NCBI GenBank assembly: GCA_028865545.1
Contig: JAGWJY010000028.1
Coordinates: forward strand, 1 to 47,495
Length of the DNA: 47,495 nt
Direction: 5' to 3'
DNA from: Alphaproteobacteria bacterium
GTDB taxonomy: Bacteria > Pseudomonadota > Alphaproteobacteria > Micropepsales > Micropepsaceae
In this document: one piece after another, positions 1 through 47,495 of the stretch
Layout: every line of letters begins with the position of its first letter
Position numbering within the stretch: position 1 is the stretch's first letter
Position numbers and translations under genes: made by a program
The notes under the pieces: generated by a model
Told to the model about the DNA's origin: nothing
Database searches by the model: none
The model's input: the letters and a program-made list of their open reading frames with translations, nothing else

Positions 1-201
1 GGCGGCGTTATCGGTACACCGGGCCTCCTGGATCGTGTCAGAGGGACGGTACGCGAGATAGCGGGGGGCTATTTTGGCCACGGCGATCTGTTTGATGGTG
101 TCATCACCGCACCCAGTCTCGGAGAACGCGCTGGCATACTTGGCGCAATAATTTTGGGGGAAAATGCGTGGCTGAACCATAACCTGAAATTTAAATCATA
201 A
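1..201 (+). CDS. ROK family sugar kinase, C-terminal fragment
   Basis: An open frame runs from the first base of the window to a TAA at 199-201, giving 66 residues with no start. The peptide begins GGVIGTPGLLDRV and later has LGERAGILGAIILGE. This is the usual ending of ROK-family sugar kinases: a GG..P.L block, then a final helix with AG-x-LGA. These enzymes phosphorylate hexoses or amino sugars in the cytoplasm with ATP. The nucleotide-binding and zinc-binding parts lie outside the window, so the sugar (glucose, fructose, mannose or N-acetylglucosamine) cannot be told. The hydrolase downstream starts 16 nt after the stop, so the two may be co-transcribed. Confidence 0.72.
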   Translation, partial: GGVIGTPGLLDRVRGTVREIAGGYFGHGDLFDGVITAPSLGERAGILGAIILGENAWLNHNLKFKS

Positions 202-217
202 CTCGAAGGGAGAGAAC

Positions 218-1267
218 GTGCGCAGCACCAGACGGCAAATTCTAAGCGGCGCGGCAATGATGTTGCCGCTTGCAGCTAACCCGGCTCGGGCCGAGACAAC
301 ATGTGAAAGGATATCGTCTAGATCCTTTCCCATTCCAAGCACTGCGAGTCCGGAACTCCAGGCGCATATCGCAACACCAGTTGGCTCCCAGTGGCGCTTG
401 GTGCCTGCTTCAAAAAAGGTCTGGCACGAGATCGTCAATGCCAGCACGGCCATAATCGAGAAAAGAATCGCGGATTGGCCGCAGAAATATCGCGTGACAG
501 TCCGGGAAGACCATATTGGTGGCGTTCGCGTGTACTGGGTCCTGCCCGACGTCGTCCCGCAAAGCAATCGCGAACGCCTTCTCGTGAATTTTCACGGTGG
601 CGCCTACGTCTTTGCGCCTGGTCGTTCCTGCTTGGAAGACGCAATTTTGATGGCGAGTCGGGGCTTTCGCGTCGTTACCGTCGACTACAGGATGGCGCCA
701 GACTTTCCCTATCCCGCCGCAATAGATGACGCTGAGACAGTTTGGCGGCATTTCGTCGGGAAGATTGATCCGCGGCGCCTTGGTGTCTTCGGAACGTCGA
801 CCGGCGGCGGCATGACGCTGGCGCTCGTTCATCGCGCCAAGCGAAAGAATTTAGCCCTCCCGGGCGCAATTTGGGCCGGAACGCCGTGGTCGGATCTGAC
901 CGAAACGGGTGACAGCTACTTCACCAATCAATACGTGGACGATGCACTGGTGTCCTATAAGGGAATTCTGGAGGCGGCCGCTAAAGCCTATGCCGGCGGG
1001 CACGATATGCGTGAGCCGGAGTTGTCGCCGGTCTATGGCGACTTCTCATATTTTCCTCCGACGATATTGACGACGGGTACGCGGGACTTGTTTCTGTCCA
1101 ACACCGTCCGCGTGCACCGCAAGCTGCGGGACGCAGGAATAACGGCTGAGCTCACGGTGATTGAGGCGCTTTCCCACGCCCAATTTGTGGCACTGCCGAA
1201 TTCTCCCGAATCGCATCAAGTCTATGGCGACGCCGTAAATTTCTTTTCGCGGACTTTGGCCGCCTGA
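218..1267 (+). CDS. exported alpha/beta hydrolase (HSL-like esterase)
   Basis: This 349-residue protein starts at a GTG preceded by a purine-rich GAAGGGAGAG ribosome site. The N-terminus carries basic residues with RR at 5-6, a hydrophobic stretch and an ANPARA cleavage-type site near residue 25, so export is likely, perhaps by Tat. The enzyme core fits the hormone-sensitive-lipase/esterase group. HGGA (126-129) forms the oxyanion region, GTSTGG carries nucleophile Ser194, Asp290 sits in GTRDLF, and His320 sits in LSHAQF. The family usually has HGGG; here the last Gly is Ala. Family members hydrolyse short-chain carboxylic esters; the substrate is unknown. It follows the ROK kinase gene by 16 nt and ends just before a strong hairpin. 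Confidence 0.85.
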   Translation: MRSTRRQILSGAAMMLPLAANPARAETTCERISSRSFPIPSTASPELQAHIATPVGSQWRLVPASKKVWHEIVNASTAIIEKRIADWPQKYRVTVREDHIGGVRVYWVLPDVVPQSNRERLLVNFHGGAYVFAPGRSCLEDAILMASRGFRVVTVDYRMAPDFPYPAAIDDAETVWRHFVGKIDPRRLGVFGTSTGGGMTLALVHRAKRKNLALPGAIWAGTPWSDLTETGDSYFTNQYVDDALVSYKGILEAAAKAYAGGHDMREPELSPVYGDFSYFPPTILTTGTRDLFLSNTVRVHRKLRDAGITAELTVIEALSHAQFVALPNSPESHQVYGDAVNFFSRTLAA

Positions 1268-1272
1268 ACTCT

Positions 1273-1309
1273 GCACGCCGCTGACATCCGTGGGACGTCA
1301 GCGGCGTGC
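1273..1309. terminator. strong hairpin after the hydrolase gene
   Basis: Perfect 13-bp arms (GCACGCCGCTGAC and its complement) flank an 11-nt loop, 5 nt after the hydrolase stop. No T-run follows on either strand, so it may be a Rho-assisted terminator or an mRNA 3'-end stabiliser. It lies between the convergent hydrolase and regulator genes and could serve both. Confidence 0.55.
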
Positions 1310-1412
1310 GCGGGTGTGCCCTCTATGGGCTTGTTATTTGCGATGACATGAGCGCCGACGACGTGCGCGGGTCTACGGTTAGGCGAGTCCAGAAGGCATC
1401 ATAGGCCGCCGG

Positions 1413-2861
1413 TCAAGGCGCGTTATAGGCCGACACACCTCTTCGATTCTCATTGACAGTAAGTCTGTAGTTCCGCGACGGCAGAGCTCGTTCGGGGCAA
1501 TCCATGCGCTCGCATATGCGACAACTTACGCCAATAGGCGTGATGATTTGGGGGTCGTCGAGCGTCAATCCGTCCGCGTAGACGATGTCGCGCGCATACG
1601 AAAGGGGGCAGCCCAGCCCAATCGCCAGTCGGGTAACACGTGACCCGTTGGGGTGAGACCGAGTGTGTCTGCCGATAGGGGTGATTGTGCGCGCGACACA
1701 GAAGTAGGAAGTCTCGTCCGGCATCTGGCTGACTTGCACACGAAGCATTCCTGGCGTGGCAAACGCATCGTAGACATTCCACCGTGGGCATGCCGCACCA
1801 AAACGCGCAATGTTGATTCCGGAGCCGCTGTAGCGTTTCGAAATATTGCCGGCGACGTCGACCCGAATGAGATGGAACGGGACGCCCTCGGCGCCTGGTC
1901 TCCGCAACGTGGTCAACCGATGGCAGACTTGTTCAAAGCTCGCGCCGAAGCGGTGTTGCAGGACTTCAAGTTCGTGGCGTGTTCCCCGCGCCGCCTCTTG
2001 GAAGCGCGCGTAAGGCATCATGACCGCGCCCGCGAAGTAGTTCGCAAGCGCAATGCGAGTCAACTGATCAGATTCTTGTGTCGTAAATTTTCCGCGTGCT
2101 GCAAGAGCGTCAATTTCATTGCTCCATCCAAGCAGAGCGATTTGATAGGCCAACTGGAAGACACGACTTGGCAGCGGAAGCATTTCGGAGAGCCGAAGTT
2201 GGCGTTGCAGCGACCGATATTCCCGTAGCGTGTTCTCCATCGCCTCGTTCGGTAACACGGCTACATCGACAGCAAATCGCGCAGCCAGCACTGACGCCAA
2301 ACCATGGAAGAGGTTTCCCAGGGATAGTTTGTGGTCTTCCCATAGCGATTCTGCCGCCAATTCGAGGCTGTGGAAGTAGTTGTTGCTAAGCTGGAGGAAG
2401 TCGGTGACCTCCTCGGAAGGCATGCCAGTGGGTATCTCGATCAGATCGCCGGCGTCAGCGTCCGAATTATCGGTGTACTTGCTTTCCGGTGTCTTCGATG
2501 GTGTTCGCGCTCCTCGTGCCGCTTGGTAGAGCGTGAGCAATGCGCGTCCAATCGCGGGTGATACGCTCACCAGTTCTTTGACGTCGGCGGCTTTGATGCC
2601 ATGGACGTCGAAGAGCGGGTCAGAAAGAGCTTCCATCAAATCCGACAGCAGCCGCGGCTCATCGTCCGAATTGAACAGATCGACGTTGATCGAAAAGCGC
2701 TGCACCAACTTCAGCAGAACTGAGGCCGTGACAGGCCTTTGGTTGTGTTCGAGAAGATTGAGATAGCTGGCGCTGATCTCCAGCTTCTGCGCCATTTGAG
2801 CCTGCGTGAGCTTGTGCTCCTGGCGCAGACGGCGGAGTTTTGTCCCGAGACGCGTTTCCAT
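1413..2861 (-). CDS. ScfR/RamB-type XRE transcriptional regulator
   Basis: This 482-residue protein has an XRE helix-turn-helix at about residues 7-62 (LRRLRQEHKLTQAQMAQ, then ISASYLNLLEHNQRP). The long C-terminal region is typical of short-chain-fatty-acid regulators related to RamB and PrpC-type activators. The middle part corresponds to the ImmA/IrrE-like domain, but I see no HExxH zinc motif. The tail has a cysteine cluster (CRICERMDCPERALP). Known relatives respond to propionyl- or acetyl-CoA status and control glyoxylate or methylcitrate genes. The gene is divergent from aceA-glcB across a 155-bp gap with palindromes, so regulation of the glyoxylate bypass and of itself is the simplest inference. 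No clear ribosome site precedes the ATG. Confidence 0.85.
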   Translation of the reverse strand: METRLGTKLRRLRQEHKLTQAQMAQKLEISASYLNLLEHNQRPVTASVLLKLVQRFSINVDLFNSDDEPRLLSDLMEALSDPLFDVHGIKAADVKELVSVSPAIGRALLTLYQAARGARTPSKTPESKYTDNSDADAGDLIEIPTGMPSEEVTDFLQLSNNYFHSLELAAESLWEDHKLSLGNLFHGLASVLAARFAVDVAVLPNEAMENTLREYRSLQRQLRLSEMLPLPSRVFQLAYQIALLGWSNEIDALAARGKFTTQESDQLTRIALANYFAGAVMMPYARFQEAARGTRHELEVLQHRFGASFEQVCHRLTTLRRPGAEGVPFHLIRVDVAGNISKRYSGSGINIARFGAACPRWNVYDAFATPGMLRVQVSQMPDETSYFCVARTITPIGRHTRSHPNGSRVTRLAIGLGCPLSYARDIVYADGLTLDDPQIITPIGVSCRICERMDCPERALPSRNYRLTVNENRRGVSAYNAP

Positions 2862-2886
2862 TTTTTGGCATCAGCGTGATTTACAG

Positions 2887-2921
2887 TTTGACAAATTTAC
2901 ATTGCAGTGAAGTTTTGTAAA
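2887..2921. promoter_or_regulatory. paired TTTG-CAAA-type sites in the regulator/aceA gap
   Basis: TTTGACAAA (2887-2895) is a perfect 9-mer dyad. TTTGTAAA (2914-2921) differs from the palindrome TTTGCAAA by one base. A further TTTGCA lies at 2961-2966. RamB-type regulators are known to bind AT-rich sites with a TTTGC core. The pair lies just upstream of the regulator start and may mediate autoregulation. This is inferred from sequence pattern and position. Confidence 0.45.
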
Positions 2922-2940
2922 TACCAATTTTATTTCGCAT

Positions 2941-2959
2941 ATTCAATATGTTATTGAAT
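2941..2959. promoter_or_regulatory. perfect 19-bp palindrome upstream of aceA
   Basis: ATTCAATA-TGT-TATTGAAT has perfect 8-bp arms around a 3-nt centre and ends 57 nt before the aceA ATG. It is AT-rich and in promoter position, so it is a good operator candidate for the divergent regulator or for another factor. It is too AT-rich and has no T-run placement to act as a terminator. Confidence 0.5.
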
Positions 2960-3016
2960 GTTTGCAGGTTTTTCTAACTATTACTCGCTGCAGTCTGAAT
3001 TACACGGAGCCAGCGA

Positions 3017-4288
3017 ATGCAAGCAGCAGCATCTATACCTGATCGTTTTGAGGGGATTCGGCGGGACTATACATCCGCCGATGTCCGCCGGCTTAAAGGG
3101 ACCGTGAGTATCTCTCATACGCTCGCGGAAAACGGCGCCGCTCGGTTGTGGGCTCTTCTTCATTCGAAGTCGTTCGTCCGAACTCTGGGGGCAACCACGG
3201 GGAACCAGGCGATGCAGATGGTCAAGGCAGGGCTAGACGCGATCTACGTGTCCGGCTGGCAGGTGGCCGCCGACGCCAATAACGCCGGAGAAATGTATCC
3301 CGACCAGAGCCTCTATCCGAGCTCAAGCGTCCCGGAGGTCGTTCGTCGCATCAACCGTGCATTCCAACGCGCCGATCAGATTGACCACCTTGAGGACCGC
3401 CAAAACTCCAACTGGTTCGCCCCGATCATTGCCGACGCCGAAGCCGGCTTTGGCGGCCCGCTCAACGCGTTCGAGTTGATGAAGGCGATGATCGAAGCCG
3501 GCGCGGCGGCCGTGCACTACGAAGACCAACTAGCCTCGGAAAAGAAGTGCGGGCACTTGGGTGGCAAAGTGCTGGTGCCGACGAGGGCTTTTGTCCGGAC
3601 GCTCAACGCCGCCCGGCTGGCCGCCGACGTTATGGGCGTTGATACGCTGTTGATCGCCCGGACGGACGCTCATTCTGCGCAGTTGATCACCAGCGATGCG
3701 GATCCGTCGGATCAAGTCTTCTTGAGCGGGGAGCGGACGCCCGAGGGGTTTTTCCGGCTGCGAGCCGGCACCGGTGTCGCGCATGCGATCGCACGGGGAA
3801 TAGCCTTTGCTCCTTACGCCGATCTGCTTTGGTGGGAGACCTCCGAGCCCGACCTTGGAGAAGCCCGGGAGTTTGCTCAAGAAATACACCGGCGTTTCCC
3901 CAACAAGTTGCTCGCTTACAATTGTTCGCCGTCATTCAATTGGCGTGCAAAGCTCGGCACTCTGGAATTGAGCTCGTTCCAGGAAACGCTCGCCGAAATG
4001 GGATACAAGTTCCAGTTCGTGACTTTGGCGGGATTCCACAGCCTCAATTTTGCGACATTCCAGCTGGCGCACGACTACAACCGTCGCGGCATGGCGGCCT
4101 ATTCGGAGCTGCAGCAGAGAGAATTTGCGGCAGAGCCCCTGGGCTATACCGCAACGCGTCACCAGCGCGAAGTCGGTACCGGCTACTTTGACGCCGTTGC
4201 CATGGCCATCTCTCAAGGAAGCACCAGCACGACGGCGATGGCGCACTCGACGGAAACCGCGCAATTCGCCGGCACGGCCGCGACATAG
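3017..4288 (+). CDS. aceA: isocitrate lyase
   Basis: Isocitrate lyase cleaves isocitrate to succinate and glyoxylate in the cytoplasm, the first step of the glyoxylate bypass. The 423-residue protein has the active-site signature KKCGHLGGK with catalytic Cys178. It also has the conserved TTGNQAMQM and [10 protein letters not shown] blocks near residues 60-90, and the metal-binding [10 protein letters not shown] near 138-147. The length matches bacterial enzymes. The ATG has a GGAG 7 nt upstream. The last 25 residues are a Thr/Ala-rich tail of no obvious role. Malate synthase follows after 40 nt in the same direction, and an ScfR/RamB-type regulator is divergent. The pathway allows growth on acetyl-CoA-yielding compounds, which fits the thiolase and CoA-transferase genes further along. 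Confidence 0.97.
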
Positions 4289-4328
4289 CTTGTGTTTTCT
4301 ATTCCAGCACACCGAAAGGAAATCGAAG

Positions 4329-6542
4329 ATGACCATGCGACGGGTGCGTCGACGCCGGCTCAAGGTGGCCACCGTGCTGTTCGACTTCATCAACGATGAA
4401 GTGCTGCCAGGAATCAATCTTTCCGAAAGCGCCTTCTGGACGGAATTTGACGCAATCTTGCACCGGCTGGCGCCGGAGAACCGGGCATTGTTAGCGCGCC
4501 GAACGCAGTTGCAGGCCCAGATCGATGCTTGGCATCACGATCGCAGGCATCAGCCGCTCAACATCGCTGCCTATAAGGCATTCCTTGGAGAGATCGGCTA
4601 TCTCGAACGGGAAGGTGGTGAGTTTTCCGTCGACACCGATCAACTTGATCCGGAAATGTCGACCATTGCCGGCCCACAATTGGTCGTTCCGGTGATGAAC
4701 GCCCGTTTTGCGCTGAATGCGGCCAACGCGCGTTGGGGCAGCCTCTACGACGCCATCTACGGCAGCGATGTCTTGCCGGGCGCGGTTCCGAGAGGCGGTT
4801 ATGATCCGGCGCGCGGAGCAGCCGTCATCGCATTCGTGCGCGCGTTTTTGGACAAGTCGATACCGCTGACCGTCGGATCTTACAACGACGCAAGAGCCTT
4901 TGAAATCAAGGATGGCCAGCTTCGGGTTACTTTGGCTGACGGCTCCCGCACCACCTTGTCAGACACGCGGAAATTCGCCGGTTACCTCGGAGCTGCCACA
5001 TCGCCGGCATCAATCTTGTTCGTCAATCACGGATTACACATCGAAATCTGTGTCAATCGCGAGCATCCGATTGGCCGCAATGACGCCGCTGGCGTGTGCG
5101 ACGTCATTCTCGAGTCGGCCGTCACCACAATCATGGATCTTGAAGATTCGATCGCCGCAGTCGACGCGGAAGACAAGACCGCCGCCTATCGCAACTGGTT
5201 GGGTCTCATGAAAGGCACGCTTTCTGCCCAGTTTGAAAAGGGCGGGCGGAGGATGACGCGTCATCTCGACAAGGACAGGCATTATCTCGGACCCGCGGGA
5301 GTGCCGTTTCTCTTGCCCGGGCGTTCGCTGATGCTGGTGCGCAATGTTGGCCACATGCCGACCACCGACTCGATCCTGCTCGATGGCGATATTCCCGCCC
5401 CGGAGGGGATCGTCGATGCGATGATTACGAGTGTCATTGCGCTCCACAACCTTAGCCATCGGCGCGATAACTCCCGGCGGCCGAATTCCGCGATGGAGTC
5501 GATCTATATCGTTAAGCCGAAGATGCACGGATCCGAAGAAGTCGCTTTTGCAGACAGTTTGTTTGACCGTGTGGAGGACGCGCTGCAGCTCAAGCGCCAC
5601 ACGATCAAGATCGGCATCATGGACGAGGAGCGGCGGACCTCTCTCAATCTCAAGGAGTGCATCCGAGCCGCACGGCATCGAATTGCGTTCATCAATACCG
5701 GGTTCTTGGATCGGACAGGGGACGAAATCCATACGTCGATGGAGGCCGGTCCGATGATCCGCAAGAACGACATGAAGAACACGCGCTGGATCAAGGCCTA
5801 CGAGGACCGTAGCGTCAGGATCGGTTTGCGCTGTGGCCTAGGTGGGCGCGCGCAGATCGGCAAAGGGATGTGGGCCATGCCGGACCGGATGGCAGACATG
5901 TTAGCCCAGAAGATCGCCCATCCGCAGGCGGGCGCCAGCACGGCATGGGTTCCGTCGCCGACGGCAGCAACGCTCCACGCCATGCACTACCATGAGGTCG
6001 ATGTTGGCGCGCAGCAGGCTGCACTCAAGAATGCGCCATGCGATATGCAGGACGATCTCTTGTCGCTTCCCTTGATCGACCGCAATATTCTGCTGGAGAG
6101 CGACATTCGGCAGGAACTCGAGAACAACATACAAGGAATCCTCGGCTACGTGGTGCGCTGGATCGACCAGGGGATCGGATGCTCGAAGGTCCCGGACATC
6201 AACGGCGTCGCGCTTATGGAGGATCGGGCCACGCTGCGCATTTCCAGTCAGCACATCGCAAACTGGTTGCGGCACAACATCTGCACGCAAGAGCAGGTGC
6301 TGGCGACGGCGAAGAAAATGGCGAAGGTCGTCGACGGCCAGAATGCCGACGACAAGAACTACCACCCTATGTCCGTTGACTTTGACGGCAGCATCGCGTT
6401 CCGGGCAGCTTGTTCTCTGATCTTTGACGGGTGTACGCAACCGAGCGGATATACGGAATTGATACTGCATCGGTTCCGCGCCATGGCAAAAATCGCGCGC
6501 AAACAACCGGCGCCTGGAGGAGGAGCGGCTCGGACGGTGTGA
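4329..6542 (+). CDS. glcB: malate synthase G
   Basis: This enzyme condenses glyoxylate with acetyl-CoA to malate and completes the glyoxylate bypass. The frame is open from 4050, but that part overlaps aceA. The ATG at 4329 follows a GAAAGGAAATC ribosome site and gives 737 residues, close to the usual 720-725 of the G isoform. Recognisable blocks are [23 protein letters not shown]-type sequence near 120-145, [16 protein letters not shown] near 270-285, and [18 protein letters not shown] near 500-520. The large single-chain form is often linked to glycolate use. Here its place 40 nt behind aceA argues for a role in the acetyl-CoA bypass, presumably under the divergent regulator. Confidence 0.96.
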
Positions 6543-6820
6543 CGTCCCGGTTGCCCACAAGTGTTGCGGCACCACAGGGCGTGTGACTTTGAAGCTGTAG
6601 CGGACGGCCCGACTGCTGCGCGCGATACGTTATGACAAAGCTCTCATCACGTTCTTTGTACAGGAACGCCTGGTTGCGGGTAAATTAACAGCGGCAAGAT
6701 CAGTAGGCTTGATAACTTGCCATTCCTATTGCGCACGACCGGAAATACGTTGCCCGCACAACGGGGGTGAGCCAATTGGCGTATGACCAAATAACGGCCG
6801 CTATGTCGCGGAGTACGGCT

Positions 6821-7369
6821 CTAGACAAATCGAGAAACATAACTTGCAAACGCTAGCAGATAATCGACCAGATCGTCGCGCGAACCCAAGGGTAAAATAA
6901 GTGCTTCGACGTGTGTGTACTTCAATTCCTGAGACGCAGGGCCAAGATATGTGCGCATTGCCAGCGGCTTTCGGCTTTCAACTACACTGCGATAAAATTT
7001 GAAGTTCCTCTCGGCAAACAGCGGTGCTTCGCCCGCGATATCGCCGAGCCGGCGCTTATGCACCGGAACGCGAAGGGCCCGGGCTATGGCGTCGCCGACT
7101 ACTCGAAGCTCAAAATCTGCGCCACCCTCGATGACTTTGATCAACATCATATGACTCAAGGCGTTTCCAACGTCTCGTACGTTGACAAGGTCGCGTGCCG
7201 GAAAGCACTTCGTACCGCGGAGCGATAACCAGTAGCTGGCGCCGAAGCGGACGACAGGATTCTCCAATTGCTCCAGCGTTATGAATTCGGTCTTGGCCGG
7301 ATCGAGGCGCAATTGCGCTTGCGGAGGTGTAGATATCGACGGCCCCTCTGATTTGCGCATCAATTTCAC
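6821..7369 (-). CDS. PAS_5-type PAS domain protein
   Basis: The 182-residue protein has the layout of the alphaproteobacterial PAS_5 family. Near residues 35-45 is a GASYWLSLRG block (fold W..L.G..CFPARDLV), then a PAS-like core with GADFELRVVGDAIARAL and FYRSVVESRKPL, and a short C-terminus (LLPLGS..D.VDYLLAF). Members are small sensory or regulatory proteins of unknown ligand. Two start codons are possible, GTG at 7369 and ATG at 7360. The first lies in a 13-bp tandem duplication. The gene stands alone between glcB and the esterase operon. The 278 nt between its end and glcB show no gene or clear hairpin. Confidence 0.72.
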   Translation of the reverse strand: MKLMRKSEGPSISTPPQAQLRLDPAKTEFITLEQLENPVVRFGASYWLSLRGTKCFPARDLVNVRDVGNALSHMMLIKVIEGGADFELRVVGDAIARALRVPVHKRRLGDIAGEAPLFAERNFKFYRSVVESRKPLAMRTYLGPASQELKYTHVEALILPLGSRDDLVDYLLAFASYVSRFV

Positions 7370-7387
7370 CCAAGAATTTCACCCAAG
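7362..7387. repeat. 13-bp perfect tandem duplication at the PAS gene start
   Basis: AATTTCACCCAAG occurs twice in a row, at 7362-7374 and 7375-7387. On the minus strand this doubles CTTGGGTGAAATT, which contains the GTG start and the bases just before it. It looks like a recent slippage or duplication event and could alter translation initiation. Confidence 0.85.
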
Positions 7388-7464
7388 TGTCCTCGCACGA
7401 TGGCTTTTCTTATCAACTAGCCAAGGGACGGGTTCGTTGCTTCGTGCAACGGTCAGCATAGCAG

Positions 7465-7490
7465 ATATTCACCCACTCGATAGTGAGTAT
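7465..7490 (+). promoter_or_regulatory. shared 26-bp operator, copy 1 (MFS-esterase operon)
   Basis: Half-sites ATATTCACCCA and ATAGTGAGTAT are separated by CTCG. The same dyad with the same 4-bp spacer precedes both TonB receptor genes. Read in the direction of transcription, GATAGT at positions 15-20 lines up with TATAAT and CATAAT of the other copies. The element may therefore cover the -10 box, with the RNA starting near its downstream end. The distance to the GTG at 7570 is 79 nt, as in the other copies. No good -35 box is seen, which suggests an activator or a repressed weak promoter. Confidence 0.7.
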
Positions 7491-7528
7491 TGACACGGCA
7501 GGTGGGGCTGCTGCATGTTGAACCGGAA

Positions 7529-7549
7529 AAATCGACAAAAGATCGATTT
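7529..7549 (+). promoter_or_regulatory. small hairpin in the leader of the MFS operon
   Basis: AAATCGA and TCGATTT (7-bp perfect arms) enclose a 7-nt loop, 7 nt before the AGGGAGG ribosome site at 7557-7563. It could modulate translation of the leader ORF. The stem is AT-rich and probably weak. Confidence 0.35.
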
Positions 7550-7569
7550 CAATAACAGGGAGGCGTCTT

Positions 7570-7677
7570 GTGCCCAGCGATGCCACCGCGCGAGCGGCCG
7601 CACAGCATACAGCTATTGAGTGTATACGGACCTTCGGGTCGCCATCAGCCGGTCAACGCCTCCGTGATGGCGTCTGA
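7570..7677 (+). CDS. 35-codon leader ORF before the MFS permease
   Basis: A GTG at 7570 has a near-perfect AGGGAGG ribosome site 6 nt upstream (7557-7563). It opens a 35-codon frame ending in TGA at 7675-7677. The frame is the same as that of the permease and is parted from it only by the TGA and one GCG codon. The permease ATG itself has no good ribosome site. The GTG lies 79 nt from the operator, matching the TonB genes. The peptide (starts MPSDATARAAAQ) resembles nothing I know. It may be a coupling or attenuation leader, or a former N-terminal extension cut by a stop mutation. Confidence 0.45.
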   Translation: MPSDATARAAAQHTAIECIRTFGSPSAGQRLRDGV

Positions 7678-7680
7678 GCG

Positions 7681-9024
7681 ATGGCAACGCACGATTCTCC
7701 AGCGCCGATCAGCCAGCACAAGCAGGTTGACCATTCGCAGATAGCACATTCTGCTACTCCCAGTTCTCGTGCCGGGATTGTCCTTGGCGTTCTATGCCTT
7801 GTGTATGTCCTGAACTTTCTGTGCCGGCAGCTGCCAGCCATCCTTGGCAAGCAGATCGAAGACAGTCTGCACCTTACCGATGGCCAGTTTGGGATGATTA
7901 CCGGCCTCTACTTCGCAATGTTTTACACCTTCATATCCATTCCAATCGGCTATCTCGCCGACAGGACGAGCAGGTCCAAGGTGCTGGCGCTCGCCTGCGC
8001 AATCTGGAGCGGGGCGACGATGGCCTGCGGCATGGCGGTCGGCTATGTGCAGTTTGCTATCAGCTTCGTGGTGGTCGGCTTCGGCGAAGCTGGCGGCGTT
8101 CCGCCTTCCTACGCGATTATCTCTGACTACTTCCCTCCCTCCCGCCGCGGATCAGCACTCGGGATATTCAACCTCGGGCCGCCTATCGGCGCAGCGCTTG
8201 GCGTCGCCTTTGGTGCATCCATCGCCGCCTCCTACGGTTGGCGCGCCGCATTCATTTCCCTTGGTGCTGTCGGTATTTTTGCGGTGCTGGGGATTCTCTT
8301 TATCGTACGCGAACCGCCTAAGGGTGGTCTGGATTCCCCGGCCGCGATGGCCACGGGCAAAGCGGGCTTTGGGGCGACCTTGGCGAACTTCTGTACGAAG
8401 CCTTCGCTTCTGCTTGCCGCGTTTGCGAGCGGCGCCAATCAGTTCGTCACCTACGGTATGGGCTATTTCGTCGTTATCTTCCTCTTGCGTGAAAAAGGGA
8501 TGACGCTCAAAGAAGTCGCTGTCTATTACGCGTTGGTCCTTGCCGTCGCGATGAGCGGCAGCATGTTTGTTTCCGGACGCTTGCTCGATTGGTTCACCAA
8601 GCGCTCGAAACAGGCCTATGCCCTGCTTCCCGCTATATCGCTTGTTTTCGCCATTCCGTTCTACATCGGGTTTGTATGGGCGCCAGTCTGGAGCACCGCC
8701 TTACTCTTCCTCTCCGGAACGATGTTCCTGAACTACTTCTATCTCACATCGTCCGTAACGCTTGTTCAGCAGGAAGTGCGGCCTGATCAGCGCGTCATGT
8801 CGGGCGCGTTACTGCTGCTGGTGATGAATTTCATCGGCCTCGGCCTCGGCCCCACTTACGTCGGCGCGGCCAGCGACTTCTTCCACGCGAGCTTTCCCCA
8901 TCACGCGCTGCAGATGGCGCTTTACACGCTGGTGCCGTTCTACGTCATAGCCATTGTGCTCTTCCTATGCTTGGCGCGCGTCCTGCGGAGGGAGAGTCGT
9001 ACAGCTGGAGAAAAGGTCCAATGA
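7681..9024 (+). CDS. spinster-like MFS transporter
   Basis: The 447-residue inner-membrane protein has about 12 hydrophobic segments, beginning near residue 31 after a soluble N-terminus. The major-facilitator loop 2-3 signature appears as GYLADRTSRSKV near residue 98. ADR.SR and the block SYAIISDYFPPSRRGSALGIFNLG place it with spinster-like MFS proteins common in sphingomonads and related bacteria. It probably moves the hydrolysis product or the small ester across the inner membrane. It is the first full gene of an operon: its stop overlaps the start of the next gene (ATGA), and esterase and lactonase genes follow. Translation may depend on coupling to the leader ORF, which ends 3 nt upstream. 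Confidence 0.88.
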   Translation: MATHDSPAPISQHKQVDHSQIAHSATPSSRAGIVLGVLCLVYVLNFLCRQLPAILGKQIEDSLHLTDGQFGMITGLYFAMFYTFISIPIGYLADRTSRSKVLALACAIWSGATMACGMAVGYVQFAISFVVVGFGEAGGVPPSYAIISDYFPPSRRGSALGIFNLGPPIGAALGVAFGASIAASYGWRAAFISLGAVGIFAVLGILFIVREPPKGGLDSPAAMATGKAGFGATLANFCTKPSLLLAAFASGANQFVTYGMGYFVVIFLLREKGMTLKEVAVYYALVLAVAMSGSMFVSGRLLDWFTKRSKQAYALLPAISLVFAIPFYIGFVWAPVWSTALLFLSGTMFLNYFYLTSSVTLVQQEVRPDQRVMSGALLLLVMNFIGLGLGPTYVGAASDFFHASFPHHALQMALYTLVPFYVIAIVLFLCLARVLRRESRTAGEKVQ

Positions 9025-10688
9025 TGTCGTTTCGTCGTTTGGTTGCCTCGGGTGCGACCGCCGCCTTTCTCGCACTGTCTCCCTCTTATTGTGCCGGGCC
9101 GGCCGCTTCGGCGCCGTCCGGCCCGATCGTAAATGCCCCAGCCGGCCAGTTGGCGGGGCTGACCGAAGGCACGCTGCACATCTTCAAAGGCATTCCCTAT
9201 GCCGAACCTCCAATCGGCTCCATGCGCTGGAAGCCGCCCGCACCGATGCCGCGGTGGAGGGGTGTAAGGCAGGCGACCGAATTCGGAGCCGCATGTTTCC
9301 AACCCAAGCCCAAAGTCCCGAACATCTATACGGCCGATCTGGGACGCATGAGTGAAGATTGCCTGACGCTGAACATCTGGGCTCCTGCCGGCGCCCGCGA
9401 TATGCCGATCTTCTTCTGGATCCACGGCGGCGCCCTGTGGGGAGATGCGAGCAAGGACCCACTTTACAACGGTGCCCGCATCGCCGCGCGTGGCCACGTC
9501 ATTGTGGTGTCCATCAACTACCGGCTGGGCGTGCTCGGCTGGCTGGCACATCCCGAGCTCAGCGCCGAGTCGCCACTCGGCATCTCAGGCAATTACGGCC
9601 TGCTCGACCAGATTCAGGCGCTCAAATGGGTGAAGCAGAATATCGGGGCCTTTGGCGGCGATCCCGCGAAGGTAACCATCGTCGGCGAATCCGCGGGCGG
9701 TCTCAGCGTCATGTACCTCATGGCGTCACCCGAGGCGCGCGGACTGTTTTCGAAGGCGATCGCGGAAAGCTCGTACATGGTCTCTACGCCGCTGCTGAAA
9801 GAGGGCAAATATGGAGCGCCGTCCGCCGAGCAGAGCGGCCTGGCGCTCGCCAAGGCGGTCAACGCGTCGAACCTCGCAGCCCTGCGGGCCATGGACCCGG
9901 GCGTGCTGACCGAGGACGCGGCGGCGAACCGCTTCGCCCCGTTCGCCGCCGTGGACGGCCACGTGCTCACGCACCAGATCACCGAGACCTTCGGCAAGGG
10001 TGAAGAGGCGCCAGTGCCGATCCTCGCCGGGTTCAACAGCGGCGAAATTCGCTCGCTCAGGGTCCTGGCGCCGCAGCCGCCCGCGTCGGCGGCCGAGTAC
10101 GAAAGCGTCATTCACAGTCAGTATGGCGATCTCGCCGATGAGTTCCTGCGCCTCTATCCCAGCACCAATCTGGAGGAGAGCATCCTGGCGACAACGCGCG
10201 ACATGCTGTACGGCTGGTCCGCAGAGCGTCTGGTGCGCCAGCAGACCGCGTTGGGCAAAGCCTCCTATTTATACTTCTGGGACCATGGCTATCCTGCCGC
10301 CGATGTGGCCCATCTGCACGGCTTCCACGCCAGCGAATTACCCTATGTCTTCGGTAACCTCGATAGCACGCCTCCGCTCTGGCCGAAGGTGCCGCAAACG
10401 CCAGAGCAAAGAAAGCTCTCGGACGCCATGATTGGGTACTGGACCAGCTTCGTGCGTACCGGCAAGCCTGTGGCCGCGAACGAGCCGGACTGGCCGGCCT
10501 ACGGATCGACGAGTGCCTACATGGACTTCACCGATGCCCCGCATCCGGCAGAACACGTCCTGCCGGGGATGTACAAGTTCAATGAGGAAGTCGTTTGCCG
10601 CCGCTGGGCTAGCGGGGACCAAGGCTGGAACTGGAACGTCGGCATTTGGGCGCCGAAGATTCCGCCGCAGAGCCCAAAGTGCCAGTGA
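9021..10688 (+). CDS. exported type-B carboxylesterase (CE1)
   Basis: This 555-residue protein belongs to the para-nitrobenzyl-esterase/type-B carboxylesterase family. A signal peptide is visible (FRRLVASGATAAFLALS..., possible cleavage after the CAGPAASA region). Motifs are EDCLTLNIWAP (family signature 2), IHGGAL (oxyanion), GESAGG with nucleophile Ser224, Glu342 in FNSGEIRSL and His436 in GFHASELPYVFG. The start ATG at 9021 overlaps the permease stop by 4 nt, with AAAAGG upstream, so translation is coupled. Such enzymes hydrolyse carboxylic esters, here probably in the periplasm. The protein is close to CE2 (same operon) and more distant from CE3. The natural ester is unknown. Confidence 0.92.
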   Translation: MMSFRRLVASGATAAFLALSPSYCAGPAASAPSGPIVNAPAGQLAGLTEGTLHIFKGIPYAEPPIGSMRWKPPAPMPRWRGVRQATEFGAACFQPKPKVPNIYTADLGRMSEDCLTLNIWAPAGARDMPIFFWIHGGALWGDASKDPLYNGARIAARGHVIVVSINYRLGVLGWLAHPELSAESPLGISGNYGLLDQIQALKWVKQNIGAFGGDPAKVTIVGESAGGLSVMYLMASPEARGLFSKAIAESSYMVSTPLLKEGKYGAPSAEQSGLALAKAVNASNLAALRAMDPGVLTEDAAANRFAPFAAVDGHVLTHQITETFGKGEEAPVPILAGFNSGEIRSLRVLAPQPPASAAEYESVIHSQYGDLADEFLRLYPSTNLEESILATTRDMLYGWSAERLVRQQTALGKASYLYFWDHGYPAADVAHLHGFHASELPYVFGNLDSTPPLWPKVPQTPEQRKLSDAMIGYWTSFVRTGKPVAANEPDWPAYGSTSAYMDFTDAPHPAEHVLPGMYKFNEEVVCRRWASGDQGWNWNVGIWAPKIPPQSPKCQ

Positions 10689-10700
10689 TCGTGAGAGAAT

Positions 10701-11579
10701 ATGAGCCGGCCGACGCGCGTTCTCTGCGATGATATTTGCTTTGGTGAAGCACCGCGTTGGCGTCAAGGCCGTTTGTGGTTCAGTGATTTCTTCGCCCATG
10801 CCGTGAAGTCGATTTCACTGGCCGGGGATTTGCGTACGGAAGTTGAGATAGATGACCAGCCTTCGGGACTGGGCTGGATGCCCGACGGATCGTTGCTGAT
10901 TGTCTCTATGATCAAGCGCCAGCTACTTCGTCGTTCGGTGGACGGTAAGATCAGTGTGCACGCCGACCTGAGCGGTATTGCCGGCTTTCACTGTAACGAC
11001 ATGGTGGTCGATGCTGAGGGCCGTGCCTATGTGGGTGAGTTCGGCTTCGATCTTCCGCAGGAAATGACGACACGTGGAGTCAAGAGCGTAATCGCAGATC
11101 ATCTGACAGCGAAGCTGGTTTGTGTGTCGGCCGATGGCGTGGCGTGCGAGGTCGCCAGCGATATGCATTTCCCGAACGGATCGGTGATTACGCCGGATGG
11201 CAAGATCCTCATTGTTGCCGAAACTCTCGGGCAGGCACTGACCGCCTTTGATATCGGCGCCGACGGGGCTCTGACCAACCGCCGGGTGTGGGCCAAAATT
11301 TCACCCCACCTCCCCGACGGGATCGCGTTGAATGCCGACGGGCATATCTGGGTGGCGGACTCTGTCACGCCAAAATGCATATTGTTCGCGCAAGGCGGCG
11401 CGGCTCTCGAGGTGATCGACACGGACGTGCCCTGTTATGCATGTATGCTCGGCGGCGACGACGGCCGCTCTCTGTTCATGCTCACCGCAACCTCATCTGA
11501 GGATGACGACGGGACCACATCGGTAAAGGGAAAGCTCTTGATTGCCACCGTGGATGTCCCGCACGCCGGACTGCCATAG
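10701..11579 (+). CDS. SMP-30/gluconolactonase family protein, cytoplasmic
   Basis: The 292-residue protein has the six-bladed propeller pattern of the SMP-30/gluconolactonase/LRE family. Metal- and substrate-site blocks are FGEAPRW near residue 15, HCNDMVVDAEGRAYVGEFGF near 98-117, FPNGSVITPDG near 156 and LPDGIALNADGHIWVAD near 203. There is no signal peptide. The family hydrolyses lactones or esters using a divalent cation. The gene begins 12 nt after CE1 and is followed by CE2, so the operon combines two kinds of ester/lactone-opening enzymes. The product may open a lactone formed from the substrate after uptake. Which lactone cannot be told. Confidence 0.88.
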   Translation: MSRPTRVLCDDICFGEAPRWRQGRLWFSDFFAHAVKSISLAGDLRTEVEIDDQPSGLGWMPDGSLLIVSMIKRQLLRRSVDGKISVHADLSGIAGFHCNDMVVDAEGRAYVGEFGFDLPQEMTTRGVKSVIADHLTAKLVCVSADGVACEVASDMHFPNGSVITPDGKILIVAETLGQALTAFDIGADGALTNRRVWAKISPHLPDGIALNADGHIWVADSVTPKCILFAQGGAALEVIDTDVPCYACMLGGDDGRSLFMLTATSSEDDDGTTSVKGKLLIATVDVPHAGLP

Positions 11580-11634
11580 GGTCGGTTTGGTTCTTGCTGT
11601 GCCGCCTTCCTATTGCTTCTCGCGGAGTCCAACT

Positions 11635-13224
11635 ATGTCAGGTTCAGCCCGCAACCCAATCGTAAATCCTCCGGCCGGTCAGGTGGAAGGCCGGACCGAG
11701 GGCAAATCACGCGTTTTCAAGGGCATCCCGTACGCTTTGCCTCCAGTGGGGTCTGCGCGCTGGAGACCACCCGTGCCCATGCCGAGGTGGGAAGGCGTCA
11801 GGAACGCAGCTGAGTTCGGGCCTGCGTGCTTCCAGCCCAAACCCCGACCCGGGAGTATTTACTTCGACCGCCCAGACGACCCGCTGCCTATGAACGAGGA
11901 TTGCCTGACGCTGAATATCTGGGCTCCCGCCGACGTACACAATGCACCGGTCTTTTTCTGGATCCATGGCGGCTCTCTGATCTGGGGAGCGAGCCGCGAG
12001 CCGTATTATGACGGCACTAGATTGGCCGAGCGCGGCATCGTCGTGGTTACGATCAATTACCGGCTTGGGGCCCTCGGTTGGCTGGCGCATCCGGAGCTCA
12101 GTGCAGAGTCGCCGCTGGGGATATCCGGCAATTACGGCCTGCTCGATCAGATCGAGGCGCTGCGATGGGTCAAAAAAAACATCGGCACCTTCGGCGGCGA
12201 TCCGTCGAACGTGACGATCGCGGGCGAATCCGCGGGCGCTCTTAGTGTCATGTACCTCATGGCGTCGCCCGAAGCTCGGGGATTGTTCGCGAAGGCCGTC
12301 GCGGAAAGTGCATACATGATCTCAACGCCAGAGCTGACGCAGCACAAATACGGCTCGCCGTCTGCTGAGGAAAGCGGCCTAAAGCTCGCTGCCGAGCTTC
12401 ACGCGCCGAATATAGCCGCGTTGCGGGAAATGGATCCGGGGAAGCTTGTTGAGGCCGCGGCAGCGGCTGGGTTTGGGCCGTGGGGTGCGATCGACGGACA
12501 GGTATTGCCGTGCCAGCTTGTCGATGTTTTCGACAAGGGTGAACAGGCGCCTGTACCGATCTTGGCTGGCTTCAACAGCGGCGAAATCCGCTCGTTGAGA
12601 TTCCTCGCCCCGCCACCTCCGGCCAACTCTGCCGAGTACGAAAGCATTATTCGCGATCGGTATGATGATCTTGCCGATGAATTCCTGCGGCTCTATCCCA
12701 GTACAGACATGCAGGAAAGCATATTGGCGACCGCACGCGACGCCCTTTACGGCTGGACTGCGGAGCGGCTCGCCAGAAAACAGGCCGCGCTCGGCTTGCC
12801 GTCTTATCTCTATGTCTTCGATCATGGCTACCCGGCCGCGGACGCTGCCGGTCTGCAGGGGTTCCACGCCAGCGAATTGCCCTATGTGTTCGGCACGTTC
12901 GATCGTACGCCGCCGCTGTGGCCGAAAGTTCCAGAAACGCCGAAAGAGCGGGAGCTCTCCAATGCGATGATCGGCTATTGGACCAGCTTCGCCCGCACAG
13001 GTCACCCGCAGGCGGTCAACGAACCGGATTGGCCCACCTATGAAACAGGTTCGTACATGGCGTTCAAAGATGCTCCGCGTCCGTCGGAGCGCATCTTGCC
13101 CGGGATGTATGAATTCAACGAGGCGGTCGTTTGCCGGCGCCGAGCGAGCGGGGACCTAGCCTGGAACTGGAACGTCGGTATCATCTCGCCGAAACTCCCG
13201 AGCCAGACGAAGCAGTGCGATTAA
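11635..13224 (+). CDS. type-B carboxylesterase (CE2), signal peptide apparently lost
   Basis: The protein has 529 residues from the ATG at 11635, which has GGAG 7 nt upstream. It is a paralogue of CE1 with the same landmarks: EDCLTLNIWAP, IHGGSL, GESAGA with Ser199, FNSGEIRSL and GFHASELPYVFG with His411. The frame is open upstream to 11542. That stretch encodes LVLAVPPSYC, which lines up with the end of the CE1 signal peptide (FLALSPSYC). It lacks a good start and would overlap the SMP-30 gene. I infer that the signal sequence decayed and that CE2 now works in the cytoplasm. An alternative ATG at 11554 would restore a short hydrophobic N-terminus. It is the last gene of the operon. Confidence 0.88.
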   Translation: MSGSARNPIVNPPAGQVEGRTEGKSRVFKGIPYALPPVGSARWRPPVPMPRWEGVRNAAEFGPACFQPKPRPGSIYFDRPDDPLPMNEDCLTLNIWAPADVHNAPVFFWIHGGSLIWGASREPYYDGTRLAERGIVVVTINYRLGALGWLAHPELSAESPLGISGNYGLLDQIEALRWVKKNIGTFGGDPSNVTIAGESAGALSVMYLMASPEARGLFAKAVAESAYMISTPELTQHKYGSPSAEESGLKLAAELHAPNIAALREMDPGKLVEAAAAAGFGPWGAIDGQVLPCQLVDVFDKGEQAPVPILAGFNSGEIRSLRFLAPPPPANSAEYESIIRDRYDDLADEFLRLYPSTDMQESILATARDALYGWTAERLARKQAALGLPSYLYVFDHGYPAADAAGLQGFHASELPYVFGTFDRTPPLWPKVPETPKERELSNAMIGYWTSFARTGHPQAVNEPDWPTYETGSYMAFKDAPRPSERILPGMYEFNEAVVCRRRASGDLAWNWNVGIISPKLPSQTKQCD

Positions 13225-13244
13225 TCGCGAGCGGTCGGCGTAGG

Positions 13245-13260
13245 GATCGCGACAGCGATC
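13245..13260. terminator. weak hairpin between convergent CE2 and CE3
   Basis: GATCGC and GCGATC enclose a GACA loop, 20 nt after the CE2 stop. A short TTTT follows 9 nt later on the plus strand. This is a possible but weak terminator in the 118-bp gap between two convergent esterase genes. Confidence 0.3.
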
Positions 13261-13342
13261 GATGGTGCTTTTGCTCAGGTGAACGGGTCGGGCGACAGAC
13301 CCAATAACCAGTTGGTTTGGCGCCGTGTCCCGGCCGCAACCT

Positions 13343-14980
13343 TCAGTGCGGCTCTGTCGTACTCAAAAGCTCGGGAGCGGCGACGCCGACATTGGCGCCC
13401 CATTGCTGGTCGCCGGCGCGGCGCCGCCGCTCCATCACCTCTTCGTTCAGCCTGTACATGCCGGGCATCAGGTCGGTCGAGACCTCGGGCTCCGCCGCGA
13501 AATGCATGTAGCGCTTGCCGGGCATGAAGCTGGGCCAGTTCGGCTCACCCTGCGCGGTGGGAACGCCGGTGCGCGCGAAGCTCGACCAGTAGGAGATCAT
13601 CGCGTCGGACAGCGCCACTTCCTTGGGCCCTTCCGGCGCCGGCCAGTTCGCCAGCTGCCGCTTGCCGACCCAGCCGAACACGTAAGGGATCTCGGAGGCG
13701 TGGAAGGCGTGCAGGCCGCGGGCTTGCGCCGCCGGATAGCCGTGATCGAAGAAATAGAGATAGGCCGGCTCGCCCCGCGCCGCCTCGTCGCGCACGATGC
13801 GCTCGGCGCCCCAGCCGAAGATGGCGTCGCGTTCCGCCGCCATCATGCTGGCCTTGACGTTGTCCGGCGGATAGAGCTTGAGGAACAGCGGCGCCAGATC
13901 GCGATAGCGCTCGCGGATGATCTTCTCATAGACCGCGCCCGACGTCGGCAATGATGGCGGCAGGAACTGCGGCAGGGTCTCGATCTCGCCGGCGTTGAAG
14001 CCCATCAGCACCGGCACCTTGGCCATTTCCTTGCTGTCGTAGACATCGACCAACTGGCGCGGCAGCACCCAGCCGTCGATGATGCCGGTGGCCCGGAACT
14101 TCGCCTTCAGGGCCTCCATGTTCAGCTTGGCGGCATCCATCGCCCGCAGCGCCTTGAGATCCGGGGCGCCCAGCGCCTTCTCGAGCTTGGTGCCGATCTC
14201 CTCGGCGGAAGGTATGCCGTGAGCCGCCTTCTTCAGTTCCGGTTCCGAATAGATGCCGAGGCTCTCGCCGATCGCCTTCTGGAACAGGCCGTGGGCCAAG
14301 GGGCTGGCCAGCAGATAGGCGACGCTGAGGCCGCCCGCCGATTCGCCCATGATGGTGACGTTGTCGGGATCGCCGCCGAAGGCCGCGATGTTCTTCTTGA
14401 CCCATTTGAGGGCCTCGATCTGGTCGAGGAGGCCGTAATTGCCCGACACGCCGTGCGGCGACTCGGCGCTCAGCGCCGGCAGGGCCAGCCAGCCCAGCGC
14501 GCCGAGGCGGTAGTTCATCGACACGAACACCACGCCGTGCGCGGCAAAGTTCGCACCGTCGTAAAACGGCTCCCAGGTGCTGCCGAAGACGAGGCCGCCG
14601 CCGTAGATCCACACGATGACGGGCGCCTTCTTCGCATGCGGCGGCGCCCAGACGTTGAGGAACAGGCAGTTCTCGCTACCCTTCGGGATGTTGTCATTAT
14701 AGACGACCTGCTTGGGCCATGGCGGCTGGATGCAGGCGTCGCCGAACTTGCTTGCGTCGCGCACGCCCTTCCAGGCGGCGGCGGGGACCGGCGCGGTCCA
14801 GCGCTTGGCGCCGACGGGCGGCTCGGCATAGGGAATTCCCTTGAAGGCGTGCATGCCCGAGGCGTCGACCTCTCCCATGAGCGCACCTTGCGCGATGGTG
14901 ACCACGGGCCGCGGCGCGGCCGTGGCGCCGGTAAGCGAAACCGCCATCGCCATCGAGGCCCAGAACTTCACGTTTGCCAT
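13343..14980 (-). CDS. exported type-B carboxylesterase (CE3)
   Basis: The protein has 545 residues from the ATG at 14980, which has GGAGGAAACG directly upstream. A signal peptide is clear (FWASMAMAVSLTGATAA). Motifs are SENCLFLNVWAP (EDC signature with Asp replaced by Asn), IYGGGL oxyanion, GESAGG with Ser214, FNAGEIETL and FHASEIPYVFG. It is more diverged from CE1 and CE2 than they are from each other, and looks more GC-rich. It is the last gene of a reverse cluster: TonB receptor 1, CoA-transferase 1, SDR, CE3. The SDR stop lies 36 nt upstream. It probably hydrolyses the imported ester in the periplasm. Confidence 0.92.
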   Translation of the reverse strand: MANVKFWASMAMAVSLTGATAAPRPVVTIAQGALMGEVDASGMHAFKGIPYAEPPVGAKRWTAPVPAAAWKGVRDASKFGDACIQPPWPKQVVYNDNIPKGSENCLFLNVWAPPHAKKAPVIVWIYGGGLVFGSTWEPFYDGANFAAHGVVFVSMNYRLGALGWLALPALSAESPHGVSGNYGLLDQIEALKWVKKNIAAFGGDPDNVTIMGESAGGLSVAYLLASPLAHGLFQKAIGESLGIYSEPELKKAAHGIPSAEEIGTKLEKALGAPDLKALRAMDAAKLNMEALKAKFRATGIIDGWVLPRQLVDVYDSKEMAKVPVLMGFNAGEIETLPQFLPPSLPTSGAVYEKIIRERYRDLAPLFLKLYPPDNVKASMMAAERDAIFGWGAERIVRDEAARGEPAYLYFFDHGYPAAQARGLHAFHASEIPYVFGWVGKRQLANWPAPEGPKEVALSDAMISYWSSFARTGVPTAQGEPNWPSFMPGKRYMHFAAEPEVSTDLMPGMYRLNEEVMERRRRAGDQQWGANVGVAAPELLSTTEPH

Positions 14981-15016
14981 CGTTTCCTCCACTGGTGCCG
15001 TCCGTTGCGGCAAATC

Positions 15017-15778
15017 CTAATACAGTTTCGTGGTGTCCCCGCCGTTGAGGGGCAGCGCCGTGCCGTTGACGAAGCCCGCCCTGTCCGAACAGAGCCATGC
15101 CACGGTGTCGGCGATCTCCTGAGCCTCGCCCAGGCGGTTCATCGCCGAATGACGCTCGATGATGGGGGCCAGCTTGTCGACATAAGGATCCACCATTTCG
15201 GAATGGGCATAGCCCGGGCAGATCGCATTGACGCGGATTCCCTTGAGCCCGTAATCGACGGCGGCCGATTTGGTGAGGCCGACCACGCCGAACTTGCTGG
15301 CACAGTAGGAAGCGTGACCGAAATCGCTCGGGATCAGCCCGTAGACCGAGGCGTTGTTCACGATGGCGCCTTTGCCATGCTCCAGCATGGCGGGGATCTC
15401 GTACTTCATGCACAGCCAGACGGACTTGAGATTGGAGTTCATCACCGCATCCCAGGCGTCTTCCTTGATTTCAGCGACCGGCCGGCGGGTGGGCCCGGTA
15501 ATGCCAGCATTGTTGAAGGCGCAATCCAATCGGCCGAATTTGGCGAGCGTTGCAGCGACCATTGCCTCGACCTCTGTCGGTTTGGTCACATCTGTCTGGA
15601 CGAACAGCCCTTCGCCACCAAGCGCCGCAATTTGTGCGACGACCTCCTCGCTCCGATCCTTTCGGCGCGCCGCCACCACGACCCGCGCTCCTTGGCGGGC
15701 GAATTCCAGAACCGTAGCCGCTCCAAGCCCGGAGCTTCCACCAGTTACGATCGCCACTTTGCCGTCCAACATCTTCAT
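15017..15778 (-). CDS. short-chain dehydrogenase/reductase (SDR), classical
   Basis: The protein has 253 residues from the ATG at 15778, with AGGCGGA 7 nt upstream. The frame is open to 15871, but the extra 31 residues are not SDR-like and would cover an inverted repeat. The classical Rossmann features are TGGSSGLG (12-19), NNAG (89-92), catalytic Ser144, Tyr158 and Lys162 in YCASK, and PG after IRVNAIC. The cofactor region AARRKDR carries basic residues after the second strand, which may favour NADP. Family members oxidise or reduce secondary alcohols and ketones. Between a CoA-transferase and an esterase gene, an action on a hydroxy acid released from an ester is plausible. Confidence 0.92.
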   Translation of the reverse strand: MKMLDGKVAIVTGGSSGLGAATVLEFARQGARVVVAARRKDRSEEVVAQIAALGGEGLFVQTDVTKPTEVEAMVAATLAKFGRLDCAFNNAGITGPTRRPVAEIKEDAWDAVMNSNLKSVWLCMKYEIPAMLEHGKGAIVNNASVYGLIPSDFGHASYCASKFGVVGLTKSAAVDYGLKGIRVNAICPGYAHSEMVDPYVDKLAPIIERHSAMNRLGEAQEIADTVAWLCSDRAGFVNGTALPLNGGDTTKLY

Positions 15779-15844
15779 AGACGTTTCCGCCTGTGCGATT
15801 GCCTCTCGGGAGTCGCTGCCGTGGTTCCAGTTTCCCTTCAGCGT

Positions 15845-15871
15845 GTGGTTTGGGAGAATTGCCCAAACCAC
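15845..15871. promoter_or_regulatory. 10-bp perfect inverted repeat before the SDR-CE3 genes
   Basis: GTGGTTTGGG and CCCAAACCAC enclose a 7-nt centre, 67 nt before the SDR start and 83 nt after the CoA-transferase stop. No T-run follows on the minus strand, so an operator or an RNA-processing hairpin is more likely than an intrinsic terminator. It does not match the 26-bp operator. Confidence 0.5.
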
Positions 15872-15953
15872 CTTTGGAGGCGAACTGCCGGGATGCGGTA
15901 CTAGTTACCAAAAATCGTTATCTGGCTCATTGCTGCTGCCGTCTTCGTTCATC

Positions 15954-17327
15954 TCACGCGCCTGTGTTGGTTTTGCGCTGCTGCCCTTGGACCGGATATA
16001 CGGCACGCGGGATCAACCGTTGCTCGAAGGCCTGACGCTCGAGTCCCTCGCGAAAATCGGGGTGCGCGAGGGAGATCATCGCGCGTGCACGTTCGGGGAC
16101 CGACTTGCCCTTAAGATTCACAATTCCATATTCGGTGACGACATACATAATGTCGGTACGCGGCGTGGTCACGATGTTCCCCGGCGTCAGATTGAGCACG
16201 ATGCGGCTCTTGCGGGCGCCCTTCTTCTCGAACACCGAGGAGAGGCATATGAAAGATTTACCGCCCTTCGAGGCGTAGGCACCGCGTGTGAACTGAAGCT
16301 GGCCACCTGTGCCGGAGATGTGGCGATGACCATCGGACTCGGATGCCGCCTGGCCTTGCAGATCCATCTGAGTGGTGTTGTTGATGGAGACAACCTTGTC
16401 GTTCTGCATGATGATATGCGGCAGGTTGGTGTATTCGACATTGCAGCACAGCATGTCGGGATTTCTGTCGACCGCCTCGTACATGGCCCGCGTGCCCTGC
16501 CCGAAGGTAAAAACGACCTTTCCGGGGTCGAGCTGCTTGCGCGCGCCGGTGACGATGCCCGCCTTGTAGAGACCGACCAGCCCGTCCGTCAGCATCTCGG
16601 TATGGACGCCGAGGTCCTTCACGCCCGCCTCCATCAGCAGCGAACAAACCGCGTTGGGCATGCCGCCGATGCCAATCTGCAGGCAGGCGCCGTCGTCCAC
16701 TTCGGCGGCAATCCTGCGGGCAACGGCCCGGTCGACGTCGGTGATGGGCGGGCTGGCCAGTTCCGGCAGAGGCTCGTTGTTACCTTCGATGACGTAGTCG
16801 ACCTCGCTGATGTGAACGCCGTTGTCCACGCCGTAGACATAAGGAATGGCCGTCGAAGTCTCGACGATCATGGTCTTCGCGCGTTCGACCAAGGTTCTCT
16901 GCCACCCGTTCATCGGGCCGAAGCTGAAGAAGCCGTTCGCGTCGGCTGGCCGCACCTTCAACACGACAATATCGATCGGCGCGATGAAGCGGCGGTAGTA
17001 GTCGGAAATTTCGCCTAGATTGGGCGGGATGTGGAAGCAGATGCCTGCATCCGCCTTGGCGCGTTCATAGGCGCTGAAGTGCCACGTGTAGTAATGGAAG
17101 TGGATCCCTTCGGGATCGGCTTCCAGCACGGCACGCGGTTTGGCGGCGAGGCTGGAGCGGAACCCGACATCGGTCAGTTCGCTGACTCGCGCCGCGAGCG
17201 CTTCATCGAATACGTCGGGTTGGCTTAGACATCCGCCATAGTCAAGCCAATAGCCCGACTTCACCAAAGCTGCGGCTTCGGCCGCAGAAATTTTTTTCGC
17301 GGGCGAAGACGTCGTTCGCGTGGGCAT
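15954..17327 (-). CDS. acetyl-CoA hydrolase/CoA-transferase family protein 1
   Basis: The 457-residue protein belongs to the acetyl-CoA hydrolase/transferase family (butyryl- or 4-hydroxybutyrate CoA-transferase type). It has IGIGGMPNAVCSLL near 226-239, HTEMLTDG near 250 and the glycine-rich GQAASESDGHRHISGTGGQ near 330, the strongly conserved C-terminal block. Members move CoA from acetyl-CoA to a free acid through a glutamyl-CoA intermediate. This would activate the acid released by the esterases. It is about 80-85% identical by eye to the protein at 23253-24626. It lies behind TonB receptor 1, after a terminator-like hairpin, and ahead of the SDR and CE3. The exact acid is unknown. Confidence 0.88.
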   Translation of the reverse strand: MPTRTTSSPAKKISAAEAAALVKSGYWLDYGGCLSQPDVFDEALAARVSELTDVGFRSSLAAKPRAVLEADPEGIHFHYYTWHFSAYERAKADAGICFHIPPNLGEISDYYRRFIAPIDIVVLKVRPADANGFFSFGPMNGWQRTLVERAKTMIVETSTAIPYVYGVDNGVHISEVDYVIEGNNEPLPELASPPITDVDRAVARRIAAEVDDGACLQIGIGGMPNAVCSLLMEAGVKDLGVHTEMLTDGLVGLYKAGIVTGARKQLDPGKVVFTFGQGTRAMYEAVDRNPDMLCCNVEYTNLPHIIMQNDKVVSINNTTQMDLQGQAASESDGHRHISGTGGQLQFTRGAYASKGGKSFICLSSVFEKKGARKSRIVLNLTPGNIVTTPRTDIMYVVTEYGIVNLKGKSVPERARAMISLAHPDFREGLERQAFEQRLIPRAVYPVQGQQRKTNTGA

Positions 17328-17461
17328 TGAGGTGTCTCTCTATCGGCATTCTTCTATGGAAATGGGGCACGCACTCTGTCTCACGTCCGGTATGATCAAG
17401 TCTTTCGTTTGTCCGTGTTGCGTCGGTTTGCGCGATGGCATGGCGTTCGAACGAAAAGTTT

Positions 17462-17492
17462 GGCCGCCGGCTGTTTGGAAACGCCGGCGGCC
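17462..17492 (-). terminator. intrinsic terminator after TonB receptor 1
   Basis: Read on the minus strand, GGCCGCCGGC and GCCGGCGGCC form a perfect 10-bp stem with an 11-nt loop, 15 nt after the receptor stop, followed by AAACTTTT. An equivalent hairpin follows TonB receptor 2. It may lower read-through into the CoA-transferase gene. Confidence 0.65.
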
Positions 17493-17507
17493 GAGAGAGC
17501 GAACGAT

Positions 17508-19916
17508 TTAGAATATTTTGTTCACGCGGATACCGAACGTACGCGGCGCACCGGCATAGAGGCCACCGGCGTCGTTGGCCTGAATGTATTGATCGTTCGT
17601 CAGATTGTCGCCGTAGAGCGTCCAAATCCAACTGCCGGTCGTCAATGCGAGCTGCCCGCCGACCAGATTGCGCGCGTTCATGCGGTCGCCCAATGACACA
17701 TTGTCGAACAGCGACGCATATTGCCCGGCCGTATAGGCAAAGTTCACGCGCGGGGTCAGCGTGTCGCCGTTGGGCAGATTGAAGACGTACTGCAGCGCGA
17801 TGTTGTAGGTGGCGGTGGGCGCGTAGGTCATCGGATGACCCTTCATGCTTATGCAATAGGGATCCGTGCCGCCGGTCTTCGGATCGCAGGTTCCGGAGGC
17901 GAACACCGCATATCTCGGGTCGGACAGATAAATGTTGGCCAGCTGGCTCTTCAGCAGGCCGAACGAACCGGTGGCGGAGAATTGCCCGAACGAGGCCTGG
18001 AGTTCTCCTTCAATACCGTATTCCAGCGTCGTTCCCGGGAGGTTGGTTTCGTAGCTCAGGTTCGACGTCACCGGATCGCTCAAGGCGACTTGGAAGTTGT
18101 AATACTGGGTGTAGTAGGCATCGAGCTGGGCGTGCACGTGGCCGTCGAACCAGTCCGTCGCCTTCCAGCCGACCTCAAAGTTCCTGTCGGTCACCGGACG
18201 GAAGGACTTCGGCGCGGGGCCGCTGAGGATGACATTGAGACCGCCACCGGTGTAGCCGGTCGCCACGAACCCGTAGAGGAAATTGCCGTCGTTGATCGCC
18301 CAGTCGATCGCCGCCTTGTAGGAGAGGTTGTATGACTTCTGGGGAGGGGCATCCAGCGAATACAGGGTGCCGAAGTAATAGTACGGGCCGTTGTTGTGCG
18401 AGCGGGTTTCCGTCCAGCGGCCGCCCAGCGAAACCTGCACGCCGCCGCCGAGCTTGGCCTCGACCTGGCCGAATGCGGCAACGTCGAGATTGCTGGTGTG
18501 GCCTTCGAATGTATAGGACTCGTACTGATTGTAGTTCGACGCAGTGGGCGTGAATGTGGAAGGATTGCCGGTGTCGCCGGAACTGAGCACGCCGCCGCTG
18601 TTGCTAAAGCGCGCGCCGTAAGAGCCCCAGAACTCATACGGCTTATCCCACATGTAATCGTTTTCTTGCCCGTAGACGCCGAACACCCAGGTGATCGGCT
18701 GGTTGTCGGGCGAGATCACGTTGAATTCCTGGGTGTACATGTTTTCGGTCACCCGGTCGTAGAACTGGTTGTTCTTGGTGCCGGCCAACCAGGAGGCCGG
18801 GGTCGCGGGGCTTCCGAAATAGGGATAGTCGGACGGGTTGCCGTAATCCGTGCCGTCGGCGTCGGTGAACCAACGGGTGTTGCCGGTAATGACTTCCGAG
18901 ATGGACTGCAGCTTGATCCCGCTGCTCAGCAGATAATCGGCCTTCAGGATGCCGCGCTGGAAGCGGTCCATCGCCGCGTTCGGCGCGTTGGCCGTGACAT
19001 GGAACAGATTGCTGTCGTGGTACGGGTTGGGGATGCCGTAGGGCGCCGTGATGGCACCGACCGGTTCGAGCTGCGAAAACGGAACGCCGACCCGGGCCCC
19101 ATAGTCCTGATAGTCGGCGTCGTATTTGAACGACACCGTCAAAGCCTGCGTGGGCGTCCACAAAGCGCTGAACCGCGCAGCGCCCCATTTATTATCCGGC
19201 ACATTGTAGCCCGGCTTACAGCCCGCATACTTATGATTGGGACAATTATCGGCCGGATCGCTGTCGGTGATCGAGTACCAGCTGGAGTGATACATGGCAT
19301 ACCCGGCCACGCGCACCGCAAAGTCGTCGCTGATCGGAATATTGACCGCGCCCTGCAGTTCCACGTTGTTGTAGTTGCCGTATTGCAGCTGGGCATAGCC
19401 GTCGTAGCCGCCACCGATCACGGGATCGTTCGAGGTTATGAACACCGCACCGCCGGTCGCGTTCTGGCCCACGAAGGTGCCTTGCGGCCCGCGATACACT
19501 TCGACGCTCTTGATGTCGAAGAAGGGCTCTCCGTCCAGATAGCCTGGAGGGGTCGACGCGCCGTCTTGATAGATGACCACGCCGATCGGCGTCTGCGTGT
19601 TGTGTTCGCCCTTGCCGATGCCGCGGATGTCGAAGTCCACACCTTGGCCGAAATCGTTGATCGTCACGTTCGGCGCAATGAACTGGAGATCGTTGACGCT
19701 GAGCGCGTTTCTGTTCTGCAAGTCCTCGCCGCTCAGAACCGTCGCCGTCACCGGCGTCGTCATCAGGTTTTCGGTGCGGCGCTGGGCGGTCACGACGACC
19801 GTCTCGATTGTCACCTCATTGTCTTTGGACGGCGACGTCGTGCTTTGAGCTTGGGCAAAGTTGCAGCAAGCTAATGTGAGCGCGGACGCGCTCATCCACA
19901 ATGCATGGGTCCTCAT
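17508..19916 (-). CDS. TonB-dependent outer-membrane receptor 1
   Basis: The 802-residue protein has a signal peptide (about 1-24, ending AQAQ), a TonB box ETVVVTAQRR at 38-47 and the plug domain. Plug landmarks are DIRGIGKGEHN and VEVYRGPQGTFVGQNATGGAV. The beta-barrel ends in the aromatic terminus FGIRVNKIF. It carries a substrate across the outer membrane using TonB energy. Two loops have paired cysteines (DNC..HKYAGCK, and CDPKTGGTDPYC before GHPMTYAP) that are kept in receptor 2, so a disulphide-stabilised ligand site is likely. AGGGAGG precedes the ATG, and the shared 26-bp operator ends 77 nt upstream. Enzyme genes follow rather than siderophore genes, which suggests an organic substrate. 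Confidence 0.93.
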   Translation of the reverse strand: MRTHALWMSASALTLACCNFAQAQSTTSPSKDNEVTIETVVVTAQRRTENLMTTPVTATVLSGEDLQNRNALSVNDLQFIAPNVTINDFGQGVDFDIRGIGKGEHNTQTPIGVVIYQDGASTPPGYLDGEPFFDIKSVEVYRGPQGTFVGQNATGGAVFITSNDPVIGGGYDGYAQLQYGNYNNVELQGAVNIPISDDFAVRVAGYAMYHSSWYSITDSDPADNCPNHKYAGCKPGYNVPDNKWGAARFSALWTPTQALTVSFKYDADYQDYGARVGVPFSQLEPVGAITAPYGIPNPYHDSNLFHVTANAPNAAMDRFQRGILKADYLLSSGIKLQSISEVITGNTRWFTDADGTDYGNPSDYPYFGSPATPASWLAGTKNNQFYDRVTENMYTQEFNVISPDNQPITWVFGVYGQENDYMWDKPYEFWGSYGARFSNSGGVLSSGDTGNPSTFTPTASNYNQYESYTFEGHTSNLDVAAFGQVEAKLGGGVQVSLGGRWTETRSHNNGPYYYFGTLYSLDAPPQKSYNLSYKAAIDWAINDGNFLYGFVATGYTGGGLNVILSGPAPKSFRPVTDRNFEVGWKATDWFDGHVHAQLDAYYTQYYNFQVALSDPVTSNLSYETNLPGTTLEYGIEGELQASFGQFSATGSFGLLKSQLANIYLSDPRYAVFASGTCDPKTGGTDPYCISMKGHPMTYAPTATYNIALQYVFNLPNGDTLTPRVNFAYTAGQYASLFDNVSLGDRMNARNLVGGQLALTTGSWIWTLYGDNLTNDQYIQANDAGGLYAGAPRTFGIRVNKIF

Positions 19917-19993
19917 GATCCCTCCCTACGGCGGTTGCTCCCCGCGCTCTTCGGCGCATGAGGAAATCATGCATGGCATTCATTCGGGAAAAA

Positions 19994-20019
19994 ATACTAA
20001 TTATAATAATAGTGAATAA
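19994..20019 (-). promoter_or_regulatory. shared 26-bp operator, copy 2 (TonB receptor 1)
   Basis: On the plus strand the half-sites are ATACTAATTAT and ATAGTGAATAA, separated by AATA. In the direction of transcription a perfect TATAAT occupies positions 15-20 of the element, as expected for a -10 box overlapped by an operator. The near edge is 78 nt from the receptor ATG. The leader RNA also has the block ATGCGCC...GCGCGGGGA shared with receptor 2. Confidence 0.72.
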
Positions 20020-20563
20020 TGTGAAAGCCTGTCACCCAAGTGCAACAACTGTCTGGCTGTGAGAGATAAGAAATTGCGAGCGGCCATGTGTTCATCTTGG
20101 AAACAACTTAAGAGTGTATATTTTACATACAGGTCTCTTGGCATGGTCACGAAAGAACCACTCATAGATCGGGATTTTGGGTAGGGACACAAAATGCAGC
20201 AGGCGCACGGTGGCGAAATGGTCTTGGCATGTCAGCTCGGCGGTGCGTGAAAGTCCAACATTGGCTGATTTTGTTGAAGCACTCGAAAGCCGACAAGCCT
20301 GGGCAGGCCTTGCGATCTGAGGACTGTGGGTTTGGCGCGTCGCCGGACCTCAGAGTGGCGCGGCCCGGCTGCGGGATTGGAAATAGTATTGCGAGCTTTC
20401 GGAGGTATTGGGCTATTGCGGCCAAAGTCGACCCATCGCTGGTACCGCACGCTTGCGCTCGAGGTAGACGCGTCGTCGGAAGGCGCCGCGCGCATCAGCC
20501 ATGCCCGCTCGCGCTCTGCGAAGTTGCCGGCGCTGTGGGTGAAGGCCCGACGATGCCGCCAGA
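20020..20563. other. gene-free stretch between TonB receptor 1 and SMP-30
   Basis: I find no convincing gene in these 544 bases. Short frames on both strands (for example 20162-20425 and 20229-20495) have no family resemblance and no ribosome sites. An imperfect AT-rich dyad, TGTAT..ATACA, lies near 20115-20131. The stretch may be eroded coding DNA. Confidence 0.5.
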
Positions 20564-21607
20564 TCAGGTCAGGTTCGCGCCCTTGGTCCTGAGTCGCATG
20601 CGGGCGACGGTGTCGGTGGCGGCGATGAAGAACGTGAAGCCGTCCTCGCCGAAGGCGCTGTTGGTGGCGTAGCGGCCGGGGAATTCGATCACGCCCAGCA
20701 ATTTGCCCTCCGGCGAGATTACGAAATGGCCGCCCGGTCCGGCCGCGAAGATATTGCCGTGCACGTCGATCTTCATGCCGTCGGGCACGCCGATCACGCC
20801 GGGTGCGAAATGGGGGCGGAAGTCGAAGAAGGTCGAATGGCTTACCGGCATGCCGTCGGCGCCCAGCTTATAGGCGCGGATGATCGCGAGCTTTTGATCG
20901 GTGTTGCAGACGAAGAGCGTCTTCTGGTCGGGCGCGAGCGCGATGCCATTGGGATAGAGGAATTCCTTGTCGAGCAACGCCATCTTGCCGTCCGGCGTCA
21001 GGCGATAGATGCCGCTGAAGTCGAGCTCTTTGACCGGCGATTTCTCGAGGCCCTCGAGCCCGTAAGGCGGATCGGTGAAATAGATGGCACCCGACTTGTC
21101 GATGGCAAGGTCGTTGGGGCTGTTGAGGCGCTTGCCCTCGAAGCGATCCACAAGCGTTGTGCGCTTCCGCGTCGCGAGATCGCAGCGATCCACCGAACGG
21201 CCGCCAGAATTGCAGATGATCAGCTTGCCCGCGTGATCAATCGCCAGGCCGTTCGAGCCAGGCTCGCGTATTGTCGGCGGCGGCGGCCCCGCAAGGCCGG
21301 CAGGCGCGATATAAGCCGTAACGCCGTCCTTGCGCGACCAGCGATATATTGTGTTTGCCGTCGGTCCCAGATTGCTGAACAGCAGAAAACCACCTTGCTT
21401 CACCCAGACCGGCCCTTCCGTCCATGAGAATTCGGAGGCGATCTCCTCGATCTTGATGTCGCGGGCGATCAGCGCGTCGAGCGCCGGATCCAGCCGGCGC
21501 ACGCGGGCGTAGGGCTGCGCGGCGAAAGCAGGAGCCGCAGCAAACGGAAAGGCCACACCCGCGGCCAAGAGCGCGCGGCGCGTCGGTTTGTTCGACTGAG
21601 ACGGCAT
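20564..21607 (-). CDS. exported SMP-30/gluconolactonase family protein
   Basis: The 347-residue protein starts at an ATG with GGAGGAGAAAAGC upstream. Its N-terminus is a twin-arginine-type signal (TRRALLAAGVAF, then AAAPAFA), so it is exported folded. The propeller core shows the family blocks: WTEGPVW near 61, NGLAIDHAGKLIICN near 118, LNSPNDLAIDKSGAIYFTDPPYG near 160 and YPNGIALAPDQ near 217, with the metal ligands Glu, Asn and Asp in these blocks. It resembles periplasmic gluconolactonases more than the cytoplasmic SMP-30 at 10701. It lies alone on the minus strand between TetR and TonB receptor 1. It probably opens sugar or other lactones in the periplasm; the substrate is unknown. Confidence 0.9.
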   Translation of the reverse strand: MPSQSNKPTRRALLAAGVAFPFAAAPAFAAQPYARVRRLDPALDALIARDIKIEEIASEFSWTEGPVWVKQGGFLLFSNLGPTANTIYRWSRKDGVTAYIAPAGLAGPPPPTIREPGSNGLAIDHAGKLIICNSGGRSVDRCDLATRKRTTLVDRFEGKRLNSPNDLAIDKSGAIYFTDPPYGLEGLEKSPVKELDFSGIYRLTPDGKMALLDKEFLYPNGIALAPDQKTLFVCNTDQKLAIIRAYKLGADGMPVSHSTFFDFRPHFAPGVIGVPDGMKIDVHGNIFAAGPGGHFVISPEGKLLGVIEFPGRYATNSAFGEDGFTFFIAATDTVARMRLRTKGANLT

Positions 21608-22228
21608 GCTTTTCTCCTCCCGGTCGGCCTCTTATGGGCCATGCCGAACACTGCACCGTCCTCACCCGCAAGTGCAAATCGTTCCCGTTATTCGAGCGTG
21701 CCCGGCTGGAAGCGGGCAGGATGATCGCGGGACAGACCCTTGCGATCAAGTGCGATGCGGTCCCGGAAGGCATGGCGAATGTCAGTCATGCGCTGCAATC
21801 AAAATGGGTGCACGGCAGACGACGGCGGCATAAATGTGCGTTTTTTGGTGAATATCGTCGAAAGCATACGAACGCGAGAAAGTACTGGTTTCAGTCCAAA
21901 CAACACTCTCTTCTCAGGTGAAGCGGAATTGTCTTCGTGGTTCGATCTGCAGCGCCCGCGTCAAGGTTTGCAAATGCCCGCCATGAAGCTAAGAAGCCAA
22001 AAAATAGGCCGGCGCCGGAAAGCAACTTTTCGAAACGTATCGGCGCTTTCTGCCCCTTCAAATCTGTCCCCGAACGTTAGGGGCTGGGGTTAAGTGGCCA
22101 TGCCGGGCGACGCAAAGGGTCATTCAAACGCACCCCTTTTTGCCGTCATATTCGCTCTGCCCGGAGCCGCTTAAACTCATGGCTAATGACGACAGTCTGG
22201 TCGTGCTTTCGCCCTATCGGGCGCCCCT
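21608..22228. other. gene-free stretch between SMP-30 and TetR
   Basis: These 621 bases separate two minus-strand genes. A plus-strand frame at about 21634-21921 encodes a Lys/Arg-rich peptide that I do not recognise and that lacks a ribosome site. A small CCCC-N8-GGGG hairpin lies near 22068-22083. I see no tRNA, insertion sequence or shared operator here. Confidence 0.5.
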
Positions 22229-22972
22229 TCACTCCTTTAGGGCGAGGAAGCCTGCCGCCATGAATTTGGCAATCCGCTTTTTGACCGCAGGAAAATCATC
22301 GGAGTGGCAGACGCCGCCCGACAGACGATCGATTCGTCCAGTGCGGCCGAGCGTATTCATCAATGCGCCCGTCACGAAATTGTAGCCCCAGAATAGGTCC
22401 TCGTCGCTGTAGCCCGGCAGTGCCCGTCGCAATATGCTGATGAGCTTGAGCACGACGGGATCGAAGTGGACTTTCATCATCATCGCCCCTTCGGGCGTGT
22501 TGCTGACGCGGGCGACGAACGCGGCGTAATTCATCCACAGCTCACCGCCCTCGAAGTATAAATCCAAATCGGTGTCCAGGAACGCGTGAAGCGCGCCCTC
22601 GACCGTGGGGTGATCTCCGGCCTCTGCTTCGTATTTTTCGAGCGCAGCCATACGGCGGCCGCAGGTGACACCGGCGCGCCGTTCGAACACCGCGTCAAAC
22701 AGGTTGCGCTTGTCCTCGAAATAGTAATGAAGGAGGGTTGTGTGGATGCCGACGCGCTCGGCCACGTCGCGGAGGGTTACGCCATAAAAACCATTCTTCG
22801 AGAACAGATACTCAGCCGCATCGAGAATCTGCTCCAGACTTTCCGCGCGCTGCTCCGCCTTGCTGCGACGGCGGCGTTTCTCAGTCGAACCTTCCAACAT
22901 TGCGCTCATCGCGCCAATCCTTTTGCCACTAGGCGAGATCGGCCGAGTCAAACCCCTCAAACGTTGATTCAT
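22229..22972 (-). CDS. TetR/AcrR family regulator, candidate regulator of the ester regulon
   Basis: The protein has 247 residues from the ATG at 22972, or 226 from the ATG at 22909. The first start overlaps the stop of an acyl-CoA-ligase relic as ATGA; the second has AAGGA at a long spacing. The TetR helix-turn-helix is clear (ILDAAEYLFSKNGFYGVTLRD, split here as VTLRDVAERVG and IHTTLLHYYFEDKRNLFDAVF). The C-terminal ligand domain is specific to a small-molecule class I cannot name. The gene lies between the two TonB/CoA-transferase modules, which carry the 26-bp dyad, a typical kind of TetR target. I therefore infer that it controls them. Only one 8-nt half-site match (22979-22986) is seen before its own gene. 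Confidence 0.88.
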   Translation of the reverse strand: MNQRLRGLTRPISPSGKRIGAMSAMLEGSTEKRRRRSKAEQRAESLEQILDAAEYLFSKNGFYGVTLRDVAERVGIHTTLLHYYFEDKRNLFDAVFERRAGVTCGRRMAALEKYEAEAGDHPTVEGALHAFLDTDLDLYFEGGELWMNYAAFVARVSNTPEGAMMMKVHFDPVVLKLISILRRALPGYSDEDLFWGYNFVTGALMNTLGRTGRIDRLSGGVCHSDDFPAVKKRIAKFMAAGFLALKE

Positions 22973-23060
22973 TCAGCCGTGAATATGCTATTGGCGTAGT
23001 AGGCACGCAATTGGTTCTTGTCAATCTTTCCAGTGGCGACTAGCGGCCTTTTGGCACGCG
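22969..23060 (-). pseudogene. C-terminal relic of an AMP-dependent acyl-CoA ligase
   Basis: Directly upstream of the TetR gene, the minus strand encodes RAKRPLVATGKIDKNQLRA and ends 12 residues later at TGA (22969-22971). ATGKIDK..LR is the A10 motif with the catalytic lysine found near the C-terminus of acyl-CoA ligases. A stop in the same frame lies just before it and no further ligase sequence is visible, so only about 30 residues survive. The stop overlaps the TetR ATG (ATGA), which suggests a former ligase-tetR operon. Activation of the acid may have passed from a ligase to the CoA-transferases. Confidence 0.6.
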
Positions 23061-23252
23061 GTCATTTCGGCTTTGGATTATGTGTCTGTTTCTATTTGCC
23101 AAGCGCGCCAGTTTGGCATCGGGTTGACATCTACTCGCTTTGGTCTGGTATTTCGATATTAGGTGTCAGCGGCAGCGCCAAATGCATGAAGAATAGGCAC
23201 TCTGGAAAGACGTGCGGCTTTCCACAGGACTGTCTCCATCGGTCTTCACGGT

Positions 23253-24626
23253 TTACGACGCTACTCGGCTCTCGCGCGCTACTTTTTGTGGCAGGTATAT
23301 TGCGCGCGGGATGAGCCGATTCTCGTGGGCTTGGCGCTCAAGCTCTTCGCGGAAATCGGGATGGGCCAGCGAGATCATGGCTTGGGCGCGTTCCGCCACC
23401 GACTTTCCTTTCAGATTGACCACCCCGTATTCTGTAACGACATACATGATATCGGTGCGTGGCGTGGTGACAATGTTGCCCGGTGTGAGGTCGAGGACGA
23501 TACGACTCTTGCGGACACCTTTCTTTTCGAAAACTGAGGAGAGGCACATGAAGGACTTGCCCCCATTTGAGGCATAGGCGCCGCGCGCATATTGGAGCTG
23601 GCCGCCCGTCCCGGAAATATGGCGATGACCGTCAGATTCCGATGCCGCCTGTCCTTGCAGGTCCATCTGCGTCGTGCTGTTGATTGAAAAAACCTTGTCG
23701 TTCTGCATGATAACATGCGGAAGGTTTGTGTGCTCGGTGCCGCAGCACAGCATGTCGGGATTGTCGTTTATCGCGTCGTACATGAACTTCGTACCAAGCC
23801 CAAACGTAAAGACGACTTTTCCGATGTCGAGCTTCTTGCGTGCGCCGGTGACGACGCCTGCCTTGTACAGCTCAATCAGGCCGTCGGTCAGCATTTCGGT
23901 ATGAACGCCGAGGTCTTTCGCGCCTGATTCCAGAAGCAAGGAACAAACGGCATTGGGCATTCCGCCGATGCCGATTTGCAGGCAGGCGCCATCTTCCACT
24001 TCGGCCGCAACCCTGCGGGCAACGGCACGATCGACATCGGTTATCAGCGGGCTTTTGAGTTCCGGGAGAGGCGCATTATCGCCGTCGATGATGTAATCAA
24101 CCTCGCTGATGTGAATGCCATTATCCACTCCGTGTACATGGGGAACGGCTGTTGATGTCTCGACGATCAGCGTCTTCGTGCGTTCGACAAGAGTTCTAAA
24201 CCACGCATTAGTCGGACCAAAATTGAAGTGTCCGTTTGCATCGGCCGGTCGCACTTTCAGCACGACGATGTCGATCGGAGCGATGAAGCGGCGATAGTAG
24301 TCGTTAATTTCGCCAAGATTGGGCGGCATGTGGTAACAAATGCCGGCGTCGGCTTTTGCACGTTCGTAGGCGCTGAAGTGCCAGGTATAATAATGAAAAT
24401 GGTTTCCTTCAGGGTCGCTCTCAAGCACCGCCCGCGGCTTCGCGGCGAGACTAGAGCGGATTCCCACGTTCGAAAGTTCGCGAACGCGCGCGGCGAGCGC
24501 CTGGTCAAACACGTCCGGCTGGGCGAGGCAGGCACCGAAATCGAGCCAATAGCCCGATTGCACCAGAGCAGCCGCTTCAGCGGCGGTGATCTTCTTCGCG
24601 GGCGCCGATGACATGCGCGTGGACAT
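23253..24626 (-). CDS. acetyl-CoA hydrolase/CoA-transferase family protein 2
   Basis: The protein has 457 residues, the same length as the protein at 15954-17327. Long stretches are identical, including IGIGGMPNAVCSLL, HTEMLTDG, GQAASESDGHRHISGTGGQ and VTEYGVVNLKGKS. Differences cluster around GPTNAWFRTL (145-155) and KFMYDAINDN (about 285), where substrate choice could differ. The reaction is expected to be the same: transfer of CoA from acetyl-CoA to a carboxylic acid. The codons look more AT-rich than those of copy 1, so the two copies may have been gained separately. GGAGG lies upstream of the ATG. It follows TonB receptor 2 after a hairpin, and no SDR or esterase gene follows it. Confidence 0.88.
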   Translation of the reverse strand: MSTRMSSAPAKKITAAEAAALVQSGYWLDFGACLAQPDVFDQALAARVRELSNVGIRSSLAAKPRAVLESDPEGNHFHYYTWHFSAYERAKADAGICYHMPPNLGEINDYYRRFIAPIDIVVLKVRPADANGHFNFGPTNAWFRTLVERTKTLIVETSTAVPHVHGVDNGIHISEVDYIIDGDNAPLPELKSPLITDVDRAVARRVAAEVEDGACLQIGIGGMPNAVCSLLLESGAKDLGVHTEMLTDGLIELYKAGVVTGARKKLDIGKVVFTFGLGTKFMYDAINDNPDMLCCGTEHTNLPHVIMQNDKVFSINSTTQMDLQGQAASESDGHRHISGTGGQLQYARGAYASNGGKSFMCLSSVFEKKGVRKSRIVLDLTPGNIVTTPRTDIMYVVTEYGVVNLKGKSVAERAQAMISLAHPDFREELERQAHENRLIPRAIYLPQKVARESRVAS

Positions 24627-24760
24627 GGGAGGTACCTTTCTGCAACCATTCTGCGATTGAAATTACAGGCGCAACAAAAGCCGAACGCTCAACCCATTTC
24701 GCGTTCGAGCGGTAGAACTGCATGATCATGTTTGTACGAATTTGGACGAGAGGCGTCGGC

Positions 24761-24785
24761 CGCCGGCTGGTTGTTACGGCCGGCG
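24761..24785 (-). terminator. hairpin after TonB receptor 2
   Basis: CGCCGGC and GCCGGCG form a 7-bp stem with an 11-nt loop, 34 nt after the receptor stop. It corresponds in position, sequence and loop length to the hairpin after TonB receptor 1. No good T-run follows, so termination may be partial. Confidence 0.5.
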
Positions 24786-24819
24786 ACCGATCGGGTTTCA
24801 AGTCAGTCTGAGCTCTGCA

Positions 24820-27117
24820 TCACCACACCTTCAGCAACCGGATACCGAATTGGCGTGGCGCTCCGGCGAAACGAAGGCCGGAATTGAGGGCCGCCTCGTA
24901 ATGTTGGTCCGTAAGGTTGGTGCTGTAGAGCGTCAAGAGATAGTCGTTGTGCTTCAACTCGAGCTGCGCACCCAGAATATTACGAGCGGCCAGCAGATCT
25001 CCTTGTGACTGATTGTCGAACAACGTCGCATACTGTGGGTTCTGATGTGAGAAATTGACACGAGGCGTCAGTGTGTCGCCGTTGCCGAGATCGAACCGGT
25101 ATTCTGCGCTTAAGTTGTAGGAAACATCAGGCGCATAGGTCTGCGGATGTCCTTTCAGGTTGACGCAAGTGCCAAATGCGTTGGAGGGCCCGGTCAGCGG
25201 ATCGCATGGTAAAGCGACTGGTATCCTCGGATCCGTCGCATAAAACCCGCCCAGCGCGGTATGCATCAGGCCGACGCCGGCGCTAAACGACAAGTTCCCG
25301 AATGAGGCCTGGGTTTCGCCTTCGAAGCCGTAAATCTGGCTTGGTTTAGGATCGTTGACTTCAAATCCGAACACCGGGAAGGCCGGATAACCGATGGTGA
25401 CTTGGAAGTGCTGATAGTTGTTGTAGTAAGCATCCATCTGGGTACGCATGTGCCCATCGAGCCATGTCGCTTTCCAGCCGGTTTCATATGACTGCACTCT
25501 CTCCGGACCAAACGGTGCAGGGGTGCCTATGCCTACCGGGACGTTGAGACCACCGGGCTTGTAGCCGGTCGAAACAAAGGCGTAAGCAAAGTTGTTGTCA
25601 TTGATGGTCCAATTCAGGGAGGCCTTATAGTCGAAGCTGTAAGATTTTTCGGACTGATTGATACTTAAGAGCGTTCCGTATTGCAGGATATTAAGGTCAA
25701 CGTTCTTCGTCTTTTCAGTGGTCCAGCGCGCGCCTAACTGCAATTGGAGGCCGCTTACCACATTGAAGCCGACTTGACCAAAGCCTGCCCATGAAATGTT
25801 GGGAGTAGTGCCCTCGAGCTCATAATTATTCGCCAAAACATCCGGACTTCCGTTTGCAGGCTGACCGATGACAAACTGATAGGGTGACTTATAGTTGTAC
25901 CGGTCTTGCTGAGCCCATGCGCCGAGAACCCATGTGACACGCTGATTGTCCGGCGAAATTAAATTGAACTCCTGTGACCAGATGCTTTCGCCCACTATGT
26001 CCCAGAAGAACCAATTTGCCGGTGTGCCGGCTGAGGCCAAACTTCCATAATCCGTTCCGTCCAAATCTGTCTTGTAATTGGTGATGCCGGTTTGATAGCC
26101 CGATACGGATCGAAGCTTGATGCCATCGGGGAGCACATAGTCCACCTTCAGCACGGACCGGGTGAACTTGTCCTGCCCCAAATTGGCGTAGTTCTGCGTG
26201 ATGTGGAAGATATCGGAGTAATGCGGGTTGGGAGTGGTGCTGCCGAAAGGAAAAGTTTTGAAGCCTTCATAATACGGACTAGCAGGGTACCCGCCGAAGT
26301 CGAGGTAGTCGGCATCCGTTTTGATCGAGACGGTCAACGCCTCGGTGGGTTTCCAAAGAACGCTCACACGGGCGGCGCCGATTTGAAGATCGCCCGGGTT
26401 GTAGCTGTGCTTGCAGCCCGAATACTTCTGACCGGGGCAATTGTCCGCTGCGCTGCTGTCCGTGATGCTGTAGAAACTACTTCTCGCTTCACCGTACACT
26501 GCAACGCGCGCCGCCAAGGTGTCGCTGATCGGAATGTTGACAGCGCCCTGCAGCTGACCATCGTTGTAGTTGCCGTATTGGGCCTGTGCGTAACCATCAT
26601 AACCGCCGCCGATTGTCGGGTCATTCGAGTTGACCAAGACAGCGCCGCCGGTCGCGGACTGGCCTACGAAAGTACCTTGCGGGCCGCGCAACACTTCGAT
26701 GCTCGCGATGTCGTAGTACGGCTCTCCCGTGAAATAGCCGGGGAAGGTCGCCACACCGTCACGGTACGTGATCACGCCCGTCATCGTTTGAGAGTTGTGC
26801 TCGCCCTTGCCGATGCCGCGAATGTTGAAATCGATGCCTTGACCAAAGTTGTCGACCGTCACGGTAGGTGCGATGAACTGCAGATCATCGACCGACGTGA
26901 CGCCCTTGGCTGCAATGTCCTCTCCGCTCAAAACGTCAACAGCAATAGGCGTCGTCATCAGATTTTCGGTTCGACGCTCGGCGGTGACAACGACGGTCTC
27001 TATGGTCGCGCTGCTGTTTTGGTCCGTGGATGCTGACGAAGCCGCATCTGCTAACGCAGTGCTGTACCAAGCCAGCGTGAGCGCGGATGCGCCCAGCCAC
27101 ATTGCATGGGTCCTCAT
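24820..27117 (-). CDS. TonB-dependent outer-membrane receptor 2
   Basis: The 765-residue paralogue of receptor 1 has a signal peptide (ending near TALADA), a TonB box ETVVVTAERR near 41-50, and plug blocks NIRGIGKGEHN and IEVLRGPQGTFVGQSATGGAV. The barrel ends in FGIRLLKVW. It keeps the cysteine-bearing loops (DNCPGQKYSGC; CDPLTG...GTC before GHPQTYAP). The plug is much more conserved than the barrel loops, as expected if the two receptors take related but different ligands. GGAGGG precedes the ATG. The shared operator is 82 nt upstream, in the gap shared with the divergent SDR-thiolase operon. Confidence 0.93.
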   Translation of the reverse strand: MRTHAMWLGASALTLAWYSTALADAASSASTDQNSSATIETVVVTAERRTENLMTTPIAVDVLSGEDIAAKGVTSVDDLQFIAPTVTVDNFGQGIDFNIRGIGKGEHNSQTMTGVITYRDGVATFPGYFTGEPYYDIASIEVLRGPQGTFVGQSATGGAVLVNSNDPTIGGGYDGYAQAQYGNYNDGQLQGAVNIPISDTLAARVAVYGEARSSFYSITDSSAADNCPGQKYSGCKHSYNPGDLQIGAARVSVLWKPTEALTVSIKTDADYLDFGGYPASPYYEGFKTFPFGSTTPNPHYSDIFHITQNYANLGQDKFTRSVLKVDYVLPDGIKLRSVSGYQTGITNYKTDLDGTDYGSLASAGTPANWFFWDIVGESIWSQEFNLISPDNQRVTWVLGAWAQQDRYNYKSPYQFVIGQPANGSPDVLANNYELEGTTPNISWAGFGQVGFNVVSGLQLQLGARWTTEKTKNVDLNILQYGTLLSINQSEKSYSFDYKASLNWTINDNNFAYAFVSTGYKPGGLNVPVGIGTPAPFGPERVQSYETGWKATWLDGHMRTQMDAYYNNYQHFQVTIGYPAFPVFGFEVNDPKPSQIYGFEGETQASFGNLSFSAGVGLMHTALGGFYATDPRIPVALPCDPLTGPSNAFGTCVNLKGHPQTYAPDVSYNLSAEYRFDLGNGDTLTPRVNFSHQNPQYATLFDNQSQGDLLAARNILGAQLELKHNDYLLTLYSTNLTDQHYEAALNSGLRFAGAPRQFGIRLLKVW

Positions 27118-27199
27118 ATTCCCTCCGGAAGGTTCGTTTCCCCGCGCACTCTATTATTGGCGCATTGTGCCACACTGCAACAAATTCACTAGACACACA

Positions 27200-27225
27200 A
27201 TACTGATTATGTCGATAGTGAATGT
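27200..27225. promoter_or_regulatory. shared 26-bp operator, copy 3 (TonB receptor 2 / SDR-thiolase)
   Basis: Half-sites ATACTGATTAT and ATAGTGAATGT are separated by GTCG. In the receptor direction CATAAT fills the -10 position of the element. The near edge is 83 nt from the receptor ATG and the other edge is 114 nt from the divergent SDR start, so one protein could control both operons. A lone half-site-like AAATTCACTAG lies at 27182-27192. Confidence 0.7.
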
Positions 27226-27339
27226 ATAGAGCTTAATAGGCACTGGCGATATCGCACCTGCGAAGTCGCCAGGGCCTTCGTCAGATAAAGGTTTTTTGTA
27301 ACGACGCGGCGGCAGCTGCGGGCAGGACAGGAGGTACGC

Positions 27340-28230
27340 ATGATTAATTTGAAGGGACGGGTGGCCATCGTCACGGGAGCGGGCGGTGGTTTGGGACGGA
27401 CGCATGCGTTGCTGCTAGCGCAGCGCGGCGCGCATGTGATCGTGAACGACCTTGGCCGCGGCGCCGAATCCGTGGCGCAAGAGATCATCGAGGCGGGCGG
27501 GCAAGCTCGGGCCATTTTGTGCTCGGTGACAGATGAGGCGCTTGTCCAGGAGATGGTCCTAGAGACCCTGAAGTCCTGGGGCCGCGTCGATATCCTCGTC
27601 AACAATGCGGGCATCTTGCGCGACAAGTCATTCGCCAAGATGAGCCTAGATGATTTTCGTCTCGTGATCGACGTGCACCTGATGGGGTCGGTTAACTGCA
27701 CGAAAGCGGTGTGGGAGATAATGCGCGAGCAGAAGTACGGCCGCATTGTCATGACGACGTCGTCGTCCGGTCTATACGGCAATTTCGGCCAGTCGAACTA
27801 TGGCGCAGCCAAACTGGCGCTCGTGGGCTTCATGCAGACCCTCGCACTTGAGGGGGCAAAGTACGACGTCCGTGTGAACTGCTTGGCGCCGACGGCCGCC
27901 ACGCAGATGACCCAAGGTATTTTGCCAGACGAGCAGTTGGCAAAGTTGCGGCCTGAGTTCGTGAGCCCGGCAGTTCTGGCGCTTGTGGCGGAAGATGCGC
28001 CGACGCGTGCGATCGTCTGCGCCGGTGCCGGCGGTTTCGAGATCGCAAACATCACCATGACGCAAGGCATCTACGTCGCGGGCGATCCGCCGTCGGCAGA
28101 CGAGCTTGCTGCAAGATGGGCGGAGCTTGCGGATCGGCGGGGCGAACTGGTGCCGGAACAAGGCTGGGTCCAAAGCCAGCACGAGCTGAAAAAGGCAGGC
28201 CTTGTCATTTCGCAAACGAAAGGTGGCTGA
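27340..28230 (+). CDS. SDR, 3-hydroxyacyl-CoA dehydrogenase type (MFE-2-like)
   Basis: The 296-residue protein has a perfect AGGAGGTACGC before the ATG. The sequence [22 protein letters not shown], with VNDLG after the second strand, is typical of the dehydrogenase part of multifunctional enzyme type 2. That enzyme oxidises (3R)-3-hydroxyacyl-CoA with NAD. Further landmarks are NNAG (88-91), the serine block SSSG at 141-144, and Tyr154/Lys158 in YGAAK. The C-terminal 70 residues extend beyond a classical SDR, as in that group. The thiolase gene follows after 1 nt, so the pair would turn 3-hydroxyacyl-CoA into acetyl-CoA. It is divergent from TonB receptor 2 with the shared operator between. 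Confidence 0.88.
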
Positions 28231-28231
28231 C

Positions 28232-29407
28232 ATGAGCCGCGATGCCGTCATCGTTTCTGTAGCGCGGACCCCAATCGGTCGCGCTTACAGGGGCGCATTC
28301 AACGCCACCCCGGCTACGTCGCTGGCTGCCCACGCCATTCGCGCCGCAGTCGCGCGCGCAAAGATTGAACCTGGTGAGATCGAGGATTGCATCGTTGGGG
28401 CCGCGTTGCCTCAGGGCGGGCAACATACCATCGGGCGAACTGCCGCTCTGACCGCAGGACTGCCGGTCTCTGTCGCTGGGCAAACCGTCGATAGACAGTG
28501 CTCGTCGGGCCTCATGAGCATCTCCATGGCGTCTAAGCAGGTTGTTATGGACCGAATGGATGTTGTCGTGGCGGGCGGCGTGGAGTCCATATCGCTGGTG
28601 CAGACGAAAGAGCTGCGCGTCGCGTCCGACCAGGAACTGATCGCGCTGCATAAAGACATCTACATGCCGATGATTGACACGGCTGAGATTGTCTCTCGCC
28701 GGTACGGCATCTCGCGCGAGCGGCAGGATGCGTATGCCCTTCAGTCGCAACGCCGGACGGCCGAGGCCCAGGCCGCCGGCCGCTTCGACGAGGAGATCGT
28801 CCCTGTGCGGACGGCGAAACTCGTGACCGACAAGACCACCGGCGCGACTTCGATGGAGGAGGTTGTTCTGAAGCGTGACGAAGGCAACCGGTCCGATACG
28901 ACCATCGAAGGCCTAGGCGCGTTGAAGCCGGTGCGGCCGGAAGGGTTCATCACTGCCGGAAATGCAAGCCAGTTATCCGATGGCGCTTCCGCCTGCGTGG
29001 TGATGGAGGCGGGTCTGGCCGCCGCCCGGGGCCTCAAGCCGCTGGGCCGCTATTGCGGCATGGCCGTTGCGGGCACGGAGCCGGACGAGATGGGGATCGG
29101 GCCGGTCTTCGCCGTTCCCAAGCTCTTGAAGCGCTTCGGCCTCGGCATGGACGACATCGGGCTTTGGGAACTGAACGAAGCGTTCGCCGTGCAAGTCATC
29201 TATTGCCGAGATCGGCTTGGCATTCCCGATGACCGGCTTAACGTCGACGGCGGAGCCATTTCCATTGGCCACCCTTACGGCATGTCGGGTAACCGCCTGA
29301 CGGCGCATGCGCTCATCGAAGGGCGTCGGCGGGGAGCCCGCTACGTCGTGGTGACCATGTGTGTCGGCGGTGGCATGGGTGCGGCGGCATTATTTGAGAT
29401 TCTCTGA
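28232..29407 (+). CDS. thiolase (acetyl-CoA C-acyltransferase)
   Basis: The protein has 391 residues from the ATG at 28232, which has AAAGGTGG upstream and lies 1 nt after the SDR stop. The thiolase triad is intact: Cys90 in VDRQCSSGL, His347 in GHPYGMSG and Cys377 in TMCVGGGMG. The enzyme cleaves 3-ketoacyl-CoA with CoA to acetyl-CoA and a shortened acyl-CoA, or works in reverse. The usual GHPIG appears as GHPYG and the Cys motif VCIGGG as MCVGGG, so it is probably a specialised degradative thiolase rather than PhaA. Its product would feed the glyoxylate bypass. The truncated gene after it once made a second thiolase. Confidence 0.94.
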
Positions 29408-29461
29408 TGTCGGATAGATGAATCCGTCGCATATGGCGCAAAGCAGAGGAGACCGCCGGCC

Positions 29462-29602
29462 ATGACCGAGATCGTCATCGCTTCTGGTGCAAGAACACCG
29501 ACCGGCTCCTTCAACGGGGTCTTTGCGAATGTCCCGGCCTGCAAGCTTGGCGCACTCGCCAAGCTGCGTTCAGCCTTCCGTTTGTTCCACGTCATCGCGT
29601 GA
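29462..29602 (+). pseudogene. truncated second thiolase (PhaA-like N-terminus)
   Basis: The ATG at 29462 has GAGGAGA upstream and opens MTEIVIASGARTPTGSFNG, followed by an FANVPA..LGALA block. This is the standard N-terminus of acetyl-CoA acetyltransferases. After about 35 residues the homology ends, and a stop follows at 29600-29602. The catalytic Cys and the rest are absent. The fragment is in operon position 54 nt after the intact thiolase. The break coincides with a change in base composition and with the switch to carbohydrate genes, so it probably marks a deletion or recombination joint. Confidence 0.8.
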
Positions 29603-29701
29603 TTTGTGTGGCATAGCGCCGTGGGCGCAGGTTCAAATGGCGTCAAAACACAGGCCGCAGGCGAACATGCGGATATGGGAAAAACGCGGAGGAAATCATC
29701 C

Positions 29702-30988
29702 ATGGAGGGGGCACCCCCGACGGCCAGCGGACTGAGCGCCGCACCCGCCAAGACCTATGGCTTTGCGCTTGGCATTCTTTCGACCCTGTTCTTCATGTGG
29801 GGTTTTTGCACGGTCCTGAACGATGTGCTCGTGCCGCACCTCAAGGCGGTGTTCGAGATGAACTACGTCCAGACCATGCTCATCCAGTTCACCTTCTTCG
29901 GCACTTATTTCCTTCTGTCCATGCCGTCAGCGAAGCTGATCGAATGGGTGGGCTACAGACACTCCATCGCCATAGGCCTCAGCGTGATGGCGCTGGGCTG
30001 CCTCATCTTCCTGCCCGCCGCGGCGGTGCCCTCCTTCAACCTGTTCCTCACGGCGCTGTTCGTGCTGGCCGCAGGCATCACCCTGCTGCAGGTCGCCGCC
30101 AATCCCTATGTGGCGGTCCTGGGGCCCGAGCGGACCGCCTCATCGCGTCTTAATCTGGCGCAGGGCTTCAACTCGCTGGGCACCTTGCTGGCGCCGTTGT
30201 TCGGCAGTTTTCTCATTCTCGGCCGCACCAAGGCCGGGACCATGACCGGCCACGTGATTGAGTCGCTGCAGGACCGCATGGCGGACGCCCGGTCCGTGCA
30301 GATGCCCTATCTGGGGATCGCCGTCGTCCTGTTGGCCATCGCAGTGCTGTTCTGGGTGGTGCGCCTGCCCGATGTCTCCACCCATCCCACCACCGAGGCG
30401 GAAGCCAAGGACACCCTGTGGCGGCACAAGGCGCTCGTCATGGGGGCGGTCGCCATCTTCGTCTATGTCGGCGCGGAAGTCTCGATAGGCAGCCTTCTCA
30501 TCAATTACCTGGCTTCGCCCCACATCAGTCACATGACGACGGCGGACGCCGCCAACTATCTCAGCTACTACTGGGGCGGGGCGATGGTGGGGCGTTTCCT
30601 GATCGGCGCACTCCTGCTGCGCTTCGCGGCGCCGTCCAACATCCTGGCCGACAATTGCGTAGCGGCGATCATTCTCATCGTGCTGTCGATCGCAACCCAC
30701 GGCTCGCTCGCCATGTGGGCAATCCTTCTTGTCGGCCTCTGCAACTCCATCATGTTCCCCACCATCTTCACGCTTTCCATCAGGGGTCTGGGGCCGCTGA
30801 CGGGGCGCGGCTCTGGTGTCCTCATCATGGCGATCTTCGGCGGAGCGGTCGTTCCGATGCTGCAGGCCGCGGCGGCCGACAGTTTCGGACTGACGATCTC
30901 CTTCGTGATTCCGATCGTGTGTTACGCGTACATTTGGATGTTCGCGCGGGGTGCCGCCGACAAGAAGAAGCCCGCAATGCAAAGCTGA
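29702..30988 (+). CDS. FucP-like sugar MFS transporter
   Basis: The protein has 428 residues from the ATG at 29702, with GGAGG 9 nt upstream. The frame is open to a GTG at 29606, but that extension is not conserved-looking. It has about 12 membrane segments. FFMWGFCTVLNDVLVPHLK near residue 30 and LQVAANPYVAVLGPERTASSRLNLAQGFNSLG near 120-150 (broken here for length as QVAANPYVAVLGPE and SRLNLAQGFNSLGT) are hallmarks of the FucP / glucose-galactose / GlcNAc proton symporter group. It likely imports a monosaccharide released by the neighbouring glycosidases. The beta-mannosidase gene follows after 57 nt, so mannose or glucuronate is possible. The sugar is not shown by the sequence. Confidence 0.9.
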   Translation: MEGAPPTASGLSAAPAKTYGFALGILSTLFFMWGFCTVLNDVLVPHLKAVFEMNYVQTMLIQFTFFGTYFLLSMPSAKLIEWVGYRHSIAIGLSVMALGCLIFLPAAAVPSFNLFLTALFVLAAGITLLQVAANPYVAVLGPERTASSRLNLAQGFNSLGTLLAPLFGSFLILGRTKAGTMTGHVIESLQDRMADARSVQMPYLGIAVVLLAIAVLFWVVRLPDVSTHPTTEAEAKDTLWRHKALVMGAVAIFVYVGAEVSIGSLLINYLASPHISHMTTADAANYLSYYWGGAMVGRFLIGALLLRFAAPSNILADNCVAAIILIVLSIATHGSLAMWAILLVGLCNSIMFPTIFTLSIRGLGPLTGRGSGVLIMAIFGGAVVPMLQAAAADSFGLTISFVIPIVCYAYIWMFARGAADKKKPAMQS

Positions 30989-31045
30989 CGACAACGCAGG
31001 GGATGGTGCCGGACGGCGCCTCACTGCCAAGATGGGAGAGAGAAA

Positions 31046-33700
31046 TTGGCCAGGACGACCAAACGCGTTTTCCTCAAGGCCTCTGCCGCCGGGGCGGCCA
31101 TGGGCCTGATACCCGCGGCGGCGCAGGCCAAGGCGGTGCGGCCGAAACGCCAGGCGGAGCCGCTGGAACATGAGCTGACAGGGCCCTGGCAGTTCCGCCA
31201 GTCCGGAACCGGTGACTGGCTCGCGGCCACCGTGCCAGGCACGGTGCATACCGATCTGTTGGCCGCCGGCAAGATCCCAGATCCGTTCTATCGCACCAAC
31301 GAACTCGACCTGCAGTGGATCGACAAGAAGGACTGGGAATATCGTACCACCCTCGACCTCGACGCCGCGACGCTGGCGCATGATCATCTCGAGCTGTGCT
31401 TCGCGGGCCTCGACACCTATGCCGACGTCTATCTCAACGACGTCCTGGTGCTGCATGCCGACAACATGTTCCGCCGCTGGACCACGGACATCAAGGCGCA
31501 CGCCAAACCAGGCGCGAATGTCCTGCGCGTTCTCCTGCGCTCGCCCGTGCAGGAAGGCCTCAAGCTGCTGGCGGCCTACGGCTTCGATCCGCCGGCGGTG
31601 GTCGAATGGAGCGAGATCGGCGGGCTGGGCGACAAGAAGATCAGCATGTTCACGCGCAAGGCCCCCTACCATTACGGCTGGGACTGGGGCCCGCGCTTCG
31701 TCACTTCGGGCATCTGGCGCAAGGTCACGCTGCGGGCCTGGAATACGGCGCGCATCTCCGATCTGCACATCGTGCAGGACAGCCTGACGCCGGACGAGGC
31801 GCATCTCACCGCGGTGTTCGAGATCGTCTCCGACATCGCCGGCCCGGCGGTCGTCGATGTGCAATGCCCGGATCATCCGGCGGTCAAGGGCCACACCCGG
31901 ATCAGGCTTCAGCCCGGACTCAACACCGCCGAAGTCAAGTTCGTCATCTCCAAGCCGCGGCTGTGGTGGAGCAACGGGCTCGGCGAGGCCTTCCTTTATA
32001 ATATCGTGGGACAGCTCGTCGCCGCGCGCGCCAGCGATCGCCGTGAGGCCCGCACCGGCCTGCGGACGCTGAAGGTGGTGCAGAAGCCCGATGCCAACGG
32101 CACCAGCTTCTCTGTCGAGCTCAACGGCGTGCCGGTGTTCATGAAGGGCGCCAACCACATCCCCAACGACAGCTTCCTGCCGCGCGTCACGCCGGCGCGC
32201 TACGAGCACGAGGTGCGTTCGGCGGTCGACACCCACATGAACATCCTGCGGGTGTGGGGCGGGGGCATCTACGAGGATGATTACTTCTACGATCTGTGCG
32301 ACGAGAACGGCATCCTCATCTGGCAGGAATTCGTCTTCGCCTGCGTGATGTATCCCGGCACCCGGGATTTCCTCGACAACGTGCGCGCCGAGGCCGTCGA
32401 CAACGTCCGGCGCCTGCGCAACCACCCCTGCATCGCGCTGTGGTGCGGCAACAACGAGATCGACACCGCCTGGCAGAACGATGTGCCGAATGGCGGCTGG
32501 GGCTGGAAACAGAAATACACGCCGCCGCAGCGCGACGAACTGTGGACCGCCTACAAGGCGATCTTCTACGGCATCCTGGCCGAGACCGTGGCGCAGCACG
32601 ACCCGCAGCGCTTTTATTGGCCGTCATCGCCCTTGGCCTTCTGGGACGGGCACGACACGGTGCGCCACGCAGATCTCAATACCAAGCAGCAGTCGGGCGA
32701 CATCCATTATTGGGGTGTGTGGTGGGGCGAATTGCCGTTCTCCAGCTACCGCACCTATATCGGCCGTTTCATGACGGAATACGGTTTCCAGTCCTTCCCG
32801 GAATTCAAGACGATCGAGGCCTTCGCCGCGCCGGGCGACTACGACATCTTCTCCGAGGTGTTGAAGTCGCATCAGCGCTCTTCGATCGGCAACGGCACCA
32901 TCCAGAAATACATGGCGCGCGACTACAAGGTGCCCAAGGACTTCCGCCAGTTCCTCTATGTCGGGCAGGTGCTGCAGGCCGAAGGCATCAAGACCGCGAT
33001 GGAGGCCCATCGCGCCCACATGCCCTACTGCATGGGCTCGCTGTTCTGGCAGATCAATGATTGCTGGCCGGTCGCCTCCTGGAGCAGCATCGACTATTAC
33101 GGCCGCTGGAAGGCGCAGCAGTATTTTGCGCGCAAGTCCTTCGCCCCGGAGCTGGTGACTTCGTGGATCGATGGCGACACGGTGAAGGTGTGCGTGGTCA
33201 GCGACCGGCTGACGGACGTGCCGGTCACCCTGACGCTCGAGGTGCTCGATTTCAACGGCACGGTGCACAAGACCGTCGCGCAGCCGTTCCTCCTGGCGAA
33301 GAACAGCAGCGCCATGGCGTTCACCGGGCCGGCGGCCGATCTGCTCGCCGGAGCCTCGCCGGAATCCGTCCTTCTCCTGAGCACTCTCGCCGACGGCAGC
33401 GACGTCCTGGCCGAGGACCGCCTGTATTTCCGGTCGGTCAAGGATTTGGCGCTGCCGCAGGCCTCCGTGGATGTGAACGTGAAGGATCTCGGCGGTGAAT
33501 TCGCCATCGGCCTGTCGTCACCGGTGCTTGTGAAGAACCTCTATCTCAGCCTTGACGACGTTGACGGCTTCTTCAGCGATAATTATTTCGACCTGTTGCC
33601 GCACAGACCAAAGGTGGTGCGTTTCAAGCCGGCCGGCTCCGTGAGTGCCAAGGCGCTCAAAAATGACCTGAAGCTGATGCACATGGCACAAGCGGTGTAG
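31046..33700 (+). CDS. GH2 beta-mannosidase, exported
   Basis: The protein has 884 residues from a TTG at 31046 preceded by GGGAGAGAGAAA. The N-terminus TTKRVFLKASAAGAAMGL ends with AAAQA. It looks like a Tat signal in which Lys-Arg replaces Arg-Arg. The core is glycoside hydrolase family 2: sugar-binding domain (FRQSGTGDWLAATVPGTVHT near 52-71), Ig-like domain, then the TIM barrel with acid/base Glu471 in WCGNNEID and nucleophile Glu578 in MTEYGFQSF. The order and motifs match beta-mannosidases, which remove non-reducing beta-mannose. It follows the sugar permease and is convergent with the alpha-glucuronidase, so this locus attacks a mannose- and uronate-bearing glycan. Confidence 0.92.
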   Translation: MARTTKRVFLKASAAGAAMGLIPAAAQAKAVRPKRQAEPLEHELTGPWQFRQSGTGDWLAATVPGTVHTDLLAAGKIPDPFYRTNELDLQWIDKKDWEYRTTLDLDAATLAHDHLELCFAGLDTYADVYLNDVLVLHADNMFRRWTTDIKAHAKPGANVLRVLLRSPVQEGLKLLAAYGFDPPAVVEWSEIGGLGDKKISMFTRKAPYHYGWDWGPRFVTSGIWRKVTLRAWNTARISDLHIVQDSLTPDEAHLTAVFEIVSDIAGPAVVDVQCPDHPAVKGHTRIRLQPGLNTAEVKFVISKPRLWWSNGLGEAFLYNIVGQLVAARASDRREARTGLRTLKVVQKPDANGTSFSVELNGVPVFMKGANHIPNDSFLPRVTPARYEHEVRSAVDTHMNILRVWGGGIYEDDYFYDLCDENGILIWQEFVFACVMYPGTRDFLDNVRAEAVDNVRRLRNHPCIALWCGNNEIDTAWQNDVPNGGWGWKQKYTPPQRDELWTAYKAIFYGILAETVAQHDPQRFYWPSSPLAFWDGHDTVRHADLNTKQQSGDIHYWGVWWGELPFSSYRTYIGRFMTEYGFQSFPEFKTIEAFAAPGDYDIFSEVLKSHQRSSIGNGTIQKYMARDYKVPKDFRQFLYVGQVLQAEGIKTAMEAHRAHMPYCMGSLFWQINDCWPVASWSSIDYYGRWKAQQYFARKSFAPELVTSWIDGDTVKVCVVSDRLTDVPVTLTLEVLDFNGTVHKTVAQPFLLAKNSSAMAFTGPAADLLAGASPESVLLLSTLADGSDVLAEDRLYFRSVKDLALPQASVDVNVKDLGGEFAIGLSSPVLVKNLYLSLDDVDGFFSDNYFDLLPHRPKVVRFKPAGSVSAKALKNDLKLMHMAQAV

Positions 33701-33845
33701 ACAATTGCGAGCTTGAACCGTCGTCCGAGGTGAAGTGGTCAAGCTGCTGGTTTGGTGCTGGCGTTTGTGGACGTTGCGGCGTAGCCGGCGCAGATGGTTG
33801 AGGGAGCCTAGCCAGCCGCACGATGATTATGGACGAAGACACCTG

Positions 33846-33954
33846 TGGTCGGCGTGTGGAGTGGCGCAGATCGTGAGAATGAAAGTCGGGCAACTTGCCG
33901 TTCGCCCGTAGCTGCTTGCGCGAACGTCTCCAATTGCAGGGGGCGGCCATTCCC
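33846..33954 (-). pseudogene. tyrosine recombinase (integrase) relic
   Basis: On the minus strand one frame reads LPDFHSHDLRHS (about 33858-33893). This is the H-x-L-R-H box of tyrosine recombinases with its usual LPDFH lead-in. Just upstream, another frame reads GNGRPLQLETFAQA, which fits the preceding part of the same domain, so a frameshift separates them. No catalytic tyrosine or LGH box is visible downstream. It lies within 200 nt of a tRNA-like 3' end. I regard it as the remains of an island integrase. The call rests on a short motif and could be chance. Confidence 0.42.
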
Positions 33955-34069
33955 CGCGAGCTCATGCGCGCAGTCAGAGCCGCCGTCTTGTGAGACACAG
34001 TCGACGATCGGCTTTCGTTCGGCTTGGCCCGGTCTCCCGGCCAACCATAACGATCCAGTTCGCATCTTC

Positions 34070-34114
34070 GTCCTGCCGGGCCCACCAGCCTTCGCTCGCA
34101 AAGCGAGTGAAGGC
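34070..34114 (+). other. tRNA 3'-end fragment followed by hairpin
   Basis: GTCCTGCCGGGCCCACCA (34070-34087) matches the T-arm/acceptor 3' strand and CCA end of a typical tRNA. Right after it, GCCTTCGCTCGC-AAA-GCGAGTGAAGGC forms a 12-bp stem with one G-T pair, like the terminators after alphaproteobacterial tRNA genes. The upstream 60 nt do not fold into a tRNA, so this is a fragment, as left by islands that integrate at tRNA ends. The hairpin may now serve GH2 or GH115 as terminator. Confidence 0.45.
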
Positions 34115-34119
34115 TGCCG

Positions 34120-34134
34120 CGCCGCCCGGCGGCG
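34120..34134 (-). terminator. short GC hairpin after GH115
   Basis: CGCCG and CGGCG enclose a 5-nt loop directly downstream of the GH115 stop on the minus strand, next to the larger 34088-34114 hairpin. No T-run follows. Together they may end transcription from both convergent glycosidase genes. Confidence 0.35.
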
Positions 34135-34139
34135 TCTCG

Positions 34140-36314
34140 TCAGTGCACGTCGACGGTGCGGTCACCTTCGTAATGCATGATGTGATAGTAGCCCTGCCAG
34201 CCGGCGGTCAGCACGGGCGGCGGCAAGGTGGTCTCCGGATCGTCGATATAGCGGATGAAATCCTGCACCAGATCGCGCGTGTGATTGATGCCGTCGAGCC
34301 ATTCGCCGCGATACCAGTTTTTCCACTTGCCGTATTCGTCCTTCGCTTCCAGCGCGTGGATTTCGTCGAAATCCTTCAGCGTCGCTTCGGCGTCGGCGCG
34401 CGCCTCGGCTTTGTCGCCGGCGCGATAGGCCTGCACCGCCTTCGACACCAGATAGAGGATGTGATTGCTGTCGCGGTTGATGGCGATCATCGTCAGCATC
34501 TCGGCCTGGTAATAAGGCCGGCGCGCCGGTTCCACCGAGGCTTCGGCGGCCAGCGCATCCTTCCACACCGCATCCCAGCGCGGCTGCGCCTCGCCGCACA
34601 GCTTGAGTTCGCGCTTGATCGTCTCGGGCACCCATTGCGGCCCGTAATGCAGGAAGAAGCCCTTGTCGTCGCCGATGCCGAGGATATGCGCCGGCGTCCA
34701 TTTCGGGTCCTGACTCGGGATGTGGTACCAGGGCGGGCTGATCATCGTCATCAGCAGCAGCTGCTGCGCTTCGCTGTGATAGATCTGATCGCCGTATTCG
34801 TCGCCCGCGCCATGCTGGCCGGCGGGGATGATGGCGGGCGCCTTGAAGTATTCCTCATAGGCCTTGGCCACCGGCGCCGCGGCTTTGGCGCCGAATTCGT
34901 AGGACGCCCAGTCCTTGTAATACTGATCGGCGCCGCCCGTGGCCGGCACGCCGCCCCACGCCACGTCCATCACCGCTTTCGCCGTCATGGCGACGGGACG
35001 GATGTCGCTGGTGTTGACCAGGAAATATCCGGTGGCGCCCGCTTTGATGTAACGGCCCATCTCCGAATAGATGCGGTGGACCGGCACCATCTCCGACAGC
35101 TGGTTGGCGCGCCCGTCCAGCATCGCCACGTGATAATAGGCGCCTTCGCCCTTGGCGATCTCGCCGTTGTCCTGCAGGTAACCGTCGCCGCCGTCGGCCC
35201 AGACATGGATGACGCCGGGCGGAATGGTGACCAGGCCTTCATGTACCAGCCGCGCGCCTTCCTGCCAGAAATCGGTGACGAACTGCGCGTTGGGATGGAC
35301 GGCGCGCACGATCTTGATCTGCGTGGCGATCGCCTTGCTGATCAGCATGCCGAGCCGCTTGTCGTTGCCGACCACGCTGGGGTCCATGGTGGCGTAGGAG
35401 GTATCCGACAGGCCGCGCAGACCCACTGACCAGAGAATTTCCTGATGCGGATCGTAGGAGGCCACCGCGTCCTTCCAGGCGCGTTCGAGAATTTCCGGAT
35501 GCGTGGAATAATTGTAGGGCACGCCTTCGGGCCAGCGCGCCACGTTCACGCCCAGCGGCATGGCATGATGCTGCGTCATGATCAGGCCGCGTTCGCCGAC
35601 CAGCTTCACCTGCGGATCGGTGGGGAAGATCCAGGTGCCCGGCACGATCATGTTGCCCTTCAGGCGCAGGACGGTCTCGTAGATCTTGTTCATCACCTTG
35701 AGCGAGATGCCGGAGTGATCGGTCTTCTCGCCCGGCGCCCAGCCGGTCAGCAGGTCCTCGTCGTTGATGAAGAAGCCGCGATATTTGAACAGCGGCGGCG
35801 GGAAGACCTTCGAGAGCGTGGCGGAAAGCGCGATCGAACTGCGCTTCGCCGGCTCCTTGTCGGTCCAGTAATACATCGGATCGACGCCGAGATAGTCCTG
35901 CGAGAACTGGTAGATCGCGTACATCGTGCCGCGCATGTCGGGACCGGTGAGCACCACCGCGTGACCGCCCGCCGTCTTCTGCACGGAGATCGAGAAACTC
36001 TCCGGAGCGGCGGCACCCGCCGGACGCATGTTCGCGGGAATTTCGGATTCTTCGCCGATCATGATGGTCAGCGGGCCGGCGTCGGCGGCATCGGTGACGA
36101 TGCGCGGCGCGGCGCCGAACACTTTCGTCAGATCGCTCTGCAGATCTTCCGCCGCCTTGCGCACGGGTCCGTTCTCATGGGCGTTTTCCAGGATCGTAAC
36201 CTTGGCGGTGACGGCGACGCTTCCCGCCTCCGCGGCGAGCGCCGCCGTTCCGAAGCCGATGCTCAGCACTGCGGCTGCCAGCGTGGTCGCGATCGTTTGT
36301 CGTGCTGTGCTCAT
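34140..36314 (-). CDS. GH115 alpha-glucuronidase, exported
   Basis: The protein has 724 residues from the ATG at 36314, which starts a clear signal peptide (ATTLAAAVLSIGFGTAALA). The 33 residues further upstream in frame are not signal-like. Family GH115 features are the N-terminal alpha/beta domain with ILENAHENGPVRKAAEDLQSDL, GPDMRGTMYAIYQFSQDYLG, then KYRGFFINDEDLLTGWAPG, GLRGLSD near 320 and the long helical barrel part. GH115 enzymes remove (4-O-methyl-)glucuronic acid from xylan or related side chains. The usual C-terminal Ig-like domain of about 950-residue members is missing or short. It is convergent with the beta-mannosidase. Reverse genes for a sugar kinase and a TetR regulator lie upstream. 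Confidence 0.85.
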   Translation of the reverse strand: MSTARQTIATTLAAAVLSIGFGTAALAAEAGSVAVTAKVTILENAHENGPVRKAAEDLQSDLTKVFGAAPRIVTDAADAGPLTIMIGEESEIPANMRPAGAAAPESFSISVQKTAGGHAVVLTGPDMRGTMYAIYQFSQDYLGVDPMYYWTDKEPAKRSSIALSATLSKVFPPPLFKYRGFFINDEDLLTGWAPGEKTDHSGISLKVMNKIYETVLRLKGNMIVPGTWIFPTDPQVKLVGERGLIMTQHHAMPLGVNVARWPEGVPYNYSTHPEILERAWKDAVASYDPHQEILWSVGLRGLSDTSYATMDPSVVGNDKRLGMLISKAIATQIKIVRAVHPNAQFVTDFWQEGARLVHEGLVTIPPGVIHVWADGGDGYLQDNGEIAKGEGAYYHVAMLDGRANQLSEMVPVHRIYSEMGRYIKAGATGYFLVNTSDIRPVAMTAKAVMDVAWGGVPATGGADQYYKDWASYEFGAKAAAPVAKAYEEYFKAPAIIPAGQHGAGDEYGDQIYHSEAQQLLLMTMISPPWYHIPSQDPKWTPAHILGIGDDKGFFLHYGPQWVPETIKRELKLCGEAQPRWDAVWKDALAAEASVEPARRPYYQAEMLTMIAINRDSNHILYLVSKAVQAYRAGDKAEARADAEATLKDFDEIHALEAKDEYGKWKNWYRGEWLDGINHTRDLVQDFIRYIDDPETTLPPPVLTAGWQGYYHIMHYEGDRTVDVH

Positions 36315-36472
36315 GGTTTTCTCGCCCTGCCTTGTGAGTTTTTCCCGCACCGTGGCGCACCGCTGCAGAGGCGTCCGGTCGATGGTTGTTTTGTCGAGCG
36401 CCAAGTTCCGCATGGGAGCGGTCCCAAGTCAAGCGCGGCCCACCGTATTGTGATTGGCCGTGCGTCAGGCGG

Positions 36473-37432
36473 TCAGGGCATGATGCCGAGACGCCTGCGG
36501 GCGTCTTCCAGGGGCAGGGGCAGCACCGGCCAGAAATCCCAGTTGTCCGAGAGGTCGGTGTTGACCCGGCTGCCGCGCTCGATGGCGCGGATGAATTTCT
36601 CGGCGTTGTCGTCGCGCGCCAGCGTGCCGGTGATGTGCGGCTGCGAGACCGGCAGCAGATTGACGCCGGCGCCCCACAGCAGCGCCACCAGCAGGATCAT
36701 GGAGAACGGATTGCTGCGCTTGAAACCGGCGGTGAAGCCGCCGACCAGAAGTTCCTCTTCGGGTGCCGTTCCGTAACCCGACAGCACATGCACCATGTCG
36801 TGATAGGCGCCGCTGATGGGGAAGCCGCCGCGCTCGCCGGGAAAGGCGAAGCCGTGCGAACGGCAGTGCACGAAATAGGCGTGGCCCAGCGTGCCGGCCG
36901 GCAATCGCTCGAGCGCGGTGAAGCGTTCGGCCAGCGCTTTGTCTTCCACCAGGCCGCGCTGTCCGAGCATGGCGGCGGCCGCGCCGAGGATGCCGCCATG
37001 ATGGCGGTAGGCGTCCTTGACCATGTCGACGACATGCGAGCGGCGCAGGAAGTCGAGACGGCACAGCAGCATCTCGCGCTCCACCAGCAGCCGCACGGTG
37101 CGCAGGGCGGGCGTGGCGACGCCGAGCGCCGCGGCGCAGGCTTCCAGCCGCGCGAAGGCGGCCGGGTCGGGTTCGCCCTCGGCCAGCACGCCGACGATGA
37201 GCGCGCCGACCAGCTGATCGGCAAGACCGGGCGTGGCGATCTTCCGCGCCAGTTCGTCGGGCGCGACGGGCGCAAGCGTGTCGAGGTCCACGTCGGTCGC
37301 CATCAGCAGGCGCTGGGCGGCGCCCATCATGGCGCGCACGGCCGGCGTGAGAGGTCCTTCTCCGGCGGTGACGCTGCGCATGGCCCGCAGACAGGTCAGC
37401 GCTTCGTCGTCCCGCGGATGGATCAGCTGCAT
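36473..37432 (-). CDS. Coq4-like HDxxH protein with TerB-like N-terminus
   Basis: The 319-residue protein starts at an ATG with AAGGA 7 nt upstream. Residues 30-125 look like an all-helical TerB-type domain (ALIVGVLAEGEPDPAAFARL). Residues 180-250 contain GHAYFVHCRSHGF and HDMVHVLSGYG at 211-221. HDxxH...GYG is the zinc-site motif of Coq4, the ubiquinone-biosynthesis protein. Fusion of these two parts is not something I can name. It may be a ubiquinone-related or lipid-quinone-binding protein, or a distant Coq4 relative with another job. It is 45 nt behind the PfkB kinase and likely co-transcribed with it and the TetR gene. There is no signal peptide and no strong membrane segment. Confidence 0.6.
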   Translation of the reverse strand: MQLIHPRDDEALTCLRAMRSVTAGEGPLTPAVRAMMGAAQRLLMATDVDLDTLAPVAPDELARKIATPGLADQLVGALIVGVLAEGEPDPAAFARLEACAAALGVATPALRTVRLLVEREMLLCRLDFLRRSHVVDMVKDAYRHHGGILGAAAAMLGQRGLVEDKALAERFTALERLPAGTLGHAYFVHCRSHGFAFPGERGGFPISGAYHDMVHVLSGYGTAPEEELLVGGFTAGFKRSNPFSMILLVALLWGAGVNLLPVSQPHITGTLARDDNAEKFIRAIERGSRVNTDLSDNWDFWPVLPLPLEDARRRLGIMP

Positions 37433-37477
37433 GACATGGTTCCTTGGAAAGGCCGCGGCACCGCGCGGACAAAGTCT

Positions 37478-38425
37478 CTATTCCAAAGATACGATGTTCA
37501 CCTGACCGGCAAGCTCGGCGACGACGGAGGGCGTGCACAATCCGGTGCCGGGCGACAGCAGTGCGCCGCAGCCGGCGGCCACGGCCTGACGGAAGGCCTC
37601 GGGCAACGTCAACTTTCTGGCAATGCACAGGATCAGCAAAGCCAGGAAGCTGTCGCCGGCGCCCACCGTGCCGCGCACCGTCACCGGCGGCGGCTTGGCA
37701 TAGAGCGCGACGTCGCGCGTGATCAGCATTGCGCCCTCTGCGCCCATGGTGAGGGCGACGATCTCGGCCTTGCCGTTGACGACCAGCGTGCGACCCGCCG
37801 CCAGACAAGCCTGGAGATCGGGATTCTTTTCGTCGAGCAGATCGGAGAATTCGCTGAGGCTCGGCTTGACCAGGAAGACGCCGAGATCGAGCGCATGCTT
37901 GAGCGGCGGGCCGGAAGTGTCGAGCACCAGCTTGGCGCCGCCGAGCACGCTGAGATTGCGCGCCAGCCGGGCGTAGAAATCATGCGGCACGCCGCGCGGC
38001 AGGCTGCCGCTCGCCACCGCATAGCCGCTCGACGAGGCCTGGGTCATCAGCCCGAGGCCGGCATTCCATTCCTCTTCGCCGAGCGTGGGGCCCGGCAGCA
38101 CGAAGCGGTACTGTTCGCCGCTGTCCATCTCGACGGCGGTGAAATTGGCGCGGCAGTCGCGCTCGATCATGAAGGACTGGTGGCGCACATTCTCCGCCGC
38201 GACCAGCCGCTCCAGCATGTGGCCGGAGGCTCCGCCCATCGGGAAGATGGCCAGCGGATCGGCGCCGAAGCGCTTCAGGCAGCGCGCCACGTTGATGCCC
38301 CCGCCGCCGGGATCGCGCCGCGTCTTCAGGCACCGCATCTTATGGTCGGTCATCATGTGCTTGACCGAAACGCCCATATCGATGGCCGGGTTCATGGTGA
38401 GGGTGACAATATTCTCAGATCTCAT
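37478..38425 (-). CDS. PfkB-family sugar kinase (1-phosphofructokinase-like)
   Basis: The 315-residue protein shows the PfkB/ribokinase pattern of the 1-phosphofructokinase / tagatose-6-phosphate kinase branch: TLTMNPAIDMG near 8-18, DPGGGGINVARCL near 38-50, VKPSLSEFSDLL near 180 and the catalytic GTVGAGDSFLA with Asp258. It phosphorylates a phosphosugar, most likely at C1 or C6, with ATP. GGKG-type GGGGIN replaces the usual GGKGIN, a notable change at a substrate-site Lys. It follows the TetR gene by 12 nt and precedes the Coq4-like gene, so the three form one operon, probably controlled by the TetR product. Confidence 0.88.
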   Translation of the reverse strand: MRSENIVTLTMNPAIDMGVSVKHMMTDHKMRCLKTRRDPGGGGINVARCLKRFGADPLAIFPMGGASGHMLERLVAAENVRHQSFMIERDCRANFTAVEMDSGEQYRFVLPGPTLGEEEWNAGLGLMTQASSSGYAVASGSLPRGVPHDFYARLARNLSVLGGAKLVLDTSGPPLKHALDLGVFLVKPSLSEFSDLLDEKNPDLQACLAAGRTLVVNGKAEIVALTMGAEGAMLITRDVALYAKPPPVTVRGTVGAGDSFLALLILCIARKLTLPEAFRQAVAAGCGALLSPGTGLCTPSVVAELAGQVNIVSLE

Positions 38426-38437
38426 ACCTGCCTCAAA

Positions 38438-39058
38438 TTACTCCCTGGCCCGAAAACCCTCGCCCAGAGCCCGCATCGTCTCGGTGATGATGCGGTCGAT
38501 ACCATATTGTTGGGTAAGCTTGTATTGGGGGGATAGCTTACCTGCGAGATGTAAAGTCACAGCCCCATGCAGCGCCGCCCAGAAGACGTGGCCGATAAGC
38601 TCGGGATCGCCGGAAAGCATGCCTTCCTCCACCAGCGCGTAGACATGTTCGGTCATTTGGGCCTGCGCACGTGCCGTGGCGCGGAGGAGGTCGGGGTATT
38701 CCTCATTGCCGGCCTGTGACATGTCGAACATCAGCCGGTAGGCGGCCGGTTCCTCCAGCGCAAAACGGACATAGGCCTCGCGCTTGGCATGGGCCCGTTC
38801 CGGCGTCGTGCCGGGTCCGGCATAGGCTTTTTCCAGCGCGTCGGAGAAACGGTCGAAGGCGCGGGCGCGTACCGCGGCCAGGATGGCGTCCTTGTCGCGG
38901 AAATAGCGGTAGGGCGTCATGGCGCTGACCCCCAGAGCGGAGGCCAGTTCCCGCATGGTGACGCCTTGCGGTCCCTTTTCGGCGAAAAGACGGGTGGCCA
39001 CCTCGCACAGCCGTTCGCGGAAATCCGTGAGGTCGGTTTCGCTGAGGACGCGGGGCAT
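38438..39058 (-). CDS. TetR/AcrR family regulator of the pfkB operon
   Basis: The 206-residue protein has an N-terminal helix-turn-helix at about 15-62 (LCEVATRLFAEKGPQGVTMRE, split as LFAEKGPQGVTMREL and LGVSAMTPYRYFRDKDAI). The C-terminal domain fits the TetR_C group with the FALEEPAAYRLMFD block. It is the first gene of a reverse operon with the PfkB kinase and the Coq4-like gene, and is divergent from the metallophosphoesterase. The 126-bp gap is AT-rich with several TTAC/GTAA repeats that suit autoregulation. The coding sequence itself holds an inverted repeat (38513-38542) that shares the 9-mer ATAGCTTAC with the promoter. The ligand is unknown. Confidence 0.9.
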   Translation of the reverse strand: MPRVLSETDLTDFRERLCEVATRLFAEKGPQGVTMRELASALGVSAMTPYRYFRDKDAILAAVRARAFDRFSDALEKAYAGPGTTPERAHAKREAYVRFALEEPAAYRLMFDMSQAGNEEYPDLLRATARAQAQMTEHVYALVEEGMLSGDPELIGHVFWAALHGAVTLHLAGKLSPQYKLTQQYGIDRIITETMRALGEGFRARE

Positions 39059-39088
39059 GGGCAGGCTCCGAACAGGACCGGATTCGAT

Positions 39089-39127
39089 ATAGCTTACGAT
39101 ATAAATTTACACAGTAAGTAAAATTAC
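39089..39127. promoter_or_regulatory. TTAC/GTAA repeat cluster in the TetR-phosphoesterase gap
   Basis: TTAC-ACA-GTAA (39107-39117) is a perfect dyad. Further TTAC or GTAA units lie at 39094-39097, 39118-39121 and 39124-39127. ATAGCTTAC (39089-39097) recurs inside the TetR gene. The cluster sits between divergent genes and is a candidate operator for the adjacent TetR protein. Confidence 0.42.
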
Positions 39128-39184
39128 GCAGATGTATAAATCCCCGTCATCGCTCTGTCGCGAATCCTGGATCATACTGACGCC

Positions 39185-40438
39185 ATGCAAAAAATTCTCT
39201 TTGCCGCGCTCGCCGCCGCCGCCATCGCGCTACCCGCGCAGGGCCAGCAGGTTCAATCCGCCTGGGTGCAGTACGCGCCGAACGGCGCCGTCGAGGCGCG
39301 GGCCGTGGTCGCCGGCGATGCCTGTCCGGCCATCGCCATCGACGGGGCGCAAAGCCCAATGCGTCTGCGCGCCGCCGGAGACGCGATTTTTCCCACGGTC
39401 TGCAGCGCGCCCGTTCCCAAGGGTGCAAAAGCGGTTTCGCTCGACGGCCATGCGCTGCCGGTCCCCGTCGCCGATCCGACGCGTATCCTGGTGATGGGCG
39501 ACACCGGCTGCCGCATCAAAGGCAAGGAACTGCAGGCCTGCAACGATCCGAAGAAATGGCCTTTCCCCGAGATGGCGAAGGAAGAAGCCAGGCTGAAGCC
39601 GGATCTCGTCATCGACGTCGGCGACTATCTCTATCGCGAGAATGCCTGCCCGGCGGGTTTCGCCGGCTGCACGGATACGCCGCATGGCGACAACTGGCCG
39701 ACCTGGGATGCGGATTTCTTCGCGCCGGCCGCGCCGCTGCTGGGCGCGGCGCCCTGGGTTCTGGTGCGCGGCAATCACGAGGATTGCGAGCGCGCCGGCA
39801 AAGGCTGGCTGCGCATCCTCGGGCCGCAGGCTTACGATCCGAATGCCGCATGTGTCCCGCATCTGGCGCCGTATTCCGTTCCGATGGGGCCGATCAATCT
39901 CGTGGTGATGGACGACGCCAATGCGCCGGACACCAGTATCGCCGCCGATATGGTGCCGGTGTACCGCAGCGAGATCGCCGCGCTGGCCAATGCGCCGGCG
40001 CCGAGCTGGCTGCTGATGCATCGCCCGATCTGGGGCGCCGTATCGGGGCCGTTGAACGTGCCGGTCGGCGGCAACCAGACCTTGATCAAGGCCATCGGCA
40101 GCACCGGCATTCCGTCGCCCGTCGCGCTGATGCTGTCGGGGCACATCCACACCTTCGAGGCGATGAACTACGGGCCGCACGACCACGTGCCGCCGCAGAT
40201 CGTCGCCGGCTTCGGCGGCGACAAGCTCGATCCCACGCCGTGGAAGCTGACCGGCACGATTTTCCAGGGCGATTCCGGGGTCAATGTGAAGGACGGCCTG
40301 TCGCTGCCGGGCTTCGGCTTCCTGATGATGCGCAAGGTGGCGGACGGCTGGGATGTCGACGTCCACAATGTGAACGGCAAGATCGAGCGCCGCTGCTGGT
40401 TCCGCGCCGGCCATGTGGGTTGCGCCAAGCCGCGGTGA
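39185..40438 (+). CDS. exported calcineurin-like metallophosphoesterase
   Basis: The 417-residue protein has a short signal peptide (ILFAALAAAAIALPAQG). The metallophosphoesterase metal motifs appear in order: GDTGCR near 107, DVGDYLYREN near 147, RGNHEDCERAG near 198, and GHIHTFE near 319 with HRPIWG before it. The enzyme binds two metal ions and hydrolyses phosphomono- or diesters in the periplasm. The N-terminal 90 residues form a small beta-rich domain with paired cysteines. Length and layout resemble purple-acid-phosphatase-like secreted enzymes. It stands alone, divergent from the TetR gene and 149 nt before the macroglobulin gene. The substrate is unknown. Confidence 0.9.
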   Translation: MQKILFAALAAAAIALPAQGQQVQSAWVQYAPNGAVEARAVVAGDACPAIAIDGAQSPMRLRAAGDAIFPTVCSAPVPKGAKAVSLDGHALPVPVADPTRILVMGDTGCRIKGKELQACNDPKKWPFPEMAKEEARLKPDLVIDVGDYLYRENACPAGFAGCTDTPHGDNWPTWDADFFAPAAPLLGAAPWVLVRGNHEDCERAGKGWLRILGPQAYDPNAACVPHLAPYSVPMGPINLVVMDDANAPDTSIAADMVPVYRSEIAALANAPAPSWLLMHRPIWGAVSGPLNVPVGGNQTLIKAIGSTGIPSPVALMLSGHIHTFEAMNYGPHDHVPPQIVAGFGGDKLDPTPWKLTGTIFQGDSGVNVKDGLSLPGFGFLMMRKVADGWDVDVHNVNGKIERRCWFRAGHVGCAKPR

Positions 40439-40587
40439 CGCCAGCGCTTTGCGACTTAGCTGCAATGCAGCAGCGTCATCGTTTCTGCCTTATTTGAATA
40501 TCGATTGCGTCGCCGCGGACGCCTTGCGCCGAATTGCTGCAACGCGCCGGCAGCAGTAGAGTTAAGGCGGGCTAGGTGGGGGATGGC

Positions 40588-43500
40588 ATGGGGCGTTATC
40601 AGAAATGGCTTCTGATCGGCGGCGGCGTGCTCGCCGCGGTCGTGCTGGCGGTTGTCGTGACGCTGTATCTGCTCGGCGGCAGGGGAACGACGAGCAAGGG
40701 ATTTTTCGACCGCCTGGCCGGCGGGCTCAGCACCGTCACCTCGGGCTTCGCACCGGCGACGGCACAAGCGGGCGCCACCTTCGCCTTCCAGCGTCTCGAC
40801 ATCGACACCACCAAGCCGCAGGCCGAAGCCTGTCTGGTCTTCACCCAGGACCTCGATGTTTCGGGCCACACCCATTACGTCGATTATTTCAGCATCGATC
40901 CGGCCACCCGCGTCGCGCTTCACGTCGTCGGTCCGCGGATGTGCCTCGCCGGCCTCGACTTCAACAAGACTTATAACGTCACGCTGAAAACGGGATTGCC
41001 TTCGGCCTCCGGCGACAAGCTGGTGGAAGACGAGACCGTTCCGGTCGAGCTGCGCGACAAGCCGTCGATCGTGCGTTTCATGGGCGGCATCATCCTGCCG
41101 CGCGACAACGTCAAAGGCGTGCCCGTCAACACGGTGAACATCAGCAAGCTGAAGCTCAAGCTGATCCGCATCGGCGACCGCCTGCTGTCGCAGATCGAAA
41201 GCGACACGGTGGACGAGACCACGCTCTATTCCTGGAGCGCCAAGGACATCGAGAACAACCAGGGCACGCTGATCTGGCATGGCACGATGGATGTCGACAA
41301 CGTCAAGAACGACTCCGTCATCACGCTGGTGCCGATCAACGATGTGCTGAAGGACCGCAAGCCCGGCGTCTATGTGCTGATCGCCTCCGACGCCAATGCG
41401 AAGAAGTCGGACGATTCCGAAGACGAAGATTCCGGCGAGATGGCGGTGCAATGGATCGTCGATTCCGACATCGCACTGACCACCTTCCAGGGCGCGGGCG
41501 GTTTGACCGTCTTCGCGCGTTCCTACGACACGGCCTCGCCGCTGTCCGGCGTCAAGCTGACGCTGGTGGCGCGCGACAACAACATCGTCGGCACCGCGAC
41601 GACGGATTCGGACGGCCGCGCCAATTTCGATGCCGGATTGATGCGTCCCAAGGGCGGCGACCAGCCGGTCACCGTCATGGCCTATGGCCGGCAGCAGGAT
41701 TTCAGCTTCACCGATCTGCGCCGCTCGAGCTTCGATCTCAGCGATCGCGGCGTCGGCGGACGCAACGTGCCCGGCCCCATCGACGCTTATCTTTATACCG
41801 AACGCGGCGTCTATCGGCCCGGCGAGACCGTCGATCTCACGGCGATGATCCGCGACCGCGTCGGCGCGGCGGTGAACGCGCCGCTGACGCTGGTCGCCAC
41901 GCGTCCCGACGGCATGGAAGTCGGCCGCGTCACCATCGCGGGCGCCGATCTCAAAGCGGGCGCCGCGGCCTGGACGCTGCCGCTGTCCTCGAGCGCGCCG
42001 CATGGCCGCTGGCAGATCGCCGCCTATATCGATCCCAAGGACGATCCCGTCGGCCGCGTGCAGTTCGACGTGCAGGATTTCGTGCCGCAGAAGCTGAAGG
42101 TGACGCTGACGGCCGAGACCAAGGTCGCCAGGCCCAACAGCGACATCAAGGTGCAGGTCGAAAGCCGCTTCCTTTATGGCGCGCCGGCAAGCGGTTTGTC
42201 GGGCGAAGGCACGGCGCGGATTTCCGCCGACGCCACGCCGTTCGAGAATTACACCGGCTGGCAGTTCGGCCGCGTCGACGACAGCTTCTCCGATCTCGAC
42301 GTGCAGATGACGGTGCCGACCACCGATGCCGGCGGGGTGACGGAAGCCACCGGCGCCATCGGCGATCTCACCGACACGACGCTGGCGCTCAAGGCGATGG
42401 TGAAGATCGACATCCACGAGCCCGGCGGCCGCACGACCTCGAAGACCGTGGAAATCCCGGTGCGCAATCACGACGTGATGATCGGCATCCGTCCCGACTT
42501 CAGCGGCGGCTCGGTCAACGAAGGCGCGCGCGCCGGTTTCGAAGCCGTGGCGCTGGACGCCGACGGCAAACGCGTCGCGCTTTCGGGCGTCAATTATTCC
42601 TGGGTGCGCGAAGTCACCTCGTATCAATGGTACGAGGACAATGGCGGCTGGAAGTACAAGTCGATGACCCGCGACCGGCTGGTGACGTCGGGCACGATGT
42701 CGATCGGCGCGGGCGCATCGGCCAAGCTGGCGCAGGCCATGCCGTGGGGCACCTATCGTCTGACGCTCACCGATCCCAAATCGGGGGCCTCGAGTTCCTA
42801 TCGCTTCTATTCGGGCTGGGCGGCCTCGAGCGCCGGCGACCGGCCGGATCGCATTCCGGTGGCGGCCGACAAGACGAGCTATCGCGCCGGTGAAACCGCG
42901 CATGTGCGCATCAAGCCGGCGGCCGACGGCAAGGCGCTGGTCGTCGTCGCCAGCGACAAGGTATTTTCCTCCAAAGTGATCGACGCGCCGGCCTCCGGTG
43001 CGACGGTCGACGTGCCGGTGTCCGCCGATTGGGGCGCGGGCGCCTATGTGCTGGTGACGGATTACCGTCCGCTCGACAAGGCGACGGGCCACGAGCCGGT
43101 GCGCTCCATCGGTCTGGTCTGGCTGACGCTCGACAATTCGCAGCGCACGCTGACGGTGCTGGTGGGCGGACCGAAGAAGATGCTGCCGCGCCAGCGCGTC
43201 AACATTCCGGTGCAGGTGAAGGGCCTGTCGTCCGGCGAAGACGCGTATCTCACGCTCGCCGCCGTCGATGAAGGCATCCTGCAGCTGACGGAATACCAGT
43301 CGCCCGATCCGGTGACCTATTATTTCGGCAAGCGTCGCCTCGGCGTCGAGATGCGCGACGATTACGGCCGCCTGATCAAGGCGGAGAAGGGCGCCGTCGG
43401 CGCCATGCGCGAAGGCGGCGACAGCTTCGGCGGCCGTTCGCTGGCGGTGGTGCCGACCAGAACGGTATCGCTGTATTCGGGGCTGGTGAAAGTCGGCGCC

Positions 43501-45483
43501 GGCGGCATGGTCAACATTCCCGTGGACGTTCCCGACTTCAACGGCGAGCTGCGGCTGATGGCGGTGGCGGTCAGCGCCAACAAACTCGGTCATGCCGACC
43601 GGCCGATGACGGTGCGCGATCCGGTGGTCGCCGACATCGTCTTGCCGCGCTTCCTGGCGCCGGGCGACAAGGCGCAAGCCGCGCTCAACCTGAACAATGT
43701 CGAAGGCCGCGCCGGCGATTACGTCGCCACGGTCACCGCCGGCGGACCGGCCGGTCTTGCCGGCGGCGCGCAGACCGTCGTCACGCAGCATCTGAATGTC
43801 GGCCAGCGCGTGCTGGTGCCGGTGGAGATCGACGGCAAGGGACTCGGCATCGCCAACATCACGCTGAAGCTCACCGGGCCGGGCGGCTTCAAGGTGACGC
43901 GCTCCTGGCCGATCGAAGTGCGGGCGCCGCAGCTCGACATCGCGCGCGACGAAACGCTGCCTCTGGCGGCGGGCGCCAGCTTCACCGCCAACCGGCAGCT
44001 GATCGCCGACATCGTGCCGGGCACGCAGACGGTGGGTCTCACCGTTTCGGCGGCGCATGGCTACAGCGACGTGCCGGGCCTGCTCAAATGGCTCGACAAA
44101 TATCCCTATGGCTGCATCGAGCAGACCTCCAGCCGCGCCATGCCGCTCTTGTTCTTCAACGATCTGGCGGGCATGGCGGGTTTGCCGACCGACAAGGCGC
44201 TGCACGACCGCGAACAGGCGGCCGTCGATGCCGCGCTCGACATGCAGAATTATGCCGGCAATTTCGGCATGTGGGGACCGGGCTCCGACGCCGATCCGTG
44301 GATCAGCGCCTTCGCGCTCGATTTCCTGATGCAGGCCAAGGCCAAGAACTATGTGGTGCCGAACGACGCGCTGCGCCGCGGCGCCGGCTGGCTGCGGCAG
44401 ATTTCCACGTCGGATTCCTATGACGACAACACGCGCGCCTACGCCTTCTATCTGCTGGCGCGCAGCGGGCAGGTGAATGTCAGCGATCTGCGCTATTTCA
44501 GCGACACGCGCGGCGCGGAATGGAACACGGCGATCGCCGCGGCGCTGACCGGCGCGGCCGCCGCCGAAGTGGGCGACCGTTCGCGCGCCACCTACGGCTT
44601 CAACCGGGCGCGCGACATCGTCTTCAAGGCCAAGCCCAACACCTATCCGGTGGGCGATTACGGTTCGCTGCTGCGCGATCTGGCGGGAACCATCGCCCTG
44701 GCGGCGGAGAACGGCGAGGCGCAGCTCATCCCGGCTCTGATGTCCAAGAGCGAGGCGCTGGACATGCGCCTCAACGCCACCACCACGCAGGAGAAGGCGT
44801 GGATGCTGCGCGCCGCCTATGAACTGACGCGCCAGCACACCCATCTCAACATCCTGGTCAACGGCCAGCCGGCCATGCCGCGCGACGGCGCCATCCGTCT
44901 GTCGCCCGATTACGGCCAGCTCGGCGCCGGCATCACCTTCACCAACAAGGGCGACGCCACGGTGTGGCGCACGGTGTCGGTGCAAGGCACGCCGGCGGCG
45001 CCGCTGCCCGGCGTGGCCGATGGCGTCACCATCACCAAGTCGGTGTGGACGATGAGCGGCGCGCCGGCCGATCTTTCCAACCTGCACCAGAACGACCGCG
45101 TGATCGTGGAAATCTCCGGCCGCATGGCGAACAATTATTACCGGCAGATGGGCGTCATCGATCTGCTGCCGGCGGGATTGGAGATCGAGCAGGCGCTGTC
45201 CGGCGACGACGGCAAGCCGTACAATTTCCTCGATCAGCTGACCGACACGACGATGGCCGACAAGCGCGACGACCGCTTCGTCGCCGCCTTCACCATCGGT
45301 TCGGCCTATCGCAGCGACCAGGACAAGAAGAAGGTCGAGCCGCAGCCGGTGTTCCACATCGCCTATATCGCGCGGGCGGTGACCGAAGGCAGCTTCGTCA
45401 TGCCGGCCGGGGTGGCGGAGGACATGTACACGCCCGGCGTCATCGGCCGCACGACGCTGGGAAGCGTGACGATCAAGCCGTGA
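40588..45483 (+). CDS. bacterial alpha-2-macroglobulin (YfhM-like)
   Basis: The protein has 1631 residues from the ATG at 40588 (GTG at 40576 is an alternative start; both have purine-rich sites). One membrane segment at about 7-29 anchors it to the inner membrane facing the periplasm. Most homologues are instead lipoproteins, and no lipobox is seen here. MG domains fill the first two thirds, with LYTERGVYRPGETVDL near 395. The intact thioester motif CIEQ (Cys1176, Glu1178, Gln1179) lies in YPYGCIEQTSSR, within a helical toroid domain. Such proteins trap invading proteases through the thioester. The gene is followed by pbpC, a well-known pairing thought to link protease trapping with wall repair. 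Confidence 0.94.
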   Translation: MGRYQKWLLIGGGVLAAVVLAVVVTLYLLGGRGTTSKGFFDRLAGGLSTVTSGFAPATAQAGATFAFQRLDIDTTKPQAEACLVFTQDLDVSGHTHYVDYFSIDPATRVALHVVGPRMCLAGLDFNKTYNVTLKTGLPSASGDKLVEDETVPVELRDKPSIVRFMGGIILPRDNVKGVPVNTVNISKLKLKLIRIGDRLLSQIESDTVDETTLYSWSAKDIENNQGTLIWHGTMDVDNVKNDSVITLVPINDVLKDRKPGVYVLIASDANAKKSDDSEDEDSGEMAVQWIVDSDIALTTFQGAGGLTVFARSYDTASPLSGVKLTLVARDNNIVGTATTDSDGRANFDAGLMRPKGGDQPVTVMAYGRQQDFSFTDLRRSSFDLSDRGVGGRNVPGPIDAYLYTERGVYRPGETVDLTAMIRDRVGAAVNAPLTLVATRPDGMEVGRVTIAGADLKAGAAAWTLPLSSSAPHGRWQIAAYIDPKDDPVGRVQFDVQDFVPQKLKVTLTAETKVARPNSDIKVQVESRFLYGAPASGLSGEGTARISADATPFENYTGWQFGRVDDSFSDLDVQMTVPTTDAGGVTEATGAIGDLTDTTLALKAMVKIDIHEPGGRTTSKTVEIPVRNHDVMIGIRPDFSGGSVNEGARAGFEAVALDADGKRVALSGVNYSWVREVTSYQWYEDNGGWKYKSMTRDRLVTSGTMSIGAGASAKLAQAMPWGTYRLTLTDPKSGASSSYRFYSGWAASSAGDRPDRIPVAADKTSYRAGETAHVRIKPAADGKALVVVASDKVFSSKVIDAPASGATVDVPVSADWGAGAYVLVTDYRPLDKATGHEPVRSIGLVWLTLDNSQRTLTVLVGGPKKMLPRQRVNIPVQVKGLSSGEDAYLTLAAVDEGILQLTEYQSPDPVTYYFGKRRLGVEMRDDYGRLIKAEKGAVGAMREGGDSFGGRSLAVVPTRTVSLYSGLVKVGAGGMVNIPVDVPDFNGELRLMAVAVSANKLGHADRPMTVRDPVVADIVLPRFLAPGDKAQAALNLNNVEGRAGDYVATVTAGGPAGLAGGAQTVVTQHLNVGQRVLVPVEIDGKGLGIANITLKLTGPGGFKVTRSWPIEVRAPQLDIARDETLPLAAGASFTANRQLIADIVPGTQTVGLTVSAAHGYSDVPGLLKWLDKYPYGCIEQTSSRAMPLLFFNDLAGMAGLPTDKALHDREQAAVDAALDMQNYAGNFGMWGPGSDADPWISAFALDFLMQAKAKNYVVPNDALRRGAGWLRQISTSDSYDDNTRAYAFYLLARSGQVNVSDLRYFSDTRGAEWNTAIAAALTGAAAAEVGDRSRATYGFNRARDIVFKAKPNTYPVGDYGSLLRDLAGTIALAAENGEAQLIPALMSKSEALDMRLNATTTQEKAWMLRAAYELTRQHTHLNILVNGQPAMPRDGAIRLSPDYGQLGAGITFTNKGDATVWRTVSVQGTPAAPLPGVADGVTITKSVWTMSGAPADLSNLHQNDRVIVEISGRMANNYYRQMGVIDLLPAGLEIEQALSGDDGKPYNFLDQLTDTTMADKRDDRFVAAFTIGSAYRSDQDKKKVEPQPVFHIAYIARAVTEGSFVMPAGVAEDMYTPGVIGRTTLGSVTIKP

Positions 45484-45524
45484 GACGTGTGTCGGCGGGC
45501 CGTTATCATGTCCGGCGGGCGCGC

Positions 45525-45561
45525 GTCACCCTGAGGTGCGAGCGGAGCGAGCCTCGAAGGG
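45525..45561. repeat. REP-like alphaproteobacterial intergenic repeat (single unit)
   Basis: CACCCTGAGGTGCGAGC...GCCTCGAAGGG matches, from memory, a dispersed intergenic sequence common in alphaproteobacteria. Only one unit is seen in the window, so its repetitive nature here is inferred. It lies between the macroglobulin and PBP1C genes. A small GCGCC/GGTGC hairpin and TTTTTATTTT (45590-45599) follow and may act as a terminator. Confidence 0.45.
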
Positions 45562-45633
45562 CGCGCGGTGCGCCTCGGCATATGGTGCGTTTTTATTTTG
45601 CCGCTTTTCATGCCGGCAAACGGTGACCGACGA

Positions 45634-47495
45634 ATGAACCGCCTTCGCCACGCGCTGTCCGTCGTCCGCGATCATCTGCGGCGGGTTCGCCTGCCGCGTC
45701 CCCGTCTCGTCGCCGCTGCCGCCGCGCTGAGCGGCGTTCTTGTCGTGCTGAAGACGCTCGACTTCGTCTTCCCGCCCGACATGACGAATGTCGAAGCCGT
45801 CTCGCCCGAAGTGGTCGACCACAACGGCGTCTTGCTGCGCGCCTTCCTGTCGAAGGGCGGCTATTGGCGGATGAAGACCACCGTCGCCGATGTCTCGCCG
45901 CGCTATCTCGCCATGCTCAAAGCCTATGAGGACAAGCATTTCGACGAACATTTCGGCGTCGACCCGCTGGCGATGGCGCGCGCGGCGTTCCAGTGGGCGG
46001 CGACGGGACATATCGTCTCCGGCGGTTCGACGCTCACCATGCAGGTGGCGCGCCTCCTCGAGCCGCCGCGGCATCGCTCCCTCCTCGCCAAGCTGGTGCA
46101 GATGGCGCGCGCCGTGCAGCTCGAAGAGCGCTATTCGAAGGATCAGATTCTCTCCTTCTATCTGACGCTGGCGCCGTTCGGCGGCAATCTGGAAGGCGTG
46201 CGCGCCGCCTCGCTCTCCTATTTCGGCAAGCCGCCGAGCCAGATCGATCTCGCCGAAGCGGCGCTGCTGGTGGCGCTGCCGCAATCGCCGACGCGCCACC
46301 GTCCCGACCGTCACGCCATCGCCGCCAAGCAGGGCCGCGACAAGGTTCTGCAGCGCATGGTGGAGGAGGGCGTCGTCACCGCCTCCGACGCCAAGGTGGC
46401 CGAGAAGGAAGGCGTGCCCTTCGCGCGTCAGGCGATGCCGCTGTCGGCGCCGCATCTGGCGCAGCATCTGGTCGAGACCCGCAAGGCAACGCGCATCGTC
46501 ACCACGCTCGACGCCGATCTGCAGGCTTCGGTGGAACGCCTTGCCGTGCAGGAGAGCGGCTATTTCGGCGACGGCGGCACCATGGCCATCGTCGTGGTGC
46601 AGAACAGCACCCGCAACGTGCTCGCCTATGTCGGCGGCACCAATTACTGGGGCGCTTCGGGGCAGGTCGATCTGGCCCGCCGCGCGCGCTCGCCCGGTTC
46701 CGCGCTCAAGCCTTTCGCCTATGGCATGGCCTTCGACGATCTCATCCTGCATCCGCTCAGCATGATGGACGACGCGCCGACTTCCTTCGGCGATTACGCG
46801 CCGCGCGATTTCGACGGCGGTTTCCAGGGCGCGGTGACGGCGCGCGACGCGCTGCGCATGTCGCTCAATATTCCTGCGGTGATGGTGATGGACCGCGTCG
46901 GGCCGCTGGCCTTCACGCTCAATCTGCAGAACGCCGGCGCGCATCTGATGTTCGCGACGCGCGACACGGCCCCCAGCCTGCCGGTGGTGCTGGGCGGCCT
47001 CGGCATTTCGCTCGCCGACATCACCATGCTCTACACCGGTCTCGCCGACGGCGGCGAAGCGCGCGCCCTGCGCTATGTCGAAGGCGCGCCGCCCGCGCCG
47101 CGGCATCGCCTGTTCGGGCCGGTGGCGGCCTATTACCTGCACAAGATTCTCGACGGCGTGACGCTGCCCGACGGCTGGGCGATGGGCGACGGGCTGGCGC
47201 GCGCCCGCACCATCGGCTTCAAGACCGGCACCTCTTATGGCTTCCGCGATGCCTGGTCGGTCGGCTTCTCCAACGATTACACCGTCGGCGTCTGGGTGGG
47301 ACGCGCCGACGGCACGCCGCGTCCCGGCCATGTCGGGCGCGATGCCGCCGCGCCGATCCTGCTCAAGGTGTTCGGCCTGTTGCCGCCCGACCGCCGGCCG
47401 CCGCCGTCGCCGCCCGCCGGCGCCATCCTGGTGCAGACCACCGACCAGCTGCCGCCGTCGCTGCAGGTCTTCACCCGCCAGGATCATCCGCAGGT
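45634..47495 (+). CDS. pbpC: penicillin-binding protein 1C, 3' end beyond window
   Basis: The frame from the ATG at 45634 stays open to the end of the window (620 codons). After a basic N-terminus and one membrane segment (about 27-44) comes the GT51 glycosyltransferase domain with EDKHFDEHFGVD and GGSTLTMQVAR. The transpeptidase domain follows, with Ser356 and Lys359 in SPGSALKP, the SLN motif at 410-412 and KTGTS from Lys530. The protein polymerises and cross-links peptidoglycan on the periplasmic side. E. coli PBP1C has 770 residues, so the C-terminal biPBP_C domain is missing only because the window ends. It follows the macroglobulin gene after 150 nt, the typical yfhM-pbpC order. Confidence 0.94.
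   Translation, partial: MNRLRHALSVVRDHLRRVRLPRPRLVAAAAALSGVLVVLKTLDFVFPPDMTNVEAVSPEVVDHNGVLLRAFLSKGGYWRMKTTVADVSPRYLAMLKAYEDKHFDEHFGVDPLAMARAAFQWAATGHIVSGGSTLTMQVARLLEPPRHRSLLAKLVQMARAVQLEERYSKDQILSFYLTLAPFGGNLEGVRAASLSYFGKPPSQIDLAEAALLVALPQSPTRHRPDRHAIAAKQGRDKVLQRMVEEGVVTASDAKVAEKEGVPFARQAMPLSAPHLAQHLVETRKATRIVTTLDADLQASVERLAVQESGYFGDGGTMAIVVVQNSTRNVLAYVGGTNYWGASGQVDLARRARSPGSALKPFAYGMAFDDLILHPLSMMDDAPTSFGDYAPRDFDGGFQGAVTARDALRMSLNIPAVMVMDRVGPLAFTLNLQNAGAHLMFATRDTAPSLPVVLGGLGISLADITMLYTGLADGGEARALRYVEGAPPAPRHRLFGPVAAYYLHKILDGVTLPDGWAMGDGLARARTIGFKTGTSYGFRDAWSVGFSNDYTVGVWVGRADGTPRPGHVGRDAAAPILLKVFGLLPPDRRPPPSPPAGAILVQTTDQLPPSLQVFTRQDHPQ

Follow-up and report, generated by a model that had tools for sequence, protein, structure and literature searches.

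A 26-bp dyad operator shared by three promoters of an alphaproteobacterial receptor and esterase cluster, and its candidate TetR-family regulator

Described systems and the present cluster

The fumonisin-degradation cluster carries a type-B esterase together with receptor and permease genes. The locus described here resembles it in gene set and in one esterase that matches fumonisin B1 esterase 8s6d at 2e-77; this does not mark fumonisin as the substrate here. Among described regulators, NicR2 of Pseudomonas putida S16 (PDB 5fgl, 5fhp) is the best PDB match of the TetR-family protein encoded in the locus, both by sequence (2.1e-17) and by fold (TMq 0.72–0.73), with a low identity of 22–24% over the fold match. 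The partial account in PMC6550519 presents NicR2 as the TetR regulator of a catabolic cluster with mfs and porin genes among its members, and with two dimers binding each inverted repeat; the repeats given there are 20 bp long, of the kind CTATATGTACAGCCATATAA, and overlap the -35 and -10 boxes, unlike the 26-bp operator here.

PsrA of Pseudomonas, also of the TetR family (PDB 2fbq), is the third-best PDB sequence match (2.9e-15), and the PsrA model NF053516 of NCBIfam hits the protein only weakly, at 54.4 bits where the cut-off is 300. The PsrA operator, TTCAAAC-N4-GTTTGAA, differs from the present one; the TTCA...TGAA ends are common to both, spaced by N10 in PsrA and by N12 in the present sites. 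PsrA controls rpoS and fatty-acid genes in response to a fatty-acid ligand, and thiolase and hydroxyacyl-CoA-dehydrogenase-like genes lie near the present sites; the predicted targets here are receptor, MFS and esterase genes, unlike those of PsrA. In the relevant excerpt of PMC13104628, PsrA activates rpoS from an upstream site, whose position is given relative to the start codon, and represses its own gene from a site at -18 to +20; as far as that excerpt goes, the two positions resemble those described below. For QacR and CprB, the available part of PMC4150764 assigns long operators (22–32 bp) to two dimers and operators of 15–17 bp to single dimers, and the 26-bp operator would fall in the long class, its stoichiometry being read from sequence. 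Among the papers listed in a literature search, none was recognised as an account of this operator or regulon; the control circuit seems to be undescribed, while the kind of regulator is well known.

The window, which is the whole stretch of 47,495 nucleotides analysed, contains three strong sites and a weak one, and these elements are very probably operators of the TetR protein encoded between them. Operator 1 (7465–7490, plus strand), found by pattern match and scoring 32.5 bits, precedes an operon that opens with a 35-codon leader ORF (7570–7677, plus strand; GTG start, GGGAGG ribosome-binding site), whose TGA stop is followed after 3 nt by the ATG at 7681 of an MFS transporter (7681–9024, plus strand; Pfam MFS_1, 2.2e-45) and then by a type-B carboxylesterase (8967–10688, plus strand; Pfam COesterase; start probably about 9021). 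An SMP-30/gluconolactonase-like protein (10701–11579; Pfam SGL) and a further type-B carboxylesterase (11542–13224; Pfam COesterase) lie beyond on the same strand; a PDB search with the latter places 8s6d third, behind the carboxylic ester hydrolase 8wdm/8xrz. The minus strand encodes a type-B carboxylesterase (13343–15013; Pfam COesterase), a short-chain dehydrogenase (15017–15871; Pfam adh_short), a Pfam-assigned member of the acetyl-CoA hydrolase/CoA-transferase family whose nearest PDB entries are 4-hydroxybutyrate CoA-transferases (15954–17327), and TonB-dependent receptor 1 (17508–19916; Pfam Plug), preceded by operator 2 (19994–20019, minus strand; 31.4 bits). Next on this strand are a second SMP-30/gluconolactonase-like protein (20564–21607; Pfam SGL), the TetR-family regulator (22229–22972), a paralogous acetyl-CoA hydrolase/CoA-transferase family member (23253–24626; Pfam) and TonB-dependent receptor 2 (24820–27117; Pfam Plug). 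Operator 3 (27200–27225, minus strand; 26.9 bits) sits between receptor 2 and a divergent short-chain dehydrogenase gene (27340–28230, plus strand), (3R)-hydroxyacyl-CoA dehydrogenase-like by database matches, which is followed by a thiolase (28202–29407, plus strand; Pfam Thiolase_N/C). The dehydrogenase gene is a possible second target of operator 3; no TTGA faces it. Esterase, short-chain dehydrogenase, CoA-ligase and CoA-transferase matches fix enzyme classes only, not the substrate. Of the ester-uptake regulon proposed in the sequence-only reading, the shared operator and a regulon of uptake and ester-cleaving genes are supported; the term ester uptake derives from gene content only.

The regulator itself belongs to the TetR family by its Pfam domains (TetR_N, 2.2e-13; TetR_C_30, 7.6e-30), and its AlphaFold model is all helical with a mean pLDDT of 81.6. 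Its true start is probably near 22906, since 21 close orthologues align from residues 9–33 onward. An inverted repeat in the receptor leaders (TGCGCC-gaag-AGCGC) was set aside as a further element, with 9 genome matches against 6 for a control, and Rfam at gathering scores gave no match in the window.

Shared sites and their register against the promoter

The three strong sites and their common pattern are confirmed. In the direction of transcription operators 1 to 3 read ATATTCACCCACTCGATAGTGAGTAT, TTATTCACTATTATTATAATTAGTAT and ACATTCACTATCGACATAATCAGTAT; all three begin with WYATTCAC and end with AGTAT, their positions 15–20 are GATAGT, TATAAT and CATAAT, as had been described, and the 11-bp arms form 7 of 11 symmetric pairs in each. 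The pattern ATTCAC-N13-AGTAT has three matches in the genome of 3,405,138 bases, all within the window, against none for the reversed control, and the relatives' consensus with up to three mismatches recovers exactly these sites in the window and nothing in 100 dinucleotide shuffles. The scores given above come from a refined matrix, trained on the relatives and the window, with which 100 window shuffles yield nothing above 20 bits. A weight matrix run on this and related genomes, as the sequence-only reading had proposed, bore out the sites and their co-occurrence with the TetR gene, and many equally good matches elsewhere, which would tell against the regulon, do not occur in this genome. 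The earlier statement that the window holds no further copy is correct for strong sites and missed operator 4 (22961–22986, minus strand; 13.6 bits), which contains an exact TTCA-N8-TGAA; a shuffled window is expected to yield 0.05 sites scoring more than 13.5 bits. The distance of 78–83 nt to the first start codon needs qualification at operator 1, where GTG 7570 opens the 35-codon ORF and the first long gene is about 190 nt away. A loose pattern gives 13 strand-matches in the genome against 3 for its control; the one match inspected outside the window, on contig C26 (13.8 bits), lies inside an open reading frame and was taken as chance.

The suggested placement of the operator over the -10 box is not borne out: the TATAAT-like hexamer at positions 15–20 varies in relatives, and TTGAC follows at a fixed place. 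Specifically, of 60 receptor and MFS promoters, 48 have the -35 box TTGAC at offset 0, where it starts with the final T of the operator, and 53 have TTGA at this offset, a register that places the predicted operator directly upstream of the -35 box with a one-base overlap in these two classes. At operator 1, TTGACA (7490–7495, plus strand) shares its first T with the operator, a register kept in relatives, and a putative -10 box CATGTT follows at 7514–7519 (plus strand; spacer 18); operators 2 and 3 hold TTTTTT and TTGTGT at this register, both without TTGAC. TTGA is absent on both sides of 29 of 107 sites. Outside receptor and MFS1 promoters it occurs at offset 0 in just 4 of 20 site-gene pairs, many of these sites being shared with a divergent promoter, and at GH1 sites the register is off by one. 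The register was therefore dropped as a rule for every target (16 of 20 such pairs fail); restricted to two promoter classes, it could be inherited within them. A palindrome search over 26 bp anchored on TTGAC in the relatives' loci found no match with at least 9 of 13 pairs.

The weak site is placed differently. A putative tetR promoter (TTGACA 23024–23019, TACTAC 23001–22996, minus strand) lies upstream of operator 4, and the operator is likewise downstream of a TTGACA tetR promoter in loci L038, L039 and L040; no site precedes tetR in L036 and L037, whose TetRs are closest. The position of operator 4 is where autorepression would act, and binding at this weaker site may limit expression of the TetR protein. 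At the structural genes, a ligand from the ester pathway, either the released acid or its acyl-CoA, would alter TetR binding and thereby induce receptor, transporter, esterases and CoA-activating enzymes together. By analogy with PsrA, the protein could do so as an activator bound immediately before the -35 box, a reading towards which we lean narrowly over occlusion of that box at chances only slightly short of even; the estimate was lowered from even because the register is not general across targets.

Most TetR proteins are repressors. The same protein and operator could accordingly act in plain repression, blocking sigma access to the -35 box until ligand releases the operator, much like NicR2, and this account has a little under an even chance. 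The one-base overlap with the -35 box suits it, as does the failure of the register outside receptor and MFS1 promoters, which may mark inheritance rather than requirement. The nearest fold, NicR2, represses with two dimers over the -35 and -10 boxes according to the partial account in PMC6550519, although its sites there span from -35 to -10 and the present site stops at -35. Receptor-2 promoters in the window's genus retain the operator beside a degraded -35 box (TTGTGT, TTGATT twice, TTGCAA, TTGCAT), which suits an activator, and the tetR site lies downstream, so that two positions differ as they do for PsrA in the excerpt of PMC13104628. The register against the -35 box bears on the choice between activation and repression by TetR proteins of this group.

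Co-occurrence with TetR orthologues

Among same-family genomes, 21 of the 22 that encode a close TetR orthologue carry the operator, against 9 of the 68 that do not (Fisher p = 1.6e-12), and two or more sites occur in 19 of the 22 against 1 of the 68. At the loci themselves, a four-site matrix found sites of at least 18 bits in 18 of 20 orthologue loci, and the refined matrix did so in 19 of 20. Of 30 named orthologue loci, 29 have sites above 14 bits; five of the 30 repeat matrix-training loci, leaving 24 of 25 among new loci, and none of 37 control loci of more distant TetRs has such a site. In total, 44 of 45 orthologue loci, each counted once and the window included, carry a site; these loci were selected by their TetR, and only the genome-wide count tests linkage independently. 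In relatives the operator mostly precedes TonB-receptor and MFS-esterase genes, and a conserved palindrome near the tetR gene co-occurs with the TetR. The orthologue loci and the genome-wide co-occurrence make the protein encoded at 22229–22972, as proposed, the most likely regulator. The comparison supplies a consensus and a ready target-operon list for regulators of a group found repeatedly together with TonB-dependent receptor genes, in alphaproteobacteria and one Stenotrophomonas, and through such a list substrate and regulator could be found together.

The linkage to TetR is correlative, and the genome-wide count is compatible with another regulator that always co-occurs. A different, unlinked protein that binds the operator and merely accompanies the cluster is nevertheless improbable: sites follow the TetR orthologues into Caulobacter, Phenylobacterium, Sphingomonas, Qipengyuania and Stenotrophomonas, some stand before tetR itself, and the 26-bp site is absent from the nine same-family genomes whose best TetR match falls between 1e-43 and 1e-63, loci of such weaker matches often carrying the N8 form instead. 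That the similarity is a remnant of duplication of the receptor-CoA-transferase unit plus chance, devoid of regulatory meaning, is very improbable and largely refuted by the genome-wide co-occurrence and the empty control loci, even though the likeness of receptor promoters 1 and 2 extends to more of their leaders, since operator 1 lies before an MFS gene unrelated to the receptors and sites recur across the orthologue loci.

Operator architecture

The consensus operator is ATATTCAYTMW-N4-WKARTGAATAT. The original description as 11-bp half-sites around a 4-bp spacer is incomplete; the operator is better described as TTCA-N12-TGAA on the outside and a weaker copy inside it, shifted by 4 bp, and can be read as a pair of TTCA-N8-TGAA sites interleaved at a 4-bp offset. 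The inner TTCA copy at position 8 has a mean match of 2.29 of 4 against 0.88 at random. Moreover, among 23 loci whose TetRs are more distantly related (33–54% identity), 12 carry the short form; in these 23 loci TTCA-N8-TGAA occurs 20 times against 0–6 at other spacings, except 14 at N3. N8 has 22 matches in the main loci, with N9 (15) and N18 (16) close to it and above the remaining spacings, and N8 registers 4 and 8 follow in part from the outer TTCA.

The short form in distant loci and the interleaved pattern together suggest that a pair of TetR dimers would occupy each 26-bp operator, one on each interleaved site. Whether the operator is single or interleaved bears on how TetR operators lengthen. 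It is conceivable, if rather doubtful, that a TetR branch in alphaproteobacteria doubled its operator, from the one TTCA-N8-TGAA site of distant relatives to two interleaved sites at 4-bp offset locked to the -35 register, and would thereby activate receptor and esterase operons while repressing itself; we marked this reading down slightly because the register is not general. At position 8, sites of the HTTLL clade favour C and those of the HTSLM clade T, a covariation of recognition helix and operator that is confounded with ancestry and was for that reason not used as proof.

The 14 TTCA-N3-TGAA matches in the distant-relative loci, judged from context and not match by match, lie in G+C-rich surroundings, recur at matching places in related loci and resemble coding sequence.

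Operators, facing genes and linkage to the TetR regulator

The window spans an entire contig. The three 26-bp operators lie at 7465–7490 (operator 1), 19994–20019 (operator 2) and 27200–27225 (operator 3), exactly where the sequence-only reading placed them, and re-reading of the sequence recovers the common features claimed for them. A genome-wide scan for the shared pattern returns three occurrences, all inside the window, and a stricter consensus of operators 2 and 3 (up to 3 mismatches) matches only these two sites. At the same tolerance, the relatives' consensus matches three places in the genome (reversed control, 0) and, in the window scan, exactly operators 1, 2 and 3.

Operator 1 faces a leader ORF followed by genes for an MFS protein, an esterase, an SMP-30-like protein and an esterase, while operator 2 precedes genes for a TonB receptor, a CoA-transferase, an SDR and an esterase. 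Operator 3 is flanked on one side by a second TonB receptor and CoA-transferase and on the divergent side by an SDR and a thiolase. Between operators 2 and 3 lie the TetR gene (22229–22972, minus strand) and a further SMP-30-like gene. The window SDR is similar to (3R)-hydroxyacyl-CoA dehydrogenase, and the one CoA-transferase compared with the PDB resembles 4-hydroxybutyrate CoA-transferases; an acyl-CoA ligase gene instead adjoins the TetR gene in L041, L044 and L053, the three relatives scanned there. This gene content, together with the ligase in relatives, suggests ester uptake, cleavage, CoA activation and beta-oxidation as a putative pathway. Near the regulon, an ScfR-type regulator (1413–4288; Pfam ScfRs, short-chain fatty acyl-CoA regulator) is encoded divergently from an isocitrate lyase gene; past the regulon, 31046–45483 encodes a GH2/mannosidase-like protein, a GH115 and a bacterial alpha-2-macroglobulin.

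Whole-genome scans of 90 same-family genomes reveal at least one site in 21 of the 22 with a close TetR orthologue (52 sites; reversed control, 0), versus 9 of the other 68 (10 sites; 4 control matches; Fisher p = 1.6e-12). The orthologue threshold (E at most 8.3e-84) was chosen post hoc at a score gap (next, 1.2e-62), and genomes whose TetR relatives fall past it were tallied as lacking the orthologue. Genomes from the class's other families (57) were kept out of this count; some of them match the pattern many times, and in several the control counts are similar. The regulon proposed by the sequence-only reading, with this TetR as its likely regulator, is well supported.

Conservation was followed in 20 of the 21 other close same-family orthologue loci (63–86% identity; G005, at 59%, omitted). 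With a four-site matrix, 18 of the 20 have a site scoring 18 bits or more, and with a refined matrix 19 do, with no score above 17 bits in three shuffles of these 329 kb. The sole locus without a site, L047, is cut by its contig end within the receptor gene, and a different contig of its genome holds two sites, next to the remainder of a receptor gene and to an MFS gene. In a named collection, 5 of whose 30 orthologue loci had already been used, sites above 14 bits occur in 29, the one miss being L115, whose TetR shares 47% identity; no site was found in 37 control loci of more distant TetRs. With repeats and L115 removed, a site scoring over 18 bits is present in 44 of 45 loci, window included. 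Among the hosts are Caulobacter, Phenylobacterium, Sphingomonas, Qipengyuania and the gammaproteobacterium Stenotrophomonas tumulicola (L103), where TetR, SDR, receptor match, MFS-esterase genes and operators are all present, which suggests that the module has moved by horizontal transfer.

Promoter geometry and direction of control

In every distinct locus, each receptor or MFS1 gene was paired with the closest upstream site that scores over 16 bits and lies no more than 350 nt away, which yields 60 promoters (34 receptor, 26 MFS1). The earlier proposal that the operator covers the -10 box is unsupported: in 48 of the 60, the operator's last base is the first T of a TTGAC -35 box, and 5 more carry TTGA there. 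Operators 2 and 3 are among the 12 promoters without TTGAC. Across 107 distinct sites above 18 bits, TTGA stands in register on one or both sides in 78 and on neither in 29. The register is weak before other genes, where 4 of 20 site-gene pairs show it: two with esterase genes, one with an SDR gene and one that precedes tetR in L093. It is also present at a FabI-like gene in L156 and on the SDR side of L155. The -10-like boxes are weak (CATGNT before MFS genes), with a spacer of 17–18, from which the operator is predicted to span about -60 to -35.

The tetR promoter has the opposite arrangement: TTGACA comes first, together with a -10-like hexamer, and the operator after, in L038, L039, L040 and the window (weak operator, 22961–22986), and L036 and L037 have the same promoter without an operator. 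In the account of PsrA in PMC13104628, the sites reported at rpoS and psrA occupy two different positions, in agreement with the structural-gene and tetR operator positions here; because of this match, we lean narrowly toward a putative dual function for the TetR.

Proposed interleaved and single forms of the operator

Within the operator, the outer TTCA at position 4 matches on average 3.51 of 4 letters, and position 8 holds a further TTCA-like element with an average of 2.29 (0.88 expected). TTCA-Nx-TGAA pairs were counted at spacings of 0–20 in three sets. In the 45 main loci, counts are highest at N12 (50, 33 inside called sites) and N8 (22, 19 inside called sites), followed by N18 (16) and N9 (15), the remainder giving 0–9. 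Diverged TetR relatives, represented by 23 loci from which the matrix took no sites, give 20 at N8, 14 at N3 and 0–6 elsewhere, and the 37 control loci give 1 to 14 per spacing with no comparable peak (N8, 7; N12, 12). All 20 N8 pairs of the diverged loci fall outside genes matched by window proteins, the only genes mapped. A pair adjoins tetR or precedes a receptor gene in 11 of the 23, and a twelfth locus, L184, has two pairs farther off.

Two N8 sites at a 4-bp offset reproduce the 26-bp operator. Of 87 main sites, 15 contain an exact N8 pair, with 18 of 19 cases at register 4 or 8, and the window's tetR operator retains one such pair. On our reading of these motifs, the long operator would take a pair of dimers and the short form one dimer. 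Systems of this kind are already known; a literature search found no description of this regulon, its -35 register or the relation between single and interleaved operators. The diverged loci (L115, L168, L172–L192; 33–54% TetR identity) contain a TonB receptor match in 18 of 23 and TTCA-N8-TGAA in 12 of 23. In L172, a variant site (of the form ATATTGACT...) lies ahead of the receptor gene with the -35 register unchanged.

Leader regions

The receptor 1 leader contains a short GC-rich inverted repeat at 19944–19958 (TGCGCCGAAGAGCGC); similar repeats occur in relatives' receptor leaders, and the motif shows no clear genome-wide enrichment.

In the putative MFS operon, GTG 7570 starts a 35-codon leader ORF (7570–7677) with a good ribosome-binding site, and its stop lies 3 nt before the MFS start (7681), ahead of which no ribosome-binding site is seen. 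Short closed ORFs of 22–35 codons are found at 18 of the 26 MFS1 promoters; they start 69–80 nt past the operator and stop close to where the MFS gene begins, at least 10 with the same stop-N3-start spacing. In L052, L094, L098, L102, L103 and L105 the MFS gene itself appears to begin at the equivalent start, and L046 and L050 offer no clear case. Because the leader peptides are conserved only between close relatives, the leader more likely serves translational coupling than encodes a sensing peptide.
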